This document shows, piece by piece, positions 1-64,000 of a stretch of 64,000 nt of DNA. Source of the DNA: Azorinus chamasolen (lineage: Eukaryota > Mollusca > Bivalvia > Cardiida > Solecurtidae); contig OY755240.1 of the NCBI GenBank assembly GCA_963576725.1, positions 30,027,932 through 30,091,931 on the forward strand. The letters run 5' to 3'. Within the stretch, counting starts at the first letter, position 1. Each line of letters begins with the position of its first letter. The translations under genes were made by a program, and so were the position numbers. The notes beneath the pieces were generated by a model. It saw only the letters and a program-made list of their open reading frames with translations. It was not told the origin of the DNA and made no database searches.

Positions 1-50
1 ACCATCCTCACATATAGTTGTTTCATATGTAGAAGTTTGAATGAAAACTC

Positions 51-612
51 ATCACCCATTTTCAGAATATATGTACTTCACAACAGCAAGTGTTAAGTGC
101 TTGTGTGGCGGCTGTAAAAAGTCGCCCGTACTTCATTCTCAGTGTTGTTATATTTTCTGGTCCTTCGGGATCATTAGTTTTCATGTTATTAGTTTTGAAA
201 ATTGAATACTGCTTAAGCCGGTGCTAGGGGACGTGAGTAGTGTTGCACTTTTAATTACTACTCATGAACAGATTCAATAAAACTGAATCTGCAATTTTCT
301 CTTTTTGCATTTGTTCTTTTGCTTTCGAAGTATCACCCATTTTCAGAATATATGTACTTCACAACAGCAGGTGTAAAGTGCTTGTGTGGCGGCTGTAAAA
401 AGTCGCCCGTACTTCATTCTCAGTGTTGTTATATTTTCTGGTCCTTCGGGATCATTAGTTTTCATGTTATTAGTTTTGAAAATTGAATACTGCTTAAGCC
501 GGTGCTAGGGGGCGTGAGTAGTGTTGCACTTTTAATTACTACTCATGAACAGATTCAATAAAACCAAATCTGCAATTTTCTCATTTTGCATTTGTTCTTT
601 TGCTTTCGAAGG
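51..612. repeat. Two tandem 281-bp units
   Basis: The phrase ATCACCCATTTTCAGAATAT begins at 51, 332 and 613, so the period is exactly 281 bp. Two full units and the start of a third are present. They differ at only a handful of bases, for example GTGTTAAGTG versus GTGTAAAGTG. The pair sits inside one unit of the ~180-bp block, so it is a later insertion or expansion. No ORF of note and no recognised function. Confidence 0.85.
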
Positions 613-868
613 ATCACCCATTTTCAGAATATTCTTACATAGTATAGGAGGAGTTAGCTGCACAAGGTTTATTCGCTATTACTCTATATAAGGAAAAACT
701 CCAAAGGGTCATAACTTCTGTCAAAATTGTTGCAGCCAAAATTCCAAACCACATGACCATCCTCACACATAGCTGGTTCGTATGTAAAAGTTTGAAGTAA
801 ATCCCTCAAATCGTGTAGAAGGAGTTAGCTGCACAAGATGTTTTCGCTATATATTCTATATAAGGAAC

Positions 869-1953
869 AAGAGCAACAGTGGGCACAATATACGCCCGTC
901 GAGGTCTTGTTCAACATAAATTGGGGTTAACGTTTTTGCTAAACTCAAATTCTAAGTCCAATTTTGCGACCAAGTTTCAAGGTTGTAAATAGTCATACTT
1001 TAACAAAAAACCTTGACCAAAAATTCTGAATTAAAAAGTGCCATAATTGTGTCTAAATGCTTGACAGAGTTACATTGTATTTACTCTTGCCTACAGATGA
1101 AGTTTCTGATGGTGAACAAATGTTTCAAGTTTAAAAGCTTTATCTGAAAGGGTTATGTAAATAAGTGGACTTCAACCAAAACCTTAACCAAAAATGCCAA
1201 GCTAAAAAGCGTCATAATTATGTCAAAATGTTAGACAGAGTTATGTACTCTTGTCTACAGATGAAGTTCCTGATGGTGAACAAGGTTTCCAAGTTTAAAA
1301 GCTTAATCTGAAAGGGTTATGTAAATAAATGGACTTTAACAAAGCCTTAACCAAACATTCTAAATTAAGAAGGGGCATAATTGTGTCAAAATGCTTGACA
1401 GAGTTATGTACTCTTGTCTACAGGTGAAGCTTGTGATGGTGAAAAAGTGTTCCAAGTTTAAAAGCTTTATCTCGAAGGGTTATGTAAATAAATGGACTTT
1501 AACAAAGCCTTAACCAAAAATTCTAAGTTAAAAAGGGGCATAATTCGGTCAAAATGCTTGACAGAGTTATTTACTCTTGCCTACAGGTGAAGGTTGTGAC
1601 GGTGAACAAGTGTTCCAAGTTTCAAAGCTTTATCACAAAGTGTTATATAAATAAGTGGACTTGTTCCACATAAATTGAGGTTAACATTTTTGCTTAACGC
1701 AAATGCTAAACGCAAATTCTAAGGTTGAGGTTAACATTTTTGCTAAACACAAATTCTAAGTCCAATTGTGTGACCTTGACCTTGGATAAACAAACCGGGA
1801 CTTGGCAGGCTACTGTAGCATGTCTAGATAAACATTGTGTTAAAATTTGAGAAGGATCCACCAAGCGGAACTTGAGTTAGAGATGTTACAGACGGACGGA
1901 CGGACGGACAGCGCCATTCCATAATACGTCCCGTTTTTTGAAACGGGCGTATA
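869..1953. mobile_element. TIR element with internal ~150-bp tandem repeats
   Basis: The element begins near TATACGCCCGT (889) and ends with the inverse ACGGGCGTATA (1953). Internally there are about four degenerate repeats with phrases such as CTTGACAGAGTTATGTACTC and GGTTATGTAAATAA. A (GACG)n run and GCGCCATTCCATAATACG lie just inside the right end. The flank resumes the surrounding ~180-bp repeat (AAAAACTACAAAGG), so it is an insertion. A truncated inverted copy lies at 7538-7990. No transposase is visible, so the superfamily is unassigned. Confidence 0.65.
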
Positions 1954-2543
1954 AAAACTACAAAGGCCCATAACTTCTGCCACAATTGTTGCAGCCAAAA
2001 TTCCAAACCACATGACCATCCTCACATATAGCTGATTCATGTGTAAAAGTTTGAAGAAAATCCATAAAATAGTGCAGGAGGAGTTAGCTGCACAAGGTTT
2101 TTTCGCTATATATTCTATACAAGGAAAATAGTGTTGGAGCATAAGATTTTTTCGCTATATATTCTATACAAGGAAAATAGTGTTGGAGGAGTTAGCTGCA
2201 CAAGATTTTTTCGCTATAAGGAAAAACTACAAAAGGTCATAACTTCTGTCAAATTGTTGCAGCCATAATTTCAAACCACATGACCATCCTCACATATAGC
2301 TGGTTCATGAGTAAAAGTTTGAAGTAAATCCCTCAAATAGTGTAGGAGGAGTAAGCTGAACAAGATTTTTTCGCTATATTTTCTATATAAGGAAAAACTA
2401 CAAAGGGCCATAACTTCTGCCAAAATTGTTGCAGCCAAAATTCCAAACCACATGACCATCCTCACATATAGCTGGTTCATATGTAAAAGTTTGAAGGAAA
2501 TCCCTCTACCAGTGTAGGAGGAGTTAGCTGTAAAAGAATTTTA

Positions 2544-2576
<33 letters not shown>

Positions 2577-2625
2577 AAGCACAACATCAATATGTTTCCC
2601 TCCCCTAAAGGGGGAGGCATAATTG

Positions 2626-2848
2626 TACCATAGTGACAAATGTCTTCTCGTTTGGATACCTACTCATTATTAACTCCTTTCGTGTAAGAAATAATAATAT
2701 CATAAATATTAGATTATTCTTTAACCCTTTCCCTCGTATAAATGTGTTTTCACGCATTTGCAAACAGAGTAGACCCAGATCAGACGGATCCTATAGAATC
2801 CGTCAGATCAGAGTATGCTCTGTTTGCTAATGTAATTTGAAATACCTT
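2626..2848 (+). mobile_element. MITE family A fragment with central hairpin
   Basis: TTAACCCTTTCCCTCGTATA near 2722 is the typical A left end. A hairpin follows at about 2758-2828, with arms AAACAGAGTAGACCCAGATC and AGATCAGAGTATGCTCTGTTT. The right half of the element is missing: the sequence switches to the reverse-transcriptase fragment at about 2850. Confidence 0.75.
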
Positions 2849-2851
2849 TAG

Positions 2852-3670
2852 TTTTACTTATTTAAACCCATGGGTACAAATTGTGCCCCTCTTGTTGCAG
2901 ATTTGTTTTTGTATTGCTACGAGAGGGATTTTATGCTTAGCTTAAAACCTGATACACAGACCGATATTGTTAATGCTTTTAATAAAAATTCAAGGTATTT
3001 AGACGATATTTTGAATTTAGATAATCCTTATTTTGATGCTATGGTTTCTTCAATCTACCCAAAAGAACTGTCTTTAAACAAAGCTAATCAATCTGACATT
3101 AATGCTTCATTTTTAGATTTGAATCTTTCAATTACAAATGATAAAGTTTCGTCCAAAGTATGCGATAAAAGAGAAGATTTTAATTTTAAAATTGTTAATT
3201 ATCCTTTTCTAGATGGGGATGTGCCACGTTCTACATCTTATGGGGTTTATATTTCTCAACTTATTAGGTTTGCCCGAGCCTGTTCTTTGCTTGAAGATTT
3301 TAACAGACGTAATTTAGTTATAACTGATAAACTTCTTAAGCAAGGTTACAGATATCACAAACTTCGGAAAACCTTTTCTAAATTTTATTATCGAAATTTA
3401 CCTCTCATTAGTAAATATAATTGCAATCTACGGACGTTACTGCGACAAGGCATTTCTCAACCAGAATTTTATGGGGATGTTATCTACAAACTTAGGAAAA
3501 TTCGGGGTCATATCCATTTTCATGATTTGTTTATTAAACGCATTAAAACATTTAAAAAGAAAGGTTATGATCCTATTATATTGCAACACACTGCATGTTT
3601 GGTTATCGACCCTTTTACAGTCGGTAGCTACGCTTCCCTCTTTGCTTGCGCGATGACAGGCCGAGGGTAG
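2852..3670 (+). pseudogene. 5'-truncated reverse transcriptase (retroelement remnant)
   Basis: The open frame runs from just after an in-frame stop (2849-2851) to the TAG ending at 3670. ATG at 2870 gives 266 residues. The N-terminal MGTNCAPLVADLFL aligns with the RT palm motif that precedes the active site. RYLDDIL near residue 42 is the YxDD-type catalytic box. FLDLNLSI and the later segments YPFLDGDVPRSTSYGV and YHKLRKTFSKFYYR match a widespread animal retroelement family that I recognise as Penelope-like or related. RT fingers motifs 1-3 are absent and no GIY-YIG endonuclease is seen downstream, so this is a truncated copy. The clade is an inference. Confidence 0.7.
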
Positions 3671-4275
3671 TACTCTATGATGGTATACTCTTAAACTTGG
3701 ATACAGGAGGAGCTTACCAGACTCATGTATTACTTTTTCCCTGTCGTGCCCTTAACGGCTTACCTGCAGGTGCTCTGACTTCAGCAAATTCATTGAGTAC
3801 ATATTTGACGGATTGTCACAGTTATTATGCTATGTTTTACATGTTGTCCTGTGTTCACCGTCGTCTATGTTGTGGGTAAGTCCAGCGGGGATACCTTTAT
3901 TTACAATATTTGTAAAGCTAGGGTGACTTTGAGAGAAGTGTGAGGTTAGGACGTCCGTAAACCGGTTTAAACCCCCAGTGGTGTTTTTGCTGCTGACCGT
4001 GCCAAGGCGGTACTCTCTTTGTCACCCTTCCTTTTGTTTGCCTTGCGTCTTTGTGTTTGTTGTTTGTTCATGTTGTGGAACGTTTGTCCCTGTTTCTTGT
4101 GTGTATTTTGGTGTTTTCTGTGTTCATTTCGTGTGTGTGTGTGTGCGTTTGGCTGTGTGGTTGTGTGTGTGTGTGTCATGCTGTCTATCGGTGTTTTGGT
4201 GGTGGTTGCGTCTTGCATGTGGCTTTGCCTGCTTGACTTTACTACTTTTCCATTTACTACTTTCCATTAATACCC
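3671..4275 (+). mobile_element. 3' tail of the reverse-transcriptase element
   Basis: This non-coding stretch follows the RT stop and ends in a GT-rich run (GTGTGTGTGTGTGCG, about 4132-4180). Its segment 3890-4080 is repeated at 30728-30910 without any RT, which marks it as a conserved tail module. The ORFs on both strands here come from low-complexity GT/TTG sequence and are not credible genes. Confidence 0.6.
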
Positions 4276-5760
4276 CCGCTCAGCTGCCTTGATCGCGAAT
4301 AATGACCTAGTTTTTGACTCCATGTGACCATTTTTCGATATTGTCCGAGATTTTATCAAAACAATCATTCTAAGTTTCATGAGGTCACACTCTAGAGGTC
4401 ACATTTTCAGCCCAATATTCATGAAACTTTTATCAGAATGATTGTTTGATAGAATCTAGGATGAGTTTTAAAGTGGGTCACACGGGGTCAAAGACTAGGC
4501 ACTAGGCCAAACAGTAGAAATACCCTGTGAACACTCTAGTGGTCACATTCTTAGTCCAATCTTAATGAAATTTATTCAAAATGTTTGTATTGATAGTATC
4601 TTAGACGAGTTTGAAAGTGGGTCATGTGTAGTCGAAATCTAGGCCACTAGGTCAAATAGTAGAAAATCCTTATGAACACTCTAGATGTCACATTTCTTGT
4701 CCGATCTTCATGAAACTTTGTCGGAATTACTGTCTTGATAAAATATTGGATGTCTTTGAAAATGGGTCACGTGGGGTCAAAAACTAGGTCAAATGGTAGA
4801 AAAATCTTGTTAACACACCAGATCACATTTTTAGCCTAGTCTTCATGAAACTTAGTCAGAATAATTGTCCTGATAAAATCTTGAAAGTGTTTGAAAGTGG
4901 GTTAAGTTGGGCCAAAAAGTATTTCACTAGGCCATATCTTAGAAAAATCTTAACACTCCGTCTGTCACATTTGTAGCCTATTTTTCCTCAAACTTGCTCA
5001 GAATGTTTGTCTTGATAATATCAAGGTTTAGTTTGATCATGGTCGGGGATGGGATAAAAATAAGTACATGTAGGTCACTAGGTCAAATTTTAGAAAAATC
5101 ACTCTAGGGGTCACATTTTAGTCCAATCCTCATTGGTCAGAATGATTGTCTTGATAAAATCAATATTCTGAACCTTTGAAAATCTTGTTCTCCAGAACCA
5201 CTGCTCGTGATCCACTATCAATATTGTTCCCTTAGGTCAATATTGGCCCCATCCTGGGACTACCCAGCTATAATCTTAAATCTATGGTAATCAGGTGAGC
5301 CATTAATGGCCATCTTGGCACTCTTGTTCTGGGAGTTATGTCCCGTTGAACTTAGAAATCACTAGTTAATAGTGAAGGAAAACCCGGTTTGATGTCATGT
5401 CGACATTTCTTGTTCTACTATTTGACTTAGTGACCTAGTTTTTCACCCTACATTACCCACTTTCGAACTCTTCCGAGATTTAATTAAAACCATCATTCTG
5501 GCCACATTTCATGAAGATTGGGCTGAAAATGTGACATTGAGTGTTAACAAGAATGAAGATGTTCCTATTATTTGACCTAGTGATCTGGGTTTTGACCCCA
5601 CGAGACACACTTTTATCAAGATAATCACTCTAAGTTTCGTGAAGAGTATACTAAACTTGTGACCACTAGATTGCTGACTGTGCCAGGTTGTGCAACAGAC
5701 AAACAGACCAGTCGACCGACACATTGACTCCTATATACCCCCTCTCAAACTTTGTTTGTG
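4276..5760. repeat. Degenerate ~130-150-bp tandem repeats, partly inverted
   Basis: Recurring phrases include TTCATGAAACTT..GTCAGAAT, CTTGATAAAATCTTG, GAAAGTGGGTCA and GTCACTAGGTCAAA. They appear in one orientation from about 4330 to 5180 and in the opposite orientation from about 5395 to 5745. The units are poorly conserved and frames are broken. This resembles a repeat type common in bivalve genomes (from memory). No gene is supported. Confidence 0.7.
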
Positions 5761-5879
5761 GGGATATAATGACTAATGACTGTAATGTTCTACTTGCCAT
5801 ATTTCATTGTAACTATTTTTCCATGAGTATTAAGTAGGTATTGAAATTTGGAATTAACGTAGAACAGGGAAAGGGTTAA
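5761..5879 (+). mobile_element. MITE family A, right half only
   Basis: CATATTTCATTGTAACTATT, AGTAGGTATTGAAATTTGG and the end GAACAGGGAAAGGGTTAA match the right half of intact copies such as 59930-60174. The central hairpin and left half are missing. Confidence 0.7.
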
Positions 5880-6057
5880 AATGTCATATTAACTTTTGGC
5901 CATGGCAGTAACTGTAGAATCATATCTATATTATACCATAGGCAAACAGAGTAGACCCAGATCAGACGGCTCCTATAAGAGCTACTGTATCCGATCTGGG
6001 TCTACTCTGCTTGCAAAGGCGTAGGATGGTGTACAGGTATTTATGGAGGAAAGGGTT
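5876..6057 (-). mobile_element. TTAA-type MITE with hairpin
   Basis: It shares TTAA (5876-5879) with the preceding element. It contains TTTTGGCCATGGCAGTAACT and a hairpin at about 5943-6017 with arms AGTAGACCCAGATCAGACGG and CCGATCTGGGTCTACTCTGC. It ends in TTTATGGAGGAAAGGGTTA. Confidence 0.7.
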
Positions 6058-6330
6058 ATTCGCAACTCTTTACCTCATAGAAAAACTTTTCCACACCTTT
6101 GCAGAATTGACCCAGATCAGACGGCTCCTGTAGGAACGGCCCAATTAGGGTATGCTCTGTTTGCTTTAAATTGATTATGAAATTATAACACATGTATATC
6201 TGACTAGTTTCTATCAATAACAAACATTCCTGTGTACAATATGCCATTATAAAAATTCAGCTAATAAAAATATTCATAAAATATTTATATCTTACATGAA
6301 TATTCAACAGGAAAATGGTTCAGCTTTACA
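6058..6330 (+). mobile_element. Diverged TTAA-type MITE with hairpin
   Basis: Left end ACTCTTTACCTCATAG, then a hairpin near 6100-6166 (GACCCAGATCAGACGGCTCC with a decayed right arm ending GCTCTGTTTGC). AT-rich right half with CATGAATATTCAACAGG near 6295. No coding signal. Confidence 0.55.
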
Positions 6331-6510
6331 AACCGATGGAGAGTCAAGATTGGTTGTCCTTATATTTAGGGTAGATAGGGGAATGATAAAAAAAATTATT
6401 TGAAATTTATTCGAATAAATCATAACCGTAGACATAGATATATGAGATAACAAATTATGAAATACTGACATAACACATTTGTGTCAAAAAGGTGGACGTA
6501 CTTGGTACGA

Positions 6511-6723
6511 CATGTCGCATACAGTGGGGTAGCTTTGGCCAGCATGTCGCACACACTGGGGTAGCTTTGGCCACGCATGTCACATACACTAGGGTAGCTT
6601 TGGCCACACATGTCACATACACTAGGGTAGCTTTGGCCGCACATGTCACATACACTAAGGTAGCGTTGGCCATACATGTCACATATACTAGGGAAGCTTT
6701 GGCCATACATGTCACATATACTG
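6511..6723. repeat. 33-bp minisatellite, open in frame on both strands
   Basis: About 6.5 copies of a 33-bp unit (core CACTAGGGTAGCTTTGGCC followed by ACACATGTCACATA). Because 33 is a multiple of 3, both strands stay open (117 codons on minus, 86 on plus), giving an 11-residue repeat such as SYPSVCDMCGQ. I see no signal peptide, splice context or homology, so coding is unlikely. Confidence 0.85.
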
Positions 6724-6829
6724 GCACTGTCATTCTTCACTATCACTATTAGTAAGAATGTAAACCACTTCACAAAACATATAAACCTTCACAAAAAATG
6801 AAGAATGAAATATGTTGTCTACATCACAG

Positions 6830-6984
6830 TTAGTGTCGTTAAAATCCCCTGCAAGTCCAACTCCCATCACAGACAACACGTCTGTCATAAGTGGTGCCTA
6901 CCACTCATCTGATAAGTATCTGCTATCTCGCATCCCTGCAATGTCGGGTTCACATTTTGATGAAGCAGAAATGCAATTATATTG
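6830..6984 (+). other. Candidate internal coding exon, unknown gene
   Basis: This segment is open in frame, lies between ACATCACAG (acceptor-like) and TATTG|GTACAT (donor-like), and has a less AT-rich, Ser/Pro-containing composition (for example KSPASPTPITDNTSV) unlike its surroundings. It is 155 nt long. I recognise no domain. The polypyrimidine tract is weak and no partner exon was identified, so it may be chance. Confidence 0.25.
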
Positions 6985-7035
6985 GTACATGTATCATATT
7001 ATGAATCATAGTGTCCCTTCAATTCTGTGAGTACC

Positions 7036-7452
7036 TAATTAACCGTAACCACTTCCGTGTTCTATATTTAGTTCAATTTTAAATACCTACTGAATATTCA
7101 AGGACAAAACAGTTATAATGAAATATTAAAGGTGTAACGTTGTAGCCATTTTAGAAACTAATAAAGAAGCAGATCTATCAAATTCCATAAGCAAACGGAG
7201 CAAACCCTGGGTCCATGCTTATAAAGCTTTTAGTTGAGTCTGAGTTTCGTTCTCAGGCTTTTGATTGGTCAGATTTGAGTTCTCAAGCTTTTGATTGGTC
7301 AGATTTGAGCCAAAGGCTCAAATCTGACCAATCAAAAGCTTGAGAACGATCTCAGTTTCAACTAAAAGCTTTATAAGCATGGACCCTGGTCTGATCTGGG
7401 TCTACTCTATTTGCAATTGTGTGAAAATGCGTTTATATGAAGGAAAGGGCAA
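7036..7452 (-). mobile_element. MITE family A (inverted) carrying a foldback insertion
   Basis: Reverse-orientation A: CTACTGAATATTCAAGGAC, TTGTAGCCATTTTAGAAA, then the hairpin left arm GCAAACGGAGCAAACCCT. After the foldback element it resumes with CTGATCTGGGTCTACTC and ends GTTTATATGAAGGAAAGGG. The hairpin apex has been replaced by the foldback element at 7208-7386. Confidence 0.7.
7208..7386. mobile_element. ~180-bp foldback element, copy 1
   Basis: Near-perfect inverted repeat. Left GGTCCATGCTTATAAAGC and right GCTTTATAAGCATGGACC are terminal, and CAAATCTGACCAATCAAAAG is the inverse of CTTTTGATTGGTCAGATTTG near the centre. The left arm has an extra tandem copy of the inner ~30 bp. A second copy is at 60358-60536. 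Confidence 0.85.
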
Positions 7453-7537
7453 AGTATTCGGACTGACAAACATAGGCAAATACAATAAACCCCCTCTAAA
7501 CCTGAATTCTAGTAGAGAAGAATTAAGATACTATTTA

Positions 7538-7990
7538 TACGCCCGTTTGAAAAAAGGGACATTATGGAATGGCGCTGTCTGTCCATCTGTCTGTAACATC
7601 TCCAACTCAAGTTTTGCTTATTGGATCCTTCTCAAATTTAACCACGATGTTTGTCTGGATATGCTACAGTAGCATGCCCAGTCCCGATACGTATATCCAA
7701 GGTCAAGGTCGCACAATTGGACTTAGAATGTGCGTTAAGCATTTGCGTTAAGCAAATGTCAAGTTCACCAAATTGGACTTAAAATTTGCGTTTAGCATTT
7801 GCGTTAAACAAATATGTTGACCTCAATTTATGTTGCAAGTCAACTTATTTACATAACCCTTTCATATAAATCTTTGAAACTAGGAGCACTTGTTCACCAT
7901 CACAAGATTCACCTGTAGGCAAGAGAACATAACTCTGTCAAGCATTTTGACAGAATTATTACCCTTTATAGCTCACCTGGCACAAATAGC
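7538..7990 (-). mobile_element. Truncated inverted copy of the 869-1953 element
   Basis: It begins TATACGCCCGTTTG and contains CATTATGGAATGGCGCTGTC, the reverse complement of the right end at 1910-1953. TTATTTACATAACCCTTTCA and CTGTCAAGCATTTTGACAG continue the internal repeats. It breaks off near 7960-7990 into another repeat. Confidence 0.7.
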
Positions 7991-8560
7991 CAAGGTGAGC
8001 TAAACTCCTAAACTACTAGCTGGATTTATACCAAACCTGATAGGAATGTTCCTTGTTTTACATAGGATTCAATAGAGTAAAACCCTTTAAAAAATCTTCT
8101 TGTCTTAAAAGCTTAGAGCTGTGATACTTGGTATGAAAGCATCATATATTTGGTATGTAGCATGATCTAATGGTCCTGTACAAAATTGTTCAAATTATAG
8201 GAAAATCTTTAAAAGTCTTCTCTGAAACTGTATGGCATAGACCTTTGATATTTGGTATGTAGCATTATCTAATGGTCCTCTACAGAGATTGTTTAAATTA
8301 TGACCACCGGGCCAAAAATGGCCCCGTCCTGGGGCTTAACAGTTTTTTGAAAAGTCTTCTTGTCAAAAACCACATGTCCTAGAGCTTAGATCTTTGGTGT
8401 ATAGATTTACAATGTACTTAGTATACCTCTATGAAGTGTGTTGATATTATAGTTTCGAGTTAAAAATTGGCCCTTCCCTGTGGGTTATACTTTGAAACAG
8501 GACTTCTTTTTACATCAGAAACTACATTTATAGGTTTCCCCTTAGACAGAAGTCACAGCC
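7962..8560. repeat. Degenerate repeat block starting with a short hairpin
   Basis: AGCTCACCTGGC...AAGGTGAGCT (7970-8002) is a short inverted repeat. It is followed by loosely repeating units (TTGGTATGTAGCATTATCTA, AATGGTCCTGTACA, AAAATCTTTAAAAGTCTTCT). Frames are broken and there is no gene. Confidence 0.5.
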
Positions 8561-9141
8561 AGCTGCAAGCTGGGCAGTGGGTGTTGTGTCATTGACCCCT
8601 AACCTAACAAAAACACTTTCATACAAAAAAAACCTTGATATTTTCACCCAAATAAACGCTATATTAACCCCTTTTATTACATAGCCTCCCTTGTATTGGA
8701 GTTCATATTGCTATCAAATATTTCTCTATATTACACTGGTTTAATATAAGCTGTAACGTCATATAGAAACACCATGACGTCATGTAGAAATATACATGTA
8801 GGACAGGTCAAAAACAACATTTTTAGTCGAAATGACAGACGCTCGATTAATAACATTTTCCAAGACTTGTTTAATATCAATTTGTACAAAATGATTGCTC
8901 GCAACATATCCTATACGTATGTGGAAAATGAGTATACTGACATTTGCAAACAGTGTAGATTCGAATCACAGGGCTCCTAGTAGAGACATCTGATCAGAAT
9001 CGGCACTGTTAGGCATTCAAACTCCTAAATAAGTTAGGCCTTCCATACTGAATGGATTTTATGGACTGGTTAAACATAGATGAACCATTCCAGTTTGAAA
9101 AGACTACTCCAACTTTCATCTCATTTATTTCTAAATATATA
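8561..9141. other. No gene seen; one decayed hairpin
   Basis: AT-rich sequence without convincing coding signal. GCAAACAGTGTAGATTCGAA at 8945 and CATCTGATCAGAATCGGCAC near 8990 are a decayed central hairpin of the family shared by many elements in the window. Confidence 0.5.
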
Positions 9142-9304
9142 TTAACCCTTCTCTTGGTGAATTTTAAAATACATTTCTCCTTCTTTACCCATGTCCTGTT
9201 ATATAATTACACATATCTTCACTGTGTACACGTATTTCGCTGTGCAATCACTGCTGTGGAGTGCATTGTAGGTATATTGACGTGAATAACAAGCGAAGAG
9301 TTAA
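9142..9304 (+). mobile_element. MITE family G lacking the hairpin module
   Basis: TTAACCCTTCTCTTGGTGAA to ATTGACGTGAATAACAAGCG, ending in TTAA (9301-9304). Compared with intact G at 12592-12841 the two flanks are joined directly (GGAGTGCATTG|TAGGTATATTG), so the ~90-bp hairpin block is missing and the rest is retained. Confidence 0.8.
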
Positions 9305-9522
9305 CACATTCTCTCCTAATGATGCCTTTTGTCGCCTCTGTAAAAGTCACTTTTGAAACCATCGTGATAAATAAAGCATTTGCTCCACAAATGCTCTATT
9401 TATCACAATGGTTTCAAAACTACCCCTTTCTAAAATGTTCCTTATTTAAATTAAATGCTCCTTTTCTGTAGATTTATCCAAAGAGGTTGGGTCTAAATAT
9501 GGTCTAGGAGAGAATGAGTTAA
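9301..9522 (-). mobile_element. MITE family F, abutting its neighbours
   Basis: TTAA at 9301 and 9519. The hairpin arms TGATAAATAAAGCATTTGCT and AAATGCTCTATTTATCACAA carry a shortened apex. AATGCTCCTTTTCTGTAGA and GGTTGGGTCTAAATATGG match other F copies. It shares its TTAA with family G on the left and family J on the right, so three elements lie end to end. Confidence 0.75.
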
Positions 9523-9757
9523 CCCTTTACTCCATAAACATGCTTTCCTGTGCAAACACAGTAGACCCAGATCAAAAGGTTCCTGTAGGAGCCATCTGGT
9601 CAGGATCTGCTCTGTTTGTGAATGATATAATATAGCTCTGATTCTGCCGTTTCTGCCATGGTAAAAATCCCTGTCCATGTTCTATTTTAGCAATTAATCT
9701 AATTAGTATTCATGCTGTCATCATTTTCACATGAATATTCATAGAGTAAAAGGTTTA
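9519..9757 (+). mobile_element. MITE family J
   Basis: TTAACCCTTTACTCCATAAA at the left; hairpin with GTAGACCCAGATCAAAAGG and CTGGTCAGGATCTGCTCTG; right part TCTGCCATGGTAAAAATCC and ATGAATATTCATAGAGTAAAAGG. The right terminus is slightly decayed. Confidence 0.7.
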
Positions 9758-9778
9758 CTATCTTACATGAATATTGAA

Positions 9779-10018
9779 CATTTAACCCTTTACTCCATGA
9801 ATACGCCTTTCTACGCCTTTGCAAACAGAGTAGACCTAGATCAGACGGCTTTACTCCATGACTACGCCTTTCTACGCCTTTGCAAACAGAGTAGACCTAG
9901 ATCAGACAGTTTCTGCCTAGGCAAAAATTTCATGTTTTAATATACCATTTCAAAAATTAATCTGATTAACATTCATGATGTTGTTATTTCTTTCATGAAT
10001 ATTCATGGAGTAAAGGGT
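9779..10018 (+). mobile_element. MITE family J with internal 61-bp duplication
   Basis: TTTAACCCTTTACTCCATGA begins the element. The segment TTTACTCCATGAATACGCC through TAGACCTAGATCAGACGG occurs twice in tandem (about 9788-9848 and 9849-9909). The second hairpin arm is absent. The right end ATGAATATTCATGGAGTAAA is intact. Confidence 0.7.
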
Positions 10019-10019
10019 T

Positions 10020-10499
10020 GAAACGGTTAAGTCATCTCAGCACCATTTTACTAACACTAAACACAAACAATGATGTAGCAAACAGAGAAAACCCAGAGCA
10101 AACTGCTTCTTGAGGATTGCGTAAATGTGTCTTTCTCTGTTCGTGTTAGAAATGTCAAAGTAGATAAAAGTTGACTGTGAATCAGTTCACTCTTATGACA
10201 TCTGTTTGGTGACTCATTAGAATCTTAACTGTTTGTACGTGTAATCATCTATTGATCTCTTTTGCTGCCAGTTGGATCTATGATTAACTATGCAAACTGT
10301 TTGGATCCGGATGAGATGCCGACTAAGTGTCTCAATAGGATCCAAACTATTTGTTACTGTGGTTATATTTTGAAAGAAAAGGGGAGAAAGTGAAATAAAC
10401 TAAAAGTGTAACAGACAAAATTTTTGCAGATGACAAAAGAGTTAGTGTAAAAAATCTTTGTTGCATTCAAGTGGTCCACGTTCAAGCCAACTTTTGTTC
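10020..10499. other. TXNDC17 3' flank/UTR with MITE family H remnant
   Basis: GTTTGGATCCGGATGAGATG and AATAGGATCCAAACTATTTG (about 10296-10355) form the decayed central hairpin of an H element reaching to about 10470. On the minus strand this lies directly downstream of the TXNDC17 stop, so part of it may be 3' UTR. No clear minus-strand AATAAA was found close to the stop. Confidence 0.5.
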
Positions 10500-10568
10500 T
10501 CATTCATCTGTTAACAACATCGCGACCAAATCACTGTTAGCACATTGTTCCTCTTGAAGTCTTTGAGG
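10500..10568 (-). CDS. TXNDC17: TXNDC17 exon 4 (terminal)
   Basis: Acceptor TGTCTTTTTCAG|CCTC. It encodes PQRLQEEQCANSDLVAML then LTDE and stop TGA at 10502-10500. This matches the family C-terminus pattern PQKL..EC..NLVEML. Confidence 0.92.
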   Translation of the reverse strand, partial: PQRLQEEQCANSDLVAMLLTDE

Positions 10569-13500
10569 CTGAAAAAGACAATGGACAACATTTTTTACAT
10601 CACAAAGAAAAGGACATCCATTAACCCTTTCCCTGTTGAATATTCATGTAAGAAATAATGACATCATGAATGTTTATTAGGGCATATGAATAAAGGATAT
10701 TTTGGTATTGGGAGAAATTTCAAGTTCATGAGTAAACAGAGCACTCTGATCAGACGCCTTCTCCAGGAGTTGGCTGATCTGGGTCTACTTTGTTTTCAAA
10801 GGCATTAAAACATATTGATACCAGGGAAAGGGTTAAAAAACACAATAACCTGTCCTAATGATCATTAACAGGCTGTGCCTATTATGCAGGTTGTAGTAGA
10901 TGACAGCTTAACTCTTTACTCCATGAATATTCATGTAAGAAATACTGTAAATACTAATATAATTAACCCGTTCCCTCATAGGCTATTTTTAGACCCAACC
11001 TTTTTTAATAAATCTACAAAAAAGAAGCATTCCCTAGAGAACAGATTTTTTTTAGAATTTTGTAGTTTGAAATCACTGATAAATAGAGCATTTGCTCCTA
11101 TAGGAGCAAATGCTCTATTTATCACAATGGTTTCAAGAGGCGTAGACAGGAGGAAAGCGTTAATATGGATTATATTATTTTTTATAATGTCACATGAACA
11201 AAGGAATTTTTGGCCATGGCAGAAGCCGCAGAATCATATCTATAATTTCATATGCAAATGGAGCAGATCCTGATCCTGTAGGAGCTGTATGATCTGGATC
11301 TTCTCTCGCTTATTTATGGAGTAAAGGGTTAATGCAGGACAAAGGAAATGCAGAAAGCTCTGAAAGTAGTTTTCTGCATTACTTTGCCCTGCATTTATCC
11401 TCTACTTTAATAATGAGTATTCATGTAAGAACACTGAACAAATGTAGGACACCAGATAAAAAGTTTCAGAGGTTGGATTGGCGATATATGACCTATTTAG
11501 TGTCACAGTGCCGTAAAACCCAACTCACTCACTCACTCAGAGTTTGGAAACTTGAAGACTTAATTACTTGCAGTGTATAGACTACAAGTTATGTCAGAGA
11601 CATAACATCAAATTGGAATCTAAACTGTTTGACATTAAGTCTTATTGGCATGTTGTAGTAATTACTCCATGAATATTCATGTAAGATATCATGAATATAA
11701 ATTGGCTAAAGTTTTGTAATGGCATTATGCTAGAGAATGATTTACCTAGTAGAAAAAGGAGAACCAGTTTCACACTAAAACCCCTCTAAACTGTATAAAT
11801 AATGGTATTTCCTATGGAGCAAGTGCTCTATTTATCACAATGGTTTCAATACTACATAATTCTATTTTTTTCCTTTTTTCTAGTAAATGCTCCTTTTTGG
11901 TAGATATATTCAAAGAGGTTGTATCTAAAAATAGCCTATGTGGGAAAGGGTTAAAGCAGGGTGAAAGCCATGCAGAAACCTCCAAAGGAGCTTTCTGCCT
12001 GATTTTCACCCTGCATTAACCCATTACCTCATAGGCTATTTTTAAATCCTACCTATTTGAATAAATCTACCAAAAATGAGCATTTACTACAGAAAAGGAA
12101 AATTTTAGAATTATGTAGTTTTGAAACCAATATGATAAATAGAGCACTTGCTTCTATGGAGTTAAAAAAAAGAAAAAAAGAAGTAAAGTACATAGTTATA
12201 GGATACTTTCAGTCCGAAGGACCGCTCAGCCGACTGTACATTTACTCCCCTGGTCATCGAGTCAATCGCCTACAATATTGAGCACTGCTAACATATGGCG
12301 CAATCATGTAGCCGTAGTACCGGCTAGTGACCCTCACAGGTACCCATTCTAACCCCTAGGTGGAGAGGAGGTGCGGGTGGGAGACACTGAAAAGCCTCTC
12401 TGAAATTTCAGGGAGGGGCCGGGATTTGAAGCCCGGACCGCCTGATTGATAGTCAGGCGCGTTACCACTAGACCACCGCACACAATGCTCTATTTATCAC
12501 AATGGTTTCAGAAAGTGACTTTTACAGAAGCGTCAATATGAGGGAAAGGGTTAAGCAACCAGTTGCCAAATAGGACCAACATATTTCTCTATTAACCCTT
12601 CTCTTGCTGAATTTTAAAATACATTTCTCCTTCTTTACCCATGCCCTGTTGTATAATTACATATATCTTCACTGTGTACAAGTATTTCGCTGTGCAATCA
12701 CTGCTGTGGAGTGCACTGGTTGCACAATCAACTTGTAAATAGTGCAGACCCTGATGAGACAGCTCCTGCAGGAGCTGTCTCATCTGGGTCTTCACTATTT
12801 ACAGGTAGGTATATTGACGTGAATAGCAAGCGAAGGGTTAAAATTCCAGTTTAGAGTGGTTTTACTGTATATTACATGTCACGATGTATTTCATAAGCAA
12901 ACACTAATATTTTCTTTAATTCTTACCTTGCCTACTCTCATTAATGTTGGTACACTCTTCAGTTTCAGCTCTGCGTTGGTTCTGAAAACATTATTCTGAT
13001 CCTTCCAGCTGAAGAGACAACAAAACACTACAGTAAAAGGCATAATTCATTGAAGAAAATAAAGCTGATTAGGCAAACTAAATTATTCCTGTGAAATTTC
13101 ATAGAAATTAATGCAACAAAGTTTTTTTTCTAATGTAAACAGGAACCATAACCTTTTTCCTCTTGAATGTTCATGTAAAAAATAATTGTATCATTAATAT
13201 TTGTTAGCTGAAATATGTGTTAGCATATGTACACATGATAGTTTGGTATTGGAAGAAACTGTAGAATCAGTTTCATAAGCAAACAGAGCAGACCCTGATC
13301 AGATGGCTCTACTGGGTCTACCCTGCTTGCAAATTCGTGAAATGGCGTTTATATAAGGGCTGTAATTTTAACCTGTTGCATTCCAGAAATGGGTGTACTG
13401 GCATTTCCCAACAGTGTAGATCCAGTTCAGGGGACCCATCCTATAGGAGTTCCCTGATCAGGATCCACATTTTGTTTGTCATTCAGACTCATCTAGCAGA

Positions 13501-16500
13501 TTTATCTCTTTCCCTGTTTAATATTCATGTAAGAAATAATGAGATCATGAATATTTATTAGTTGAATTTTATAAAGGCATTTGTACACAGGTTATTTTGG
13601 TATTGGTCACCTTAGAAACTGTACATAGAGTCAGATATATTATCATTTTATACGCAAACAGAGCAGACCCTAAACAGACAACTCAGATAGGAGCTGTCTG
13701 ATCTGGATCTTCTCCGTTTGCTAAGGCCTGAATATATAGGCATTTATATGAAGAAAAGGGTTAGGCTTTTCATGTTGAATGGACTCTTATATAGTTAATC
13801 ACTGATGGACCATTCCACTTTGAATATTCACAGAGCTACAGATAACTGTGCGTACTCAAATACTAAAATCATCATTTCTTCACCAAACCCTATGTTGTGA
13901 CCACTCTTTAGAATCGTCTTGAAGAGACGATTCTAAAGAGTGGTCACAACATAGGGTTTGGTGGAGAAATAAAGATGTTACACTTGAAAATATTTTAATT
14001 TACGCGTCTTATCTGGAGCACTGATTCATCATTCAAAGTGTTACCCTTAATAATTCAAACAGACAAGCTTAGGCAAATAGTGCAGATCCAGATCAAACTG
14101 CTCCTCAAGGAGCAGTTCGATCTGGATCTACACTATTTGCTACAATGACATTTTAACATCAAGTTATCACGATGGTACCATATTGACTAACCTCTGGAGA
14201 GTTGGAACTAGGAGTCCGAATAGTTAGGAATATTATCTAAATGTGCTCTGCTCCTTCAGGAGTGTGGTGAAAGCTACTTCAGTCTGGAAACAAGTGTGTT
14301 ATTAACTTATTATATCTACAAGGTCCATCAACAAGTTTCCAAACTTTAACCTATTTACACCATGAATATTCATGCAAGATAAACTGACATCATGATTATT
14401 AATATATAATTAACTGATAACTGATAATGTTTGGCTATGGTAGAAGCTGTAGAATCAGATTTATACTATTTCATAAGCAGACCCTGATCAGATGGCTCCT
14501 GTTTGCAAAACTTAAAAGGCGTATCATAATGTAAAAGCACACTTTTCTACGCCTTTGCAAACATATTTGACCTAGATCAGACAGCTCTTGTAGGAGCTGC
14601 CTGATCACAGTCTGCTCTGTTTGCTTTTGATATATAGATTTGATTCTACAATTTTTACCAAGGCCAAATACTCCTGTCCATGTGCTATTATAATAATTAA
14701 TCTAACAAGGCTAAATATTCCTGTGTCATGCATTTTAAGCCATGGCAGAAACTGTAGAGTTTTATGTATATTATTATGTATAGGTTAGAGCTTATAAACT
14801 GCTGTCTTCGAAAATAAGACGGCCCATAACACGAGCGAAGCGAAGCGTTTTAGGCCTTCTTATTTTCGAAGACTGAAGTTTATAAGCTCTAACCGATTTA
14901 GTGATTGCCCTACTTTTCAACAGGCCGAGTTTATAAGCCCCGCCCACTGAGCCATGACAAACTTATATATAGTCACGTGATTATGGTCCATCTAAACCCA
15001 CATCCGTTTATGCAAAATACTCAGAAAACCCACCAATCAAACAAACGTCGTCTTTGTTAATTTGCTCACTTGTTTATCGTTTTGAAAATCCTACACAGTG
15101 AAACTGGTTTCGCGCCTTTTTCTTGTAAACATTGCCTTATTTGGCTTTGTCACGTAATCAAATATTTCCCATCTGTGTGTAAAACATTTTTTACATAATT
15201 TTTCTGGAGTCCAAATAATAATGGCTGACAACAATGTGTCTTTTGACCTGCTATCTGGCACTGAGTTTGCAGACTGATAGCCCTTTACCTTATAGTAAGT
15301 GACGTCTGTGGACCACTTTGCAAGCCGAGAAGACCCAGATCAGAAGCTCCTATGCTGTCTGATCAGGGTCTACTCGGTTTACATATTTAAATCTTCACTG
15401 CTACCGAAACCCCATATAATACAGCTTATTAATATTAAACATTCATTATGGGCAGATTTATTATTAAAATAAGAATAAACAGGTGAAGGCTTAAATTTAA
15501 AAGATTACAGGTTTGATTGTTTATGTTTTGTTGAACGGATTACGGTTTCAAATACAGGTTTTTTTTCTTATTTCCTGATTTATTTGCTTATTTATATTAG
15601 TCCCTTTTCAACAATCCTGCTTGTAACCCAATTACTAGATCTATAATTCTGCCTCTCAGTTGTTTTCATACAGTCTTCCTCTCCATGGTCTACACACGTG
15701 AACACTTGCACTTGTGTGTACACTCGTTTGCGTGTCGATAACGTCATAACATAGCAACTCGTTTTGTCTAGTAGTGGGCGGAGTTTTGTTGCACATGCAT
15801 ACTGGAAGGTTTGTCTTCGAAAGTCGATTTTATAAAATTTATGAGGATTTGAGTCTGAAAAATGTCAAGAATACGGCTCTTTGCAATCACTAACATGAGC
15901 AAACAGAGCAGACCCTGATCAGACGGCTCCTCTAGGAGCCATCTAATCTGGGTCTGCTCTGTTTGCAAAGGCATAGAAACTAGAAAGACTTATCTACGGA
16001 GTAACAGGTAAAGTACGTAGTAAAGCAAATCCATCCATTTCAATGAGACGAAGGTAATATTTTTTAGCAACAGACCGGAAAAGAATACAGGATTGTGCTG
16101 TGATTATTTGAAACTTTTTTAAAGCTGGGGACATCACATCTACTTACAAACTTCTGTCACCAACTCCACATCGAATCAAAACTGCACCATCTGGTATATT
16201 TTGTATGTTCTTTTCAATCACTGGGTCAGCTGAATAAAGAATACAATAAACATTAACCCTTTACCTGATGAATATTCATGTAAAAAATAATTGACATCAT
16301 GAACGGTAAGAACCATTTATTTGCTGAATTTTTATAACGGCATATGAACACAGGAGTTTGGGTATTGGTAGAAACTGTACAATCAGATCTGTATAATTTC
16401 CTAAGCAAACAGCAAACTCCGATCAGAAGCCTCCTACATAATCTTGGTCTACTCTGTTTGCAAAGGCATGGAAAAGTATTTGAATGATGAAAATGGTTAA

Positions 16501-17797
16501 ATCATAGATGCCAAATAGATGTCATATTTCATGTACCCTGATATCTGGTAGGCCACAAACATTATGATTTGGCACTGAAAGTTAATATGACAAAACCTTA
16601 AAGTGTCAAAAGCAAACAGAGCCGTCTGATCTGGGTCTCTGTTTGCAAATGTATGACTATTAGGGAATGGGTTAAAGCTGGCATTGTCAGCATTTGCAAA
16701 TGTATAACCCTTTACTCCAAGGATATTCATATAAGAAGTAATGACTGTACTGAATATTTGTAATGGCTTATGAAAACAAGAATTTCTAACCATGACAGAA
16801 TCAGTCGCTTCAACTTGGTTGTGTTGATTATCATCTGTTTCTGTCAACAATTAAATTTAATGGGCTAATTGGACAACCTCGAGAGAGAAACCCGGGTGAT
16901 GCCCTACCCCAAAGAGAGGGGAGAGGATACAGAGAAACCCAGGATATGCCCTAATTTTATTATTGATAAATATGGTCTGGTTCTATATTAGACACCCAGT
17001 GTAATACACTGATACATCGGACCTCAATTTATAAAGTCTCATCTGAAGAACTTGGTCCAGTGGGAGATATAATCCAGGACATTACCCCTTGACCTAGTCT
17101 GCCAGTTTGAACAATTATCATCATCATCATCGTCATCATCATCTAGTCTCATCAATGAGGTGGTAAGACAGCATGCATGTGATGGTTGTCATCTTCAGCT
17201 TGGGGGTGGGGGGGGGGGGGGGTAATCAAAACCGAAAGTAGCACAATTAGACTTTGACGTACACAAATGTGGACTAAATCTTCATCTTAGTAATCACCTC
17301 AGATAAATATAGTTTCAATAAATCATAAGTTCTTGCAAGCTGACCAGGCCCTGGTCAGACAGCTCCTACAGGAGCTTTCTGATCTGTGCCTACTCTGTTT
17401 GCAACTGTGGCATAAATTAAACTCTTATAGAAGGCAATTAATGTCATAACGTGAAATGCATGGAGGGTATACACAGTTTCAGTGTCTTGTTAATTGACAT
17501 AAAGTATATCAGATGTAGCATATTTTATATGGGCATTAGGCAGCGAAAATAAATTGAAATATACGTTTGATGAATATATCTATATACGTTTTTGTTGTTA
17601 GTTAAATGGGCGTATTTCAGAGCAGTTGTCTCCCTTCTGTTATTTTTTTCACACTTACCGGCTACACAGTCCGGGCACCAGCTTTCGCCATTCGCACAAG
17701 GCGAACCTGAAAACAGAGCAAAGATAGTCTTGTCCTTATGTTTTTCCAGAGCTGTTTTGTATGCCTCAAAACCAGTGACTTTAATGACCTTTTCCAT
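10500..17797 (-). CDS. TXNDC17: Thioredoxin domain-containing protein 17 (TRP14), 4 exons
   Basis: Four exons on the minus strand: 17797-17659, 16229-16148, 13008-12927 and 10568-10500. The pieces are 139, 82, 82 and 69 nt, and they join without frame breaks to 123 codons plus stop. Human TXNDC17 also has 123 residues. The protein shows VTGFEAYKTALEKHKDKTIF, the redox motif WCPDC (residues 41-45), CGVGDR, FWKDQNNVFR and the cis-Pro segment SVPTLM. The family are cytosolic thioredoxin-like disulfide reductases. All introns have GT..AG ends and GTAAG-type donors. Introns are packed with MITEs. Splice sites are read by eye, without RNA evidence. Confidence 0.93.
10621..10836 (+). mobile_element. 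MITE family K in TXNDC17 intron 3
   Basis: TTAA at 10621 and 10833 flank the element. Left half CCCTGTTGAATATTCATG; hairpin arms CACTCTGATCAGACGCC and GGCTGATCTGGGTCTACT; right end CCAGGGAAAGGGTTAA. Confidence 0.75.
10908..11332 (+). mobile_element. MITE family J/K containing a nested family F
   Basis: Outer TTAA at 10908-10911 and 11329-11332. The left half ends at TACTAATATAA and the right half resumes with ATATGGATTATATTATTT. Between them is an F element flanked by TTAA. The outer hairpin is reduced (GCAGATCCTGATCCTGTAGG). Confidence 0.75.
10973..11163 (+). mobile_element. MITE family F nested in J/K
   Basis: TTAA at 10973-10976 and 11160-11163. Perfect central hairpin: TAAATAGAGCATTTGCTCC then TATA then GGAGCAAATGCTCTATTTA. 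The rest matches other F copies (TTTTAGACCCAACC, GAGGCGTAGACAGGAGG). Confidence 0.85.
11333..12016. repeat. Fragments of families E, J and F in TXNDC17 intron 3
   Basis: E-type cores lie at 11333-11405 (ATGCAGGACAAAGGAAATGC ... CTTTGCCCTGCAT) and 11956-12019 (AGCAGGGTGAAAGCCATGC ... TTTTCACCCTGCATTAA). A J left fragment (ATGAATATTCATGTAAG) is near 11671 and a truncated inverted F spans about 11815-11954. No exon is seen. Confidence 0.6.
12017..12554 (+). mobile_element. MITE family F split by a SINE
   Basis: TTAA at 12017-12020 and 12551-12554. The left arm TAAATAGAGCACTTGCTTC is cut just past the hairpin apex and the right arm resumes with AATGCTCTATTTATCAC at 12484. About 320 bp of SINE and A-rich sequence lie between. 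Confidence 0.8.
12187..12483 (-). mobile_element. tRNA-derived SINE, copy 1
   Basis: On the minus strand the head reads GGTGGTCTAGTGGTAACGC (A-box region), an anticodon arm CCTGACTATCAATCAGG and GGGCTTCAAATCCC (B-box region). If read as a tRNA the loop would give anticodon AUC. The body continues to about 12187 and includes TACCGGCTAGTGACCCTCAC (plus sense). A second copy lies at 31646-32925. It is a SINE rather than a functional tRNA because a long non-tRNA body is attached. Confidence 0.8.
12592..12841 (+). mobile_element. MITE family G, intact
   Basis: TTAA at both ends. The perfect central hairpin AGACAGCTCCTGCAGGAGCT sits in longer arms (AAATAGTGCAGACCCTGATG / CATCTGGGTCTTCACTATTT). The flanks GTATTTCGCTGTGCAATCAC and GACGTGAATAGCAAGCG are shared with 35298-35531 and 9142-9304. 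Confidence 0.85.
12927..13008 (-). CDS. TXNDC17: TXNDC17 exon 3
   Basis: Acceptor TTGTCTCTTCAG|CTGG and donor GGCAAG|GTAAGA. It encodes (F)WKDQNNVFRTNAELKLK then SVPTLMRVGK. The WKD and VPTL segments are hallmarks of TXNDC17. It ends in phase 0. Confidence 0.93.
13145..13765 (+). mobile_element. Two family K MITEs and a decayed hairpin between them
   Basis: K copies at about 13150-13370 and 13510-13762. Both have the left phrase TATTCATGTAAGAAATAATG or a variant, a hairpin (GCAAACAGAGCAGACCCT...) and the right phrase GGCATTTATATGAAGAAAAGGG. At 13400-13485 a further hairpin (GTAGATCCAGTTCAGGGGAC ... CCCTGATCAGGATCCACAT) belongs to a different variant. Confidence 0.65.
13836..14025. mobile_element. 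Palindromic element family D
   Basis: Ends CAGAGCTACAGATAA and TTATCTGGAGCACTG are imperfect inverted repeats. The core is a long palindrome, CACCAAACCCTATGTTGTGA ... TCACAACATAGGGTTTGGTG, with apex GAATCGTCTTGAAGAGACGATTC split around GAAG. At least nine further copies occur in the window. Confidence 0.85.
14072..14141. repeat. Perfect central hairpin, variant C
   Basis: AAATAGTGCAGATCCAGATC and GATCTGGATCTACACTATTT are the arms, meeting at CTGCTCCTCAAGGAGCAG. Only the hairpin is clear; the flanking element is not recognisable. Confidence 0.85.
14142..14782. repeat. Fragmentary MITEs in TXNDC17 intron 2
   Basis: A J/K left part (CACCATGAATATTCATGCAAG, from about 14357) and a hairpin of type A at about 14551-14627 (GACCTAGATCAGACAGCTC / GAGCTGCCTGATCACAGTC) are recognisable. 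No coding exon is seen. Confidence 0.55.
14783..15893. mobile_element. ~1.1-kb element with terminal palindrome, unassigned
   Basis: A ~115-bp palindrome (GGTTAGAGCTTATAAACTGC ... TTTATAAGCTCTAACC, 14783-14895) is followed by TTAGTGATTGCCCTAC, the inverse of GCAATCACTAA at 15881-15893. CCCGCCCACT (14938) is mirrored by AGTGGGCGG (15773). Inside, an ATG at 15221 opens MADNNVSFDLLSGTEFAD then a stop. That short start resembles N-termini of mollusc tyrosine-recombinase-like (Crypton-type) proteins from memory, but this is weak. It occupies TXNDC17 intron 2. Confidence 0.45.
15898..15966. repeat. Type A hairpin
   Basis: GCAAACAGAGCAGACCCTGA and TCTGGGTCTGCTCTGTTTGC are the arms. The apex is GGCTCCTCTAGGAGCC. 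Remaining element sequence is limited to the right phrase ending ATCTACGGAGTAACAGG. Confidence 0.8.
16148..16229 (-). CDS. TXNDC17: TXNDC17 exon 2
   Basis: Acceptor CTTTATTCAG|CTGACCC and donor AGTTT|GTAAGTAG. It encodes ADPVIEKNIQNIPDGAVL then IRCGVGDRS, aligning with the second segment of the family. It enters at phase 1 and leaves at phase 2. A TTAA-type MITE starts only 24 bp upstream of the acceptor. Confidence 0.92.
16253..16500 (+). mobile_element. MITE family K beside TXNDC17 exon 2 acceptor
   Basis: TTAA at 16253-16256 and 16497-16500. CTGATGAATATTCATGTAA at the left; hairpin AGCAAACAGCAAACTCCGAT ... TCTTGGTCTACTCTGTTTGC decayed. In the gene's orientation the element ends 24 bp upstream of exon 2, so it abuts the polypyrimidine tract. 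Confidence 0.75.
16501..17658. repeat. TXNDC17 intron 1: MITE fragments and low complexity
   Basis: MITE fragments lie at 16605-16670 and 16706-16800. A TCA/TCG microsatellite (ATCATCATCATCATCGTC) is near 17117-17153. A run of about 17 G residues is at 17205-17222. A hairpin at 17337-17403 has apex CAGCTCCTACAGGAGCT. No exon is seen in this span. Confidence 0.6.
17659..17797 (-). CDS. TXNDC17: TXNDC17 exon 1
   Basis: ATG at 17797-17795 is preceded by AAGCATCGCTAAT. The exon encodes 46 codons plus one base and includes SWCPDCVA, the catalytic CxxC. The donor is CCG|GTAAGTGT, an excellent match to consensus. Without splicing the frame would run on into intron sequence to 90 codons, which is not meaningful. 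Confidence 0.93.
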
Positions 17798-18214
17798 ATT
17801 AGCGATGCTTTAAGAAATTAATCAACAGTGACGTCCCTTGTATATAGGGCTAGGTGTAACACAGGGTCGTAATTCAGCACAAAATGGTTAGATTTGCGGA
17901 AACGGGGACGGTACTAAACAGAGCCAGACAGGTAGAACTAGGAGCATTCAAATGGTTTTTCCAGTTTGATTCATCATAATTTTATGAATACAATATGTTT
18001 TGATGATGACATAAACAAAATAAATAGATCTATTTACCCTATAATAAATACGAAACATCCACGATAATGGCTGACGAAGAGCCAGACAGAGTAGTAAGCA
18101 AGATTTACTTTATTTACATCCAGATTAAAGTTCTATCTATCTATCTTCTTATAATGTGTTCAGTCAGCATTGACTATTATACACATGACGACGAGTGCGC
18201 GTGTCGCGTGGGAT
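17798..18214. other. Intergenic region upstream of TXNDC17
   Basis: About 420 bp separate the TXNDC17 ATG from the LINE 3' end, so the promoter must lie here or within the LINE. On the plus strand ATG at 17884 opens 16 codons (MVRFAETGTVLNRARQ) ending at a donor-like CAG|GTAGAA (17931/17932). ATG at 18067 opens MADEEPDR. Either could be a divergent first exon, but no downstream exon was found. Confidence 0.3.
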
Positions 18215-20590
18215 GTTAGGAGTATAACAAAAAGAAAGGAGCCCGGAAGCGTAGTAAAAGGGGAATACGTGAATTATATACAAGATAGAGTGCCACACCC
18301 CGGGACCATTGTTAGTATTTTAAAACTATATACACCCTAGTAACCCCGTCACAGAGCCCTGATCACAGGGATGGCGACCTGTGATCTAAATACTTCGAGT
18401 GTTTCAGCCATGACTGCAGCGGGTGGTAGTGCATTCCACTGAATGATTGTGCGAGGGTAGAAAGAGAATTTGTATACATTCTTAGAGGTTTGAATGGGTT
18501 GGTAAACAAAATCATGGTTCTGCCTTGTGCGAGTTGTCTTAAGCATTAACAGATTTGACGGATATATGACCACTAGATGATGGGTTATCTTATAGAACAT
18601 GATTGATCTTGACACTGTTCTACGTTCTTGTAACAGAGGCCAGTTTAAGATTTGGATCATCTCTGTAACTGCATGCGCTTGTGTTGTGGTAACGATTTGC
18701 AGCGAACCTTGCTGCACGACGTTGGACTTTCTCTATTTGGTTAGTCTGGTTCTGTTGGTGTGTGTCCCAAACAGAGCTGCAGTATTCTAGTTTAGGCCTA
18801 ACTATGGACTGGTATGCCCGTTCTTTTATTTTACTAGATCCTACTTTTAGATTACGTTTCAGGAAGCCTAGAGATTTATTTGCATTAGATGTAATATTAT
18901 TTATGTGTTTATCCCATTTCAGATCATTTTGTAATGTAACACCTAGGTATTTCGAGTTTGTTACTTCCTCTAGTTGTTGGCCATGTAAACTGTAATTATA
19001 TTTTACGGGGTTCTTTTTGGATGTTACCCTAAGTATGTTACACTTATCGGGGTGGAAGGACATGAGCCAATCCCCCTCCCATCTAGCTGCAGCATCTAGA
19101 TCTTCCTGTAAGAGTTCAGAGTCTTTCTTTGATTTAATGGTTTTATATATTATGCTATCATCTGCAAAGAGTCAAGTAAGGTACTGTGTTTAATGTATGT
19201 GTTAAAGTCATTTATGTAGATCAGGAAGAGGATTGGCCCAAGCACCGTACCCTGAGGAACACCTGATTCAACTGTTACAAAAGATGAGCTGTGCCCTTCT
19301 AATACGACGTTTTGAGTTCTATTTTCTAAGAAGCTACCTATCCACGCGACTGTATTGGTGTCAATGCCGTAATATGTCAGTTTACGTTCAAGTCTATTAT
19401 GTGGCACCTTGTCGAAAGCTTTCGCAAAGTCCATTATTATTACGTCAGTCTGTCGGTTGTCATTTGCATTTTTACTAAGTTCCTGGACAAAGTCTATTAA
19501 TTGTGTTTCGCATGAGCGTTTAGTTCTAAAGCCGTGCTGTTTGTCATAGAGAATGTTATTTTGTTCAAGATGTTTCATGATGTTACTTGCTAGTATGTGC
19601 TCCATAAGTTTACAAGTGATGCATGTTAATGATATGGGGCGATAGTTTACCGGGTCATACCGATCACCCTTTTTATATACAGGGCTTACATTTGCTAATT
19701 TCCAGTCCTCGGGAACTTTACCCTGCTGGAGGGAAAGTTGGAAAATATAGGTAAGTATTGGGGCTATGGTGATGTTGAGTTCTTTAAGAACTTTACCATG
19801 GATTCTATCAGGGCCCATGGCTTTATGGGGGTTAATATTACTCAGAATTTTTATAACTCCCGGTTCTGAAATGGTAATTTGTTCCATTAAGGGGTGTGGG
19901 CTCGGACTCATGTCCGGCACGTGACTATTAGATTCCCTTGTAAATGCCCTCTGGAACTGTGCATTCAGTATGTCAGCCTTTTCTATTGGGTCAGATGTGA
20001 TTATCCCATTACTTCTAAGGGAGGAGATACCCACTTTTTCGGATTTTTGGCTCTTTATGTAGGTAAAGAGATTTTTAGGTCTTTGGTTATATAGGGTTTG
20101 GTCAGGTTCATTTATTGGAAGATCTAGGATCATGTTGTTTATGTATGTCCAGTAAGCCTGTCTAATTTCTTTTTGGGTAAGGGATCTAAGATTTTTGTAG
20201 GCTGGCGTATCTTTATGTTTAGTATACATTTTCTTCAATTTCTTTAATTTACGTTTTAATTTTAGATTTATCCAGGGTACTCTATTGTTACGTTTCAGTA
20301 ATTTAGTGGGGATATTATCATTCACTGATTTTAAAAGGCAATCTTTAAAAGAGTTCCAGACAGCATTCACATCGGAGCTAATGCGAAGTTGCGTGTCTTT
20401 AAAGTTTTCCAAGTCACGTCTGATTTCGTCCCAATTTCCCTTATGATACTTAAAGATCTTACGGTCAGGGGTTTTATTACGACTGAATTTCAAGTCAAAC
20501 TCTGCAAAGACCATGTCATGGTCAGCCTCACCAAGTGGGGGGAGGGTGTCAATTTCATTGACTAATGAAGGTTTATTTGTGACTATTAAG
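18215..20590 (-). pseudogene. 5'-truncated, frameshifted non-LTR retrotransposon (Jockey/CR1-like)
   Basis: Reading leftwards from about 20590: the end of an AP-endonuclease domain ([12 protein letters not shown], the [S/A]DH motif), a linker, then a reverse transcriptase. The RT shows [45 protein letters not shown] and [21 protein letters not shown] frameshift near 19170 precedes the FADD box. The next frame holds SFHPDKCNILRV, YLGVTL and CSSVWDTHQQNQ. A second frameshift near 18660 leads to the C-terminal LNWPLLQERR and FSFYPRTIIQWNALPP, stopping at 18349. The full ORF2 is therefore broken at least twice and the 5' part is missing. Confidence 0.9.
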
Positions 20591-21120
20591 TTAACTATAA
20601 AGTTATACTAAGTAACTAAATATCTATAATTCTACTCTTTAATAAAAAAAATGAGCATATGTTGTGAACACTTCATTTGTTATTAATTGACGTATTTATA
20701 CTTTAAACATAAGCAAACAGAGAAGACCCTGACCAGACGGCTCCTACAGAATCTGGATCTACTCTGTTTGCAAACGCGTCAAAAATGTATAAAATATTAA
20801 AAGAAATGCTAGATATTACAGTGTAAAAAGAAATTCTATATATTAAAGTGTAAAAAGATATGCTAGATATATGAAATGTAAAAATTAATAGTAATAGACA
20901 GGACCAGGAAATGGTTAACGTGACTTCGAGTATGTTAACTCCATGTACGCTAGCTAGAACCTGTCTTAAGCGGCCATCAAAAAGAGGTCATTTAATGAAT
21001 TTATGGGTACGTATGTAAGGCAGGTGGTATCTTACAGGTCAAAAGTAATGTAGAAAGTTACTTTAGGAGCTTTCTGCATATTTTAGCCATGCAACCACCT
21101 GCTTCTACCATATACGCTTA
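20591..21120. repeat. Type A hairpin and a decayed family E element
   Basis: Hairpin at 20711-20775 (GCAAACAGAGAAGACCCTGA / ATCTGGATCTACTCTGTTTGC). An E element begins TAGAACCTGTCTTAAGCGGCC at about 20955; its palindrome core AGTAATGTAGAAAGTTACTTT ... GGAGCTTTCTGCAT is at 21043-21085. No gene seen. Confidence 0.6.
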
Positions 21121-22204
21121 GACTAAGTATACTACATCTTTAGAAATGGAGTAGAAGCAATTAAGACGGATATGTTTGCTTATTGAATTACATAGGTCTA
21201 ATTTAGTTTCTGTCATCGCCAAAACATTATTGTATCATACACTATCATGAAAATAACTTCATGTAAACAAATATCACGACGCCATTATCTCTTACATGGA
21301 TGTGCACGAGGGTCGCTGCACAGTCATACATGCTATACCTATGTCATATGGAAATATATTGCATCCTATTTGTTTCTAATGTCAGAGATCAAAGGTAACA
21401 AGAAGACGATGTTGAACATGTATTCTGAACACGATACAGAGCAAACTATCGAACACAAATAATTATAATTATTCTGCATGACTGTTTGACATGATGATTT
21501 TCAAGTTGACAGATCGAAGGTCAATGTCACATGAGCTAGATCTTGAAAATCCCATGCGAACAAGATGCAGGAAATACATTGTACAAACATATTCAACATT
21601 GTATGCATGTGTTTCACATTATGAAAGCTACACTCTAGTTATTTCCAATACTATACATCAGATGCAAAAGTCAAATATATTGACAATACATAGGCTGAGC
21701 AAACCGTGATACGCAAAATCACTTGGCCTTTTATGCTCAAGTTCCGTTTCATGATATGTTGAACACTATCAAGGTCACATATCAAAGGTCTAGATCACTA
21801 GAATCCGTTCTTGAAACATTGAAAACATCACAGAACAAACCATGATACATTTTCATACGGGTATAGTTATACCCTGTTGATTTACAAGGCCACGGTTCAA
21901 CTCTTAACGATACAGGAGGTAGATCGTGAAAAACAAAATTTACTTGTGACCTTTATACGGAATAAACTGTTGAACACAAACTCATCAAACCTGGAATGTA
22001 TATTCCTCATGACTAGATTTAGAATTATTGCCAATGTCAAAGGTCAGTCAAAGGTCAATGTCGCTGGACGCATATATTGAAAAGGAACCAGTGAACACGA
22101 TACGAACAAAGTGCATGCCGATGCAATAGATATGCTGTGGATGTATAAAATAAATATATGTGTATCTTGAATGAAATTATTATTTAGATCTAGACTAATA
22201 ACTC
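21121..22204. repeat. Degenerate tandem repeat, no gene seen
   Basis: From about 21300 to 22110, phrases such as GAAGGTCAATGTCACATGAG, AGATCTTGAAAATCC, CACGATACAGAGCAAAC and TCAAAGGTCAATGTCGC recur at loose ~200-bp spacing. ORFs of 60-70 codons here lack any recognisable domain. Confidence 0.5.
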
Positions 22205-22605
22205 AAAGTTGCAGAGGCAGGTGGTTGCTTAATGCAGGACGATCAACCACCTGCTTATAAAGACATCTTTGATTATTTTTTAAGTGGTCGCATTAGAGGG
22301 GTTCTATTGTATATGCCGCCATAGATGAATCAGTGATAGCTGTTGCAAAAAGTTTGGATCCTGGGGAGACGTCGACTATACGGCGTCTCCCCAGGATCCA
22401 CACTGTTTGACACTGATTATATTTTTGTAAAGACAATGTAGAGAACGCCATTTTGAAATCTGAAACAGTAGATAACCTTAGCAGAAAAAAACATTTGGCG
22501 CCGACAAGGTTAAACATACTTAAAGCTGAACTTAAACTACGATCAATAAAATACTTCAGGCAATAACAAAATTTGTTACATGGCACTATATTTTTGACCT
22601 ACACA
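22205..22605. repeat. Collapsed family E and family H hairpin
   Basis: GCAGGTGGTTGCTTAATGCAG joins GATCAACCACCTGCTTATAA directly, so the E core palindrome is mostly deleted, with the right end GTGGTCGCATTAGAGGGGTT (22287-22306). A near-perfect hairpin follows at 22348-22410: TTTGGATCCTGGGGAGACG / CGTCTCCCCAGGATCCACA. Confidence 0.6.
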
Positions 22606-22983
22606 CAAGCAACTTTTCTCAGCTTCTCATATAGGCAAAACAATTTTGTGTACACGTGTTTAACCCATTTATCAAAGTAAGTTTCAGAGTTTAAGTGCGT
22701 GTGTGTGGTGGGGGGGGGGGGGGGTTGGGGGGGGGGGGTAAATAGCGTATTTCGCTAGAGAACAGGACTTTCAAACAAACGAACTTACGTGCTTGATTTT
22801 TAATGGATTTTAACCTGCCCAATTTCTTTACCTATATACATGCCTGCAGCAGGAAGCAGTGCGTACATTTTTTAAAATTTAATTTCCGTGTGAATATTAT
22901 CGAGCGTTTCATACGAAGTACTTACTTGTAGTCTTAGTACTTTATTTGGCAGTATCAGTTTGAAGTCGACAGTATAACACAAG
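22606..22983 (+). other. P4HA upstream region with poly-G tract
   Basis: A run of 16 G, then TT, then 11 G lies at 22710-22738, about 245 bp upstream of the P4HA start codon. It could form a G-quadruplex on the coding strand. The sequence TTTATTTGGCAGTATCAGTTT (22940-22960) is a weak core-promoter candidate. The transcription start is not determinable here. Confidence 0.35.
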
Positions 22984-23395
22984 ATGAGAGTCTTGGCTCT
23001 ATTCATAATTGTAGTTTATCAGTTCATAGCTGTAGGTGGCGAGAGGACAGAGATATTTTCTTCCGCGGAGTCATTAAGAAGAACGGTAGAATACGTCAAA
23101 ACATCCGAGTTTTTGCCTTATCTCAAAGATTATGTGTATTCCCGAAAAGTGTTACTCTCCAGATTGTTACAAGTCGTACAAAACATAGAAGACTTGCAGA
23201 GTTTACTGGGTGAAGACGAGTTTACGGTTGAATACCCAACATACGCGTATAAATTCATACGCCGACAAGCATTCATTTTGGAGGACATTCATAGTTACCT
23301 ACATGAAATTCAGAGGACAGCATTTGACCATAAATGGAAGGAAAACTTCATGGAACACTTGCCGGATACTACAGATTTAATTGGATCAGCACAAG
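22984..23395 (+). CDS. P4HA: Prolyl 4-hydroxylase alpha, first coding exon
   Basis: ATG at 22984 follows TAACACAAG. The first ~18 residues (MRVLALFIIVVYQFIAVG) form a signal peptide, expected for an ER-lumen enzyme. The rest matches the P4HA N-terminal domain: EIFSSAESLRRTVEYV, FLPYLKDYV, YAYKFIRRQAF and DTTDLIGSAQG. The donor is CACAAG|GTATTG at 23395/23396, leaving one base (phase 1). Reading on would stop at 23457 after 157 codons. Spliced to any of three downstream exons it restores the family sequence GSAQG-[I/L]TRL-ETY. It is the only first exon of this type in the window. The donor is inferred from frame and family, not RNA. Confidence 0.88.
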
Positions 23396-23502
23396 GTATT
23401 GAAGCGTATCAGCTTGCAAGACGTTTTCTTGTTATTAGGATACATTCAGAGCAATAGATAAAAATGCGTATTCAAATACAATTTACTAAAATCGTTATTT
23501 CT

Positions 23503-23600
23503 GCACCAAACACGATATTGTGATCACTCTTTAGAATCGTCCAGAAGAGACAATTCCAAAGAGCGGTCAAAACATAGGGTTTGGTGTTGAAATAAAGGAG
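23503..23600. mobile_element. Palindromic element family D
   Basis: Arms TGATCACTCTTTAGAATCG and ATTCCAAAGAGCGGTCA around AGAAGAGAC. More mismatches between arms than in other D copies. Confidence 0.75.
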
Positions 23601-23615
23601 CTATATTTGAAATAT

Positions 23616-23850
23616 TTTAACCATTTCCATAGTCTATGTTTATTCTAAATTTCATTTCAATGGCAGAATAGCTAAAAAGAAATATGGAATGTGGAGAATT
23701 GTAGCCATTTCAAAAAGTAAAGAAACAGATCTATCAATTTCCTTTAGCAAACAGAGCAGACCCTCAGACGGCCCCTATAAGAGCCGTCTGATCTGGGTCT
23801 ACTTTGTTTACAAACGCGTGGAAACACGTTTATATGAAGGAAAGGGTTAA
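23616..23850 (-). mobile_element. MITE family A, inverted
   Basis: Starts near TTTAACCATTTCCATAGTC and ends GTTTATATGAAGGAAAGGGTTAA. Hairpin at 23749-23814 (GCAAACAGAGCAGACCCTC / ATCTGGGTCTACTTTGTTT) with a short deletion in the left arm. Confidence 0.75.
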
Positions 23851-24339
23851 TTACGAGTTTTATCTAGGCCTCTGAATTACATACACGCATGTTACACATT
23901 TTAATCACTCATTTAATGCTACCACTTAATTAAGATATGTACATCTTTAAACGCATGCGAATGCTATATGCAGAAGAAACTTAATGTACAGCGGCTTTCT
24001 GCATAAATGTGGACTGCATTAAGCATCGTATATGAAGCGTCTTAAAATACTATTAAACCTCTTTGAGAAGTTTTACTGTATTTGGCATATTTTGGATGGC
24101 ATTCTTCACAATCGTGTGACACTCAATATAGAGTGTTTTCCTGTGGGATAGTCTTATGGTACACACCATGCTTTTGTTTGTATTCTGATTGTAATCGATG
24201 ATTTGTAACGATATGAAATATGCACATCTTCATCACACATGTTGTTGAATTGTTATCAGTTTTGAAATAAGACAAGACATTCTATAATAAACCTATATAT
24301 TACCGACGAGAAAGGAAACCAAGTTACTTTGTACTCTAC

Positions 24340-24930
24340 AGTGACTCGTCTGTATAAATCAGAACAACAGATAAACCGGCGTACTCAAGTACTAAATCGC
24401 CATTTCTCCACCAAACCATATGTTGTGACCACTCTCCAGAATCGTCTCTAAGAGACGATTCTAAAGACTGGTCACAACATATGGTTTTGCGGAGAAATAA
24501 AGAAGTTATTCTTGAAAATGTTTTAATTTACGTATCTTATCTGGACCTCTGTAAAATTAACTGTCTGCTTTCTATGACAAATATGTCCGATCCCAAACAA
24601 TTTTCACTTACTTATCATTCGTTCAAGCTTTTGAGAAACTATTGACTGATTGCCAAATAGCTTTGATCCGAACGTGACACCGATCTACTCGGCGTCTCAT
24701 CTGGATCCAAGTTTTTTTTCAAATGCCAGCTAGGTCACAATTAAATAGACGAATGGTAAAGAAGAAGCAAATGGACTTATTGCTGTCGGATAAACCACAA
24801 CTTAGAGCAATAGACAAAGGGGCGTGTTCAAGTAATAATTTCTGTCACTTCTCCACCAAACGCTATGATGGAGACGACTCTAAAGAGTGTTCACATCCCA
24901 GGGTTTGGTGGAGAAATAAAAGATATTCTT
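24340..24930. mobile_element. Two family D palindromes and a decayed H hairpin
   Basis: D at about 24355-24560, core arms CCATATGTTGTGACCACTC / GACTGGTCACAACATATGG. An H hairpin remnant is at 24660-24722 (TTTGATCCGAACGTGACACC / GGCGTCTCATCTGGATCCAA). A second, shortened D is at 24845-24925 (CTCCACCAAACGCTATGATG ... CACATCCCAGGGTTTGGTG). Confidence 0.75.
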
Positions 24931-25083
24931 AGAAAGGTTTTGAAATACACATCTGATATTGACCTGAATTTATCCTTTGCCCTAACTTCAAGACAGGTTG
25001 GGGGTAGTCAAATGCCTACATGTATATACTAGTTATACTCGATATAATGACCACGTGTTGATTACTCCTACCATAACTATGCT

Positions 25084-25700
25084 TTCACCCTTATCCCTCT
25101 ACCTTAACCCTTATCCGCTACCTTAACTCTTATCCGCTACCTTAACCCTTATCCCTCTACCTTAACCCTTATCCGCTACCTTAACCCTTATCCCTCTACC
25201 TTAACCCTTACCCGCTACCTTAACTCTTGTCCTTCTACCTTAATCCTTACCCGCTACCTTAACACTTATACCGCTACATTAACCCTTACCCGCTACCTTA
25301 ACTCTTATCCCTCTACCTTAACCCTTATCCCTCTACCTTAACCCTTACCCGCTACCTTAACTCTTATCCTTATACCTTAATCCTTACCCGCTACCTTAAC
25401 TCTTATCCCGCTACATTAACACTTACCCGCTACCTTAACTCTTATCCCGCTACATTAACCCTTACCCGTTACCTTAACTCTTATCCTTCTACCTTAATCC
25501 TTACCCGCTACCTTAACACTTATCCCGCTACCTTTACCCTTACCCGTTACCTTAACTCTTATCCCTTTTTCCATCTATCTTAACCCTTATCCCTCTACCT
25601 AAACCCTTACCCGCTCCCTTAACTCTACTATCCAGCTACCTTAACCCTTATCTGCTACCTTAACCACCATTCCTCTACCTTAACTCTTACACTTATCATC
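25084..25700. repeat. 19-20-bp C-rich minisatellite
   Basis: About 30 units of TACCTTAACCCTTATCC-GC or TACCTTAACCCTTATCCCTC. The plus strand is almost free of G, giving strong strand asymmetry and C-triplet runs. Each unit contains TTAACCCTT, the same string as the TTAA-type MITE ends. Confidence 0.9.
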
Positions 25701-25807
25701 ATCTTTCTTCCCTAACACATATCCCTCTACCCCAACCCTCATCATCCTTATCGAACTCTGACTCGCATATGAAAATAGCACTGAGTCCAGATGAGACGCC
25801 GAATTAC

Positions 25808-26055
25808 TTAACCCTTTACTCTATAAATACGCCGTTCTACGCATGTGCAAACATAGTATACCCGGATCAGACGGCTCTTATGGGATCCGTCTGATCAGAG
25901 TCTGCTCTGCTTGTTTGTGATATAATGTAGATATGATGATTCTATAGTTCCTGCATTGGCCAATAAAAAAACATGTTAACAATGTGTCATTATAAAAAAT
26001 AAACGAATTTATATTCATGATGTCACTATTTCATTCATGAATATTCATGGAATAA
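25808..26055 (+). mobile_element. MITE family J
   Basis: TTAACCCTTTACTCTATAAA at the left; hairpin at about 25849-25913 (ATACCCGGATCAGACGGCT / CCGTCTGATCAGAGTCTGC); right end ATGAATATTCATGGAATAAA. The right TTAA is lost. Confidence 0.75.
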
Positions 26056-26087
26056 ATAAGGACATTTCATAATGTCGATGGTTAGTC

Positions 26088-26515
26088 CAGAGCTCCAGAT
26101 AAGGTGCGTACAATTGAACATTTTCAAGAATAACTCCTTTATTTCTCCATCAAATCCTATACTGTGACCACTCTTTTGAATCGCCTCGAAGACAAATTCT
26201 AAAGAGTGGTCACAGTACAGGGTTTGGTGGAGAAATGACGATTTTAACCCTTTCCTCCATAAATACGCATATCTACGCCTCTGTAAAAATCACCTGTTGA
26301 AATTGTGATAAATAGAGCATGTGCTCCTATAGGTGCAAATGCTCTATTTATCACAATGGTTTCAAACCAAAACTCTATAATTTTCCTTTTCTCTTGTTAA
26401 TGCGCTTTTTCGGTAGATTTATTCAAAGTGGTTGGATCTAAAATAGCTTATGAGGGAATGGGTTAATAATTGGGTACGCACCGTTATCTGTAGCCCTGGA
26501 ACCGTTACGTGAACC
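26088..26515. mobile_element. Family D element containing a nested family F
   Basis: Outer D ends: CCAGAGCTCCAGATAAGGTG (26088) and CACCGTTATCTGTAGCCCTGG (about 26511). D palindrome arms at 26139-26232: CTGTGACCACTCTTTTGAATC / TTCTAAAGAGTGGTCACAG. An F element flanked by TTAA at 26244-26247 and 26463-26466 lies in its right flank, with hairpin TAAATAGAGCATGTGCTCC / GGTGCAAATGCTCTATTTA. Confidence 0.8.
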
Positions 26516-27224
26516 TTAGTAAGGGGGTAACTTAAACCCTTCAGCAAAATCACTTAGCAACAATAATCGTATTATAAATAATAATCGGTGACATAATATG
26601 CAATACTCTTTTTTAAGACCTAATGGTGGGAACATTTGAATTACCCTAGTCTGTCCAGTGGTCATATCGACAGTCTTGTCACACTTTATTTAGTGTTGTG
26701 TGTGATTCCACCTGTATTTTACAACGAATCATGATACAGACGGCCCACTGTTATGTGTACCCTGTATATCTTGAGTATGGCTATGGCATGCCATCAGTAA
26801 CACTGGAGTTATAGACCTTGTCATAAGCAATATCATAGTTACACATTTGTACACAAGTGGGTCATCCGTGACTCATGGACACACTTTTAGTTAACACATG
26901 TATATGTATTTATTTTATATTATACTATGATACGATTGATTTAATGTTAATCGCATGCTAGTCCGTAGAAAGTGATTTATGTAATTACTAAAAAACGGCG
27001 ATATTGTTCGATACAAACTACGTCATCATTCTGTGTACGTGTTTGCTCTTATTAGCAGTGGTATATCCCGGCCTAGCATGACATCGACGGTATATACATA
27101 TAAAACAATGACGTGTTTAAAATACACAGTTTGTAGATTTGGACAGCATATATAGTCATACAATAAAGACTCGCTAAAACGACCACTAAGAAGAAGTATA
27201 ATTCTGTATTCTTATAACAGGTAG

Positions 27225-27370
27225 TAGCTTAATGCAGAACAAAAAGTTATGCAGAAAGCTTCTATAAGAGCTTCTGTATTACTTTTGCCCGGTATTTAGC
27301 CATCACCTGTTGTTACCGACTCCTATGTTAATAAATTACGTGGTTACATTAGCGAGACTTTACAGTACAG
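27225..27370. mobile_element. Family E element
   Basis: GTAGTAGCTTAATGCAG ... TATTTAGCCATCACCTG with core AGAAAGCTTCTATAAGAGCTTCT. The left TIR region CTCGCTAAAACGACCACTAAG is at 27170 and the right GTGGTTACATTAGCGAG at 27341, so the whole element spans roughly 27168-27367. Confidence 0.7.
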
Positions 27371-27571
27371 TAAAACCTCACTATAACGGCCACTAAATTG
27401 TGTTGATTAATTGATATTTAGGGCAGGTGGTTGCTTCAAGCAAGATGAAGGTAAAACAGAACGCTCCTATAGGAGCGTTCTGTTTTACTTTCACCTTGCT
27501 TTAAGCCGTCAACTGCCTTCAACACAAAATACTTGATGTAATTTAGTGGCCGTTATAGAGAGGTTTACAGT
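27368..27571. mobile_element. Family E2 element (pogo/Tigger-like TIR)
   Basis: Left CAGTAAAACCTCACTATAACG; right CGTTATAGAGAGGTTTACAG. The long central palindrome includes AAGTAAAACAGAACGCTCC (inverse sense on the right) with apex CGCTCCTATAGGAGCG at 27463-27478. The CAGTNAAACCTC..TATAACG terminus is characteristic of pogo/Tigger elements, which duplicate TA. Confidence 0.8.
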
Positions 27572-28144
27572 ATAATAAATGTTATTGCATGCTAATATCT
27601 TCGTAAGGGACTTCGGCCTCGACCAATATAACATTTACCAGGTTCAGCGACTGGGATATTCACCCAATAAGTGTATAATAAGTGTATAATATTACAATAG
27701 TTACTACATTTAGCAACATATTAGCCCCCTCCCCCGCCCCCAACCCAATATCAGTGGAAAGTCCTAGCGGACCAATATACCACCTAGCAACGTTGTTGTG
27801 CGCGTTAGCAAAATATTTTTCAAAATTTTCAACATAATCTTGTCACGTCTCAGCTCTTATTCCAAATATTCGTTATAAATATGTCGAACTCGGTCGTAAG
27901 TTAAACATTTAGTATATACCATGGACCATGTAAGACTTTATTTTCATTCTGATTATTTGGAATTCACGGCAGTGACGGACACGTTGTGAAGTCAATTTTG
28001 GACCCATTTACATATATTGTGTTTTCTCCCAACAGTATAACAGATATTATGAGGTGACTTATGCTGAATTTCTGTCTCATTTAAACAATTCTTATATGAT
28101 TTCGAAGGTATGTATTGTTTCGGATGAAACAGTTTATGTTTCAG

Positions 28145-29328
28145 GAATAACCCGGCTTATTGAGACCTACCATTTCACAAATGCAGATTTTCTCGGTGGA
28201 AACTTTAAAGGACACACTGCCATACCTTTAACAGCAAAGGAGATCTATGACATGGGAAAATCAATGACAGACTCTAAAATGCAATACAGACGCAGTGAAT
28301 ACAATGCTTTGTTCAGATGGATTAACCTAGCAAAACTGAAGCTAAAGGATGAGGACCACAAAACTATAGAAGAGAGGGTCATCGTTGCGCTAGAAGCAAA
28401 CACATACATACGAGTTGGGTGTCTTTGTTCTATCGAAGTTCGGACTCTTTTAAATAAGTCGTCATTTTCAATGAGAAAGCTGAAATTATTACGACGCAGA
28501 CGATGTAACAAAACTATTTCCATCAAATGCAAACCTAAGGTTAAAAGCGATACTGGTGTAAACATTGTACAAAAATTTCAGAAATTGTGTCATAGAAGTC
28601 TTGCAGGGTTTGTCGCGGATTCTACAAATACGACAGTTAAACCGCTGCTGTGTCACCTTGTTCACAACCAGGCTCCTAGATTGATTCTACAGCCAACAAA
28701 ATTAGAGGAAGTAAGAACGGATATACCGTACATAGCCGTCATGCATGACATAATACGTGACAAGGAAATCCGATACTTTAGGGAAAACTCTAGGCCGAAG
28801 TTAGAGAGAGGTATGACACTTACGAGAGAAGGAGGACTCCAACAGGCAGAAATAAAAGTATCCCAACAGGTTTTTCTATCAGTAAAACAATATGATAAAT
28901 CTATTGTGAACCTTAGAAACAGATTGGCTGCCGCAACTAAATTGAACATAAAAGGGTTTGAACGCATACAAGTGGCCAATTATGCTGCGGGCGGTTATTA
29001 CAATTCTCATATTGACTCAAACTTTTTTAAAAGCACAGCACCTGAAAAATACATAGGAAAAGACAACCGCCTAGCTACAGTTGTTATGTACATGAACGAT
29101 GTCGAGGAAGGTGGAGCAACGGCATTTCCATATTTAGGCGTGGCTGTCCAGCCAAAGAAGGGAAACGCACTCCTGTTTTTTAATCTACACAGAAGTAACA
29201 TAGTGAATATTAGAGCACGGCACGGGGGCTGTTCTGTAATTTCTGGCGAAAAGTGGATCGCGACACAGTGGATCACGACATATCACAAAGAGTTTCACCA
29301 TCGCTGCACGTTGGATAGCACTGACTAA
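28145..29328 (+). CDS. P4HA: Prolyl 4-hydroxylase alpha, terminal exon cassette 1
   Basis: Acceptor TTTATGTTTCAG|GA at 28144/28145 enters at phase 1, matching exon 1; the stop TAA is at 29326-29328. Joined to exon 1 this gives 531 residues (vertebrate P4HA1 about 534). The peptide-substrate-binding region (LTAKEIYDMGKSM to about residue 240) precedes the 2OG-Fe(II) dioxygenase domain. That domain holds VANYAAGGYYNSHID (His426, Asp428), GGATAFPYLGVAVQP, the distal His497 in RHGGC and Lys507 in GEKW for 2-oxoglutarate. All catalytic residues are present. The upstream in-frame extension (28054-28144) is intron. The enzyme hydroxylates proline in collagen-like chains in the ER. It is more diverged from cassettes 2 and 3 than they are from each other. 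Confidence 0.9.
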
Positions 29329-29362
29329 GCAGGGATAATGTGTATGGGTCAGACTTTCTCCT

Positions 29363-29608
29363 TTAACCCTTTCTGCGCCAAATTTCTAATTGTCGTCTGC
29401 AATCCAAGTTTGTTAAATCATTCAGTAAAATAAGGAAATGAGATAAATAAATGTAAATATCAAAGGAATATATCACATATATAGAAATAGAGATTGAGAC
29501 AAATAGTGAAGTCCCTGATCAGACGCCGCCTTAAAAAGGCGGCGTCTGATCTGGGACTGCACTATTTGTCGTGGTGCATTTATGCGACTGCGGCGGTGAA
29601 AGGGTTAA
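29363..29608 (+). mobile_element. MITE family I downstream of cassette 1
   Basis: TTAA at 29363-29366 and 29605-29608. Ends CCCTTTCTGCGCCAAATTTC and GCGGCGGTGAAAGGG. Perfect hairpin at 29503-29570: CAAATAGTGAAGTCCCTGAT / ATCTGGGACTGCACTATTTG, apex GCCGCCTTAAAAAGGCGGC. It contains AATAAA near 29446, a possible polyadenylation signal for cassette 1. Confidence 0.85.
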
Positions 29609-29627
29609 AGCATAATAATTGTATGCT

Positions 29628-29725
29628 AGCTTGGAGCCTGGTGAGACGCCGTTACTCGACGTCTCATCTGGATTCAGACTGTTGGCAAAGGTAATCAGTT
29701 TGTCATAGATTCGCCCATTGCAGAT
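29628..29725. repeat. Family H hairpin remnant
   Basis: GCTTGGAGCCTGGTGAGACG and CGTCTCATCTGGATTCAGAC flank CCGTTACTCGA. The same unit occurs at 40718-40795, followed by GGTAATCAGTT and GATTCGCCCATTGCAGATAT, so both belong to a duplicated block. Confidence 0.7.
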
Positions 29726-29794
29726 ATTGCTATGCGTCACTTCCCTGTGACTTCGGCAATTGAAATATTGTTTTTATTCTAATTTATCGCAATA

Positions 29795-30345
29795 ACATTG
29801 CTGCTAGTGTGCATGACAGCATACTAATATACATAGCTAGTTCGCATTGCAGCGTAATTATATACAGTGTATACAAGGCTAACTAGTGCGCTTTGCAGCA
29901 TAATTATATACAGCGAATGCATGGCTAGTGCGCATTGCAGCATATTATACACAGCGAATGCATGCCTAGTGCGCATTGCAGCAGCATTATATAGTATTTA
30001 CATAGATAGTGCGCATTGCAGCATAATTATATAGTGTTTACATGGCTAGTGCGCATTGCAACATACTTATATACAGCTAATAATAACAAATGCGCATTGC
30101 AGGATAATTATATACTGTTTGCATAGCTAGTGCGAATTGCAACATACTTACAAACAATGTTTACATGGCTAGTGCGAATTGAAACATAATTATATAGTGT
30201 TTACATAGCTAGTGCACATTGCGGTATACTTATATACAGCGTATACATAGCTAATGCTCATTGCAGCATAATTTTTACAGCGTGTACATAGGTAATGCCC
30301 ATTGCAGCATATAATATACAGCGTATACTTGGATAAAGCACACAT
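29795..30345. repeat. ~42-bp minisatellite, array 1
   Basis: About 12-13 units built on CTAGTGCGCATTGCAGCATA followed by ATTATATACAGCG. A second array of the same unit lies at 40880-41245. No coding potential beyond trivial ORFs. Confidence 0.85.
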
Positions 30346-30510
30346 CGGCATATTACTTGCCCTTGCACTAGACATATCTGAAAAAGCATCGACTATGATA
30401 TGACAGAGATAGCGGCTTATTTTGTAAATATGACAATGAATAACAGGATAAGAAAGGTTGCTCTTGCACGATTTTTTGGAGGAATTCAGATCAAGATATG
30501 TACATGTATA
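30346..30510. other. Nothing recognised
   Basis: AT-rich sequence between the minisatellite and an E element, with no repeat, hairpin or exon that I can support. Confidence 0.4.
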
Positions 30511-30670
30511 CAGTAGAACCTGTCTTAAGAGGTCATTTATTTATTGAACATAGGCTTAATGCAGGGCAAAAGTAATACAGAAAGCAACTATAGGACTAGC
30601 ATTAAGCTACCACCTGCCTTACATGACCACAATTAGACCTCTTTATATGCCCGCTTAAGACAGGCTCTAC
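30511..30670. mobile_element. Family E element, shortened
   Basis: CAGTAGAACCTGTCTTAAGAG at the left and CTTAAGACAGGCTCTAC at the right. The core GGGCAAAAGTAATACAG joins ACTAGCATTAAGCTACC with most of the right arm missing. Confidence 0.75.
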
Positions 30671-30689
30671 ATATATCTATATCTATATA

Positions 30690-30930
30690 TGGTCATGTTG
30701 CCGTCGCGGTTGTTGTAGATTAGTCGGAGAGGGGATACGTTTATTTACACTGTTTGTCTTTTAGGGTGGGGATGGAATAAGTGTGAGGTTGGGCGCCCAT
30801 AAACCGGTTTAACCCCCAGTGACTTTTGTCACTGACCGTTCCAAGGCGGTACTTCCATCTTCCCCCTATTGCATGTTTGTTTTGTCTTTGTACGTCTCTT
30901 GTTGTTTTTATAGTTATGTACATTTGCTGT
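30690..30930 (+). mobile_element. Solo 3' tail of the RT element, copy 2
   Basis: 30728-30910 matches 3890-4080: GGGGATACGTTTATTTACA, AGTGTGAGGTTGGGCG, CATAAACCGGTTTAACCCC, CTGACCGTTCCAAGGCGGTA. No RT lies upstream, so this is a heavily 5'-truncated retrocopy. Confidence 0.7.
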
Positions 30931-31021
30931 TTCCTTGTGTTGCTGTTCGGGCGACTGTTTGTTCTGTATGTGGTGTTTCCTGCATGACTCATTTTTGTAC
31001 TTTTATTACTACAATTAAGTC

Positions 31022-31600
31022 TCGGTAATATGACGCATTTGCAAACAGAAGACCCAGATCAGATGGCTCCTAGAGAAGCAGTCTAATCAGGGTCTGCTCT
31101 GTTTGCTAATGGAATCTGATATATCTAATTCTTTAGTTTCTAAAATGGCTACAGTGTTTCACCCTCCTTATTTCATTAGAACTATTTTGTCCATGAACTT
31201 TCAGTAGGTATTGACATTTAGACTAAACATAGAACAGGGAAAGGGTTAAGACAGGTTGTAGGTTCACGAGGAACACATGCAGAAAGCTCCTTCGGTATTA
31301 CATGTAGTATTGTCCTGTATTAAGCAGTCATTTGATTTTGCAGACTAATGTGTTAACCCTTTCCCTGTTCTATGTTTGTCTCAATTTCAATACCTACTGA
31401 ATATTCATGGCCAAAATAGTTATAATCAAATATGGAAGGTGGGACATTGCATCCATTTTAGAAAGTAAAGAAACAGATCTTCAAATTCTATTACCAAACA
31501 GAGCAGACCCTGATCAGACGGCTCCTTTAGGAGCCGTCTGATCTGGGTCTACTCTGTTTGCAAATGCGTGAAAACACGTTTATATGAGGGAATGGGTTAA
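31022..31600. mobile_element. Two opposed family A MITEs around an E core
   Basis: A forward (hairpin 31037-31106, ends AACAGGGAAAGGGTTAAG at 31248). An E core fragment (GACAGGTTGTAGGTTCACGA to about 31345) follows. A inverted runs 31353-31600 with TTAACCCTTTCCCTGTTCTA at the left and GTTTATATGAGGGAATGGGTTAA at the right. Its hairpin is near perfect: CAGACCCTGATCAGACGGC / GCCGTCTGATCTGGGTCT. Confidence 0.8.
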
Positions 31601-31645
31601 TAGAGTATGTGGTCGCATTAGCGAGATTTCACTTTATAAAAGTAC

Positions 31646-32925
31646 AGTGCATAGTTATTAGTCTACTTTCAGTCCAAACTCCAAAGGACCGCTCTTCCGA
31701 CTGTACATTTACTCCCTTGGTCAATGCACAGGGGTCTGGACCGCTTCATTGGGGTCTATATGTACTATATAATAACAAGGGTTCCAACTAGCAGAACGGA
31801 TATCCGTGTACCACGAGTACAAATATGACTGTAACTCTTACAATTTAAATGATAATTTCGTAATTCTTTCGGCTGTTGAAAGCCAATATATTTATCTATC
31901 AAACAAATATAATCTTATAACGGTAACTTATGAACAAGTATAAATCCAACAATGATTTTCTCAAAATTTCACGTGTTTTAGAGTCATTGACAAACGTTCG
32001 TTCACTCCGGTTTCACTATATCACAGCAATAACCGGGCATTTGCAGTGAGTCAATAAAACGAATCAATTCTAACACCCACCTCCAATTATTTAGTCCCCA
32101 GCATCAAAAGAATGATGTAAAACTAGCGAGTTTTGTCAGTTTGCTTCAAATCGTCGAGGAAGGAGCCATTGTACGTGACGTCACGGATTTTCCAACTTTT
32201 TCTTCGCTCATCCAATGAAATGGCTCCATTCAAATTTGTTGCAAAATGGCAGCATCCGAAATAGAAACATAACGACAGACGGAAAGGCCGCTGTTGCTAG
32301 TTGCTTATTTATTAAGAGGACAAAACAAATGGAGATTGGTGATATAATTGGGTTGTTTCATTGAACCACGCCCTCTTTTGAACTGAATCTCGCCAGGTTA
32401 TGGCTGTGATATAGTGAAACCGGAGTGAACGAACGTTTGTCAATGACCCAGAAAACACGTGAAAGTTTGAGAAAATCGTTGTTGGATTGATAATTGCGAG
32501 TAAGTTACCGTGAGAAGATTATATTTATTTGATAGCAAAATATATTGGCTTTCAATAGCCGAAAGAATTACAAAATTATCATTGAAAGTGCAAGAGTTAC
32601 ATTCATATTTGTACTTGTGGTACACGGATGTCCGTTCTGCTAGTTGGAACCCTTGTTATCATATAGTACATATAGACCCCAATGAAGCGGTCCAGATCCC
32701 TGTGTGTCAATGAGTCATTCGCCTACAATATTGAGCAATGCTTACATATGGCGCAATCATGCAGCCGCAGTACCGGCGAGTGACCCTCACAGGTACTCAT
32801 TTTAAACCTTGGGTATAGAGGAGGTGCCGGTGGGAGACATAGAAAAGCGTTTCTGAAATTTCCGGGAGGGGCCGGGATTTGAACTCCGGACTTCCGGACC
32901 ACTAGACCACCGCACACCACTGTAC
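31646..32925 (-). mobile_element. tRNA-derived SINE, copy 2, split by a hAT-like element
   Basis: The 3' part of the SINE body is at 31646-31726 (ACTTTCAGTCC, CCGACTGTACATTTACTCCC). The 5' part and tRNA head are at 32705-32925 (GCCTACAATATTGAGCAATG, TACCGGCGAGTGACCCTCAC, GGGCCGGGATTTGAACTCC). The anticodon arm of the head is deleted. Comparison with copy 1 (12187-12483) shows the interruption point. Confidence 0.8.
31727..32704. mobile_element. 978-bp hAT-like element with ~305-bp TIRs
   Basis: Left TIR 31727-32034 begins CACAGGGGTCTGGACCGC. The right TIR 32396-32704 ends GCGGTCCAGATCCCTGTG. The arms match for about 300 bp, for example TTCACTCCGGTTTCACTATA versus TATAGTGAAACCGGAGTGAA. The flanks GGTCAATG and TGTCAATG agree at 7 of 8 bases, fitting the 8-bp duplication of hAT transposons. 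The ~360-bp centre has no transposase; an ATG at 32254 opens only MAASEIET. Confidence 0.8.
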
Positions 32926-33085
32926 TGCTTAGGTTGAATTTTGTTGAAATGTTTTAGTTTTTTTGTTGCCATTCACGCTTATGTTGTTGAACATGTTTAC
33001 TTTATGCATTATGCTGCATTGATTAAAAATCAACACGAATGATATACCCGTATATTATATTTTACCAACGTAGTTAACAGAGACC
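32926..33085. other. Nothing recognised
   Basis: AT-rich sequence between the SINE head and a family D element. No supportable feature. Confidence 0.4.
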
Positions 33086-33545
33086 AGATAAGATACGTAA
33101 ATTAAAATATGGATAATAATAGCTCCTTTATTTCTCCACCAAACGCTATGGCGGAACCACTCTTTAGAATCATCTCCAAGAGACGATTCTAAAGAGTGAT
33201 CACAGCGTAGGATTTGGTGGAGAAATGGAGAGATTAGTATTTGAGTACGCCCCTGGATCTATAGTCTGATAACGTTCATTGAATAATCATGCATGACTGT
33301 AGTGACACTGTAGTGGCGCTTTTCAAACATTCTTAGGTCCAGAGCAACAGATGAATGATCGTATTAAAAAACAAAAAGCGTAATTTCTCAACAAAGCCCT
33401 ACACTGTGACCACTCTTTAGAATGGTCTCTTCGAGACGATTCTAAAGAGTGGTCACGGTGTAGGGTTTTGGGGAAATAAAGATTCCATACATGTACTTTA
33501 AATGGTTTTTATTTCACGCACCATATCTGAACCTTGATTGATCTT
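33075..33545. mobile_element. Two family D palindromic elements
   Basis: First: core 33134-33228 (CACCAAACGCTATGGCGGAA ... GATCACAGCGTAGGATTTGG). Second: core 33385-33478 (CTACACTGTGACCACTCTT ... AAGAGTGGTCACGGTGTAGGG). Both have ends resembling AGACCAGATAAGATACGTAA and CACCATATCTGAACC. Confidence 0.8.
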
Positions 33546-34052
33546 CTCTTATCGCCTTTCAATTTCATTTTATAAACTTGTGCAACTCTTACCCCGCTGT
33601 GAAAAAATGATATCGGCTTAAATGTGGATCTGACTCAATTATGACTACTTCCGATTCGATCAAGCTTTTGAAAAGCTATGGGACAAGTTTCATTGCACAA
33701 TCTTTTAACTCGTTGCTCAATGGATATTCATGTGAGAAATAAAGACATCTTGGATTTAATTTTTTTTATAATGGTACATGAGCACGGGGAAGTTTTGGCC
33801 ATGGCTGACCTTGTAAAATCACATCTATCTTACTTCATAAGTAAGCAGAGGAGATCCTGATAAGACGGCTCTTTCAGGACCCTGATAAGACGACGAGTTA
33901 CTCGGTGTTTCATCAGGATCCAAGCTGTTTGCAAATGAGAGTCAGGCCGTGGTTAGCTGACCGAAGATTCGTTCTATAAATTATTTGTATTTTTTAATGC
34001 ATGGCAACGGTTCCATAAAGAATAATTTACTGATCGTGAAGATACTATGAGA

Positions 34053-34289
34053 TTAACCCTTTCGGGGCTAAATTTCTAATTGTCATCTACAAACCAATTT
34101 TATTAAACCATTCGGTAAAATAAGGAAATGAGATAAATAAATGCAAATTTCAAAGGAATAAAGCACAGATATCAAAATAGAGATTGGGACAAAAAGTGAA
34201 GTCCCTGATCAGATTCAAGGCGGCGTCTGATCTGGGACTGCACTATTTGTCGTGGTGCATTTATACGACATTGGCGGTGAAAGGGTTAA
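34053..34289 (+). mobile_element. MITE family I
   Basis: TTAA at both ends; CCCTTTCGGGGCTAAATTTC and TTGGCGGTGAAAGGG. Hairpin shortened at the apex (GTCCCTGATCAGATTCAAGG then CGGCGTCTGATCTGGGAC). Confidence 0.8.
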
Positions 34290-34479
34290 ATGTCCGAAGT
34301 ATGAGGAACTCTGTTGGTGTATATAGATATGTTCGTTTATACGGAAACACATGTTGGTAATTGACCCTGTTGACCCTAAATATTGGGATACCATTATCTC
34401 CACATTCCACAGGGTTGTAAAGCTGAATGATTGAATCTGGAACTATTTTCGGTAACCTAAATTTAGACTGAAATTGTAG

Positions 34480-34770
34480 CAAATATTGCAGACCGAGATC
34501 AAACTGCTCCCTTACGAGCAGTTTGATCTGGGTCTACACTATTTGATTAACCCATTTGAGCCCAGTGTCCATTAAAATGAAAACAGGCAAACAGTGTAGA
34601 CCCAGATTAAATATCTAATAAAAGATCCCTCTGATCAGGGTCTGCACTGTTTGCTGAAGTCATCGATGTCAATGGATTATGCTAGCAACTGTTTTGTTTG
34701 ATGTACTCCCGAACCATGAACAATGGAAGGGTTTTAAAATAAGACCAGGACATGAGAATAAATGGGTTAA
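34480..34770. mobile_element. Two hairpin modules and a TTAA-type MITE
   Basis: A C-type hairpin is at 34483-34547 (GAGATCAAACTGCTCCC / GAGCAGTTTGATCTGGG). TTAACCCATTTGAGCCCAG (34549) starts a TTAA element ending CATGAGAATAAATGGGTTAA (34770). Its hairpin is GCAAACAGTGTAGACCCAG / CTGATCAGGGTCTGCACTGT. Confidence 0.7.
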
Positions 34771-34974
34771 CTCTTCCCTCCATAAATACGCCTTTCTACG
34801 CCTCTGTAAAAGTCACTTTTTGAAAACATTGTGATAAATAGAGCATTTGCTATATTTATCACAACGGTTTCAGAACTACAAAACTCTAAACATGTCCTTA
34901 TCTGTATTTAATGCTCCTTTTCGGTAGATTTATTCAAAGAGGTCAGATCTAAAAATAGCCTATGAGGGAATGGG
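34771..34974 (-). mobile_element. MITE family F with demonstrable TTAA duplication
   Basis: Flanked by TTAA at 34767-34770 and 34975-34978. The paralogous empty site is at 42309-42312 (ACTGGGTTAAGTTTGTCTG), with a single TTAA. The element is 204 bp, with ends CTCTTCCCTCCATAAATACG and GCCTATGAGGGAATGGG. Confidence 0.92.
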
Positions 34975-35297
34975 TTAAGTCTGTCTGTCCGAATACTGTG
35001 GGTAATGAGAATATTCAATTTCATGTTTAGTCCACAGTATAGTACGATTTAGCGTACTTTAAACGTCGCTATTACACGAACCAGGTCCATAACTTACCTA
35101 TATGTATTCGGACTGCCTTCTGCGCCCTCCGTAAAGCTGAATAAATCATTTTTGCACCATTCTTATAACTTTAAAATTATACAGACATAGTAGCAAATAG
35201 TGAAGACCCTGATCAAAATGCTTCTTCAGGAGTAGTTTAATCTTAAGCTGCAAAAAATACTCGATACAGTAAATTACGTTTCATTATCGATTGTTAA

Positions 35298-35531
35298 CCC
35301 TTCTCTTGCTGAATTTTAAAATACATTTCTCCTTCGTTACTCATGCCCTGTTGTATACTTACATATATCTTCACTGTGTACAAGTATTTCGCTGTGAAAT
35401 CACTGCTGTGGAGTGCACTGGTTGCACAATCAACTTGTAAATAGTGCAGACCCTGATGAGTGCAGGAGCTGTCTCATCAGGGTCTGCACTATTTACTGAT
35501 AGGTGTATTGACGTGAACAGCAAGCGAAGGG
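35298..35531 (+). mobile_element. MITE family G with demonstrable TTAA duplication
   Basis: Flanked by TTAA at 35294-35297 and 35532-35535. The paralogous empty site is at 42563-42566 (TATCGATTGTTAAGGCAGG). The element is 234 bp and closely matches 12592-12841, with part of the hairpin left arm missing. Confidence 0.92.
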
Positions 35532-35776
35532 TTAAGACAGGCTGAAGATTGATGCATGATGCAAGACCCTACTCTGTTTGCAAAGGCATGAAATAGCGTT
35601 TATATGAGGGAAATTTTAAATAGCATAGATGTCACATGATTCTTTAGTTTCTGCCATGACCAAAAATTCCATAGTTCATAAGCCATAACAAAGATTCAGT
35701 TGATAAAATATTCACGATCCAATATTCCTTACATAAATATTCGTGGAGTAAAGGGATACAACGATTTATGTTTCAG

Positions 35777-36948
35777 GGCTGACCCGACTTATGGACACCT
35801 ATCGCTTTGTATACGGTGATTTTATCGACGGAAACCTTAACGGGCACAAGGCTAAACCTTTAACAGCGAAGGAGATTCTTGACATTGGAAAGACAGTGGC
35901 AGGTGCTAGAGAGAAATACAAATACAGTGAATACAAGGCTATTTTCAGATGGACGCATCTTGCAAGACTGAAGTTGCAGGATGAGGACAACAAAACTGTG
36001 GAAGAATATTACATCCACGAGCTAGAAGTAAACACATACACAAAAGTCGGTTGTCTGTGTTCGAGCGAAGTTGAAAAATTGCTAGAGCACTCTTCTTTTT
36101 CGAGAGATATACAGGTGTCAAGAGATGCACGTTGTAAAGATGCCCAATTCAGTAGATGTAAACCCAGGTTGAAACGCGAGTACGATATCAAGGTTACACA
36201 AAACTTTCAGGAACTGTGTCGAGGAGATGCAACTGACGCAGATGTAGGAAATGCAACAATCAAACCACTGCTGTGTCACCTCATTGACAACGGAGATCCA
36301 AGATTGATCCTACAGCCAGTTAAATTGGAGGAAATGCGCACGATTAAGCCATACATTGCAACCCTTCATGACATACTTCGTGATAGAGAAATCTCTTACT
36401 TTAAAGAAAACGCCATGCCCAAGTTAGCCAGAGGGAAAACGCTTTCTACTTCAGGATTAAAAACGGCAGAAAATAAAGTATCTCAACAGGTTTTTATTCC
36501 GATAAAACATTACAAGAAGCCTATTTTGAACCTTAGAAACAGATTAGCAGCCGCAACTAAGTTGAATGTTGAAGGGTTTGAGAAAATACAAGTGGCAAAT
36601 TATGCTGCAGGTGGGTTTTACGATTCCCATCTTGACGCAAATTTTCTACTATCTGCTAAACCTGAAACTTATCTTGGAAAGGATAACCGCGTCATCAGTA
36701 TTGTTATGTACCTAAGCGACGTCGAGGAAGGCGGTGCAACAGCATTTCCGTATGTGGGCGTTGCAGTTAAGCCTAAGAAAGGAAATGCAGTTCTTTTCTA
36801 CAACCTTCATAGGAACCTCAAAATGAATCGTGACTCGCAACATGGGGGCTGTCCTATTCTTACGGGTGAAAAATGGATCGCCACTCAGTGGGTCAGAACA
36901 TTTCACCAGGAGTTCCACCATCAGTGTGCATTGGATAGTATGGAATGA
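35777..36948 (+). CDS. P4HA: Prolyl 4-hydroxylase alpha, terminal exon cassette 2
   Basis: Acceptor GATTTATGTTTCAG|GG at 35776/35777, phase 1, stop at 36946-36948. With exon 1 it predicts 527 residues. The internal ATG at 35791 is unlikely to be a true start because it would drop the signal peptide and N-terminal domain. The catalytic core is VANYAAGGFYDSHLD (His422, Asp424), GGATAFPYVGVAVKP, distal His493 in QHGGC and Lys503 in GEKW. The reading frame is intact. A MITE remnant with TAAATATTCGTGGAGTAAAG lies within 30 bp upstream of the acceptor. Nearest relative is cassette 3. It could be an alternative last exon of the gene starting at 22984 or an orphan copy. Confidence 0.85.
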
Positions 36949-37149
36949 ACACGGATGTAAAGAAGTTCTCCCTTCTCATGCTGAATAATTATATATAATG
37001 TCTGCCCATTCTCTTAGTTGCTGATTTTTACGGACTGTTGATTCGTTCAAGCCTTTGAGAAGCTACTTACCGAGTGATCATGACAAGACGCCACTTGATG
37101 CTTGCAAATGACAGACAGGTCGCGTTTAGCATAAAAAACGTGTTTTAGC

Positions 37150-37335
37150 ACAGAGTTATAGATACAAGTACGTACCAAACTACTAAAATCGTCATTTCTC
37201 CACCAACCCCTATACTGCTACCACTCTTTAGAATCGTCGACGATTCTAAAGAGTGGTAGCAGTATAGGGGTTGGTGGAGAAATAAAGGAGTTGTTCTTGT
37301 AAATGTTTAAATTTATCTTATCTGGACCATGTTAG
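37150..37335. mobile_element. Family D element downstream of cassette 2
   Basis: A perfect palindrome at 37200-37278, with arms meeting at GAATCGTCGACGATTC. Both arms carry the variant CTATACTGCTACCACTC / GAGTGGTAGCAGTATAG. GAGAAATAAAGGAG at its right edge supplies an AATAAA that could serve cassette 2. Confidence 0.85.
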
Positions 37336-37636
37336 CTGTTTCCTTCTTGTAATAAATTTACCGCAACAAACCGCAGACACATTTTTGAATTATGCACATT
37401 TATACGTATAGCAGACACATATTAGTAGAATAAAACTATGAATGGAAATTAGAATAAAACAGAATAGTTCGGCCAAACCGATAATAGTAAAAAGACTCGT
37501 AAACTCATCATGACACGCTCATATTAGAATACAATGAAATGCTATTTAACATTGGGTCACCTTGCAACAGAAGCTGTTAAATTCTATTTTTATTGAATAG
37601 GAAGTACGATATATCAAGAAAGGAAGATCTACGTTT

Positions 37637-37876
37637 TTAACCCTTTACCTAACAGCTACTGTTTTTCACTCCGTTTGCAAACATAGTAGACCCAGATTAG
37701 ACGGTGCCTAAGGGTGTCATCTGGTCAATACCTGCTCAGTTAACATATAAAATGATATAAGCCTGCTTCTGCGATTTCCCCAAAAAATCTGGTGCTAATG
37801 TGCTATTATAAATATTAAGCTGATTGATTTTCATAAAATAATTATTTTTCATGAATATCTAACAGGTAAAGGGTTA
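37637..37876 (+). mobile_element. MITE family J
   Basis: TTAA at 37637-37640 and 37873-37876. Hairpin arms GTAGACCCAGATTAGACGG / CATCTGGTCAATACCTGCTC; right end TCATGAATATCTAACAGG. The paralogue is at 45500-45736. Confidence 0.75.
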
Positions 37877-38385
37877 ATTTCAAAGTAGTGTTTTTTTCTT
37901 TCTTGTTGGTTGCTGTAGACCTACACTTTGTTCAAGGGCAAAAAATGAACCACTACAATGGCATTTGAATAACGCATGTAATGCAGAAATACAATAAATA
38001 AATATATATTTTTCAACTTCTATTAGTTATTTTTTAAGGGAATATTTTGCTTTGACAAAAACAGAAGATTCAGATCTATATCATGTCAAAAGCAGACAAA
38101 AATAGAGCCGCCGTCTGAGCTGGTGTTTAAAATGAAGGAAAGGGTTAAAAGTAAACATGAATAAGTGGTTCTGACTCTATTTGATTACTTTAAACTGGAC
38201 TGACATAGTATAAAATAGTGCTGACATTTATCAAACAACCCTCCCAGGAGCAGTCTGATCTGGGTCTGCCCAGATATGAGCCTACTCTTGTTACTTATTG
38301 GTTAATGTAGCTCTGATCCTACAGTTTCTGTCTTGACGAAAACCTCTCTTGTTAATAAGCAAATATCAAATAGGTTCGGTTAATT

Positions 38386-38468
38386 ATGTCTCTCCCATAT
38401 TTACTCTAACGAAAACAATATGTCTCCCCCATATTTATATGGGGGAGACATATTGTTTTCGTTAGAGT

Positions 38469-38499
<31 letters not shown>

Positions 38500-39566
38500 C
38501 TGTCTGTCTGTCCGTCTGTCCGTCACACTTTTTGTCCGGACGATAACTTCAATATGCCTGATGCCAGTTGATTGAAACTTCATATATGGACAGAGCATAA
38601 TGAGAGGAAGTGTCATGCACAAGGTCCATAACTCTGGCTTCACTAATATAGGAGTTATTGCCCCTTGTAAAAAATAGCACTTTTTTGTCCGGACGATAAC
38701 TCCTATATGGCTCATGCCATTGGATTGAAACTTCATATATGGAAAGATCATGACAAGAGGAAGTGTCATACACAAGGTCCATAACTCTGGCTTCACTAAT
38801 AATGGAGTTATTGCCCTTGTAATTTGTTTTTCACAATTTATTGCCCGGACGATAACTCCTATAATTATGGTTCATGCCATTGGATTGAAACTTCATATAT
38901 GGAAATATCATGATAAGAGAAAGTGTCATGCTTAAGGTCCATAACTCTTGTTTCACTAATATTGGAGTTATTGTCCTTTGTAAAAAAATCACAATTTTTT
39001 GTCCGGACGATAACTCCTATAACTATGGCTCATGCCATTGGATTAAAACTTCATACATGGAAAGATCATGATAAGAGAAAGTGTCATGCATAAGGTCCTT
39101 AACTCTGGCTTCAATAAATTGAGAGTTATTGCCCCTTGTACATTTGTTTAACGCTTTCTTGTCCGGATGATAACTCCTACATGGCTCTTGCCATTGTATT
39201 GAAACTTCATACATGAAAAGAGCATGATGAGAGAAAGTGTCATGAACAAGGGCCATAACTCTGGCTTCAATACTTTTGGATTTATTGCCCTTTGTTACAT
39301 ATTTTTGTCCGATCAATAACTCCTGTTCGACTGATGCTATTGGAATGACATTTCATTTATGGAAAGAGCATGATTAAAGTAAGTGTCGTGCACAAGGGCC
39401 ATAACTCTGGTGTCAATATATTTGGAGTTATTAGCTGTTATCATTTTCTTCTTGAAAAATGTGGTGTGGAAAGCGCATAATGAGGGGAAGTATCAATCAT
39501 CAAGTCCCTTTACATATTGTTTTTATTAGAGGGGAGACATCCGTTTTTGTGACAAAAACCTCTAGT
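38386..39566. mobile_element. ~1.2-kb element with end hairpin and ~145-bp internal repeats
   Basis: A perfect hairpin at 38402-38466 (CTAACGAAAACAATATGTC / GACATATTGTTTTCGTTAG) is followed by (GTCTGTCT)n. About six degenerate ~145-bp units follow, containing GTCCGGACGATAACTCC, ATTGAAACTTCATATATGG and GGTCCATAACTCTGGCTTC. It ends near GGGGAGACATCCGTTTTTG. The related locus at 55980-56060 lacks it, so it is an insertion. No protein is credible. Confidence 0.75.
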
Positions 39567-39717
39567 TGATATTCATAAAATCACTACATTTGTATTTTGT
39601 GCATGAATTTTAATAAAATGTAAACAGTTGAAATTTAAACAGTGGAAAACTTTTATAGCGGTGACACTTTTAGAATTACAAAAATGTTACCTATATCAGA
39701 TACTACTCCTACTATTT

Positions 39718-39910
39718 GTTTTATACTCCTACTCCTCCATCTACTACTACTACTGCTACTCCTACTGATGTTGCTACTACTACTATAGCTGCTGTTGCTG
39801 CTACTCCTACTCCTACTGCTGTTGCTACTTCTACTGCTACTACTACTCTACTACTACTGCTACAACAACAACAACAAAAACAACAACTGCTACTACTACT
39901 ACTACTTACA
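39718..39910. repeat. CTA/CTG-type trinucleotide microsatellite
   Basis: A run of CTACTACTACTGCTACTCC-like triplets. The paralogous place at 56139-56160 has only TACTACTACTACCACTGG, so the array expanded here or contracted there. Confidence 0.9.
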
Positions 39911-40879
39911 TTACTTGGATTGCATGTGTGTATATGTGTGCAACAACCTTTATATTTGAATATAAGAATTCATTGAATATAAGATGATTTTATTTTAGGT
40001 TAAAAAATAGTAATGACCTTTGGCTGACATAAAACACTGCGTCTGCAATTTGGAATGCGAAATCGTTTGACATCTAGCGATATTTGATATTTAATGTTTT
40101 ACGGAAATACAACATGCAGTTGAGTGCCCTCAAATAAAACTGGCCTACGTGTCGGCTATCAGTATCTCTGTTCGAGTTCTTGATCGCCTGTGCAAACAGT
40201 GTCTTTTTATTATTTCTGGCTCACTATGCATTTACTTGATGAATATACGTACATATAAGAAAAAAAAATGATATTAATATTAATGAAGTGGATTTTTATA
40301 ATCTAATGAGACAGGATGTTGTGCAGGGGTAGAAACTGTAAATCAGTACATTATTTATAAAGCAGACAGAGTTGACCCTGATGAGACGGTTGAGTAAAGA
40401 GGATAAAACCAGTTCGTGTCAGAGCAGCATTTGAACTACCCTTTACTTAGCCCAATCCCTTCCCTTCGAGACTATTTTAGACCCAATCTCTTTGAAAAAA
40501 GGTATCGGTCTTCAGGGTCTTCACTGTTTGCTGAACTCATCGATGCCAAATGCTCTTACCAGCAAATAGTTTGTTTGATCCGGGGTTACTCTATTTGCAA
40601 AGGCATGCCAATACGTTTTTATTAGGTAAAACATTGGATAACTATCCAACATCTAACATTGTCGTCTGCTGTATTGGTCAGAACAGACCTTTTTTCTCTA
40701 AAACGTAAGCAGTGTATGATAGTTCGGAGCCTGGTGAGAAGCTGTTACTCGACGTGTCGTTTGGATTCAGACTGTTTGCAAAGGTAATCAGTTAATTACA
40801 GATTCGCCCATTGCAGATATTTCTATGCGTCACTTCCCTGCGACTTCGGTACTGAAAGACTGTCTCGATTATAATTCAC
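39911..40879. repeat. Chimeric MITE fragments, no gene
   Basis: 39942-40210 is shared with 56160-56430. After that come J/K pieces (TTGATGAATATACGTACATA), an F piece (GAGACTATTTTAGACCCAATC, 40468) and hairpin scraps joined without intact element ends. The H-type hairpin at 40718-40780 corresponds to 29628-29725. Confidence 0.5.
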
Positions 40880-41245
40880 CACAATAACATTGCAGCTAGT
40901 GCGCATGGCAACATACTTATATTCACTGTTTACATAGGTAGTGCGCATTGCAGCATAATTATATACAGTGTATACAAGGCTAACTAGTGCGCTTTGCAGC
41001 ATAATTATATACAGTGTATACATGGTTAGTGCGCATTGCAGCATAATTATATACAGCGAATACATGGCAAGTGCGCATTGCAGCACATTTATATACAGCG
41101 TTTACAAGGTAGTGCGCATTGCACCATAATTATATACAGCGAATGCATGGCTAGTGTGCATTGCAGAATATTATATACAGCGAATGCATAGCTAGTGCGC
41201 ATTGCAGCATAATTATATAGTGTTTACATAGATAGTACGCATTGC
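40880..41245. repeat. ~42-bp minisatellite, array 2
   Basis: About eight units of CTAGTGCGCATTGCAGCATA plus ATTATATACAGCG, the same unit as 29795-30345. Array length differs between the two copies of the block. Confidence 0.85.
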
Positions 41246-41706
41246 TTTTTAGAAATCATCGGACAAGTTTCATTGCATAATATTTTAACTCGTTGTTCCA
41301 TGAATATTCATGTGAGAATAAAAAGCATCATGGATTTTAACTAAATTATTTTTATAATGGTACATGAACACGGGGAAGTTTTGGCCATAGGAGACCTTGT
41401 ATAATCATATCTATCTTACTTCATAAGTAAACAGATCAGATCCTGATCAGACGGTTCTTACAGGAGCCTTCTGATATGGGTCTAAACTGTTTGCAAAAGC
41501 ATAGAAATGTTTTTATGCAGCAAATAGTTAATAAACTATTGATCGAGTGTCAAACAGATTGGTCCCTGATGAAACGTCGAGTTACTAATGCGTGTCAGGC
41601 CGTGGTTAGCTGGATGAAGATTCATTCTATAAATTACTTGCATTGTTCAATGCGTGGCAACAGTTCTATAAAGAAATATAATTTACTGATCGTGAAGGTA
41701 CGATGA

Positions 41707-41939
41707 GCTGAACCATTTCGGTGCTAACTTTCTAATTGTCGTCTGCAAACCAATTTTGTTAAACCATTCGGTAAAATAAAGAAATGAGATAAATAAATGC
41801 AAATTTCAAAGGAATAAAGCACAGATATAAAAATAGAGATTGAGACAAAAAGTGAAGTCCCTGATCAGACGCCGTCTTGATCTGGGACTGCACTATTTGT
41901 AGTGGTGCATTCATACGACATTGGCGGTGAAAGGGTTAA
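41707..41939 (+). mobile_element. MITE family I
   Basis: Paralogue of 34053-34289. Left end decayed (CTGAACCATTTCGGTGC), right end TTGGCGGTGAAAGGGTTAA. Hairpin apex deleted (GTCCCTGATCAGACGCC then GTCTTGATCTGGGAC). Confidence 0.75.
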
Positions 41940-42522
41940 ATATCCGAAGTATGAGGAACTTTGCCAGTGTATATAGAACCTTTTGTTTATACGGAAACAC
42001 ATGCTGATCATTGACCCTGTTGACCGTAAATATTGGGACACCATTATCTCCACATTCCACAGGGTTGTAAAGCTGAATAATTGAATCTGGAACTAGTTTC
42101 GGTAACTTTAATTTAGACTGACATTGTAGCAAACAGTGTAGACCCAGATTAAATATCTAATAAAAGATCCCTCTGATCAGGGTCTGCACTGTTTACTGAA
42201 GCCATCGATGTCAATGGATTATACTAGCAAATGTTTTGTTCCATGTCCTCCCGCACCATGAACAATGGATGAGTATCAAAATAAGATCAGGACATGAGAA
42301 TAACTGGGTTAAGTTTGTCTGTCCGAATACTGTGGGCAATGAGAATATTCAATTAAATGTTTTGTCCACAATATGTATAGTACCCTCTGTAAAGCTGAAA
42401 AATTCAATTTTGCACTATTCTTATAACTATAAATTATACATACATAGTAGCAAAAAGTGAAGACCCTGATCAAAATGCTTTTTCAGGAGTAGTTAAGCTT
42501 AAGCTATAGAAAAACATCGATA

Positions 42523-42982
42523 CAGTAAAACCGAACACTCAAATGAGTTTCATTATCGATTGTTAAGGCAGGTTGAAGCTTGATGCAGGATGAAAGGCAT
42601 GCAGAAAGCTCCTTTTGACAAAGTGATGCCTTTTCAGCAGACGATTGATTAATGCAGGGTGAAAGTCATACCGAAAGCTCCTTGAGGAACTTTCTGCATG
42701 ACATTCATCTTGCATTAAACTGCTACCTGTTTTGAGACTGTTTGTTTTATAATTCGAACTATTTGGGTTTTACTGTACATTAAAACCTCTCTATAACGGC
42801 CACTAAATTGTGTTAATTAGTTGGTATATTAGTGCAGGTGGCTGCTTAAAGTAAGGTGAAAGTAAAATAGAACGCTCCTATAGGAGCGTTTTGTTTTACT
42901 TTCACCTTGCTTAAAGCAGACATCTGCCTTTAACACAAAATACTTGATGTAATTTAGTGTCCGTTATAGAGAGGTTTTACTG
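42523..42982. mobile_element. Adjacent family E and E2 elements
   Basis: E: CAGTAAAACCGAACACTC (42523) to ATTTGGGTTTTACTG (42775); it contains two partial cores and the empty TTAA site at 42563. E2: TAAAACCTCTCTATAACGGCC (42781) to CGTTATAGAGAGGTTTTACTG (42982), with apex CGCTCCTATAGGAGCG at 42873-42888. The two are separated by only a few bases. Confidence 0.8.
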
Positions 42983-43208
42983 AATACGACTTAGTTTGTT
43001 TATCGGAATACTTAGGGCAATTAGGGCATAAAGATCAGAGGAACCATTTGTATCCTAGATGCGCTTTTGAACGCCTTAAACCTTTCCCTACTAACCATTC
43101 GTGTAATAAATGATAAGAGCATGCATATTTATTAGCTGAAGTTTTATAATGGAATGTGTACACAGGATGGGTTTGTACAGGCGACCGATTTAGAATTAGA
43201 TTTATATA

Positions 43209-43413
43209 CAGTAGAAACCCGCTAATGCGACCACTTAATGGATTAACATGGGTGTCTTTATAAGCTGGTGGTTGCTTAATGCAGGGCAAAAGTAATGCAG
43301 AAAGCTCCTCTAGGAGCTTTCTACATTACTTTTGTCCTGCATTAAGCTACCACCTGCATCTAACACCCATAATTATACCTGTTTTAGGTGGTCGCATTAG
43401 CGGGGTGTTACTG
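43209..43413. mobile_element. Family E element, intact
   Basis: CAGTAGAAACCCGCTAATGCG at the left and CGCATTAGCGGGGTGTTACTG at the right, flanked by TA. Long palindrome TGGTTGCTTAATGCAGGGC ... GTCCTGCATTAAGCTACCA with apex AGCTCCTCTAGGAGCT. Confidence 0.85.
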
Positions 43414-43665
43414 TAATTCCATATAAACAAACAGAGCAGATCTTGGTTAGACGGCTCCTACTCTGGAAAGGCATGAAAAAGCGTTTACGTGAGGGAAAGT
43501 TTAAATATCATAGATGGTATATGATTCATTAGTTTCTGCCATGGCCAAAAAATCCATATAGTTTATATGCCGTAACAATGATTAATCTGATTAAACGTTC
43601 CTGACGCCATTATTTTTTACATAAATATTCGTGCAGTAAAAGGATTACAACGATTTATGTTTCAG

Positions 43666-44837
43666 GACTGACCCGACTTATGGACACCTATCGGTTTGTA
43701 TACGGCGATTTTCTCGACGGAAACCTTATCGGACACAAGGCTAAACCTTTAACAGCGAAGGAGATCCTTGACATTGGAAAGACAGTGGCAGAAGCTATGG
43801 CGAAATACACCTACAGTGAATACAAGGCTATTTTCAGATGGACGCATCTTGCAAGGCTGAAGTTGCAGGATGCGGACAACAAAACTGTTGAAGAAAATTA
43901 CATCCATGAGCTAGAACTAAACACATACACAAAGGTTGGTTGTCTGTGTTCGAGCGAGGTTGGAAAACTGGTAGAACACCCATCTTTTTCGAGAGATCTA
44001 CAGATGTCAAGAAACGCACGTTGTAAAGATGCCCAATTCAGTAAATGCAAACCCAGGTTGAAACGCGAGTACGATATCAAAATTACACAAAAATTTCAGG
44101 GGTTGTGTCGAGGCGATGAAGCTGATGTAGATGCTGGAAATTCAACATTCAAACCACTGCTGTGTCACCTCATTGACAACGGGGATCCAAGATTGGTCCT
44201 ACAGCCAGTTAAATTGGAGGAAGTGCGCGCGATTAAGCCATACATTGCAATCCTTCATGACATACTTCGTGATAGAGAAATATCTTACTTTAAAGAAAAC
44301 GCCATGCCCAAGTTAGCCAGAGGGAGAACACTTTCTACTGCAGGATTTAAAACGAGAGAAACTAAGGTATCTCAACAGGTTTTTATTCCGATAAAATATT
44401 ACGAGAAACCTATTTTGAACCTTAGAAACAGATTGGCAGCCGTTACTAAGTTAAATGTTGAAGGGTTTGAGAAAATACAAGTGGCGAATTATGCTGCAGG
44501 TGGATATTACAATTCCCATAGTGACTCAAATTTTCTTCTATCTGCTAAACCTGAAACTTATCTTGGAAAGGATAACCGCGTCATCAGTATTGTTATGTAC
44601 CTAAGCGACGTCGAGGAAGGTGGGGCAACAGCATTTCCGTTTGTGGGCGTTGCAGTTAAGCCAAAGAAAGGAAATGCAGTTCTTTTCTACAACCTTCATA
44701 GGAACTGCAAAATGAATCGAGACTCGCAACATGGGGGTTGTCCTATTCTTACGGGCGAAAAGTGGATCGCCACTCAGTGGGTCAGAACATTTCACCAGGA
44801 GTTCCACCATCAGTGTGCATTGGATAGTATGGAATGA
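43666..44837 (+). CDS. P4HA: Prolyl 4-hydroxylase alpha, terminal exon cassette 3
   Basis: Acceptor GATTTATGTTTCAG|GA at 43665/43666, phase 1, stop at 44835-44837; 527 residues when joined to exon 1. The catalytic motif reads VANYAAGGYYNSHSD: His422 and Asp424 are kept although the middle residue is Ser. GGATAFPFVGVAVKP, the distal His493 and Lys503 in GEKW are present. It is very similar to cassette 2 through the whole exon, with substitutions spread along the substrate-binding region. It lacks its own signal peptide, so a functional product would need exon 1 about 20.3 kb upstream. As with cassette 2, an orphan duplicate is possible. Confidence 0.85.
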
Positions 44838-45077
44838 ACACGGATGTAAAGAAGTTCTCCCTTCTCATGCAGAATATTATAATGTCTGCACATTCTCTTA
44901 TTTGCTGATGTTTTTACGGACTGTTGATTCGTTCAAGCCTTTGAGAAACTACTTACCGAGTGATCATGACAAGACGCCAAGATGTTTGCAAATGACAGAC
45001 ATGTCGCGTTTAGCATAAAACGTGTCTTAGCACAGAGTTATAGATACAAGTACGTACCAAACTACTAAAATCGTAAT

Positions 45078-45145
45078 TTCTCCACCAACCCCTATACTGC
45101 TACCACTCTTTAGAATCGTCCATTCGATAAATAAAGGAGTTATTC
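45078..45145. mobile_element. Family D palindrome cut at its apex
   Basis: The left arm is intact to GAATCGTC at 45120; the sequence then jumps to CATTCGATAAATAAAGGAG. The paralogue at 37200-37278 has both arms. AATAAA at 45128-45133 is a candidate polyadenylation signal for cassette 3. Confidence 0.85.
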
Positions 45146-45499
45146 TTGAAAATGTCTGAATTTATCTTATCTTGTCCACTGTTAGCTATTTCCTTCTTGA
45201 TATGCATTTACCACAAAAAAGCCCGCAAATACATTTTTAAATTATGCACATCTTTCACGTATGGTAAACACTTAATAGGAGAAGAAAAGTATGAATGGAA
45301 ATAAGAATAAAAGAGAAGAAATCGGCCAAACCGATAATAGTTTAAACGACTAATAAATTCCCCATACCGGGATACCTTGACGCGCTCATATCGGGATACA
45401 ATAAAATGCTAACTTGGGGTCACCTTGTAACAGAAGCTGTTAAATTTTATTTTTATTGAAAAGGCAGTACGATATATCAAGAAATGAAGATCTACGTTT

Positions 45500-45736
45500 T
45501 AACCCTTTGCCTAATAAATACTCTTTTTATACCGTTAGCAAACATAGTAGATCCAGATTAGACGGCGTCTATGGGCATCGTCTGGTCAGGATCTGCTCAG
45601 TTAACATATGGAATGATACAAGCCTGTTTCTGCAGTTTCTACTAAAATCTGGAGTTAATGTGCTATTATAAATATTTAGCTGATTAATATTCATAAAATA
45701 ATTATTTTTATGAATATCTAACAGGTAAAGCGTTAA
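45500..45736 (+). mobile_element. MITE family J
   Basis: Paralogue of 37637-37876: TTAACCCTTTGCCTAATAAA at the left, GTAGATCCAGATTAGACGG / GTCTGGTCAGGATCTGCTC as hairpin arms, TATCTAACAGGTAAAGCG at the right. Confidence 0.75.
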
Positions 45737-46072
45737 TTTCAAAGTCGTGTTGTTTTTTCTTTTCTTGTAGGTTACTGTAGACCTACACTTTATTCAAGGG
45801 CAAAAAATTGGACCACTACAATGACATTTGAATAACACATGGAATAAATGTATATTTCTCAACTTCTATATGTGTTGGCATCTGTCAGTTCGTCCGCACG
45901 CTAATTCGTCCGTCCGTCCGTTCGTCCCGATTCACGTAACGGGTTGTCGAATTTAACTGGAACTTGGTAGAGAGGCTTACATAAAGAAGTGCGGTGTGCC
46001 ATGTGCCTTTGCAATATATTTACTTCAGTCCGACTTATTTTTCCTTCATGTATAAAAGAACACAACTTAATT

Positions 46073-46400
46073 ATAGTTGAACTTCAATATCTCGAATTCG
46101 GATAACTCGAACTTCCGGATAACTCGAAGTAAACGTTCGGTCTTTCCAAATATACAATACAGTACAGAATTGTTCTGAAATGTATAACAACGCATATCTA
46201 GAAACATGTGACAGCTTATTGAAGGGCTAAGATAATGCTACAAGCAAGCTCCTATAGGAGTGTTTACCATTAGTTTAGACCGACATTAAGCTGTGAACTT
46301 GAGAAAATGTTCACATCAGAAATCGGATGACTCGAACATCTGTTATCTCGAAGTAATTTGTACGGTCCCTTGAAGTTAGAGATATCGAAGTTCATCTGTA
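46073..46400. mobile_element. Family L element (TA-type, pogo-like ends)
   Basis: Left AGTTGAACTTCAATATCTCG and right GAGATATCGAAGTTCATCTG. Inner palindrome contains GCAAGCTCCTATAGGAGTG. A second, nested copy lies at 56884-57566. Confidence 0.75.
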
Positions 46401-47530
46401 CCAATGTGTTTTTCTCTAGCCCCTGAATTGTTTCCATTTCCAACTTATATTTATACAACCCGTATGTCACCGTACAATACATGTATACACACGGGCAAGA
46501 ACGGGTCTTGGCCCAAATGCTCAACATAGAGAAGAAAGTGGTGTAGCTAATGTATATTAAAACATCTAATTATCCTAAATATTCGGACACACACTACCCC
46601 TGTCCACTATTTCCCAGTTCAGTATTTATGTAAGAAATAACGGCATCATGATTACTTGTCAGCATACATTTTATAATGTTAATTTTTCAAGGGAATTTTT
46701 GGCTGTGACAAAAACTGTAGACTCAGATCGGTTTTGCATGTCAAAAGCAATCAGAGCAGACCCTGATCGGAGCCGTCTGATCTGGGTCTACTCTGTTTGC
46801 AAATGTGTGAAAAGGCATTTATATGAAGGAAAGGGTTAAAAGTAAACCTGAATAAGTAATTCTGGCTCGATTTGTATATTGACAACACGTGTTGTAGATT
46901 GGTTATTTACACACTATTTAAACTGAACTGACATAGTATCAATTAGTGTAGACCTTGATCAAAAAGCTCCCCCAGGAGCTCCCTCTGAGTCTGCAATATT
47001 TGCCTTTTAAAGTGTGTTTATCTCACCCAAGCCTTAGAGTTATATAAATGTATTGACACCATTTAGTGCACGGGGCAGTTATTTTGCGTCCTTGTTTAAA
47101 AAAGGACACCATTTTTAGGGTTTCGGCTTTTGCCGAAATCCTTATAAAATGGATTGCGACTCAAACTATGGCGGAAAACCCTATTGCACGAGCGCTACCT
47201 AGCGGGAATCCCCCTAAGAGAATACGCGCATGTGCAGTGCTTGGCTTACAATCCGGTTCCGGAATCTTACAAAATATTTATAATGAAATATGGAAGGTGG
47301 ATCCATTAGCAACAGAGCAGACCCTGAATCATTCTGAATCTATGGTAACGAGCTTTCTGATCTGGGTCGAATCTATTTGCAGATGCATGAAAACAAGTTT
47401 ATATGGGGAAATTAAGGGTTAAATAGACTTCTTCTGTTCAGTACGTTCTTTACAGTATAAAGGTTACAGCGCACTGGTGGTCAGTAGTGCAGGGCAACTG
47501 TTACATCATGCTGAAATCTCTAGAGGTCAT
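46401..47530. repeat. MITE fragments; no gene supported
   Basis: A K element spans about 46608-46838 (hairpin 46747-46801 with a reduced apex). A C-type hairpin remnant is at 46944-47003. At 47075-47230 the short inverted piece TTTCGGCTTTTGCCGAAA is followed by moderately GC-richer sequence; the 118-codon frame here crosses into a MITE hairpin (47315-47385) and is not a credible gene. Confidence 0.45.
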
Positions 47531-47532
47531 AC

Positions 47533-47748
47533 GCTTAACTCTTTGCACGCTAGCGGCGAAACTGTGATTACCTATGCAAACAGTTTGGATCCAGATGAGA
47601 GGCCACATAATTCTGCGTCTCATCAGGATCCAAACTGTTTGTCATTTTGATCATATTTTTGCATAAAATGAAAGAAAGTTTATTGAAGAATTGACGCAGA
47701 CGTCAATTGTTGCAAGCGAAACATCACTCAGCATTGTAAGGATTAAGC
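47533..47748 (+). mobile_element. MITE family H
   Basis: CTTAACTCTTTGCACGCTAGC at the left; hairpin 47577-47641 (AAACAGTTTGGATCCAGATG / CATCAGGATCCAAACTGTTT); right part GACGCAGACGTCAATTG then GGATTAA. Compare with 62400-62606. Confidence 0.7.
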
Positions 47749-48504
47749 AAGCTGTTATCTAAAGTTGCAAAAATGTTTCCAAACTGACTTATTCAGCTGT
47801 ACAAACTGGTAGAGATGCTAGAACACTAAACCTTTCCTTCATATAAATGTTCTTCACGCGTTTGTAAACAGAGTAGACCCAGATCTGATTACTCCTATAG
47901 GAGTCGTCCGATCAGGATATGCTCTGTTGGCTAATGGAAGTTTAAAGATCTTTTTCTTTCCTTTCTTAAATTGCTACTCATTTCCACTTTTCATGTTTCA
48001 TATAATGAAACATGAAAAGTGGAAATAAGTAGCCATAATTTTGTTCATGAATATTCAGTAGGTATTGAAATTGGAATAAACATAGAACAGGAATCAAGTT
48101 TCTTACATGGATCCGTGGTTTTGACGGGATTCGAACCAAGGACCTAGAGATTTAAACGCTACAAAGGTGTGAAAAGCAACAACGACTAGTGAACGTACAT
48201 ACTTAATATGCAAATTATACAGACCCATTTTTCATGAAATCTCCAAGTATAAAATGAATAGATTTTACCAATGACCTACTGTCAATCCAAACGCCTTTGT
48301 TCAAACAGCATGGTGTCTTTTTACAACAGAAGTCCGACATAAGGTCGTCGGATTCTGAAAGTTCCATACCCTTCCTGTGGTATTTACAAAAGTCCGATAT
48401 ATAATTGTCGGATTCTGAGTTAAATGCCCTTTTGCCTAGTCACATATGCCCTTTGCAAACAGAGGAGACCCAGGTAAGAAGGCTCATAGAGAAGTACATG
48501 AAAT

Positions 48505-48759
48505 GGACACATAACCGAAAAGAATTATTTGATTATTACATCCACGGTTGATATTTCGATACACTTTCAACATTTTGTGAACTACTATGAAATATCGAAC
48601 ATCAATGGTACTATTTCTAGGGTAGATCAAAATTCAAATGCAGAAATTCGATTCCATTGCGACATTACAATGTTTCCTGATGAATTTAATCAATGGTCGT
48701 GCGACGTTGTTGCTAAGATCTGGTTTGAAAGAAATAGAATTTCAAAAAAACATGTACGG
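48505..48759 (+). pseudogene. Cys-loop receptor-like exon fragment, unit a
   Basis: The open frame includes YEISNINGTISRVDQ and CDITMFPDEFNQWSC followed by DVVAKIWF. Two cysteines 13 residues apart, with DIT.FP.EFNQ between, resemble the signature loop of nicotinic-type ligand-gated channels (ligand-binding domain). The Phe-Pro is displaced relative to the usual position. There is no ATG near the start, so this would be an internal exon. The frame ends at TAA (48760-48762), which lies in the end of an inserted E element. No other receptor exons are seen. Identification is tentative. Confidence 0.4.
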
Positions 48760-48951
48760 TAAAACCCCTCTAAACCAGACTTTAAATTCAGTATAAATAT
48801 CAGTCTTAGAAGACAGATGGCAGCTTAATACAGGCTGAAAATAATGCAGAAAGCTCCTCGGCATGACTTTCACCCTGCATTAAGCAGCCACCTGCCTAAA
48901 AAGTTTCTAAATTCTTATCTACTAGAAGTCGGGTTAAGAGGGGTTTTACTG
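48757..48951. mobile_element. Family E element, unit a
   Basis: CGGTAAAACCCCTCTAAACC to GGTTAAGAGGGGTTTTACTG, flanked by TA (48755 and 48952). The core GAAAGCTCCTCGGCATGAC is shortened. The same insertion occurs in units b (50745) and c (52742), so it predates the array. Confidence 0.85.
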
Positions 48952-50040
48952 TATTGTAAAAGGTGACAAATCTATACTTTTGAATGTATTTCAGAGATTT
49001 ACAAGTGATACCCTAATTACCCTGGGTATTTTGACAAACACACTTATGCAAATAGTGCAGACTCAGATCAAACACCTCCTTAATGGGCCCGTTTGAAGGG
49101 TTTTCACTATTTGCTACCATGTCTGTTTAATCTAAAGTTGCAAAGATGTTTCCAAACTGACTTATTCAGCTGTACAAACTGGTAGAGAGGAGAGACTGGG
49201 TGCTAGAACATTTAACCCTTTCCTTCATATAAATGTTTTTCACGCGTTTGTAAACAGAGTAGACCCAGATCTGATTACTCATATAGAAGTCGTATGATCA
49301 GGGTCTGCTCTGTTGGCTAATGGAATTTGAAAGATCTTTTTCTTTACTTTCTTAAATGGCTAATTATTTCCACTTTTCATGTTTCATTATAACTACTTTG
49401 TTCATGAATATTCAGTAGGTATTGAAATTTGGAATAAACATAGAACAGGAATCAAGTTTCTTACATGGATCCGTTCCATTTGCGCTCTGTGTCTATATAC
49501 ATGTACTTTTTTAAACTATTGTTTTTGTTGATGTAATTATTGTTCAAATTCTCAGGGATTTTTTATAGTCAGATTGAACTGTGCAGTAATTCCTTTTGAA
49601 ACAAACTAAGTTTTCAAATATTATGCAGGTTATCGTGACCTAATTGCCAGTTGTACATTGTGTGTGTCGGTTTGTGATCAGGATCCTAGATGTTTGACAA
49701 TTTTAAAATAAAACCATGCAAAGCATAGACTAATTGAATCTAAATAAATATATATGCAATACACAAAATAATGAGCAGGTGACAATTTTAAATTGAACAT
49801 GGTACTTTCGAATTCATAGTTGTCCTAGCACAAAGTCTGGATCCTGCCTCTACGTTTCATCGAAATGCATACTATTGACACCAGGACTGTATGTTAATAT
49901 AGCATAATGCTTTAAAAAGTCCATAACATGTTTCAAGAGGCATGCTTATGTTTTCTAATTTGTTTGCTTTAAAATGTATTTAGAGAAAAGAATATCAAAA
50001 AAGATAAAGAATAAAAAATATATTAGAATCTTTTTTGGTT

Positions 50041-50116
50041 TTGAGGTGATTCGAACCAAGGACCTAGAGATTCATAGACGCAGTTCTTTCCCCTCGGCCA
50101 CCGCTTGGGTCCCAAT
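50041..50116 (-). repeat. tRNA-like segment, unit b (also 52036-52111, 54026-54101)
   Basis: On the minus strand GGTGGCCGAGGGGAAAGAG resembles the A box of Ser/Leu tRNAs, and TTGGTTCGAATC is a good B box. Acceptor-stem pairing is poor, so it reads as a tRNA-derived SINE head or tRNA relic. Unit a keeps only the B-box part (48118-48150). Confidence 0.6.
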
Positions 50117-50492
50117 ATATAATTGTTACATGGTTCTATTTAAACGCTACAAAGGTGTGAAAAGCAACAACGACTAGTGAACGTACATACTTAATATGCA
50201 AATTATACAGACCCATTTTTCATGAAATCTCCAAGTATAAAATGAATAGATTTTACCAATGACCTACTGTCAATCCAAACGCCTTTGTTCAAACAGCATG
50301 GTGTATTTTTACAACAGAAGTCCGACATAAGGTCGTCGGATTCTGAAAGTTCCATACCCTTCCTTTGGTATTTACAAAAGTCCGATATATAATTGTCGGA
50401 TTCTGAGTTAAATGCCCTTTTGCCTAGTCACTTATGCCCTTTGCAAACAGAGGAGACCCAGGTAAGAAGGCTCATAGAGAAGTACATGAAAT

Positions 50493-50750
50493 GGATACAT
50501 AACCGAAAAGAATTATTTGATTATTACATCCACGGTTGATATTTCGATACACTTTCAACATTTTGTGAACTACTATGAGATATCGAACATCAATGGTACT
50601 ATTTCTAGGGTAGATCAAAATTCAAATGCAGAAATTCGATTCTATTGCGACATTACAATGTTTCCTGATGAATTTAATCAATGGTCGTGCGACGTTGTTG
50701 CTAAGATCTGGTTTGAAAGAAATAGAATTTCAAAAATACATGTACGGTAA
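50493..50750 (+). pseudogene. Cys-loop receptor-like exon fragment, unit b
   Basis: Same sequence as unit a with His-to-Tyr before the first Cys (RFYCDITMFPDEF). The frame stays open to the TAA supplied by the E element at 50748-50750. Confidence 0.4.
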
Positions 50751-52489
50751 AACCCCTCTAAACCAGACTTTAAATTCAGTATAAATATCAGTCTTGGAGA
50801 CAGATGGCAGCTTAATACTGGCTGAAAATAATGCAGAAAGCTCCTCGGCATGACTTTCACCCTGCATTAAGCAGCCACCTGCCTAAAAAGTTTCTAAATT
50901 CTTATCTACTAGAAGTCGGGTTAAGAGGGGTTTTACTGTATTGTAAAAGGTGACAAATCTATACTTTTGAATGTATTTCAGAGATTTACAAGTGATACCC
51001 TAATTACCCTGGGTATTTTGACAAACACACTTATGCAAATAGTGCAGACTCAGATCAAACACCTCCTTAATGGGCCCGTTTGAAGGGTTTTCACTATTTG
51101 CTACCATGTCTGTTTAATCTAAAGTTGCAAAGATGTTTCCAAACTGACTTATTCAGCTGTACAAACTGGTAGAGAGGAGAGACTGGGTGCTAGAACACTT
51201 AACCCTTTCCTTCATATAAATGTTTTCCACGCGTTTGTAAACAGAGTAGACCCCGATCTGATTACTCCTATAGAAGTCGTATGATCAGGGTCTGCTCTGT
51301 TGGCTAATGGAATTTGAAAGATCTTTTTCTTTACTTTCTTAAATGGCTAATTATTTCCACTTTTCATGTTTCATTATAACTACTTTGTTCATGAATATTC
51401 AGTAGGTATTGAAATTTGGAATAAACATAGAACAGGAATCAAGTTTCTTACATGGATCCGTTCCATTTGCGCTCTGTGTCTATATACATGTACTTTTTTA
51501 AACTATTGTTTTTGTTGATGTAATTATTGTTCAAATTCTCAGGGAATTTTTTATAGTCAGTTTGAACTGTGCAGTAATTCCTTTTGAAACAAACTAAGTT
51601 TTCAAATATTATGCAGGTTATCGTGACCTAATTGCCAGTTGTACAATGTGTGTGTCGGTCTGTGATCAGGATCCTAGATGTTTGACAACTTTAAAATAAA
51701 ACTATGCAAAGCATAGACTAATTGAATCTAAATAATTATATATGCAATACACAAAATAATGAGCAGGTGACAATTTTAAATTGAACATGGTACTTTCGAA
51801 TTCATAGTTGTCCTAGCACAAAGTCTGGATCCTGCCTCTAAGTTTCATCGAAATGCATACTATTGACACCAGGACTGTATGTTAATATAGCATAATGCTT
51901 TAAAAAGTCCATAACAAGTTTCAAGAGGCATGCTTATGTTTTCTAGTTTGTTTACTTTAAAATGTATTTAGAGAAAAGAATATCAAAAAAGATAAAGAAT
52001 AAAAAATATTAGAATCTTTTTCTATTTGCGTTTGTTTGTGACGGGATTCGAACCAAGGACCTAGAGATTCATAGACGCAGCTCTTTCCCCTCGGCCACCG
52101 CTTGGGTCCCAATATGTAAGTGTTACATGGTTCTATTTAAACGCTACAAAGGTGTGAAAAGCAACAACGACTAGTGAACGTACATACTTAATATGCAAAT
52201 TATACAGACCCATTTTTCATGAAATCTCCAAGTATAAAATGAATAGATGTTACCAATGACCTACTGTCAATCCAAACGCCTTTGTTCAAACAGCATGGTG
52301 TCTTTTTACAACAGAAGTCCGGCATAAGGTCGTCGGATTCTGAAAGTTCCATACCCTTCCTGTGGTATTTACAAAAGTCCGATATGTTGTTTTCGGATTC
52401 TGAGTTAAATGCCCTTTTGCCTAGTCACTTATGCCCTTTGCAAACAGAGGAGACCCAGGTAAGAAGGCTTATAGAGAAGTACATGAAAT

Positions 52490-52746
52490 GGACACATAAC
52501 CGAAAATAATTATTTGATTATTACAGCCACGGTTGATATTTCGATACACTTTCAACATTTTGTGAACTACTATGAAATATCGAACATCAATGGTACTATT
52601 TCTAGGGTAGATTAAAATTCAAATGCAGAAATTCGATTCCATTGCGACATTACAATGTTTCCTGATGAATTTAATCAATGGTCGTGCGACGTTGTTGCTA
52701 AGATCTGGTTTGAAAGAAATAGAATTTCAAAAATACATGTACGGTA
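52490..52746 (+). pseudogene. Cys-loop receptor-like exon fragment, unit c, with nonsense codon
   Basis: Same segment, but CAA has become TAA at 52613-52615 (after SRVD), removing the cysteine pair from the frame. This argues against each unit being an independently constrained exon. Confidence 0.4.
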
Positions 52747-54415
52747 AAACCCCTCTAAACCAGACTTTAAATTCAGTATAAATATCAGTCTTGGAGACAG
52801 ATGGCAGCTTAATACTGGCTGAAAATAATGCAGAAAGCTCCTCGGCATGACTGTCACCCTGCATTAAGCAGCCAGCTGCCTAAAAAGTTTCTAAATTCTT
52901 ATCTACTAGAAGTCGGGTTAAGAGTGGTTTTACTGTATTGTAAAAGGAGACAAATCTATACTTTTGAATGTATTTCAGAGATTTACAAGTGATACCCTAA
53001 TTACCCTGGGTATTTTGACAAACACACTTATGCAAATAGTGCAGACTCAGATCAAACACCTCCTTAATGGGCCCGTTTGAAGGGTTTTCACTATTTGCTA
53101 CCATGTCTGTTTAATCTAAAGTTGCAAAGATGTTTCCAAACTGACTTATTCAGCTGTACAAACTGGTAGAGAGGAGAGACTGGGTGCTAGAACATTTAAC
53201 CCTTTCCTTCATATAAATGTTTTTCACGCGTTTGTAAACAGAGTAGACCCAGATCTGATTACTCCTATAGAAGTCGTCTGATCAGGGTCTGCTCTGTTGG
53301 CTAATGGAATTTGAAAGATCTTTTTCTTTACTTTCTTAAATGGCTAATTATTTCCACTTTTCATGTTTCATTATAACTACTTTGTTCATGAATATTCAGT
53401 AGGTATTGAAATTTGGAATAAACATAGAACAGGAATCAAGTTTCTTGCATGGATCCGTTCCATTTGCGCTCTGTGTCTATATACATGTACTTTTTTAAAC
53501 TATTGTTTTTGTTGATGTAATTATTGTTCAAATTCTCAGGGATTTTTTATAGTCAGTTTGAACTGTGCAGTAATTCTTTTGAAACAAATTAAGTTTTCAA
53601 ATATTATGCAGGTTATCGTGACCTTATTGCCAGTTGTACAATGTGTGTGTCGGTTTGTGATCAGGATCCTAGATGTTTGACAATTTTAAAATAAAACCAT
53701 GCAAAGCATAGACTAATTGAATCTAAATAATTATATATGCAATACACAAAATAATGAGCAGGTGACAATTTTAAATTGAACATGGTACTTTCGAATTCAT
53801 AGTTGTCCTAGCACAAAGTCTGGATCCTGCCTCTACGTTTCATCGAAATGCATACTATTGACACCAGGACTGTATGTTAATATAGCATAATGCTTTAAAA
53901 TGTCCATAACAGGTTTCAAGAGGCATGCTTATGTTTTCTAGTTTGTTTGCTTTAAAATGTATTTGGAGAAAAGAATATCAAAAAAGATAAAGAATAAAAA
54001 ATATATTAGAATCTTTTTTGGTTTTGAGGTGATTCGAACCAAGGACCTAGAGATTCATAGACGCAGCTCTTTCCCCTCGGCCACCGCTTGGGTCCCAATA
54101 TATAAGTGTTACATGGTTCTATTTAAACGCTACAAAGGTGTGAAAAGCAACAACGACTAGTGAACGTACATACTTAATATGCAAATTATACAGACCCATT
54201 TTTCATGAAATCTCAAAGTATAAAATGAATAGATTTTACCAATGACCTACTGTCAATCCAAACGCCTTTGTTCAAAACAGCATGGTGTCTTTTTACAACA
54301 GAAGTCCGACATAAGGTCGTCGGATTCTGAAAGTTCCATACCCTTCCTGTGGTATTTACAAAAGTCCGATATATAATTGTCGGATTCTGAGTTAAATGCC
54401 CCTTTTGCCTACACA

Positions 54416-55118
54416 CTTATATATATAGGCTACTCTTTCTTTCTTTTTTTCTTTACTTTCTTAAATGGCTACTAATTGCCACTTTTCATATTTCATTGTA
54501 ACTATTATGTCCATAAATATTCAGTATGTATTGAAATTTGGAATAAACATAGAACAGGGAAAGGGTTAAGGAAATTAGGGTTTTTATCAATCAGACATTT
54601 CTTGCATGTGTTTGGTACTGACCAAGTAATGGTCAGAATCATCCGGGGTCCAGTCTAGACCTACAGTGTTCTCATTCAACGATAATGGTGAAATCATTAA
54701 TTCTATTATGCTAAGCACGACTTGACTTGACCCTTACTTTCAAATAACGGAGTGATGGCTCTTTACTACATAAACTATCAATTTTGGCTCTATTGGCACA
54801 AAGTTGCAAGATGAGCTATTGGAATCGCCCTGTATGTGACATGTTCATAAAACAATTCTTTAAATGTCTTCCAAACTACTGACATGGTTTTCAGAAAAAT
54901 CCACAGCAAAAAATCAATATGATATATATTATGTCCGAAACCTTCAGTACTGTCAGTACTTTGATCTTTTTTACAGTAATTAGTTTCTTTAAACGTTGTA
55001 GGTTTCTGGTTTAACTTCTTGGTCTAGTTAGGTTATTTCTCCGATTGAAATGATGAGCTGAGAGTTGTATGCCGCAGAGATGTGATCTGTGTATAAAGGA
55101 TATGCTTCTCACGAAATA
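54416..55118. other. Family A right half, then no recognised feature
   Basis: 54440-54571 matches the right half of A (AGTATGTATTGAAATTTGG, AACAGGGAAAGGGTTAA). From 54572 to 55118 I see no gene, hairpin or repeat. Confidence 0.5.
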
Positions 55119-55312
55119 CAGTTAAACCCCGCTAATGCGACCACCTAAAAGAGGTATAATTATGGGTGCTAGATGCGGGTGGTAGCTTAATGCAGGACAA
55201 AAGTAATTCTAGGAGCTTTCTGCATTACTATTATCCTGCATTAAGCGACCACTTGCTTATAAAGACAACCATGTTTATTCATTAAGTGGTCGCATTAGAG
55301 GGGTTTCTACTG
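55119..55312. mobile_element. Family E element
   Basis: CAGTTAAACCCCGCTAATGCG to CGCATTAGAGGGGTTTCTACTG. The core palindrome has lost part of the left arm (AAAGTAATTCTAGGAGC). Confidence 0.8.
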
Positions 55313-55524
55313 TATTACATTTTCTCGGCGGAAGTATACTCGTTTTCTCTAACTTGCCTTAAGACATGTACGAGTATAGCATAAACATGTATTACTCTTC
55401 GGTTTGCGACGGTGTACCAGTCTAACCCATTTATTCCCATAAAATTTAAGGAAAACCCGTCCAGATTTTACTGCCGGATCCATCCATCTTTCTTGTGGAG
55501 GGGTCACAGCAAATACATATTTGA

Positions 55525-55748
55525 TTAACCCTTTACTTCATAAACGCCTTTCTACCCATTTGCAAGCAGAGTAGACCCAGATCAGAGAGCGTCTGATCAG
55601 TGTCTGCTCAGCTTGCTTACGGTATAATATTGATCCGATTCTACTTCAGCTAAATATACATGGGTTATAAATCCATTTTAAGAATTAATCTAATTAATAT
55701 TCATGATGTCATCCTTTCTTTCATGAATATTCATGGGGTAAAGGGTTA
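55525..55748 (+). mobile_element. MITE family J
   Basis: TTAA at 55525-55528 and 55745-55748. The hairpin apex is deleted (GACCCAGATCAGAGAGCG then TCTGATCAGTGTCTGC). Right end ATGAATATTCATGGGGTAAA. Confidence 0.8.
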
Positions 55749-56440
55749 AATTAGCCATTGACATGGATGGGTTCAGCAAACAGTACATATCCTGATCAGA
55801 AGGCTCCTTCATGAGCTCTCTGGTCTTGGTCTACACTATTTGCAAAGTTCCCTTTTAAGTGACACTGGACAAAAATGGGTTAACCCTTTGCCTGAAAGAC
55901 ACACATTTTGACATATTTGCAAACAGAGTAGACCCAGATATGGGCCTGCTCTGGTTACTCCTTGGTTTATTTAGCTCTAGATCTACAGTTTCTGTCTTGA
56001 CCAAAACCTCTCTTGTTAATAAGCAAATATGAGATATATTCAGCTAACTGATATTCACAAAATCACTACATTTGTATTTTGTGCTTGGATTTTAATAAAA
56101 TGTAAACAGTTACAGTTTAACCTTTTTTAACCTTTTAAAATTACTACTACTACCACTGGCAACAACCTTTATATTTGAATATAAGAATTCATTGAATATA
56201 AGATCATTTCATTTCAGGTAAGAAAATGGTTAATGGCCTTTGGCTGACACAAAACACTGCGTCTCCATTTCGGAATGCGAAATCGTTTGATATTTAGCGA
56301 TATTTATTGACTTAATCAAAATTTAATGTTTTACGGAAATACAACATGCAGTTGAGTGCCCTCAAATGAAACTGGCCTACGTGTCGGCTATCAGCATCTC
56401 TGTTCTAGTTCGCGATCATCTGTGCAAACAGTTTTGATTC
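55749..56440. repeat. Hairpin remnant and paralogue of the 38.2-40.2-kb block
   Basis: Hairpin remnant at 55775-55842. From 55970 to 56430 the sequence matches 38290-38395 plus 39570-40210 (GTTTCTGTCTTGACCAAAACC, ATCACTACATTTGTATTTTG, CAACATGCAGTTGAGTGCCC). It lacks the ~1.2-kb insertion and most of the trinucleotide array. Confidence 0.7.
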
Positions 56441-56575
56441 GGATGACCTGATCAGACTGCTCCTAAAGGAGCGTTCTGTTTTACTTTCACATTGCTTTAA
56501 GCAGCCACCTGCCTTTAACACAAACTACTTTATGTAATTTAGTGGCCGTTATAGAGATGTTTTACTGTATATACA
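56415..56575. mobile_element. Chimeric hairpin: variant C left arm, E2 right arm
   Basis: GATCAGACTGCTCCTAAAGG is the left arm and apex of a C-type hairpin. It runs straight into GAGCGTTCTGTTTTACTTTC, the right arm of E2 (compare 27473-27500), and on to the E2 right end GTTATAGAGATGTTTTACTG. Confidence 0.8.
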
Positions 56576-56578
56576 TTA

Positions 56579-56815
56579 CAGTTGAACTTCTATATCTCGA
56601 ACTCGGTATAACTCAAACTTCTGGATAACTCGAAGTAAAAGCTCGGTTCTTCCAAACTTTACAACACAGAATTGTTTTTAAAATGTATGAGTATCACTGC
56701 ATATATCTAGAAACAACATAACTTTAGACCTGCATTTAGCTGTGAACTTGAGAAATAGTTCAGATTAGAAATAGAAAGACTCGAGTCTTTGTTATCTAGA
56801 AGTAATCTACAGCAA
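56579..56815. mobile_element. Family L element, truncated
   Basis: CAGTTGAACTTCTATATCTCG at the left. The inner part is reduced (ACTTTAGACCTGCATTTAGC) and the right end decayed (CTTTGTTATCTAGAAG). Confidence 0.65.
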
Positions 56816-56883
56816 TGCTGTAATTCTTAAACTATTTCTTCTTCTTCCATTTCCTTTAGGAAACAATGTCAAAGTGTCATATA

Positions 56884-57566
56884 CAGTTGAACTTCGATAT
56901 CTCGAACTCGGATAACTCGAACTTCGGAATAACTCGAACAAAAGGTTCAGTCCTTCCAAAACTTACAATACAAAATTGCTCTAAAATGTATCGCTACATA
57001 TACAGTGCTCCCTCCCTACAACGGCCCTCTCAATAACGATTCCCTCTTTACAACAACGCATGTCACTGTTTCCGAAACAACAAGGCTCCAGAAACAACTT
57101 CTTTCCATCGTATTTTCTTTATGCCTCCATCAAACCCTATGTTGTGACCACTCTTTAGAATCGTCACTTTGTGACGATTTTAAAGAGTGGTCACAACATA
57201 GGGTTTGATAGAGGCATAACGGTTTTAGTTCTCGAAATACACCTTATCTGGGGAATTGCAAACAAGCTAATTATGTTTGATTGTCCCTCCCTATAACAAC
57301 TCCCTCTGAATAAAACATACAATCTTCGTATCCCAAAGGGTGCCGTTGTAGAGAGGGAGCACTGTATATAGGAACACATGTGACAGGTTAATACAGATCT
57401 AAAGTAATGCTGAAAGCTCCTACAGGAGCTTTCAGCATTACTTTAGACATGTATTAAGCTGTTGCCTTGAGAAATTATTCAGATTAGATATCGGGTGACT
57501 CGAACTTCTCTTATCTCGAACTAAATTGTATGGTCCCTTGAAGTTCGAGTTATCGAAGTTCAACTG
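56884..57566. mobile_element. Family L element containing M, which contains D
   Basis: Left CAGTTGAACTTCGATATCTCG and right CGAGTTATCGAAGTTCAACTG. Palindrome CTAAAGTAATGCTGAAAGC ... GCTTTCAGCATTACTTTAG with apex AGCTCCTACAGGAGCT (57415-57430). Interrupted at 57003-57364. Confidence 0.85.
57003..57364. mobile_element. Family M element nested in L
   Basis: CAGTGCTCCCTCCCTACAACG to CGTTGTAGAGAGGGAGCACTG, flanked by TA at 57001-57002 and 57365-57366. Its centre holds a family D palindrome (57121-57217) with arms CCATCAAACCCTATGTTGTG / CACAACATAGGGTTTGATAG. Confidence 0.88.
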
Positions 57567-57640
57567 TAGTTTAGATCCTTATGAGACGCCGAGTTATTGA
57601 GCTTCTCATCTGGATCCAAACTATGTGCAGAGGTCAATCA
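57567..57640. repeat. Family H hairpin
   Basis: TTTAGATCCTTATGAGACGCC and TTCTCATCTGGATCCAAAC, directly abutting the L right end. Confidence 0.65.
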
Positions 57641-57669
57641 TTAATTCTTCAGTAGAGTGCTGAAGGTTA

Positions 57670-57785
57670 ACGTTAAGCAGAGCTACAGATAAGATGTGTA
57701 AATAAATGAAACATTTTCAAGAATAACTCCTTTATTTCTACCCCAAACCCTATACTGTGACGACTCTTTAGAATCGTCTCGAATG
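57670..57785. mobile_element. Family D, left half only
   Basis: CAGAGCTACAGATAAGATGTG starts at 57678. The left palindrome arm ACCCCAAACCCTATACTGTG proceeds to the apex GAATCGTCTCGAA, where it stops. Confidence 0.75.
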
Positions 57786-57888
57786 ACTTCGCAGTGATGG
57801 TTATATCATCCATAAATGCCCTTGTTGGTGGTTGGATAGTTCCTGGAGCCATCTTTGGTCCCCGTACTGCATGGATTATATGATTCAC
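57778..57888 (-). pseudogene. Reverse transcriptase scrap
   Basis: About 37 codons on the minus strand reading VRGPKMAPGTIQPP then RAFMDDITIT. [Y/F]MDD is the RT catalytic box, and RGPKM..G..QPP.RAFMDD is a recognisable retroelement context. It starts exactly where the D palindrome is broken. No other RT motif is attached. Confidence 0.65.
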
Positions 57889-57984
57889 TCTGAATATTCA
57901 GCGTTGAAATGTTTAAATTCTAGTCGTATAACCAGTCCTACATTATATCTTTATTAACCTTTATCCCACTATCAGTCAGCTCGT

Positions 57985-58056
57985 ATTTGCAAACAGATTG
58001 GATCCAGATGAGACGCCGAGTAACTCGGCGTCTCATCAGGATCCAAATTGTTTGAC
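57985..58056. repeat. Family H/B hairpin
   Basis: AACAGATTGGATCCAGATGA and TCATCAGGATCCAAATTGTT, apex CGCCGAGTAACTCGGCG. Only scraps of the surrounding element remain. Confidence 0.8.
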
Positions 58057-58156
58057 ACTCAGTCAATAGTATCGCATCGGACGTAGTCACAATTGAAAAG
58101 TTCAAACTTTGAGGTGACATGATTTTTTTTACACCAAAATCATGGTTAAAAAATAA

Positions 58157-58396
58157 CCCTTTCCCTGTTCTGTGTTTAGTACCTATTTCAATACCTACTG
58201 AATATTCACGGAAAAAGTAGTTGTAATGAAATAATGAAGGTTGAACATAGTTACCATTTTAGAAAATAAAGAAACAGAGATTTAAAATTCTACTAGGAAA
58301 CTGACCCTGATCACACAGCACTTATACGAGACGTCTGATCTGGGTCTACTCTGTTTGCAAATGCGTGGAAACAAGTTTACATCAGGGTCAGGGTTA
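58157..58396 (-). mobile_element. MITE family A, inverted
   Basis: AACCCTTTCCCTGTTCTGTG at the left and TTTACATCAGGGTCAGGGTTAA at the right. The hairpin is partly decayed (CTGACCCTGATCACACAGC / GTCTGATCTGGGTCTACTC). Confidence 0.7.
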
Positions 58397-58477
58397 ACAA
58401 GCAATCACAGACAGTAAAGAATGATCTATTGCACGATAAGATGACATTTGTTTCACGTGCAAAACACTTGTCGACAC

Positions 58478-58674
58478 TAACCCTTACAGTGCTGACTTTT
58501 CAAATGGACCATTCCAAATTTCTTATGGTGAATATATAGGGATTTTTCAAAATAAAAGTGTAATATGACAAGCAGTGCAGACCCTGCTGAGAGGGCGCAT
58601 ATAGTACTAGGTCCTCGTCTGGGTCTACACTGTTAATAACATTAGTGACTAGTGTCTCGCACTGTAAGGGTTAA
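58478..58674 (+). mobile_element. TTAA-type MITE, separate family
   Basis: CTAACCCTTACAGTGCTGAC to GTCTCGCACTGTAAGGGTTAA. Hairpin GCAGTGCAGACCCTGCTGAG / CTCGTCTGGGTCTACACTGT. The same layout as other TTAA elements but no other copy in the window. Confidence 0.65.
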
Positions 58675-58971
58675 ACAATGTACCGACTACTAAGGGAGAG
58701 AACACCTACGAGCATTATGTTACAAGAATCAAAAGTTATCTCCCAGGTACCCCTCTAGAAGGATGTCACCAGAAAGTGACTCACAGGGCTTGCTGTAACT
58801 GGAGAAGCTGTGATTACCTTTGCAAACAGTTAAGATCCTGAGGAGACACCGAGTTAATCGGATGATTCATCAACACCCAATCTGCTTGATACTCCATTTA
58901 TGTTTTGAGAAGAAATTGAAAGAAAGCTCAGCCTGAAACTTAAAGCAGGTGAGCCATTAATTGGCACCAAA
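58675..58971. other. No gene; decayed H hairpin
   Basis: Hairpin remnant at about 58820-58890 (AAGATCCTGAGGAGACACC / GATGATTCATCAACACCC) with GCTGTGATTACCTTTGCAAA upstream, as in other H copies. Nothing else recognised. Confidence 0.45.
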
Positions 58972-59139
58972 AGAGTTGCTTAATGCAGTTCTAAAGTAAT
59001 AATAAAAGCTCCTATAGGAGCTTTTAGCATTACTTTAGACCTGCATTAAGCTGTGAGTTTGAGAAATTGTCCAGATTAGAAATCTGTTGTCTCGAAATAA
59101 TTTGTATGCTAGAAGTTCGAGATACCGAAGTTCAACTGT
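58972..59139. mobile_element. Family L element, right part
   Basis: Core palindrome TTCTAAAGTAATAATAAAAGC ... CATTACTTTAGA with apex AGCTCCTATAGGAGCT, ending CCGAAGTTCAACTGTAG. It leads directly into the 54-bp satellite. Confidence 0.8.
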
Positions 59140-59520
59140 AGTTTGAACCTCGGCGAGATGCCATGCACTTGGTGTCTCATCTGACTCGTACTACAGTAGA
59201 ACCTCGGCGAGATGCCATGCACTTGGTGTCTCATCTGGCTCGTACTACAGTAGAACCTCGGCGAGATGCCATGCACTTGGTGTCTCATCTGGCTCGTACT
59301 ACAGTAGAACCTCGGCGAGATGCCATGCACTTGGTGTCTCATCTGACTCGTACTACAGTAGAACCTCGGCGAGATGCCATGCACTTGGTGTCTCATCTGA
59401 CTCGTACTACAGTAGAACCTCGGCGAGATGCCATGCACTTGGTGTCTCATCTGGCTCGTACTACAGTAGAACCTCGGCGAGATGCCATGCACTTGGTGTC
59501 TCATCTGACTCGTACTACAG
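59140..59520. repeat. 54-bp satellite, 7 near-identical copies, open on both strands
   Basis: Unit: AGAACCTCGGCGAGATGCC, ATGCACTTGGTGTCTCATC, TG[A/G]CTCGTACTACAGT. The A/G position is almost the only variable base (order A,G,G,A,A,G,A). Because 54 is a multiple of 3, both strands stay open for 131 codons with an 18-residue period. No signal peptide, start context or homology supports a protein. Confidence 0.92.
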
Positions 59521-59707
59521 TAGAACCTGTCTTAAGCGGCCATAAACAGGAGGTCTAGTTATGTAAGGCAGGCGGTAGCTTAATGCTGGCCAACATGAAT
59601 GCAGCAAGCTCCTGTATGAACATTTTGCATTACTTTTGTCCTGCATTAAACAACCGCTTTGAAACTAATGTGTTCAATAAAAATGGCCCTTTAGGACAGG
59701 TTCTACT
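59518..59707. mobile_element. Family E element
   Basis: CAGTAGAACCTGTCTTAAGCG to CCCTTTAGGACAGGTTCTACTG. Core GCAGCAAGCTCCTGTATGAAC partly decayed. Its left end is shared with the last unit of the 54-bp satellite. Confidence 0.8.
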
Positions 59708-59929
59708 GTACTTAAAAACAAGTACTACATTCGTCCGTAGTGTACGGAATTTTTAACCCTTTCTCATGAGTATTCATGTGGGAAATAGTGTCAACATGAA
59801 TACCAATAAGCTACCAAGAGGCGTCTCCATGAGGGAAAGGCTTAAAACTGGAGGTACTACATGTACAGCCTTGGTGCTCAATGATACTCTACTCTATTTG
59901 CAAATGCTTGAAAACAGGTTTAACCCTTT

Positions 59930-60174
59930 CCCTCATATAAACGTGTTTTCACGCATTTGCAAACAGAGTAGACCCAGATCAGACGGCTCCTAGAAGAGCC
60001 GTCTGATCAGGGTCTACTATGTTTGCTAATATAATATAATTTCAGAGATATGTGCCTTTACTTTCTAAACGGGCTGCAATGTTCCACCTCCCATATTCCA
60101 TTATAACTATTTTGTCCATGAATATTCAGTAGGTATTGAAATTTGGAATAAATATAGAACAGGGAAAGGGTTAA
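59930..60174 (+). mobile_element. MITE family A, intact reference copy
   Basis: TTAA at both ends; 237 bp between them. CCCTTTCCCTCATATAAACG at the left and AACAGGGAAAGGG at the right. Hairpin 59956-60026: GCAAACAGAGTAGACCCAGA / TCAGGGTCTACTATGTTTGC, apex GGCTCCTAGAAGAGCC. Confidence 0.88.
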
Positions 60175-60357
60175 GTGAAGGAAAGGGTTAAGGAGTACAC
60201 TCAATTGAAGAGCAAGAGATCCAAAAGAAGTTTCTTTGTCCCGGGATACCTTAATGCGGGACTTCAAACAACTCAAAACTAAAATCTATTTATTAGATAG
60301 TGTAGAACCTCTCTTTAGCGAATAATAAATCAATAAACACTTATTTCTCAAACAAAC

Positions 60358-60536
60358 TGGGTCCATGCTTGTAAAGCTTTTAGTTGAGTCTGAGTTTCGT
60401 TCTCAAGCTTTTGATTGGTCAGATTTGAGTTCTCAAGCTTTTGATTTGTCAGATTTGAGCCAAAGGCTCAAATCTGACCAATCAAAAACTTGAGAACGAA
60501 CTCAGACTCAACTAAACGGTTTATAAGCATGGACCC
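60358..60536. mobile_element. ~180-bp foldback element, copy 2
   Basis: Same structure as 7208-7386: GGTCCATGCTTGTAAAGC / GGTTTATAAGCATGGACC at the ends and GATTTGAGCCAAAGGCTCAAATC at the centre. Confidence 0.85.
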
Positions 60537-60861
60537 TGGTAACTGCTAAATACAACAAGAAAATAACGCGGTATTTTTTCTGCATAGTTTTGTATTGCAT
60601 TCAACTACCACATGCCTGAAAATTTATACACCTCTGGTTTGTTTTTGTCAATGATTTAGACCTCTTGAAAATGCATATTTTAAAGATGTTTCTTCTATCA
60701 ATATGATACTGCTTGCTGTGAATGGATGGCCCTTGTTCTTTATTGTTACAGTTAAACACCTCTAAATCAGATTTTGAATATACATGTAGAAGATATTTTA
60801 GGCAGGTGGCTGCTGAATGCAAGGCGAAAGTCATGCAGAAAGCTCTTCTGGAATCTCTAGC
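60537..60861. other. Unassigned sequence and partial E element
   Basis: The only recognisable item is CAGTTAAACACCTCTAAATCAG ... GCAGGTGGCTGCTGAATGCA (60748-60850), the left part of an E element that stops in the repeat array. Confidence 0.5.
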
Positions 60862-61740
60862 AGCAACAACAACAGAAACAACAACATAACAGCAACACTA
60901 ACATGAGACACAACAAAACAGCTGCAACAATATTATCAGCATGCTACACCTGCTTTTACACTCTACACATGCTGCAGCAACAATATGAAGAACAAAATAG
61001 CAGCAGCAACAACATGATGAACAAAATAGTAGCACCAACAACAAGATGAACAAAATAGCAGCACCAACAACATGAAGAACAAAATAGCTGCAAACACACC
61101 ATGAAAAACACATCAGTAACAACAACAATGTGAAGAACGAAACAGCTGCAAAAACAATAGGAATAAGACTTCAGGAAGGAGATGGCCAACAATTAATCAG
61201 CAACAGCAAGATGAACACCATAATTGCTGCAACAACAACATAAAGAATAACCCGAGCAAGATATCAGTGATGAAAACAATATGAACGAAATAGCTGCAAC
61301 GATAACATGAAGGCATTTGAACACAACAGCAGCACCACCATGAATTACACATCAGCAACAACATTAACACCAATAACACGATATCAGGAACAAGATGGCT
61401 GCAAAACAGTGTCAACAACAAATCAACAATAAGAACACGAACAATAAAACAGCTGCAACAACAATATAAAAATATGAAGTAGAAAATATCTATAACAACA
61501 ACATGAACAAAATAGCTGCAAAACAACACGAACAACACATCAGTAAAAGAAATAACATGAAAAACGAAATAGCTGCAGCGACAACATAAACAAGACATCA
61601 GCAGTAGCAACAACAACATGAATAACACATCAACAACAACAAAACAGCATCAATCCCAACACTGTAGCAACAACAACATAAACAACACCATAAATGCACC
61701 GCCAACATGAACAACAACATACCTACAGGAATAACGATAG
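60862..61740. repeat. Degenerate CAA/GCA-rich array
   Basis: Repeats of CAACAACATGAACAAAATAG and GCTGCAACAACAACATGAA with variable ~27-30-bp spacing. Minus-strand ORFs (76-143 codons, rich in Leu, Cys, Phe, Val) are by-products of the triplet composition, not membrane-protein genes. Confidence 0.85.
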
Positions 61741-61941
61741 CAAGGGAGCCTTTTCAAAGAAAAACGGATCGCAACGTCAGCAATTTTCTTGACAGTCATC
61801 TGTAAAATCCGCCAGTCTGTTAACATTATCTGACCTTGCAGACCTTGGCCAGACGCCATGTCTACATGGGTGTGATTGGTCTGTATCTACTCTGTAAGGT
61901 TCGAAGCTTCTCTCGCAAATAACTCGGCTCATAAAAACATA
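61741..61941. other. No gene recognised
   Basis: A decayed hairpin may lie around 61834-61900 (CAGACCTTGGCCAGACGCC / GATTGGTCTGTATCTACTC). Otherwise unremarkable. Confidence 0.35.
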
Positions 61942-62146
61942 CAGTAAAACCCCTCTAATGCGACCACCTAAAAGAGGTATAATTCTGGGTGGTATATGCA
62001 GGTGGTAGCTTAATGCAGGACAAAAGTTATGCAGAAAGCTCCTAAAGGAACTTTTTGCATTACTTTTGTCCTGCATTAAGCAACCACCTGCTTATAAAGA
62101 CATTCATATTTATTCGTTAAGTGGTCGCATTCGAGGGGTACTACTG
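61942..62146. mobile_element. Family E element, intact
   Basis: CAGTAAAACCCCTCTAATGCG to CGCATTCGAGGGGTACTACTG, flanked by TA. Long palindrome TAGCTTAATGCAGGACAAAAG ... CTTTTGTCCTGCATTAAG, with apex AGCTCCTAAAGGAACT. Confidence 0.85.
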
Positions 62147-62159
62147 TATTTGAACTTTG

Positions 62160-62399
62160 GTCAACCTTTTCCCTCTTGCAAACGATTTGTAAGTCTTTGC
62201 AAACAGAATAGACCCAGGTCAGACGGCTTCTGTAGGAACCGTCTGATCTAGATCTGCTGTGTTTGCTTATGAGATTATGATAGACCAGACTCTGCAATTT
62301 CTACCAATACCAACCGATTCTGTGTATGAATGCCATTTTATAAAAAAAAAACCCAAAACAAACAGATAATAAGTAGGCTATCCATTGTTTCATTATTTC
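62160..62399 (+). mobile_element. Diverged A/J MITE with hairpin
   Basis: TCAACCTTTTCCCTCTTGCA at the left; hairpin 62196-62266 (GCAAACAGAATAGACCCAGG / TCTAGATCTGCTGTGTTTGC). The right half is degenerate. Confidence 0.6.
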
Positions 62400-62606
62400 T
62401 TAACCCTTTCGCTGCCAATGCCGGATCTGTGATTACCTTTGCAAACAGTTTGGATCCAGATGAGAACTCGGCGTCTCATCAGGATCCAAACTGTTTGTTA
62501 CTGTTACTATGTTTTTGAAACAAAAATGAAGAAAATAAAAAAAATCAAAAAATTATAGCAGACGACAAAGTTAGCAGACGACAGAGTTTGGCAGCGAAAG
62601 GGTTAA
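62400..62606 (+). mobile_element. MITE family H, intact
   Basis: TTAA at both ends; CCCTTTCGCTGCCAATGCC and GGCAGCGAAAGGG are terminal inverted repeats. Hairpin GCAAACAGTTTGGATCCAGA / TCAGGATCCAAACTGTTTG with apex shortened to GAACTCGGCGTC. Confidence 0.85.
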
Positions 62607-62689
62607 TCAAATATTCAACATGGAAATGGTTAATCCTTTATCGTGCTGAAAATGGTGTCAGCTCAAACTTTGATTTGCTGCAGTTTTTA

Positions 62690-63350
62690 AAATACCTCGA
62701 TTTGTTAAAAAAAACTGCCAGGACCCTGATGGGACGCCGAGTTACTCGACGTCTCATCTGAATGCAATCTGTTTGGAAATACTAGTCAGGTAGAATATAA
62801 CGATAACACATAAATAACACATAAATAACACATACGTAACACATACATGTGCGTTATCAAAAACTAACATTAGAATCGTCGTGGTTACAGTATAGGGTTT
62901 GATGGAGAAGAGAGGATTCTAAAGAGTGGTTACAGTATAGGATGTGATAGAGAAATAAAGGAGATATTCTTGAGAAGAAAAAAATACCCATCTTATTTTG
63001 ATCTCTAATAACATACCGGGTAAACACGACCAATGTTCGTCTCGGCAGACTTTTCTCACAAGTGTTCGCTTCCGATATATCATCGAATTGATCCCTTTTC
63101 TTCATATAAACGCATTTTCACGCATTTGCAAACAAAGCAGACCCTGATCAGACGGCTCCAAAAGGAGCCGTCTGATCAGGGTCTGCTTTGTTTTTGCTTA
63201 TGAAATAATGTAGACATGACTCTATAGTTTCTACCAATACCACACATTCATGCGTACATATACATGTACCTATATATAAAATAATAAATATTCATAAATA
63301 GTCATTATTTCTTTACCAAATATTGAACAAGGAAAGGGTTATTACTAACA
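62690..63350. repeat. H hairpin, broken D palindrome and an A/J MITE
   Basis: H hairpin 62711-62773. D at 62873-62965 has one arm duplicated in the same sense (GGTTACAGTATAGG twice). MITE at about 63093-63345 has the most perfect type A hairpin of the window: AAGCAGACCCTGATCAGACG / CGTCTGATCAGGGTCTGCTT (63136-63192). The MITE lies between two copies of a ~85-bp segment (AACATACCGGGTAAACAC at 63010, AACATACCGGGTTAACACC at 63349). Confidence 0.65.
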
Positions 63351-63640
63351 TACCGGGTTAACACCGGTAGACTTATCTCACAAGTGTTCACTACCGATAT
63401 ATTATCGAATTTATTACTATAATTACTGTAACAGGCGAATACATTCCATTCCGCCCACCTGATGACGTCATTGAAAAACTCCAGCTTCAGAAAAAACACA
63501 CAAAAAACGCTACAAACAATTGATTTTCAACTTGAGCTGTATGGTGAATTGATGGCACATGTAGTCCAGTCGATTGTTCTAAAAAGATTATTTGCATGTT
63601 TGCCACGTTTGCATGTTCGATCAAAGTTTTGAGAAACTAT
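63351..63640. other. No gene recognised
   Basis: Apart from the duplicated ~85-bp segment at its start, this stretch shows no repeat, hairpin or exon I can support. Confidence 0.4.
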
Positions 63641-63649
63641 AATGACAGA

Positions 63650-63730
63650 AAGATTGGACCCAGATGAGACGCCGAGTTACTCGGCGCCAAGTTTGTCGGC
63701 GTCTCGTCTGGATCCAAACTGTTTTCAAAT
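63650..63730. repeat. Family H/B hairpin with enlarged apex
   Basis: GATTGGACCCAGATGAGACG and CGTCTCGTCTGGATCCAAAC are the arms. The usual apex CCGAGTTACTCGG is followed by an extra CGCCAAGTTTGTCGG. Confidence 0.75.
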
Positions 63731-63769
63731 GCGAGTCAAGTCGCGGGTTTAGGTTTCTACTCGTTCCAA

Positions 63770-64000
63770 TGTAACCCTTTCCCTCATATAAACGTGTTTT
63801 CACGCATTTGCAAACAGAGTAGACCCAGATCAGACGGCTCCTAGAGGAGCCGTCTGATCAGGGTCTGCTCTGTTTGCTAATGGAATTTGAAAGATCTGTT
63901 TCTTTACTGTCCAAAATGGCTACAATGTTCCACTTTCCATATTTTATTATAACTATTTTGTCCATGAATATTCAGTAGGTATTGAACTTTGGAATTAACA
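63770..64000 (+). mobile_element. MITE family A, cut by the window end
   Basis: GTAACCCTTTCCCTCATATA at the left; hairpin 63808-63879 (GCAAACAGAGTAGACCCAGA / TCAGGGTCTGCTCTGTTTGC), apex GGCTCCTAGAGGAGCC. The right half continues to TTTGGAATTAACA at 64000. Confidence 0.88.

What the first reader, a model, noticed from the sequence alone, without database searches (positions are those of the whole stretch)
22984..44837. One P4HA first exon followed by three interchangeable catalytic terminal exons
Seen: a single signal-peptide/N-domain exon (22984-23395) ends in phase 1. Three downstream exons (28145, 35777, 43666) all start after TTTATGTTTCAG in phase 1, run intact to a stop and keep the His-x-Asp...His...Lys core. 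Each junction restores the family sequence and gives 527-531 residues. No other exon 1 lies between them. Inference: mutually exclusive alternative last exons that swap substrate-binding plus catalytic domains behind one promoter and signal peptide. Alternatively, cassettes 2 and 3 are orphan copies. Insect P4HA genes are known to expand in tandem, but there each copy is a complete gene. Such a switch could tune hydroxylation of collagen-like or byssal/shell proteins.
Basis: partly seen in the sequence, partly recalled or inferred. Interest (0 to 1): 0.9.

Follow-up and report, generated by a model that had tools for sequence, protein, structure and literature searches.

The report
One enzyme start, three swappable ends
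An animal gene for a collagen-type proline-modifying enzyme has one shared first exon followed by three complete, selection-kept versions of its catalytic part, so it probably makes three different enzymes by choosing which end to splice on.

Summary
One exon (22984-23395: hydrophobic start plus most of P4Ha_N, phase-1 donor) precedes three intact, intronless cassettes (28145-29328, 35777-36948, 43666-44837), each behind TTTATGTTTCAG in the matching phase. Spliced in silico they give 531, 527 and 527 aa with the H-x-D...H...K core. Each junction completes the P4Ha_N domain (27.0 bits for exon 1 alone; 46.1, 49.4 and 46.6 spliced).

New evidence favours a shared first exon. (1) No second first exon was found in the window or 50 kb on either side. 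The whole-genome searches returned four cassettes of this subfamily and three first-exon-like ORFs: this one, one in an ordinary two-exon gene on C2, and an orphan ~406 kb away, opposite strand, donor lost. (2) Cassette 3 arose by duplication of a segment starting 278 bp after cassette 1's stop, so exon 1 was not copied. (3) Cassettes 2 and 3 have since stayed under purifying selection (dN/dS 0.30, 95% 0.19-0.46), with no coding indels.

Best reading: alternative last exons swapping substrate-binding and catalytic parts behind one N-terminus. Similar designs are known in fly genes; my searches listed none for P4HA. No transcript was seen; unrecognised private first exons and trans-splicing remain open.

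The parts
22984..23395 (+). Shared first coding exon: hydrophobic (signal-peptide-like) start plus most of the P4Ha_N domain; phase-1 donor AAG|GTATTG
   Evidence: P4Ha_N 27.0 bits alone; donor score
28145..29328 (+). Terminal cassette 1: end of N-domain, peptide-binding region, linker, 2OG/Fe catalytic domain, stop
35777..36948 (+). Terminal cassette 2 (60% aa to cassette 1, 89% to cassette 3)
43666..44837 (+). Terminal cassette 3
28133..28144 (+). 3' splice site of cassette 1, TTTATGTTTCAG
35765..35776 (+). 3' splice site of cassette 2, identical 12-mer
43654..43665 (+). 3' splice site of cassette 3, identical 12-mer
29606..38251 (+). One unit of the tandem duplication: starts 278 bp after the cassette-1 stop, contains cassette 2; no first exon found in it (about 30140-33664 has no counterpart in the other unit)
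   Evidence: ten non-coding blocks in the same order
40699..46979 (+). The other unit, contains cassette 3
29446..29451 (+). AATAAA, the only AATAAA/ATTAAA in the 2.5 kb after cassette 1; cassettes 2 and 3 have 9 and 7 such sites (first at 37281 and 45130)

Best explanation
This is one collagen-type prolyl 4-hydroxylase alpha-subunit gene with three alternative last exons. Transcription starts upstream of exon 1. The phase-1 donor of exon 1 is joined to the 3' splice site of cassette 1, 2 or 3, and the transcript ends at that cassette's own poly(A) site. Each mRNA encodes the same signal peptide and dimerisation region with a different peptide-binding plus 2OG/Fe(II) catalytic part (about 74% of the protein). 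Shown: the exons, phases, splice-site sequences, domain completion, duplication geometry and selection. Inferred: that the 23395-35777 and 23395-43666 junctions are made, that this occurs in cis, and that the isoforms differ in substrate preference.
For: (a) Each cassette completes P4Ha_N across the junction: 27.0 bits for exon 1 alone, 31.5 with read-through into the intron, 46.1/49.4/46.6 when spliced. The P4HA1 dimerisation/peptide-binding structure 2yq8 aligns continuously across residue 137/138 (query 38-214) for isoforms 1 and 3, the two searched. (b) Ten non-coding blocks in the same order link the unit with cassette 2 (29606-38251) to the unit with cassette 3 (40699-46979); exon 1 lies outside. 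(c) Cassettes 2 vs 3: dN/dS 0.297 (bootstrap 0.19-0.46). Per lineage 0.26 (15N:16S, p 2.3e-4) and 0.25 (8N:9S, p 0.0045), with 29 differing codons not polarised. There are 0 coding indels, against 17 in the 3' flank (15 not multiples of 3), 4 just upstream and 2 further upstream; a neutral simulation gives 4.6 stops per lineage and P(no stop) 0.011. (d) The 12-nt acceptor is identical in all three although dS between cassette 1 and the others is about 1. (e) A single-cassette paralogue on C2 has the same two-exon, phase-1 design, so the junction is the subfamily's normal one. (f) Genome-wide, 4 full-length cassettes of this subfamily (among 7 matches from 30 scored candidates) stand against 3 first-exon-like ORFs with E < 1e-11 (among 4 matches from 16 candidates). 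(g) Eight cysteines are invariant in the four cassettes, which fits an ER enzyme needing exon 1's signal peptide (inference).
Against: No transcript of any junction was available. A query with isoform 3 returned 11 proteins from 7407 candidates, none above 39% identity and the best-scoring at 30%. The control query with the ordinary C2 gene returned nothing above 51%, so this says nothing either way. The exon-1 donor is weaker than that of the C2 paralogue (4.27 vs 9.51 bits). No low-copy competing-RNA docking site shared by all cassettes was seen (first 12 matches per flank). Transcripts reaching cassettes 2 or 3 must read past the AATAAA of cassette 1. A private first exon without homology cannot be excluded.
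Confidence: 0.7

Rival explanations
1. Cassettes 2 and 3 are separate genes with their own, unrecognised first exons: a short unrelated signal exon or a non-coding exon with translation from an internal Met (Met6 counted from the junction glycine, in both cassettes 2 and 3).
For: Homology searches cannot see an unrelated exon. Both cassettes have a Met at the same place near their start. A conserved acceptor fits any phase-1 or non-coding donor exon.
Against: With the thresholds used (ORF of 25 or more codons, exon of 60 nt or more, hydropathy peak over 2.0, donor over 4 bits) only one signal-like ATG ORF with a phase-1 donor lies between the cassettes (33720-33857). It is repeat-like and broken in the cassette-3 copy. 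Without exon 1 the product would lack a signal peptide and most of P4Ha_N, yet each cassette still matches the last 20-odd positions of P4Ha_N and keeps eight invariant cysteines.
Confidence: 0.15
2. Trans-splicing as at Drosophila mod(mdg4): exon 1 comes from one pre-mRNA and cassettes 2 and 3 from their own promoters.
For: The anatomy (one donor region, several downstream acceptor exons) is like that of mod(mdg4) (passages of PMC12692577, including its abstract).
Against: Nothing in the sequence calls for it. The cassettes are on the same strand and end within about 21.4 kb of exon 1, which cis-splicing can handle.
Confidence: 0.07
3. Cassettes 2 and 3 are orphan duplicates, dead or dying.
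For: They lack a recognisable first exon of their own, and partial copies are common in tandem duplications (general knowledge).
Against: Purifying selection on both lineages, no coding indels or stops, and a 1.1% chance of staying stop-free per lineage if neutral.
Confidence: 0.05
4. Assembly artefact: private first exons were lost or the copies misplaced in the assembly.
For: Repeat-rich region. About 3.5 kb of the cassette-2 unit (30140-33664) has no counterpart in the cassette-3 unit.
Against: Copies differ by 11-18% in most aligned non-coding flanks and sit in a 98.6 Mb contig with no N in the window. A first exon would have had to be lost from both units.
Confidence: 0.03

Closest known systems
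Vertebrate collagen prolyl 4-hydroxylase alpha subunits P4HA1/P4HA2
   Same: Same domain order (N/dimerisation, peptide-binding, linker, catalytic). P4HA1 and P4HA2 have mutually exclusive alternative transcripts (passages of PMC12525012).
   Different: There, small internal exons alternate (recalled: P4HA1 exons 9/10). Here the alternatives are whole last exons carrying about 74% of the protein.
Drosophila pip (pipe) and PGRP-LC
   Same: Homologous 3' units chosen mutually exclusively (passages of PMC9013439). That pip joins a shared start to alternative catalytic exons is recalled.
   Different: Unrelated proteins. Competing RNA structures are reported there; none common to all cassettes was found here.
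Drosophila mod(mdg4) and lola
   Same: Common 5' exons with alternative 3' terminal exons (passages).
   Different: They are trans-spliced; that the swapped parts are not catalytic domains is recalled. Trans-splicing is untested here.
Drosophila P4H-alpha expansion
   Same: Same family, many copies: 26 genes annotated with a term for collagen P4H activity (passages of PMC12340787). It includes CG34041, which has N-domains but no catalytic domain, like the orphan ORF on C6.
   Different: There the copies are counted as separate genes; here the copied unit lacks the first exon.
C2 paralogue in the same genome (72346685-72351637)
   Same: Two exons, phase-1 junction, intronless terminal cassette, 38-39% aa to the window's cassettes.
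   Different: One cassette only in the 50 kb fetched.

Membership tests
Collagen prolyl 4-hydroxylase alpha subunit (C-P4H alpha) | P4Ha_N (PF08336) domain | tested here: met
   46.1, 49.4 and 46.6 bits in isoforms 1-3, cut-off 25.3
Collagen prolyl 4-hydroxylase alpha subunit (C-P4H alpha) | 2OG-Fe(II) catalytic domain with H-x-D...H...K | tested here: met
   PF13640 52.4, 55.7 and 54.7 bits, cut-off 27; invariant H289, D291, H360, K370; best PDB match is the P4HA2 chain 7zsc for isoforms 1 and 3 (isoform 2 not searched)
Collagen prolyl 4-hydroxylase alpha subunit (C-P4H alpha) | Peptide-substrate-binding (TPR) domain | tested here: inconclusive
   P4HA1 chain 2yq8 aligns over query 38-214, E 5.1e-6 (isoform 1) and 1.4e-8 (isoform 3). 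No peptide-binding or TPR Pfam domain reached the threshold
Collagen prolyl 4-hydroxylase alpha subunit (C-P4H alpha) | N-terminal signal peptide | tested here: inconclusive
   Hydrophobic start, peak 9-residue hydropathy 3.76; no signal-peptide predictor was available
Collagen prolyl 4-hydroxylase alpha subunit (C-P4H alpha) | alpha2beta2 assembly with PDI and activity on collagen-like prolines | not testable with these tools
   needs biochemistry
Cluster of homologous alternative exons | Neighbouring exons of similar length, same phase, homologous, conserved splice sites | tested here: met
   1184/1172/1172 nt including stop, same phase, 60-89% aa, identical 12-nt acceptor; criteria as in the title and passages of PMC3228551
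Cluster of homologous alternative exons | Transcripts each containing exactly one of the exons | not testable with these tools
   no RNA data available
Trans-spliced locus of the mod(mdg4) kind | Separate pre-mRNAs joined | not testable with these tools
   no RNA data

The most novel reading that the evidence does not exclude
One promoter and one dimerising N-terminus serve three catalytic cassettes, so the cell can build mixed alpha2beta2 tetramers carrying two different substrate-binding and catalytic parts. That would be combinatorial prolyl hydroxylation, which humans, whose alpha subunits are reported not to mix, do not have.
Probability: 0.3. Interest if true: 0.78.

Novelty: new variant of a known kind. 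Interest (0 to 1): 0.6.

Why it matters
In the review whose passages I read, the three human alpha subunits do not mix in one tetramer (PMC12525012), and flies have diversified the family as many separate genes (PMC12340787). A gene that changes only the substrate-binding and catalytic part behind a fixed dimerisation part would allow isoform choice by 3'-end or splice selection, and perhaps mixed tetramers. It also shows a clear birth route: a tandem duplication that begins downstream of the first exon yields a usable terminal exon at once. The claim is directly testable with ordinary RNA data.

Tried and rejected
Upstream relic cassette at 21440-21766 (weak tblastn, E 0.22): I read the stretch and saw no open cassette; rejected.

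Candidate private first exon 33720-33857: repeat-like (further matches at 5891, 10908 and 11166 in the window) and frame-broken in the cassette-3 copy; rejected.

Orphan first-exon-like ORF at C6:29644234-29644671(-) as the lost partner of cassette 2: rejected as such. It is ~406 kb away on the opposite strand, only 28.5% identical to the window's exon 1 where, judging by the 60% of the cassettes, roughly 50-60% would be expected, and its homologous donor reads GA instead of GT.

Transcript proof through protein databases: isoform 3 (7407 candidates), the cassette alignment (8000-candidate limit reached) and the C2 gene as control (same limit) gave no close match, so absence is uninformative.

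Competing-RNA docking/selector search (at most 12 matches listed per flank): the stronger complementary stretches are high-copy repeats. One low-copy stretch (23994-24025) pairs with sites above cassettes 1 and 3 but not 2; a few short low-copy matches touch single flanks. Inconclusive.

Literature: the top listings of searches (6 to 20 titles shown each, out of up to 1,009 papers) showed no report of alternative last exons in a P4HA gene. Beyond listings I saw passages of seven papers; none was read whole. The human P4HA1 exon 9/10 detail, the catalytic nature of pip exons, and that 7zsc and 2yq8 are human proteins are recalled.
Full report
OBSERVATION. The window is G000:C6:30027932-30091931 in a 1.72 Gb, 137-contig genome that the tools leave unnamed. 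The first exon (22984-23395) ends with one spare base before the donor AAG|GTATTG. Three downstream open cassettes start after the same 12-mer TTTATGTTTCAG at 28145, 35777 and 43666. Spliced in silico they give 531, 527 and 527 aa without internal stops.

DOMAINS. Isoform 1 has P4Ha_N (46.1 bits) and 2OG-FeII_Oxy_3 (52.4 bits). Isoforms 2 and 3 have the same two domains (49.4/55.7 and 46.6/54.7). Exon 1 alone reaches only 27.0 bits, and 31.5 when read on into the intron, so each of the three cassettes supplies the missing end of the domain. The P4HA1 chain 2yq8 aligns across the junction, and the P4HA2 chain 7zsc is the best structural match, for isoforms 1 and 3, the two that were searched. 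The Fe/2OG residues and eight cysteines are invariant in the three cassettes and the C2 paralogue.

NO SECOND FIRST EXON FOUND. tblastn with loose settings gave E 1.9 as the best exon-1 hits in the window after the exon itself. A profile of isoform 1 and ten database homologues (one of which lacks P4Ha_N), run over all six-frame stop-to-stop ORFs of 15 or more codons, gave 5.5 bits as the next hit. Fifty kb on either side of the window gave neither a further cassette nor a first exon at E 0.05. Genome-wide, cassette 1 as query returned 7 matches at E 1e-5 from 30 scored candidates. Four are full length: the three here and one on C2. The other three are weaker matches on C16 (27%, one stop inside), C2 and C10 (39% over about 55 residues each). 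Exon 1 as query returned 4 matches at E 1 from 16 candidates: itself, C2, an orphan on C6, and one at E 0.24 with two stops. The family search with PF08336 gave 8 hits; the window's own exon 1 is not among them, presumably because alone it scores little, so that count is a lower bound.

THE SUBFAMILY'S NORMAL FORM. The C2 gene (72346685-72347093 joined to 72350451-72351637; 531 aa) has the same phase-1 junction and an intronless terminal exon. Two database proteins of unnamed origin (P0019, P0020) read like such terminal cassettes, preceded by about 24 and 3 residues that are probably intron read-through. They group with the C2 cassette (support 96 and 92), not with the window's three. So the two-exon design probably predates the multiplication of cassettes.

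HOW CASSETTE 3 (OR 2) AROSE. Similarity between cassettes 2 and 3 does not stop at the exon. Ten non-coding blocks in the same order link 29606-38251 with 40699-46979 (68-92% identity; neighbouring blocks overlap slightly at one place in the copy). Seven of the ten blocks also have shorter or weaker repeat matches elsewhere in the 264 kb searched, but the full-length partner of each block is in the other unit. The unit begins 278 bp after the stop of cassette 1 and so does not include exon 1. About 3.5 kb (30140-33664) has no counterpart in the other unit and contains no first-exon homology. The newer cassette was therefore most simply born without a first exon and behind an existing one. How the cassette-2/3 lineage arose from cassette 1 is older (60% aa), and I found no such chain between their flanks.

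SELECTION. Cassettes 2 vs 3: dS 0.181, dN 0.054, ratio 0.297 (bootstrap 0.19-0.46). Cassette 1 against 2 and 3: ratios 0.267 and 0.290, dS 1.04 and 0.945. Polarised by cassette 1, both lineages are constrained (15N:16S and 8N:9S; 29 differing codons could not be polarised). Coding identity is 92.4% with no indels, against 85.4-89.0% in the three aligned flanks, with 4, 17 and 2 indels. A neutral simulation at 0.09 substitutions per site gives 4.6 stops on average and 1.1% stop-free outcomes.

SPLICE SIGNALS. The acceptor 12-mer is preserved between cassettes 1 and 2 although synonymous sites are near saturation. The exon-1 donor is mediocre (4.27 bits; 6.4% of all GTs in the window do as well), while the C2 gene's is 9.51 (0.3%); the scoring tables for donors and acceptors were typed from general knowledge. 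Cassette 1 has one AATAAA, at 29446; cassettes 2 and 3 have 9 and 7 AATAAA/ATTAAA sites in 2.5 kb. A search for competing RNA pairings between intron 1 and cassette flanks was swamped by high-copy repeats and gave no site common to all cassettes.

MECHANISM. Most likely a single pre-mRNA starting before exon 1 is spliced to one of three 3' terminal exons, each with its own 3' end. Leaving cassette 1 out requires reading past its poly(A) signal, so choice may be made by 3'-end processing or by splice-site competition; which of these is inferred, not shown. The products share the ER signal and the dimerisation part but differ in the peptide-binding region (57% identical between 1 and 2), the linker (48%) and the catalytic part (67%; my domain borders). 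That pattern fits altered substrate choice with conserved chemistry, but it is also the usual pattern of uneven constraint.

KNOWN RELATIVES. Mutually exclusive transcripts of P4HA1 and P4HA2 are documented (PMC12525012 passages). Homologous alternative 3' units are known in Drosophila pip and PGRP-LC (PMC9013439 passages) and human capping protein beta, and, trans-spliced, alternative terminal exons in mod(mdg4) and lola (PMC3228551 and PMC12692577 passages). [quoted passage not shown] The search listings named in Tried and rejected showed no P4HA case. I therefore call it a new variant of a known kind.

LIMITS. No RNA data, no named species, no genome of a relative. The cassette-2 genome search did not complete. 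The sequence cannot exclude unrelated private first exons.

Noticed in passing
G000:C6:29644234-29644671 (-), loci L005/L038: Intact first-exon-like ORF (145 aa, P4Ha_N 35.3 bits) ending in a stop just past the homologous donor, which reads GA not GT; no cassette found in the 50 kb fetched around it. Possibly a stand-alone N-domain protein like Drosophila CG34041, or a relic.
   Followed up: partly
G000:C2:72346685-72351637, loci L019/L032: Ordinary two-exon, one-cassette paralogue of the same subfamily.
   Followed up: yes
G000:C16:22121179-22124612 (-), loci L003/L033: Probably a separate P4HA-like gene: a P4Ha_N match and, about 2.5 kb on, a 27%-identical catalytic match with one in-frame TGA (intron or defect not resolved).
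   Followed up: no
48150-54420: About 2 kb unit repeated in tandem roughly three times at 97.5-98.2% identity.
   Followed up: no
18349-20607 (-) and 2852-3670 (+): Open reading frames that look like reverse transcriptases of mobile elements (labels recalled, not searched).
   Followed up: no
about 23495-23597, 24380-24540, 26095-26240, 27370-27566, 37151-37328, 42769-42982 and elsewhere: Short, partly palindromic repeats with dozens of matches in the 264 kb searched; copies lie on both sides of the cassettes and could pair in RNA.
   Followed up: partly
29828-30328 and 40894-41245: Related tandem arrays of about 41 bp; they lie inside the two duplicated units.
   Followed up: yes
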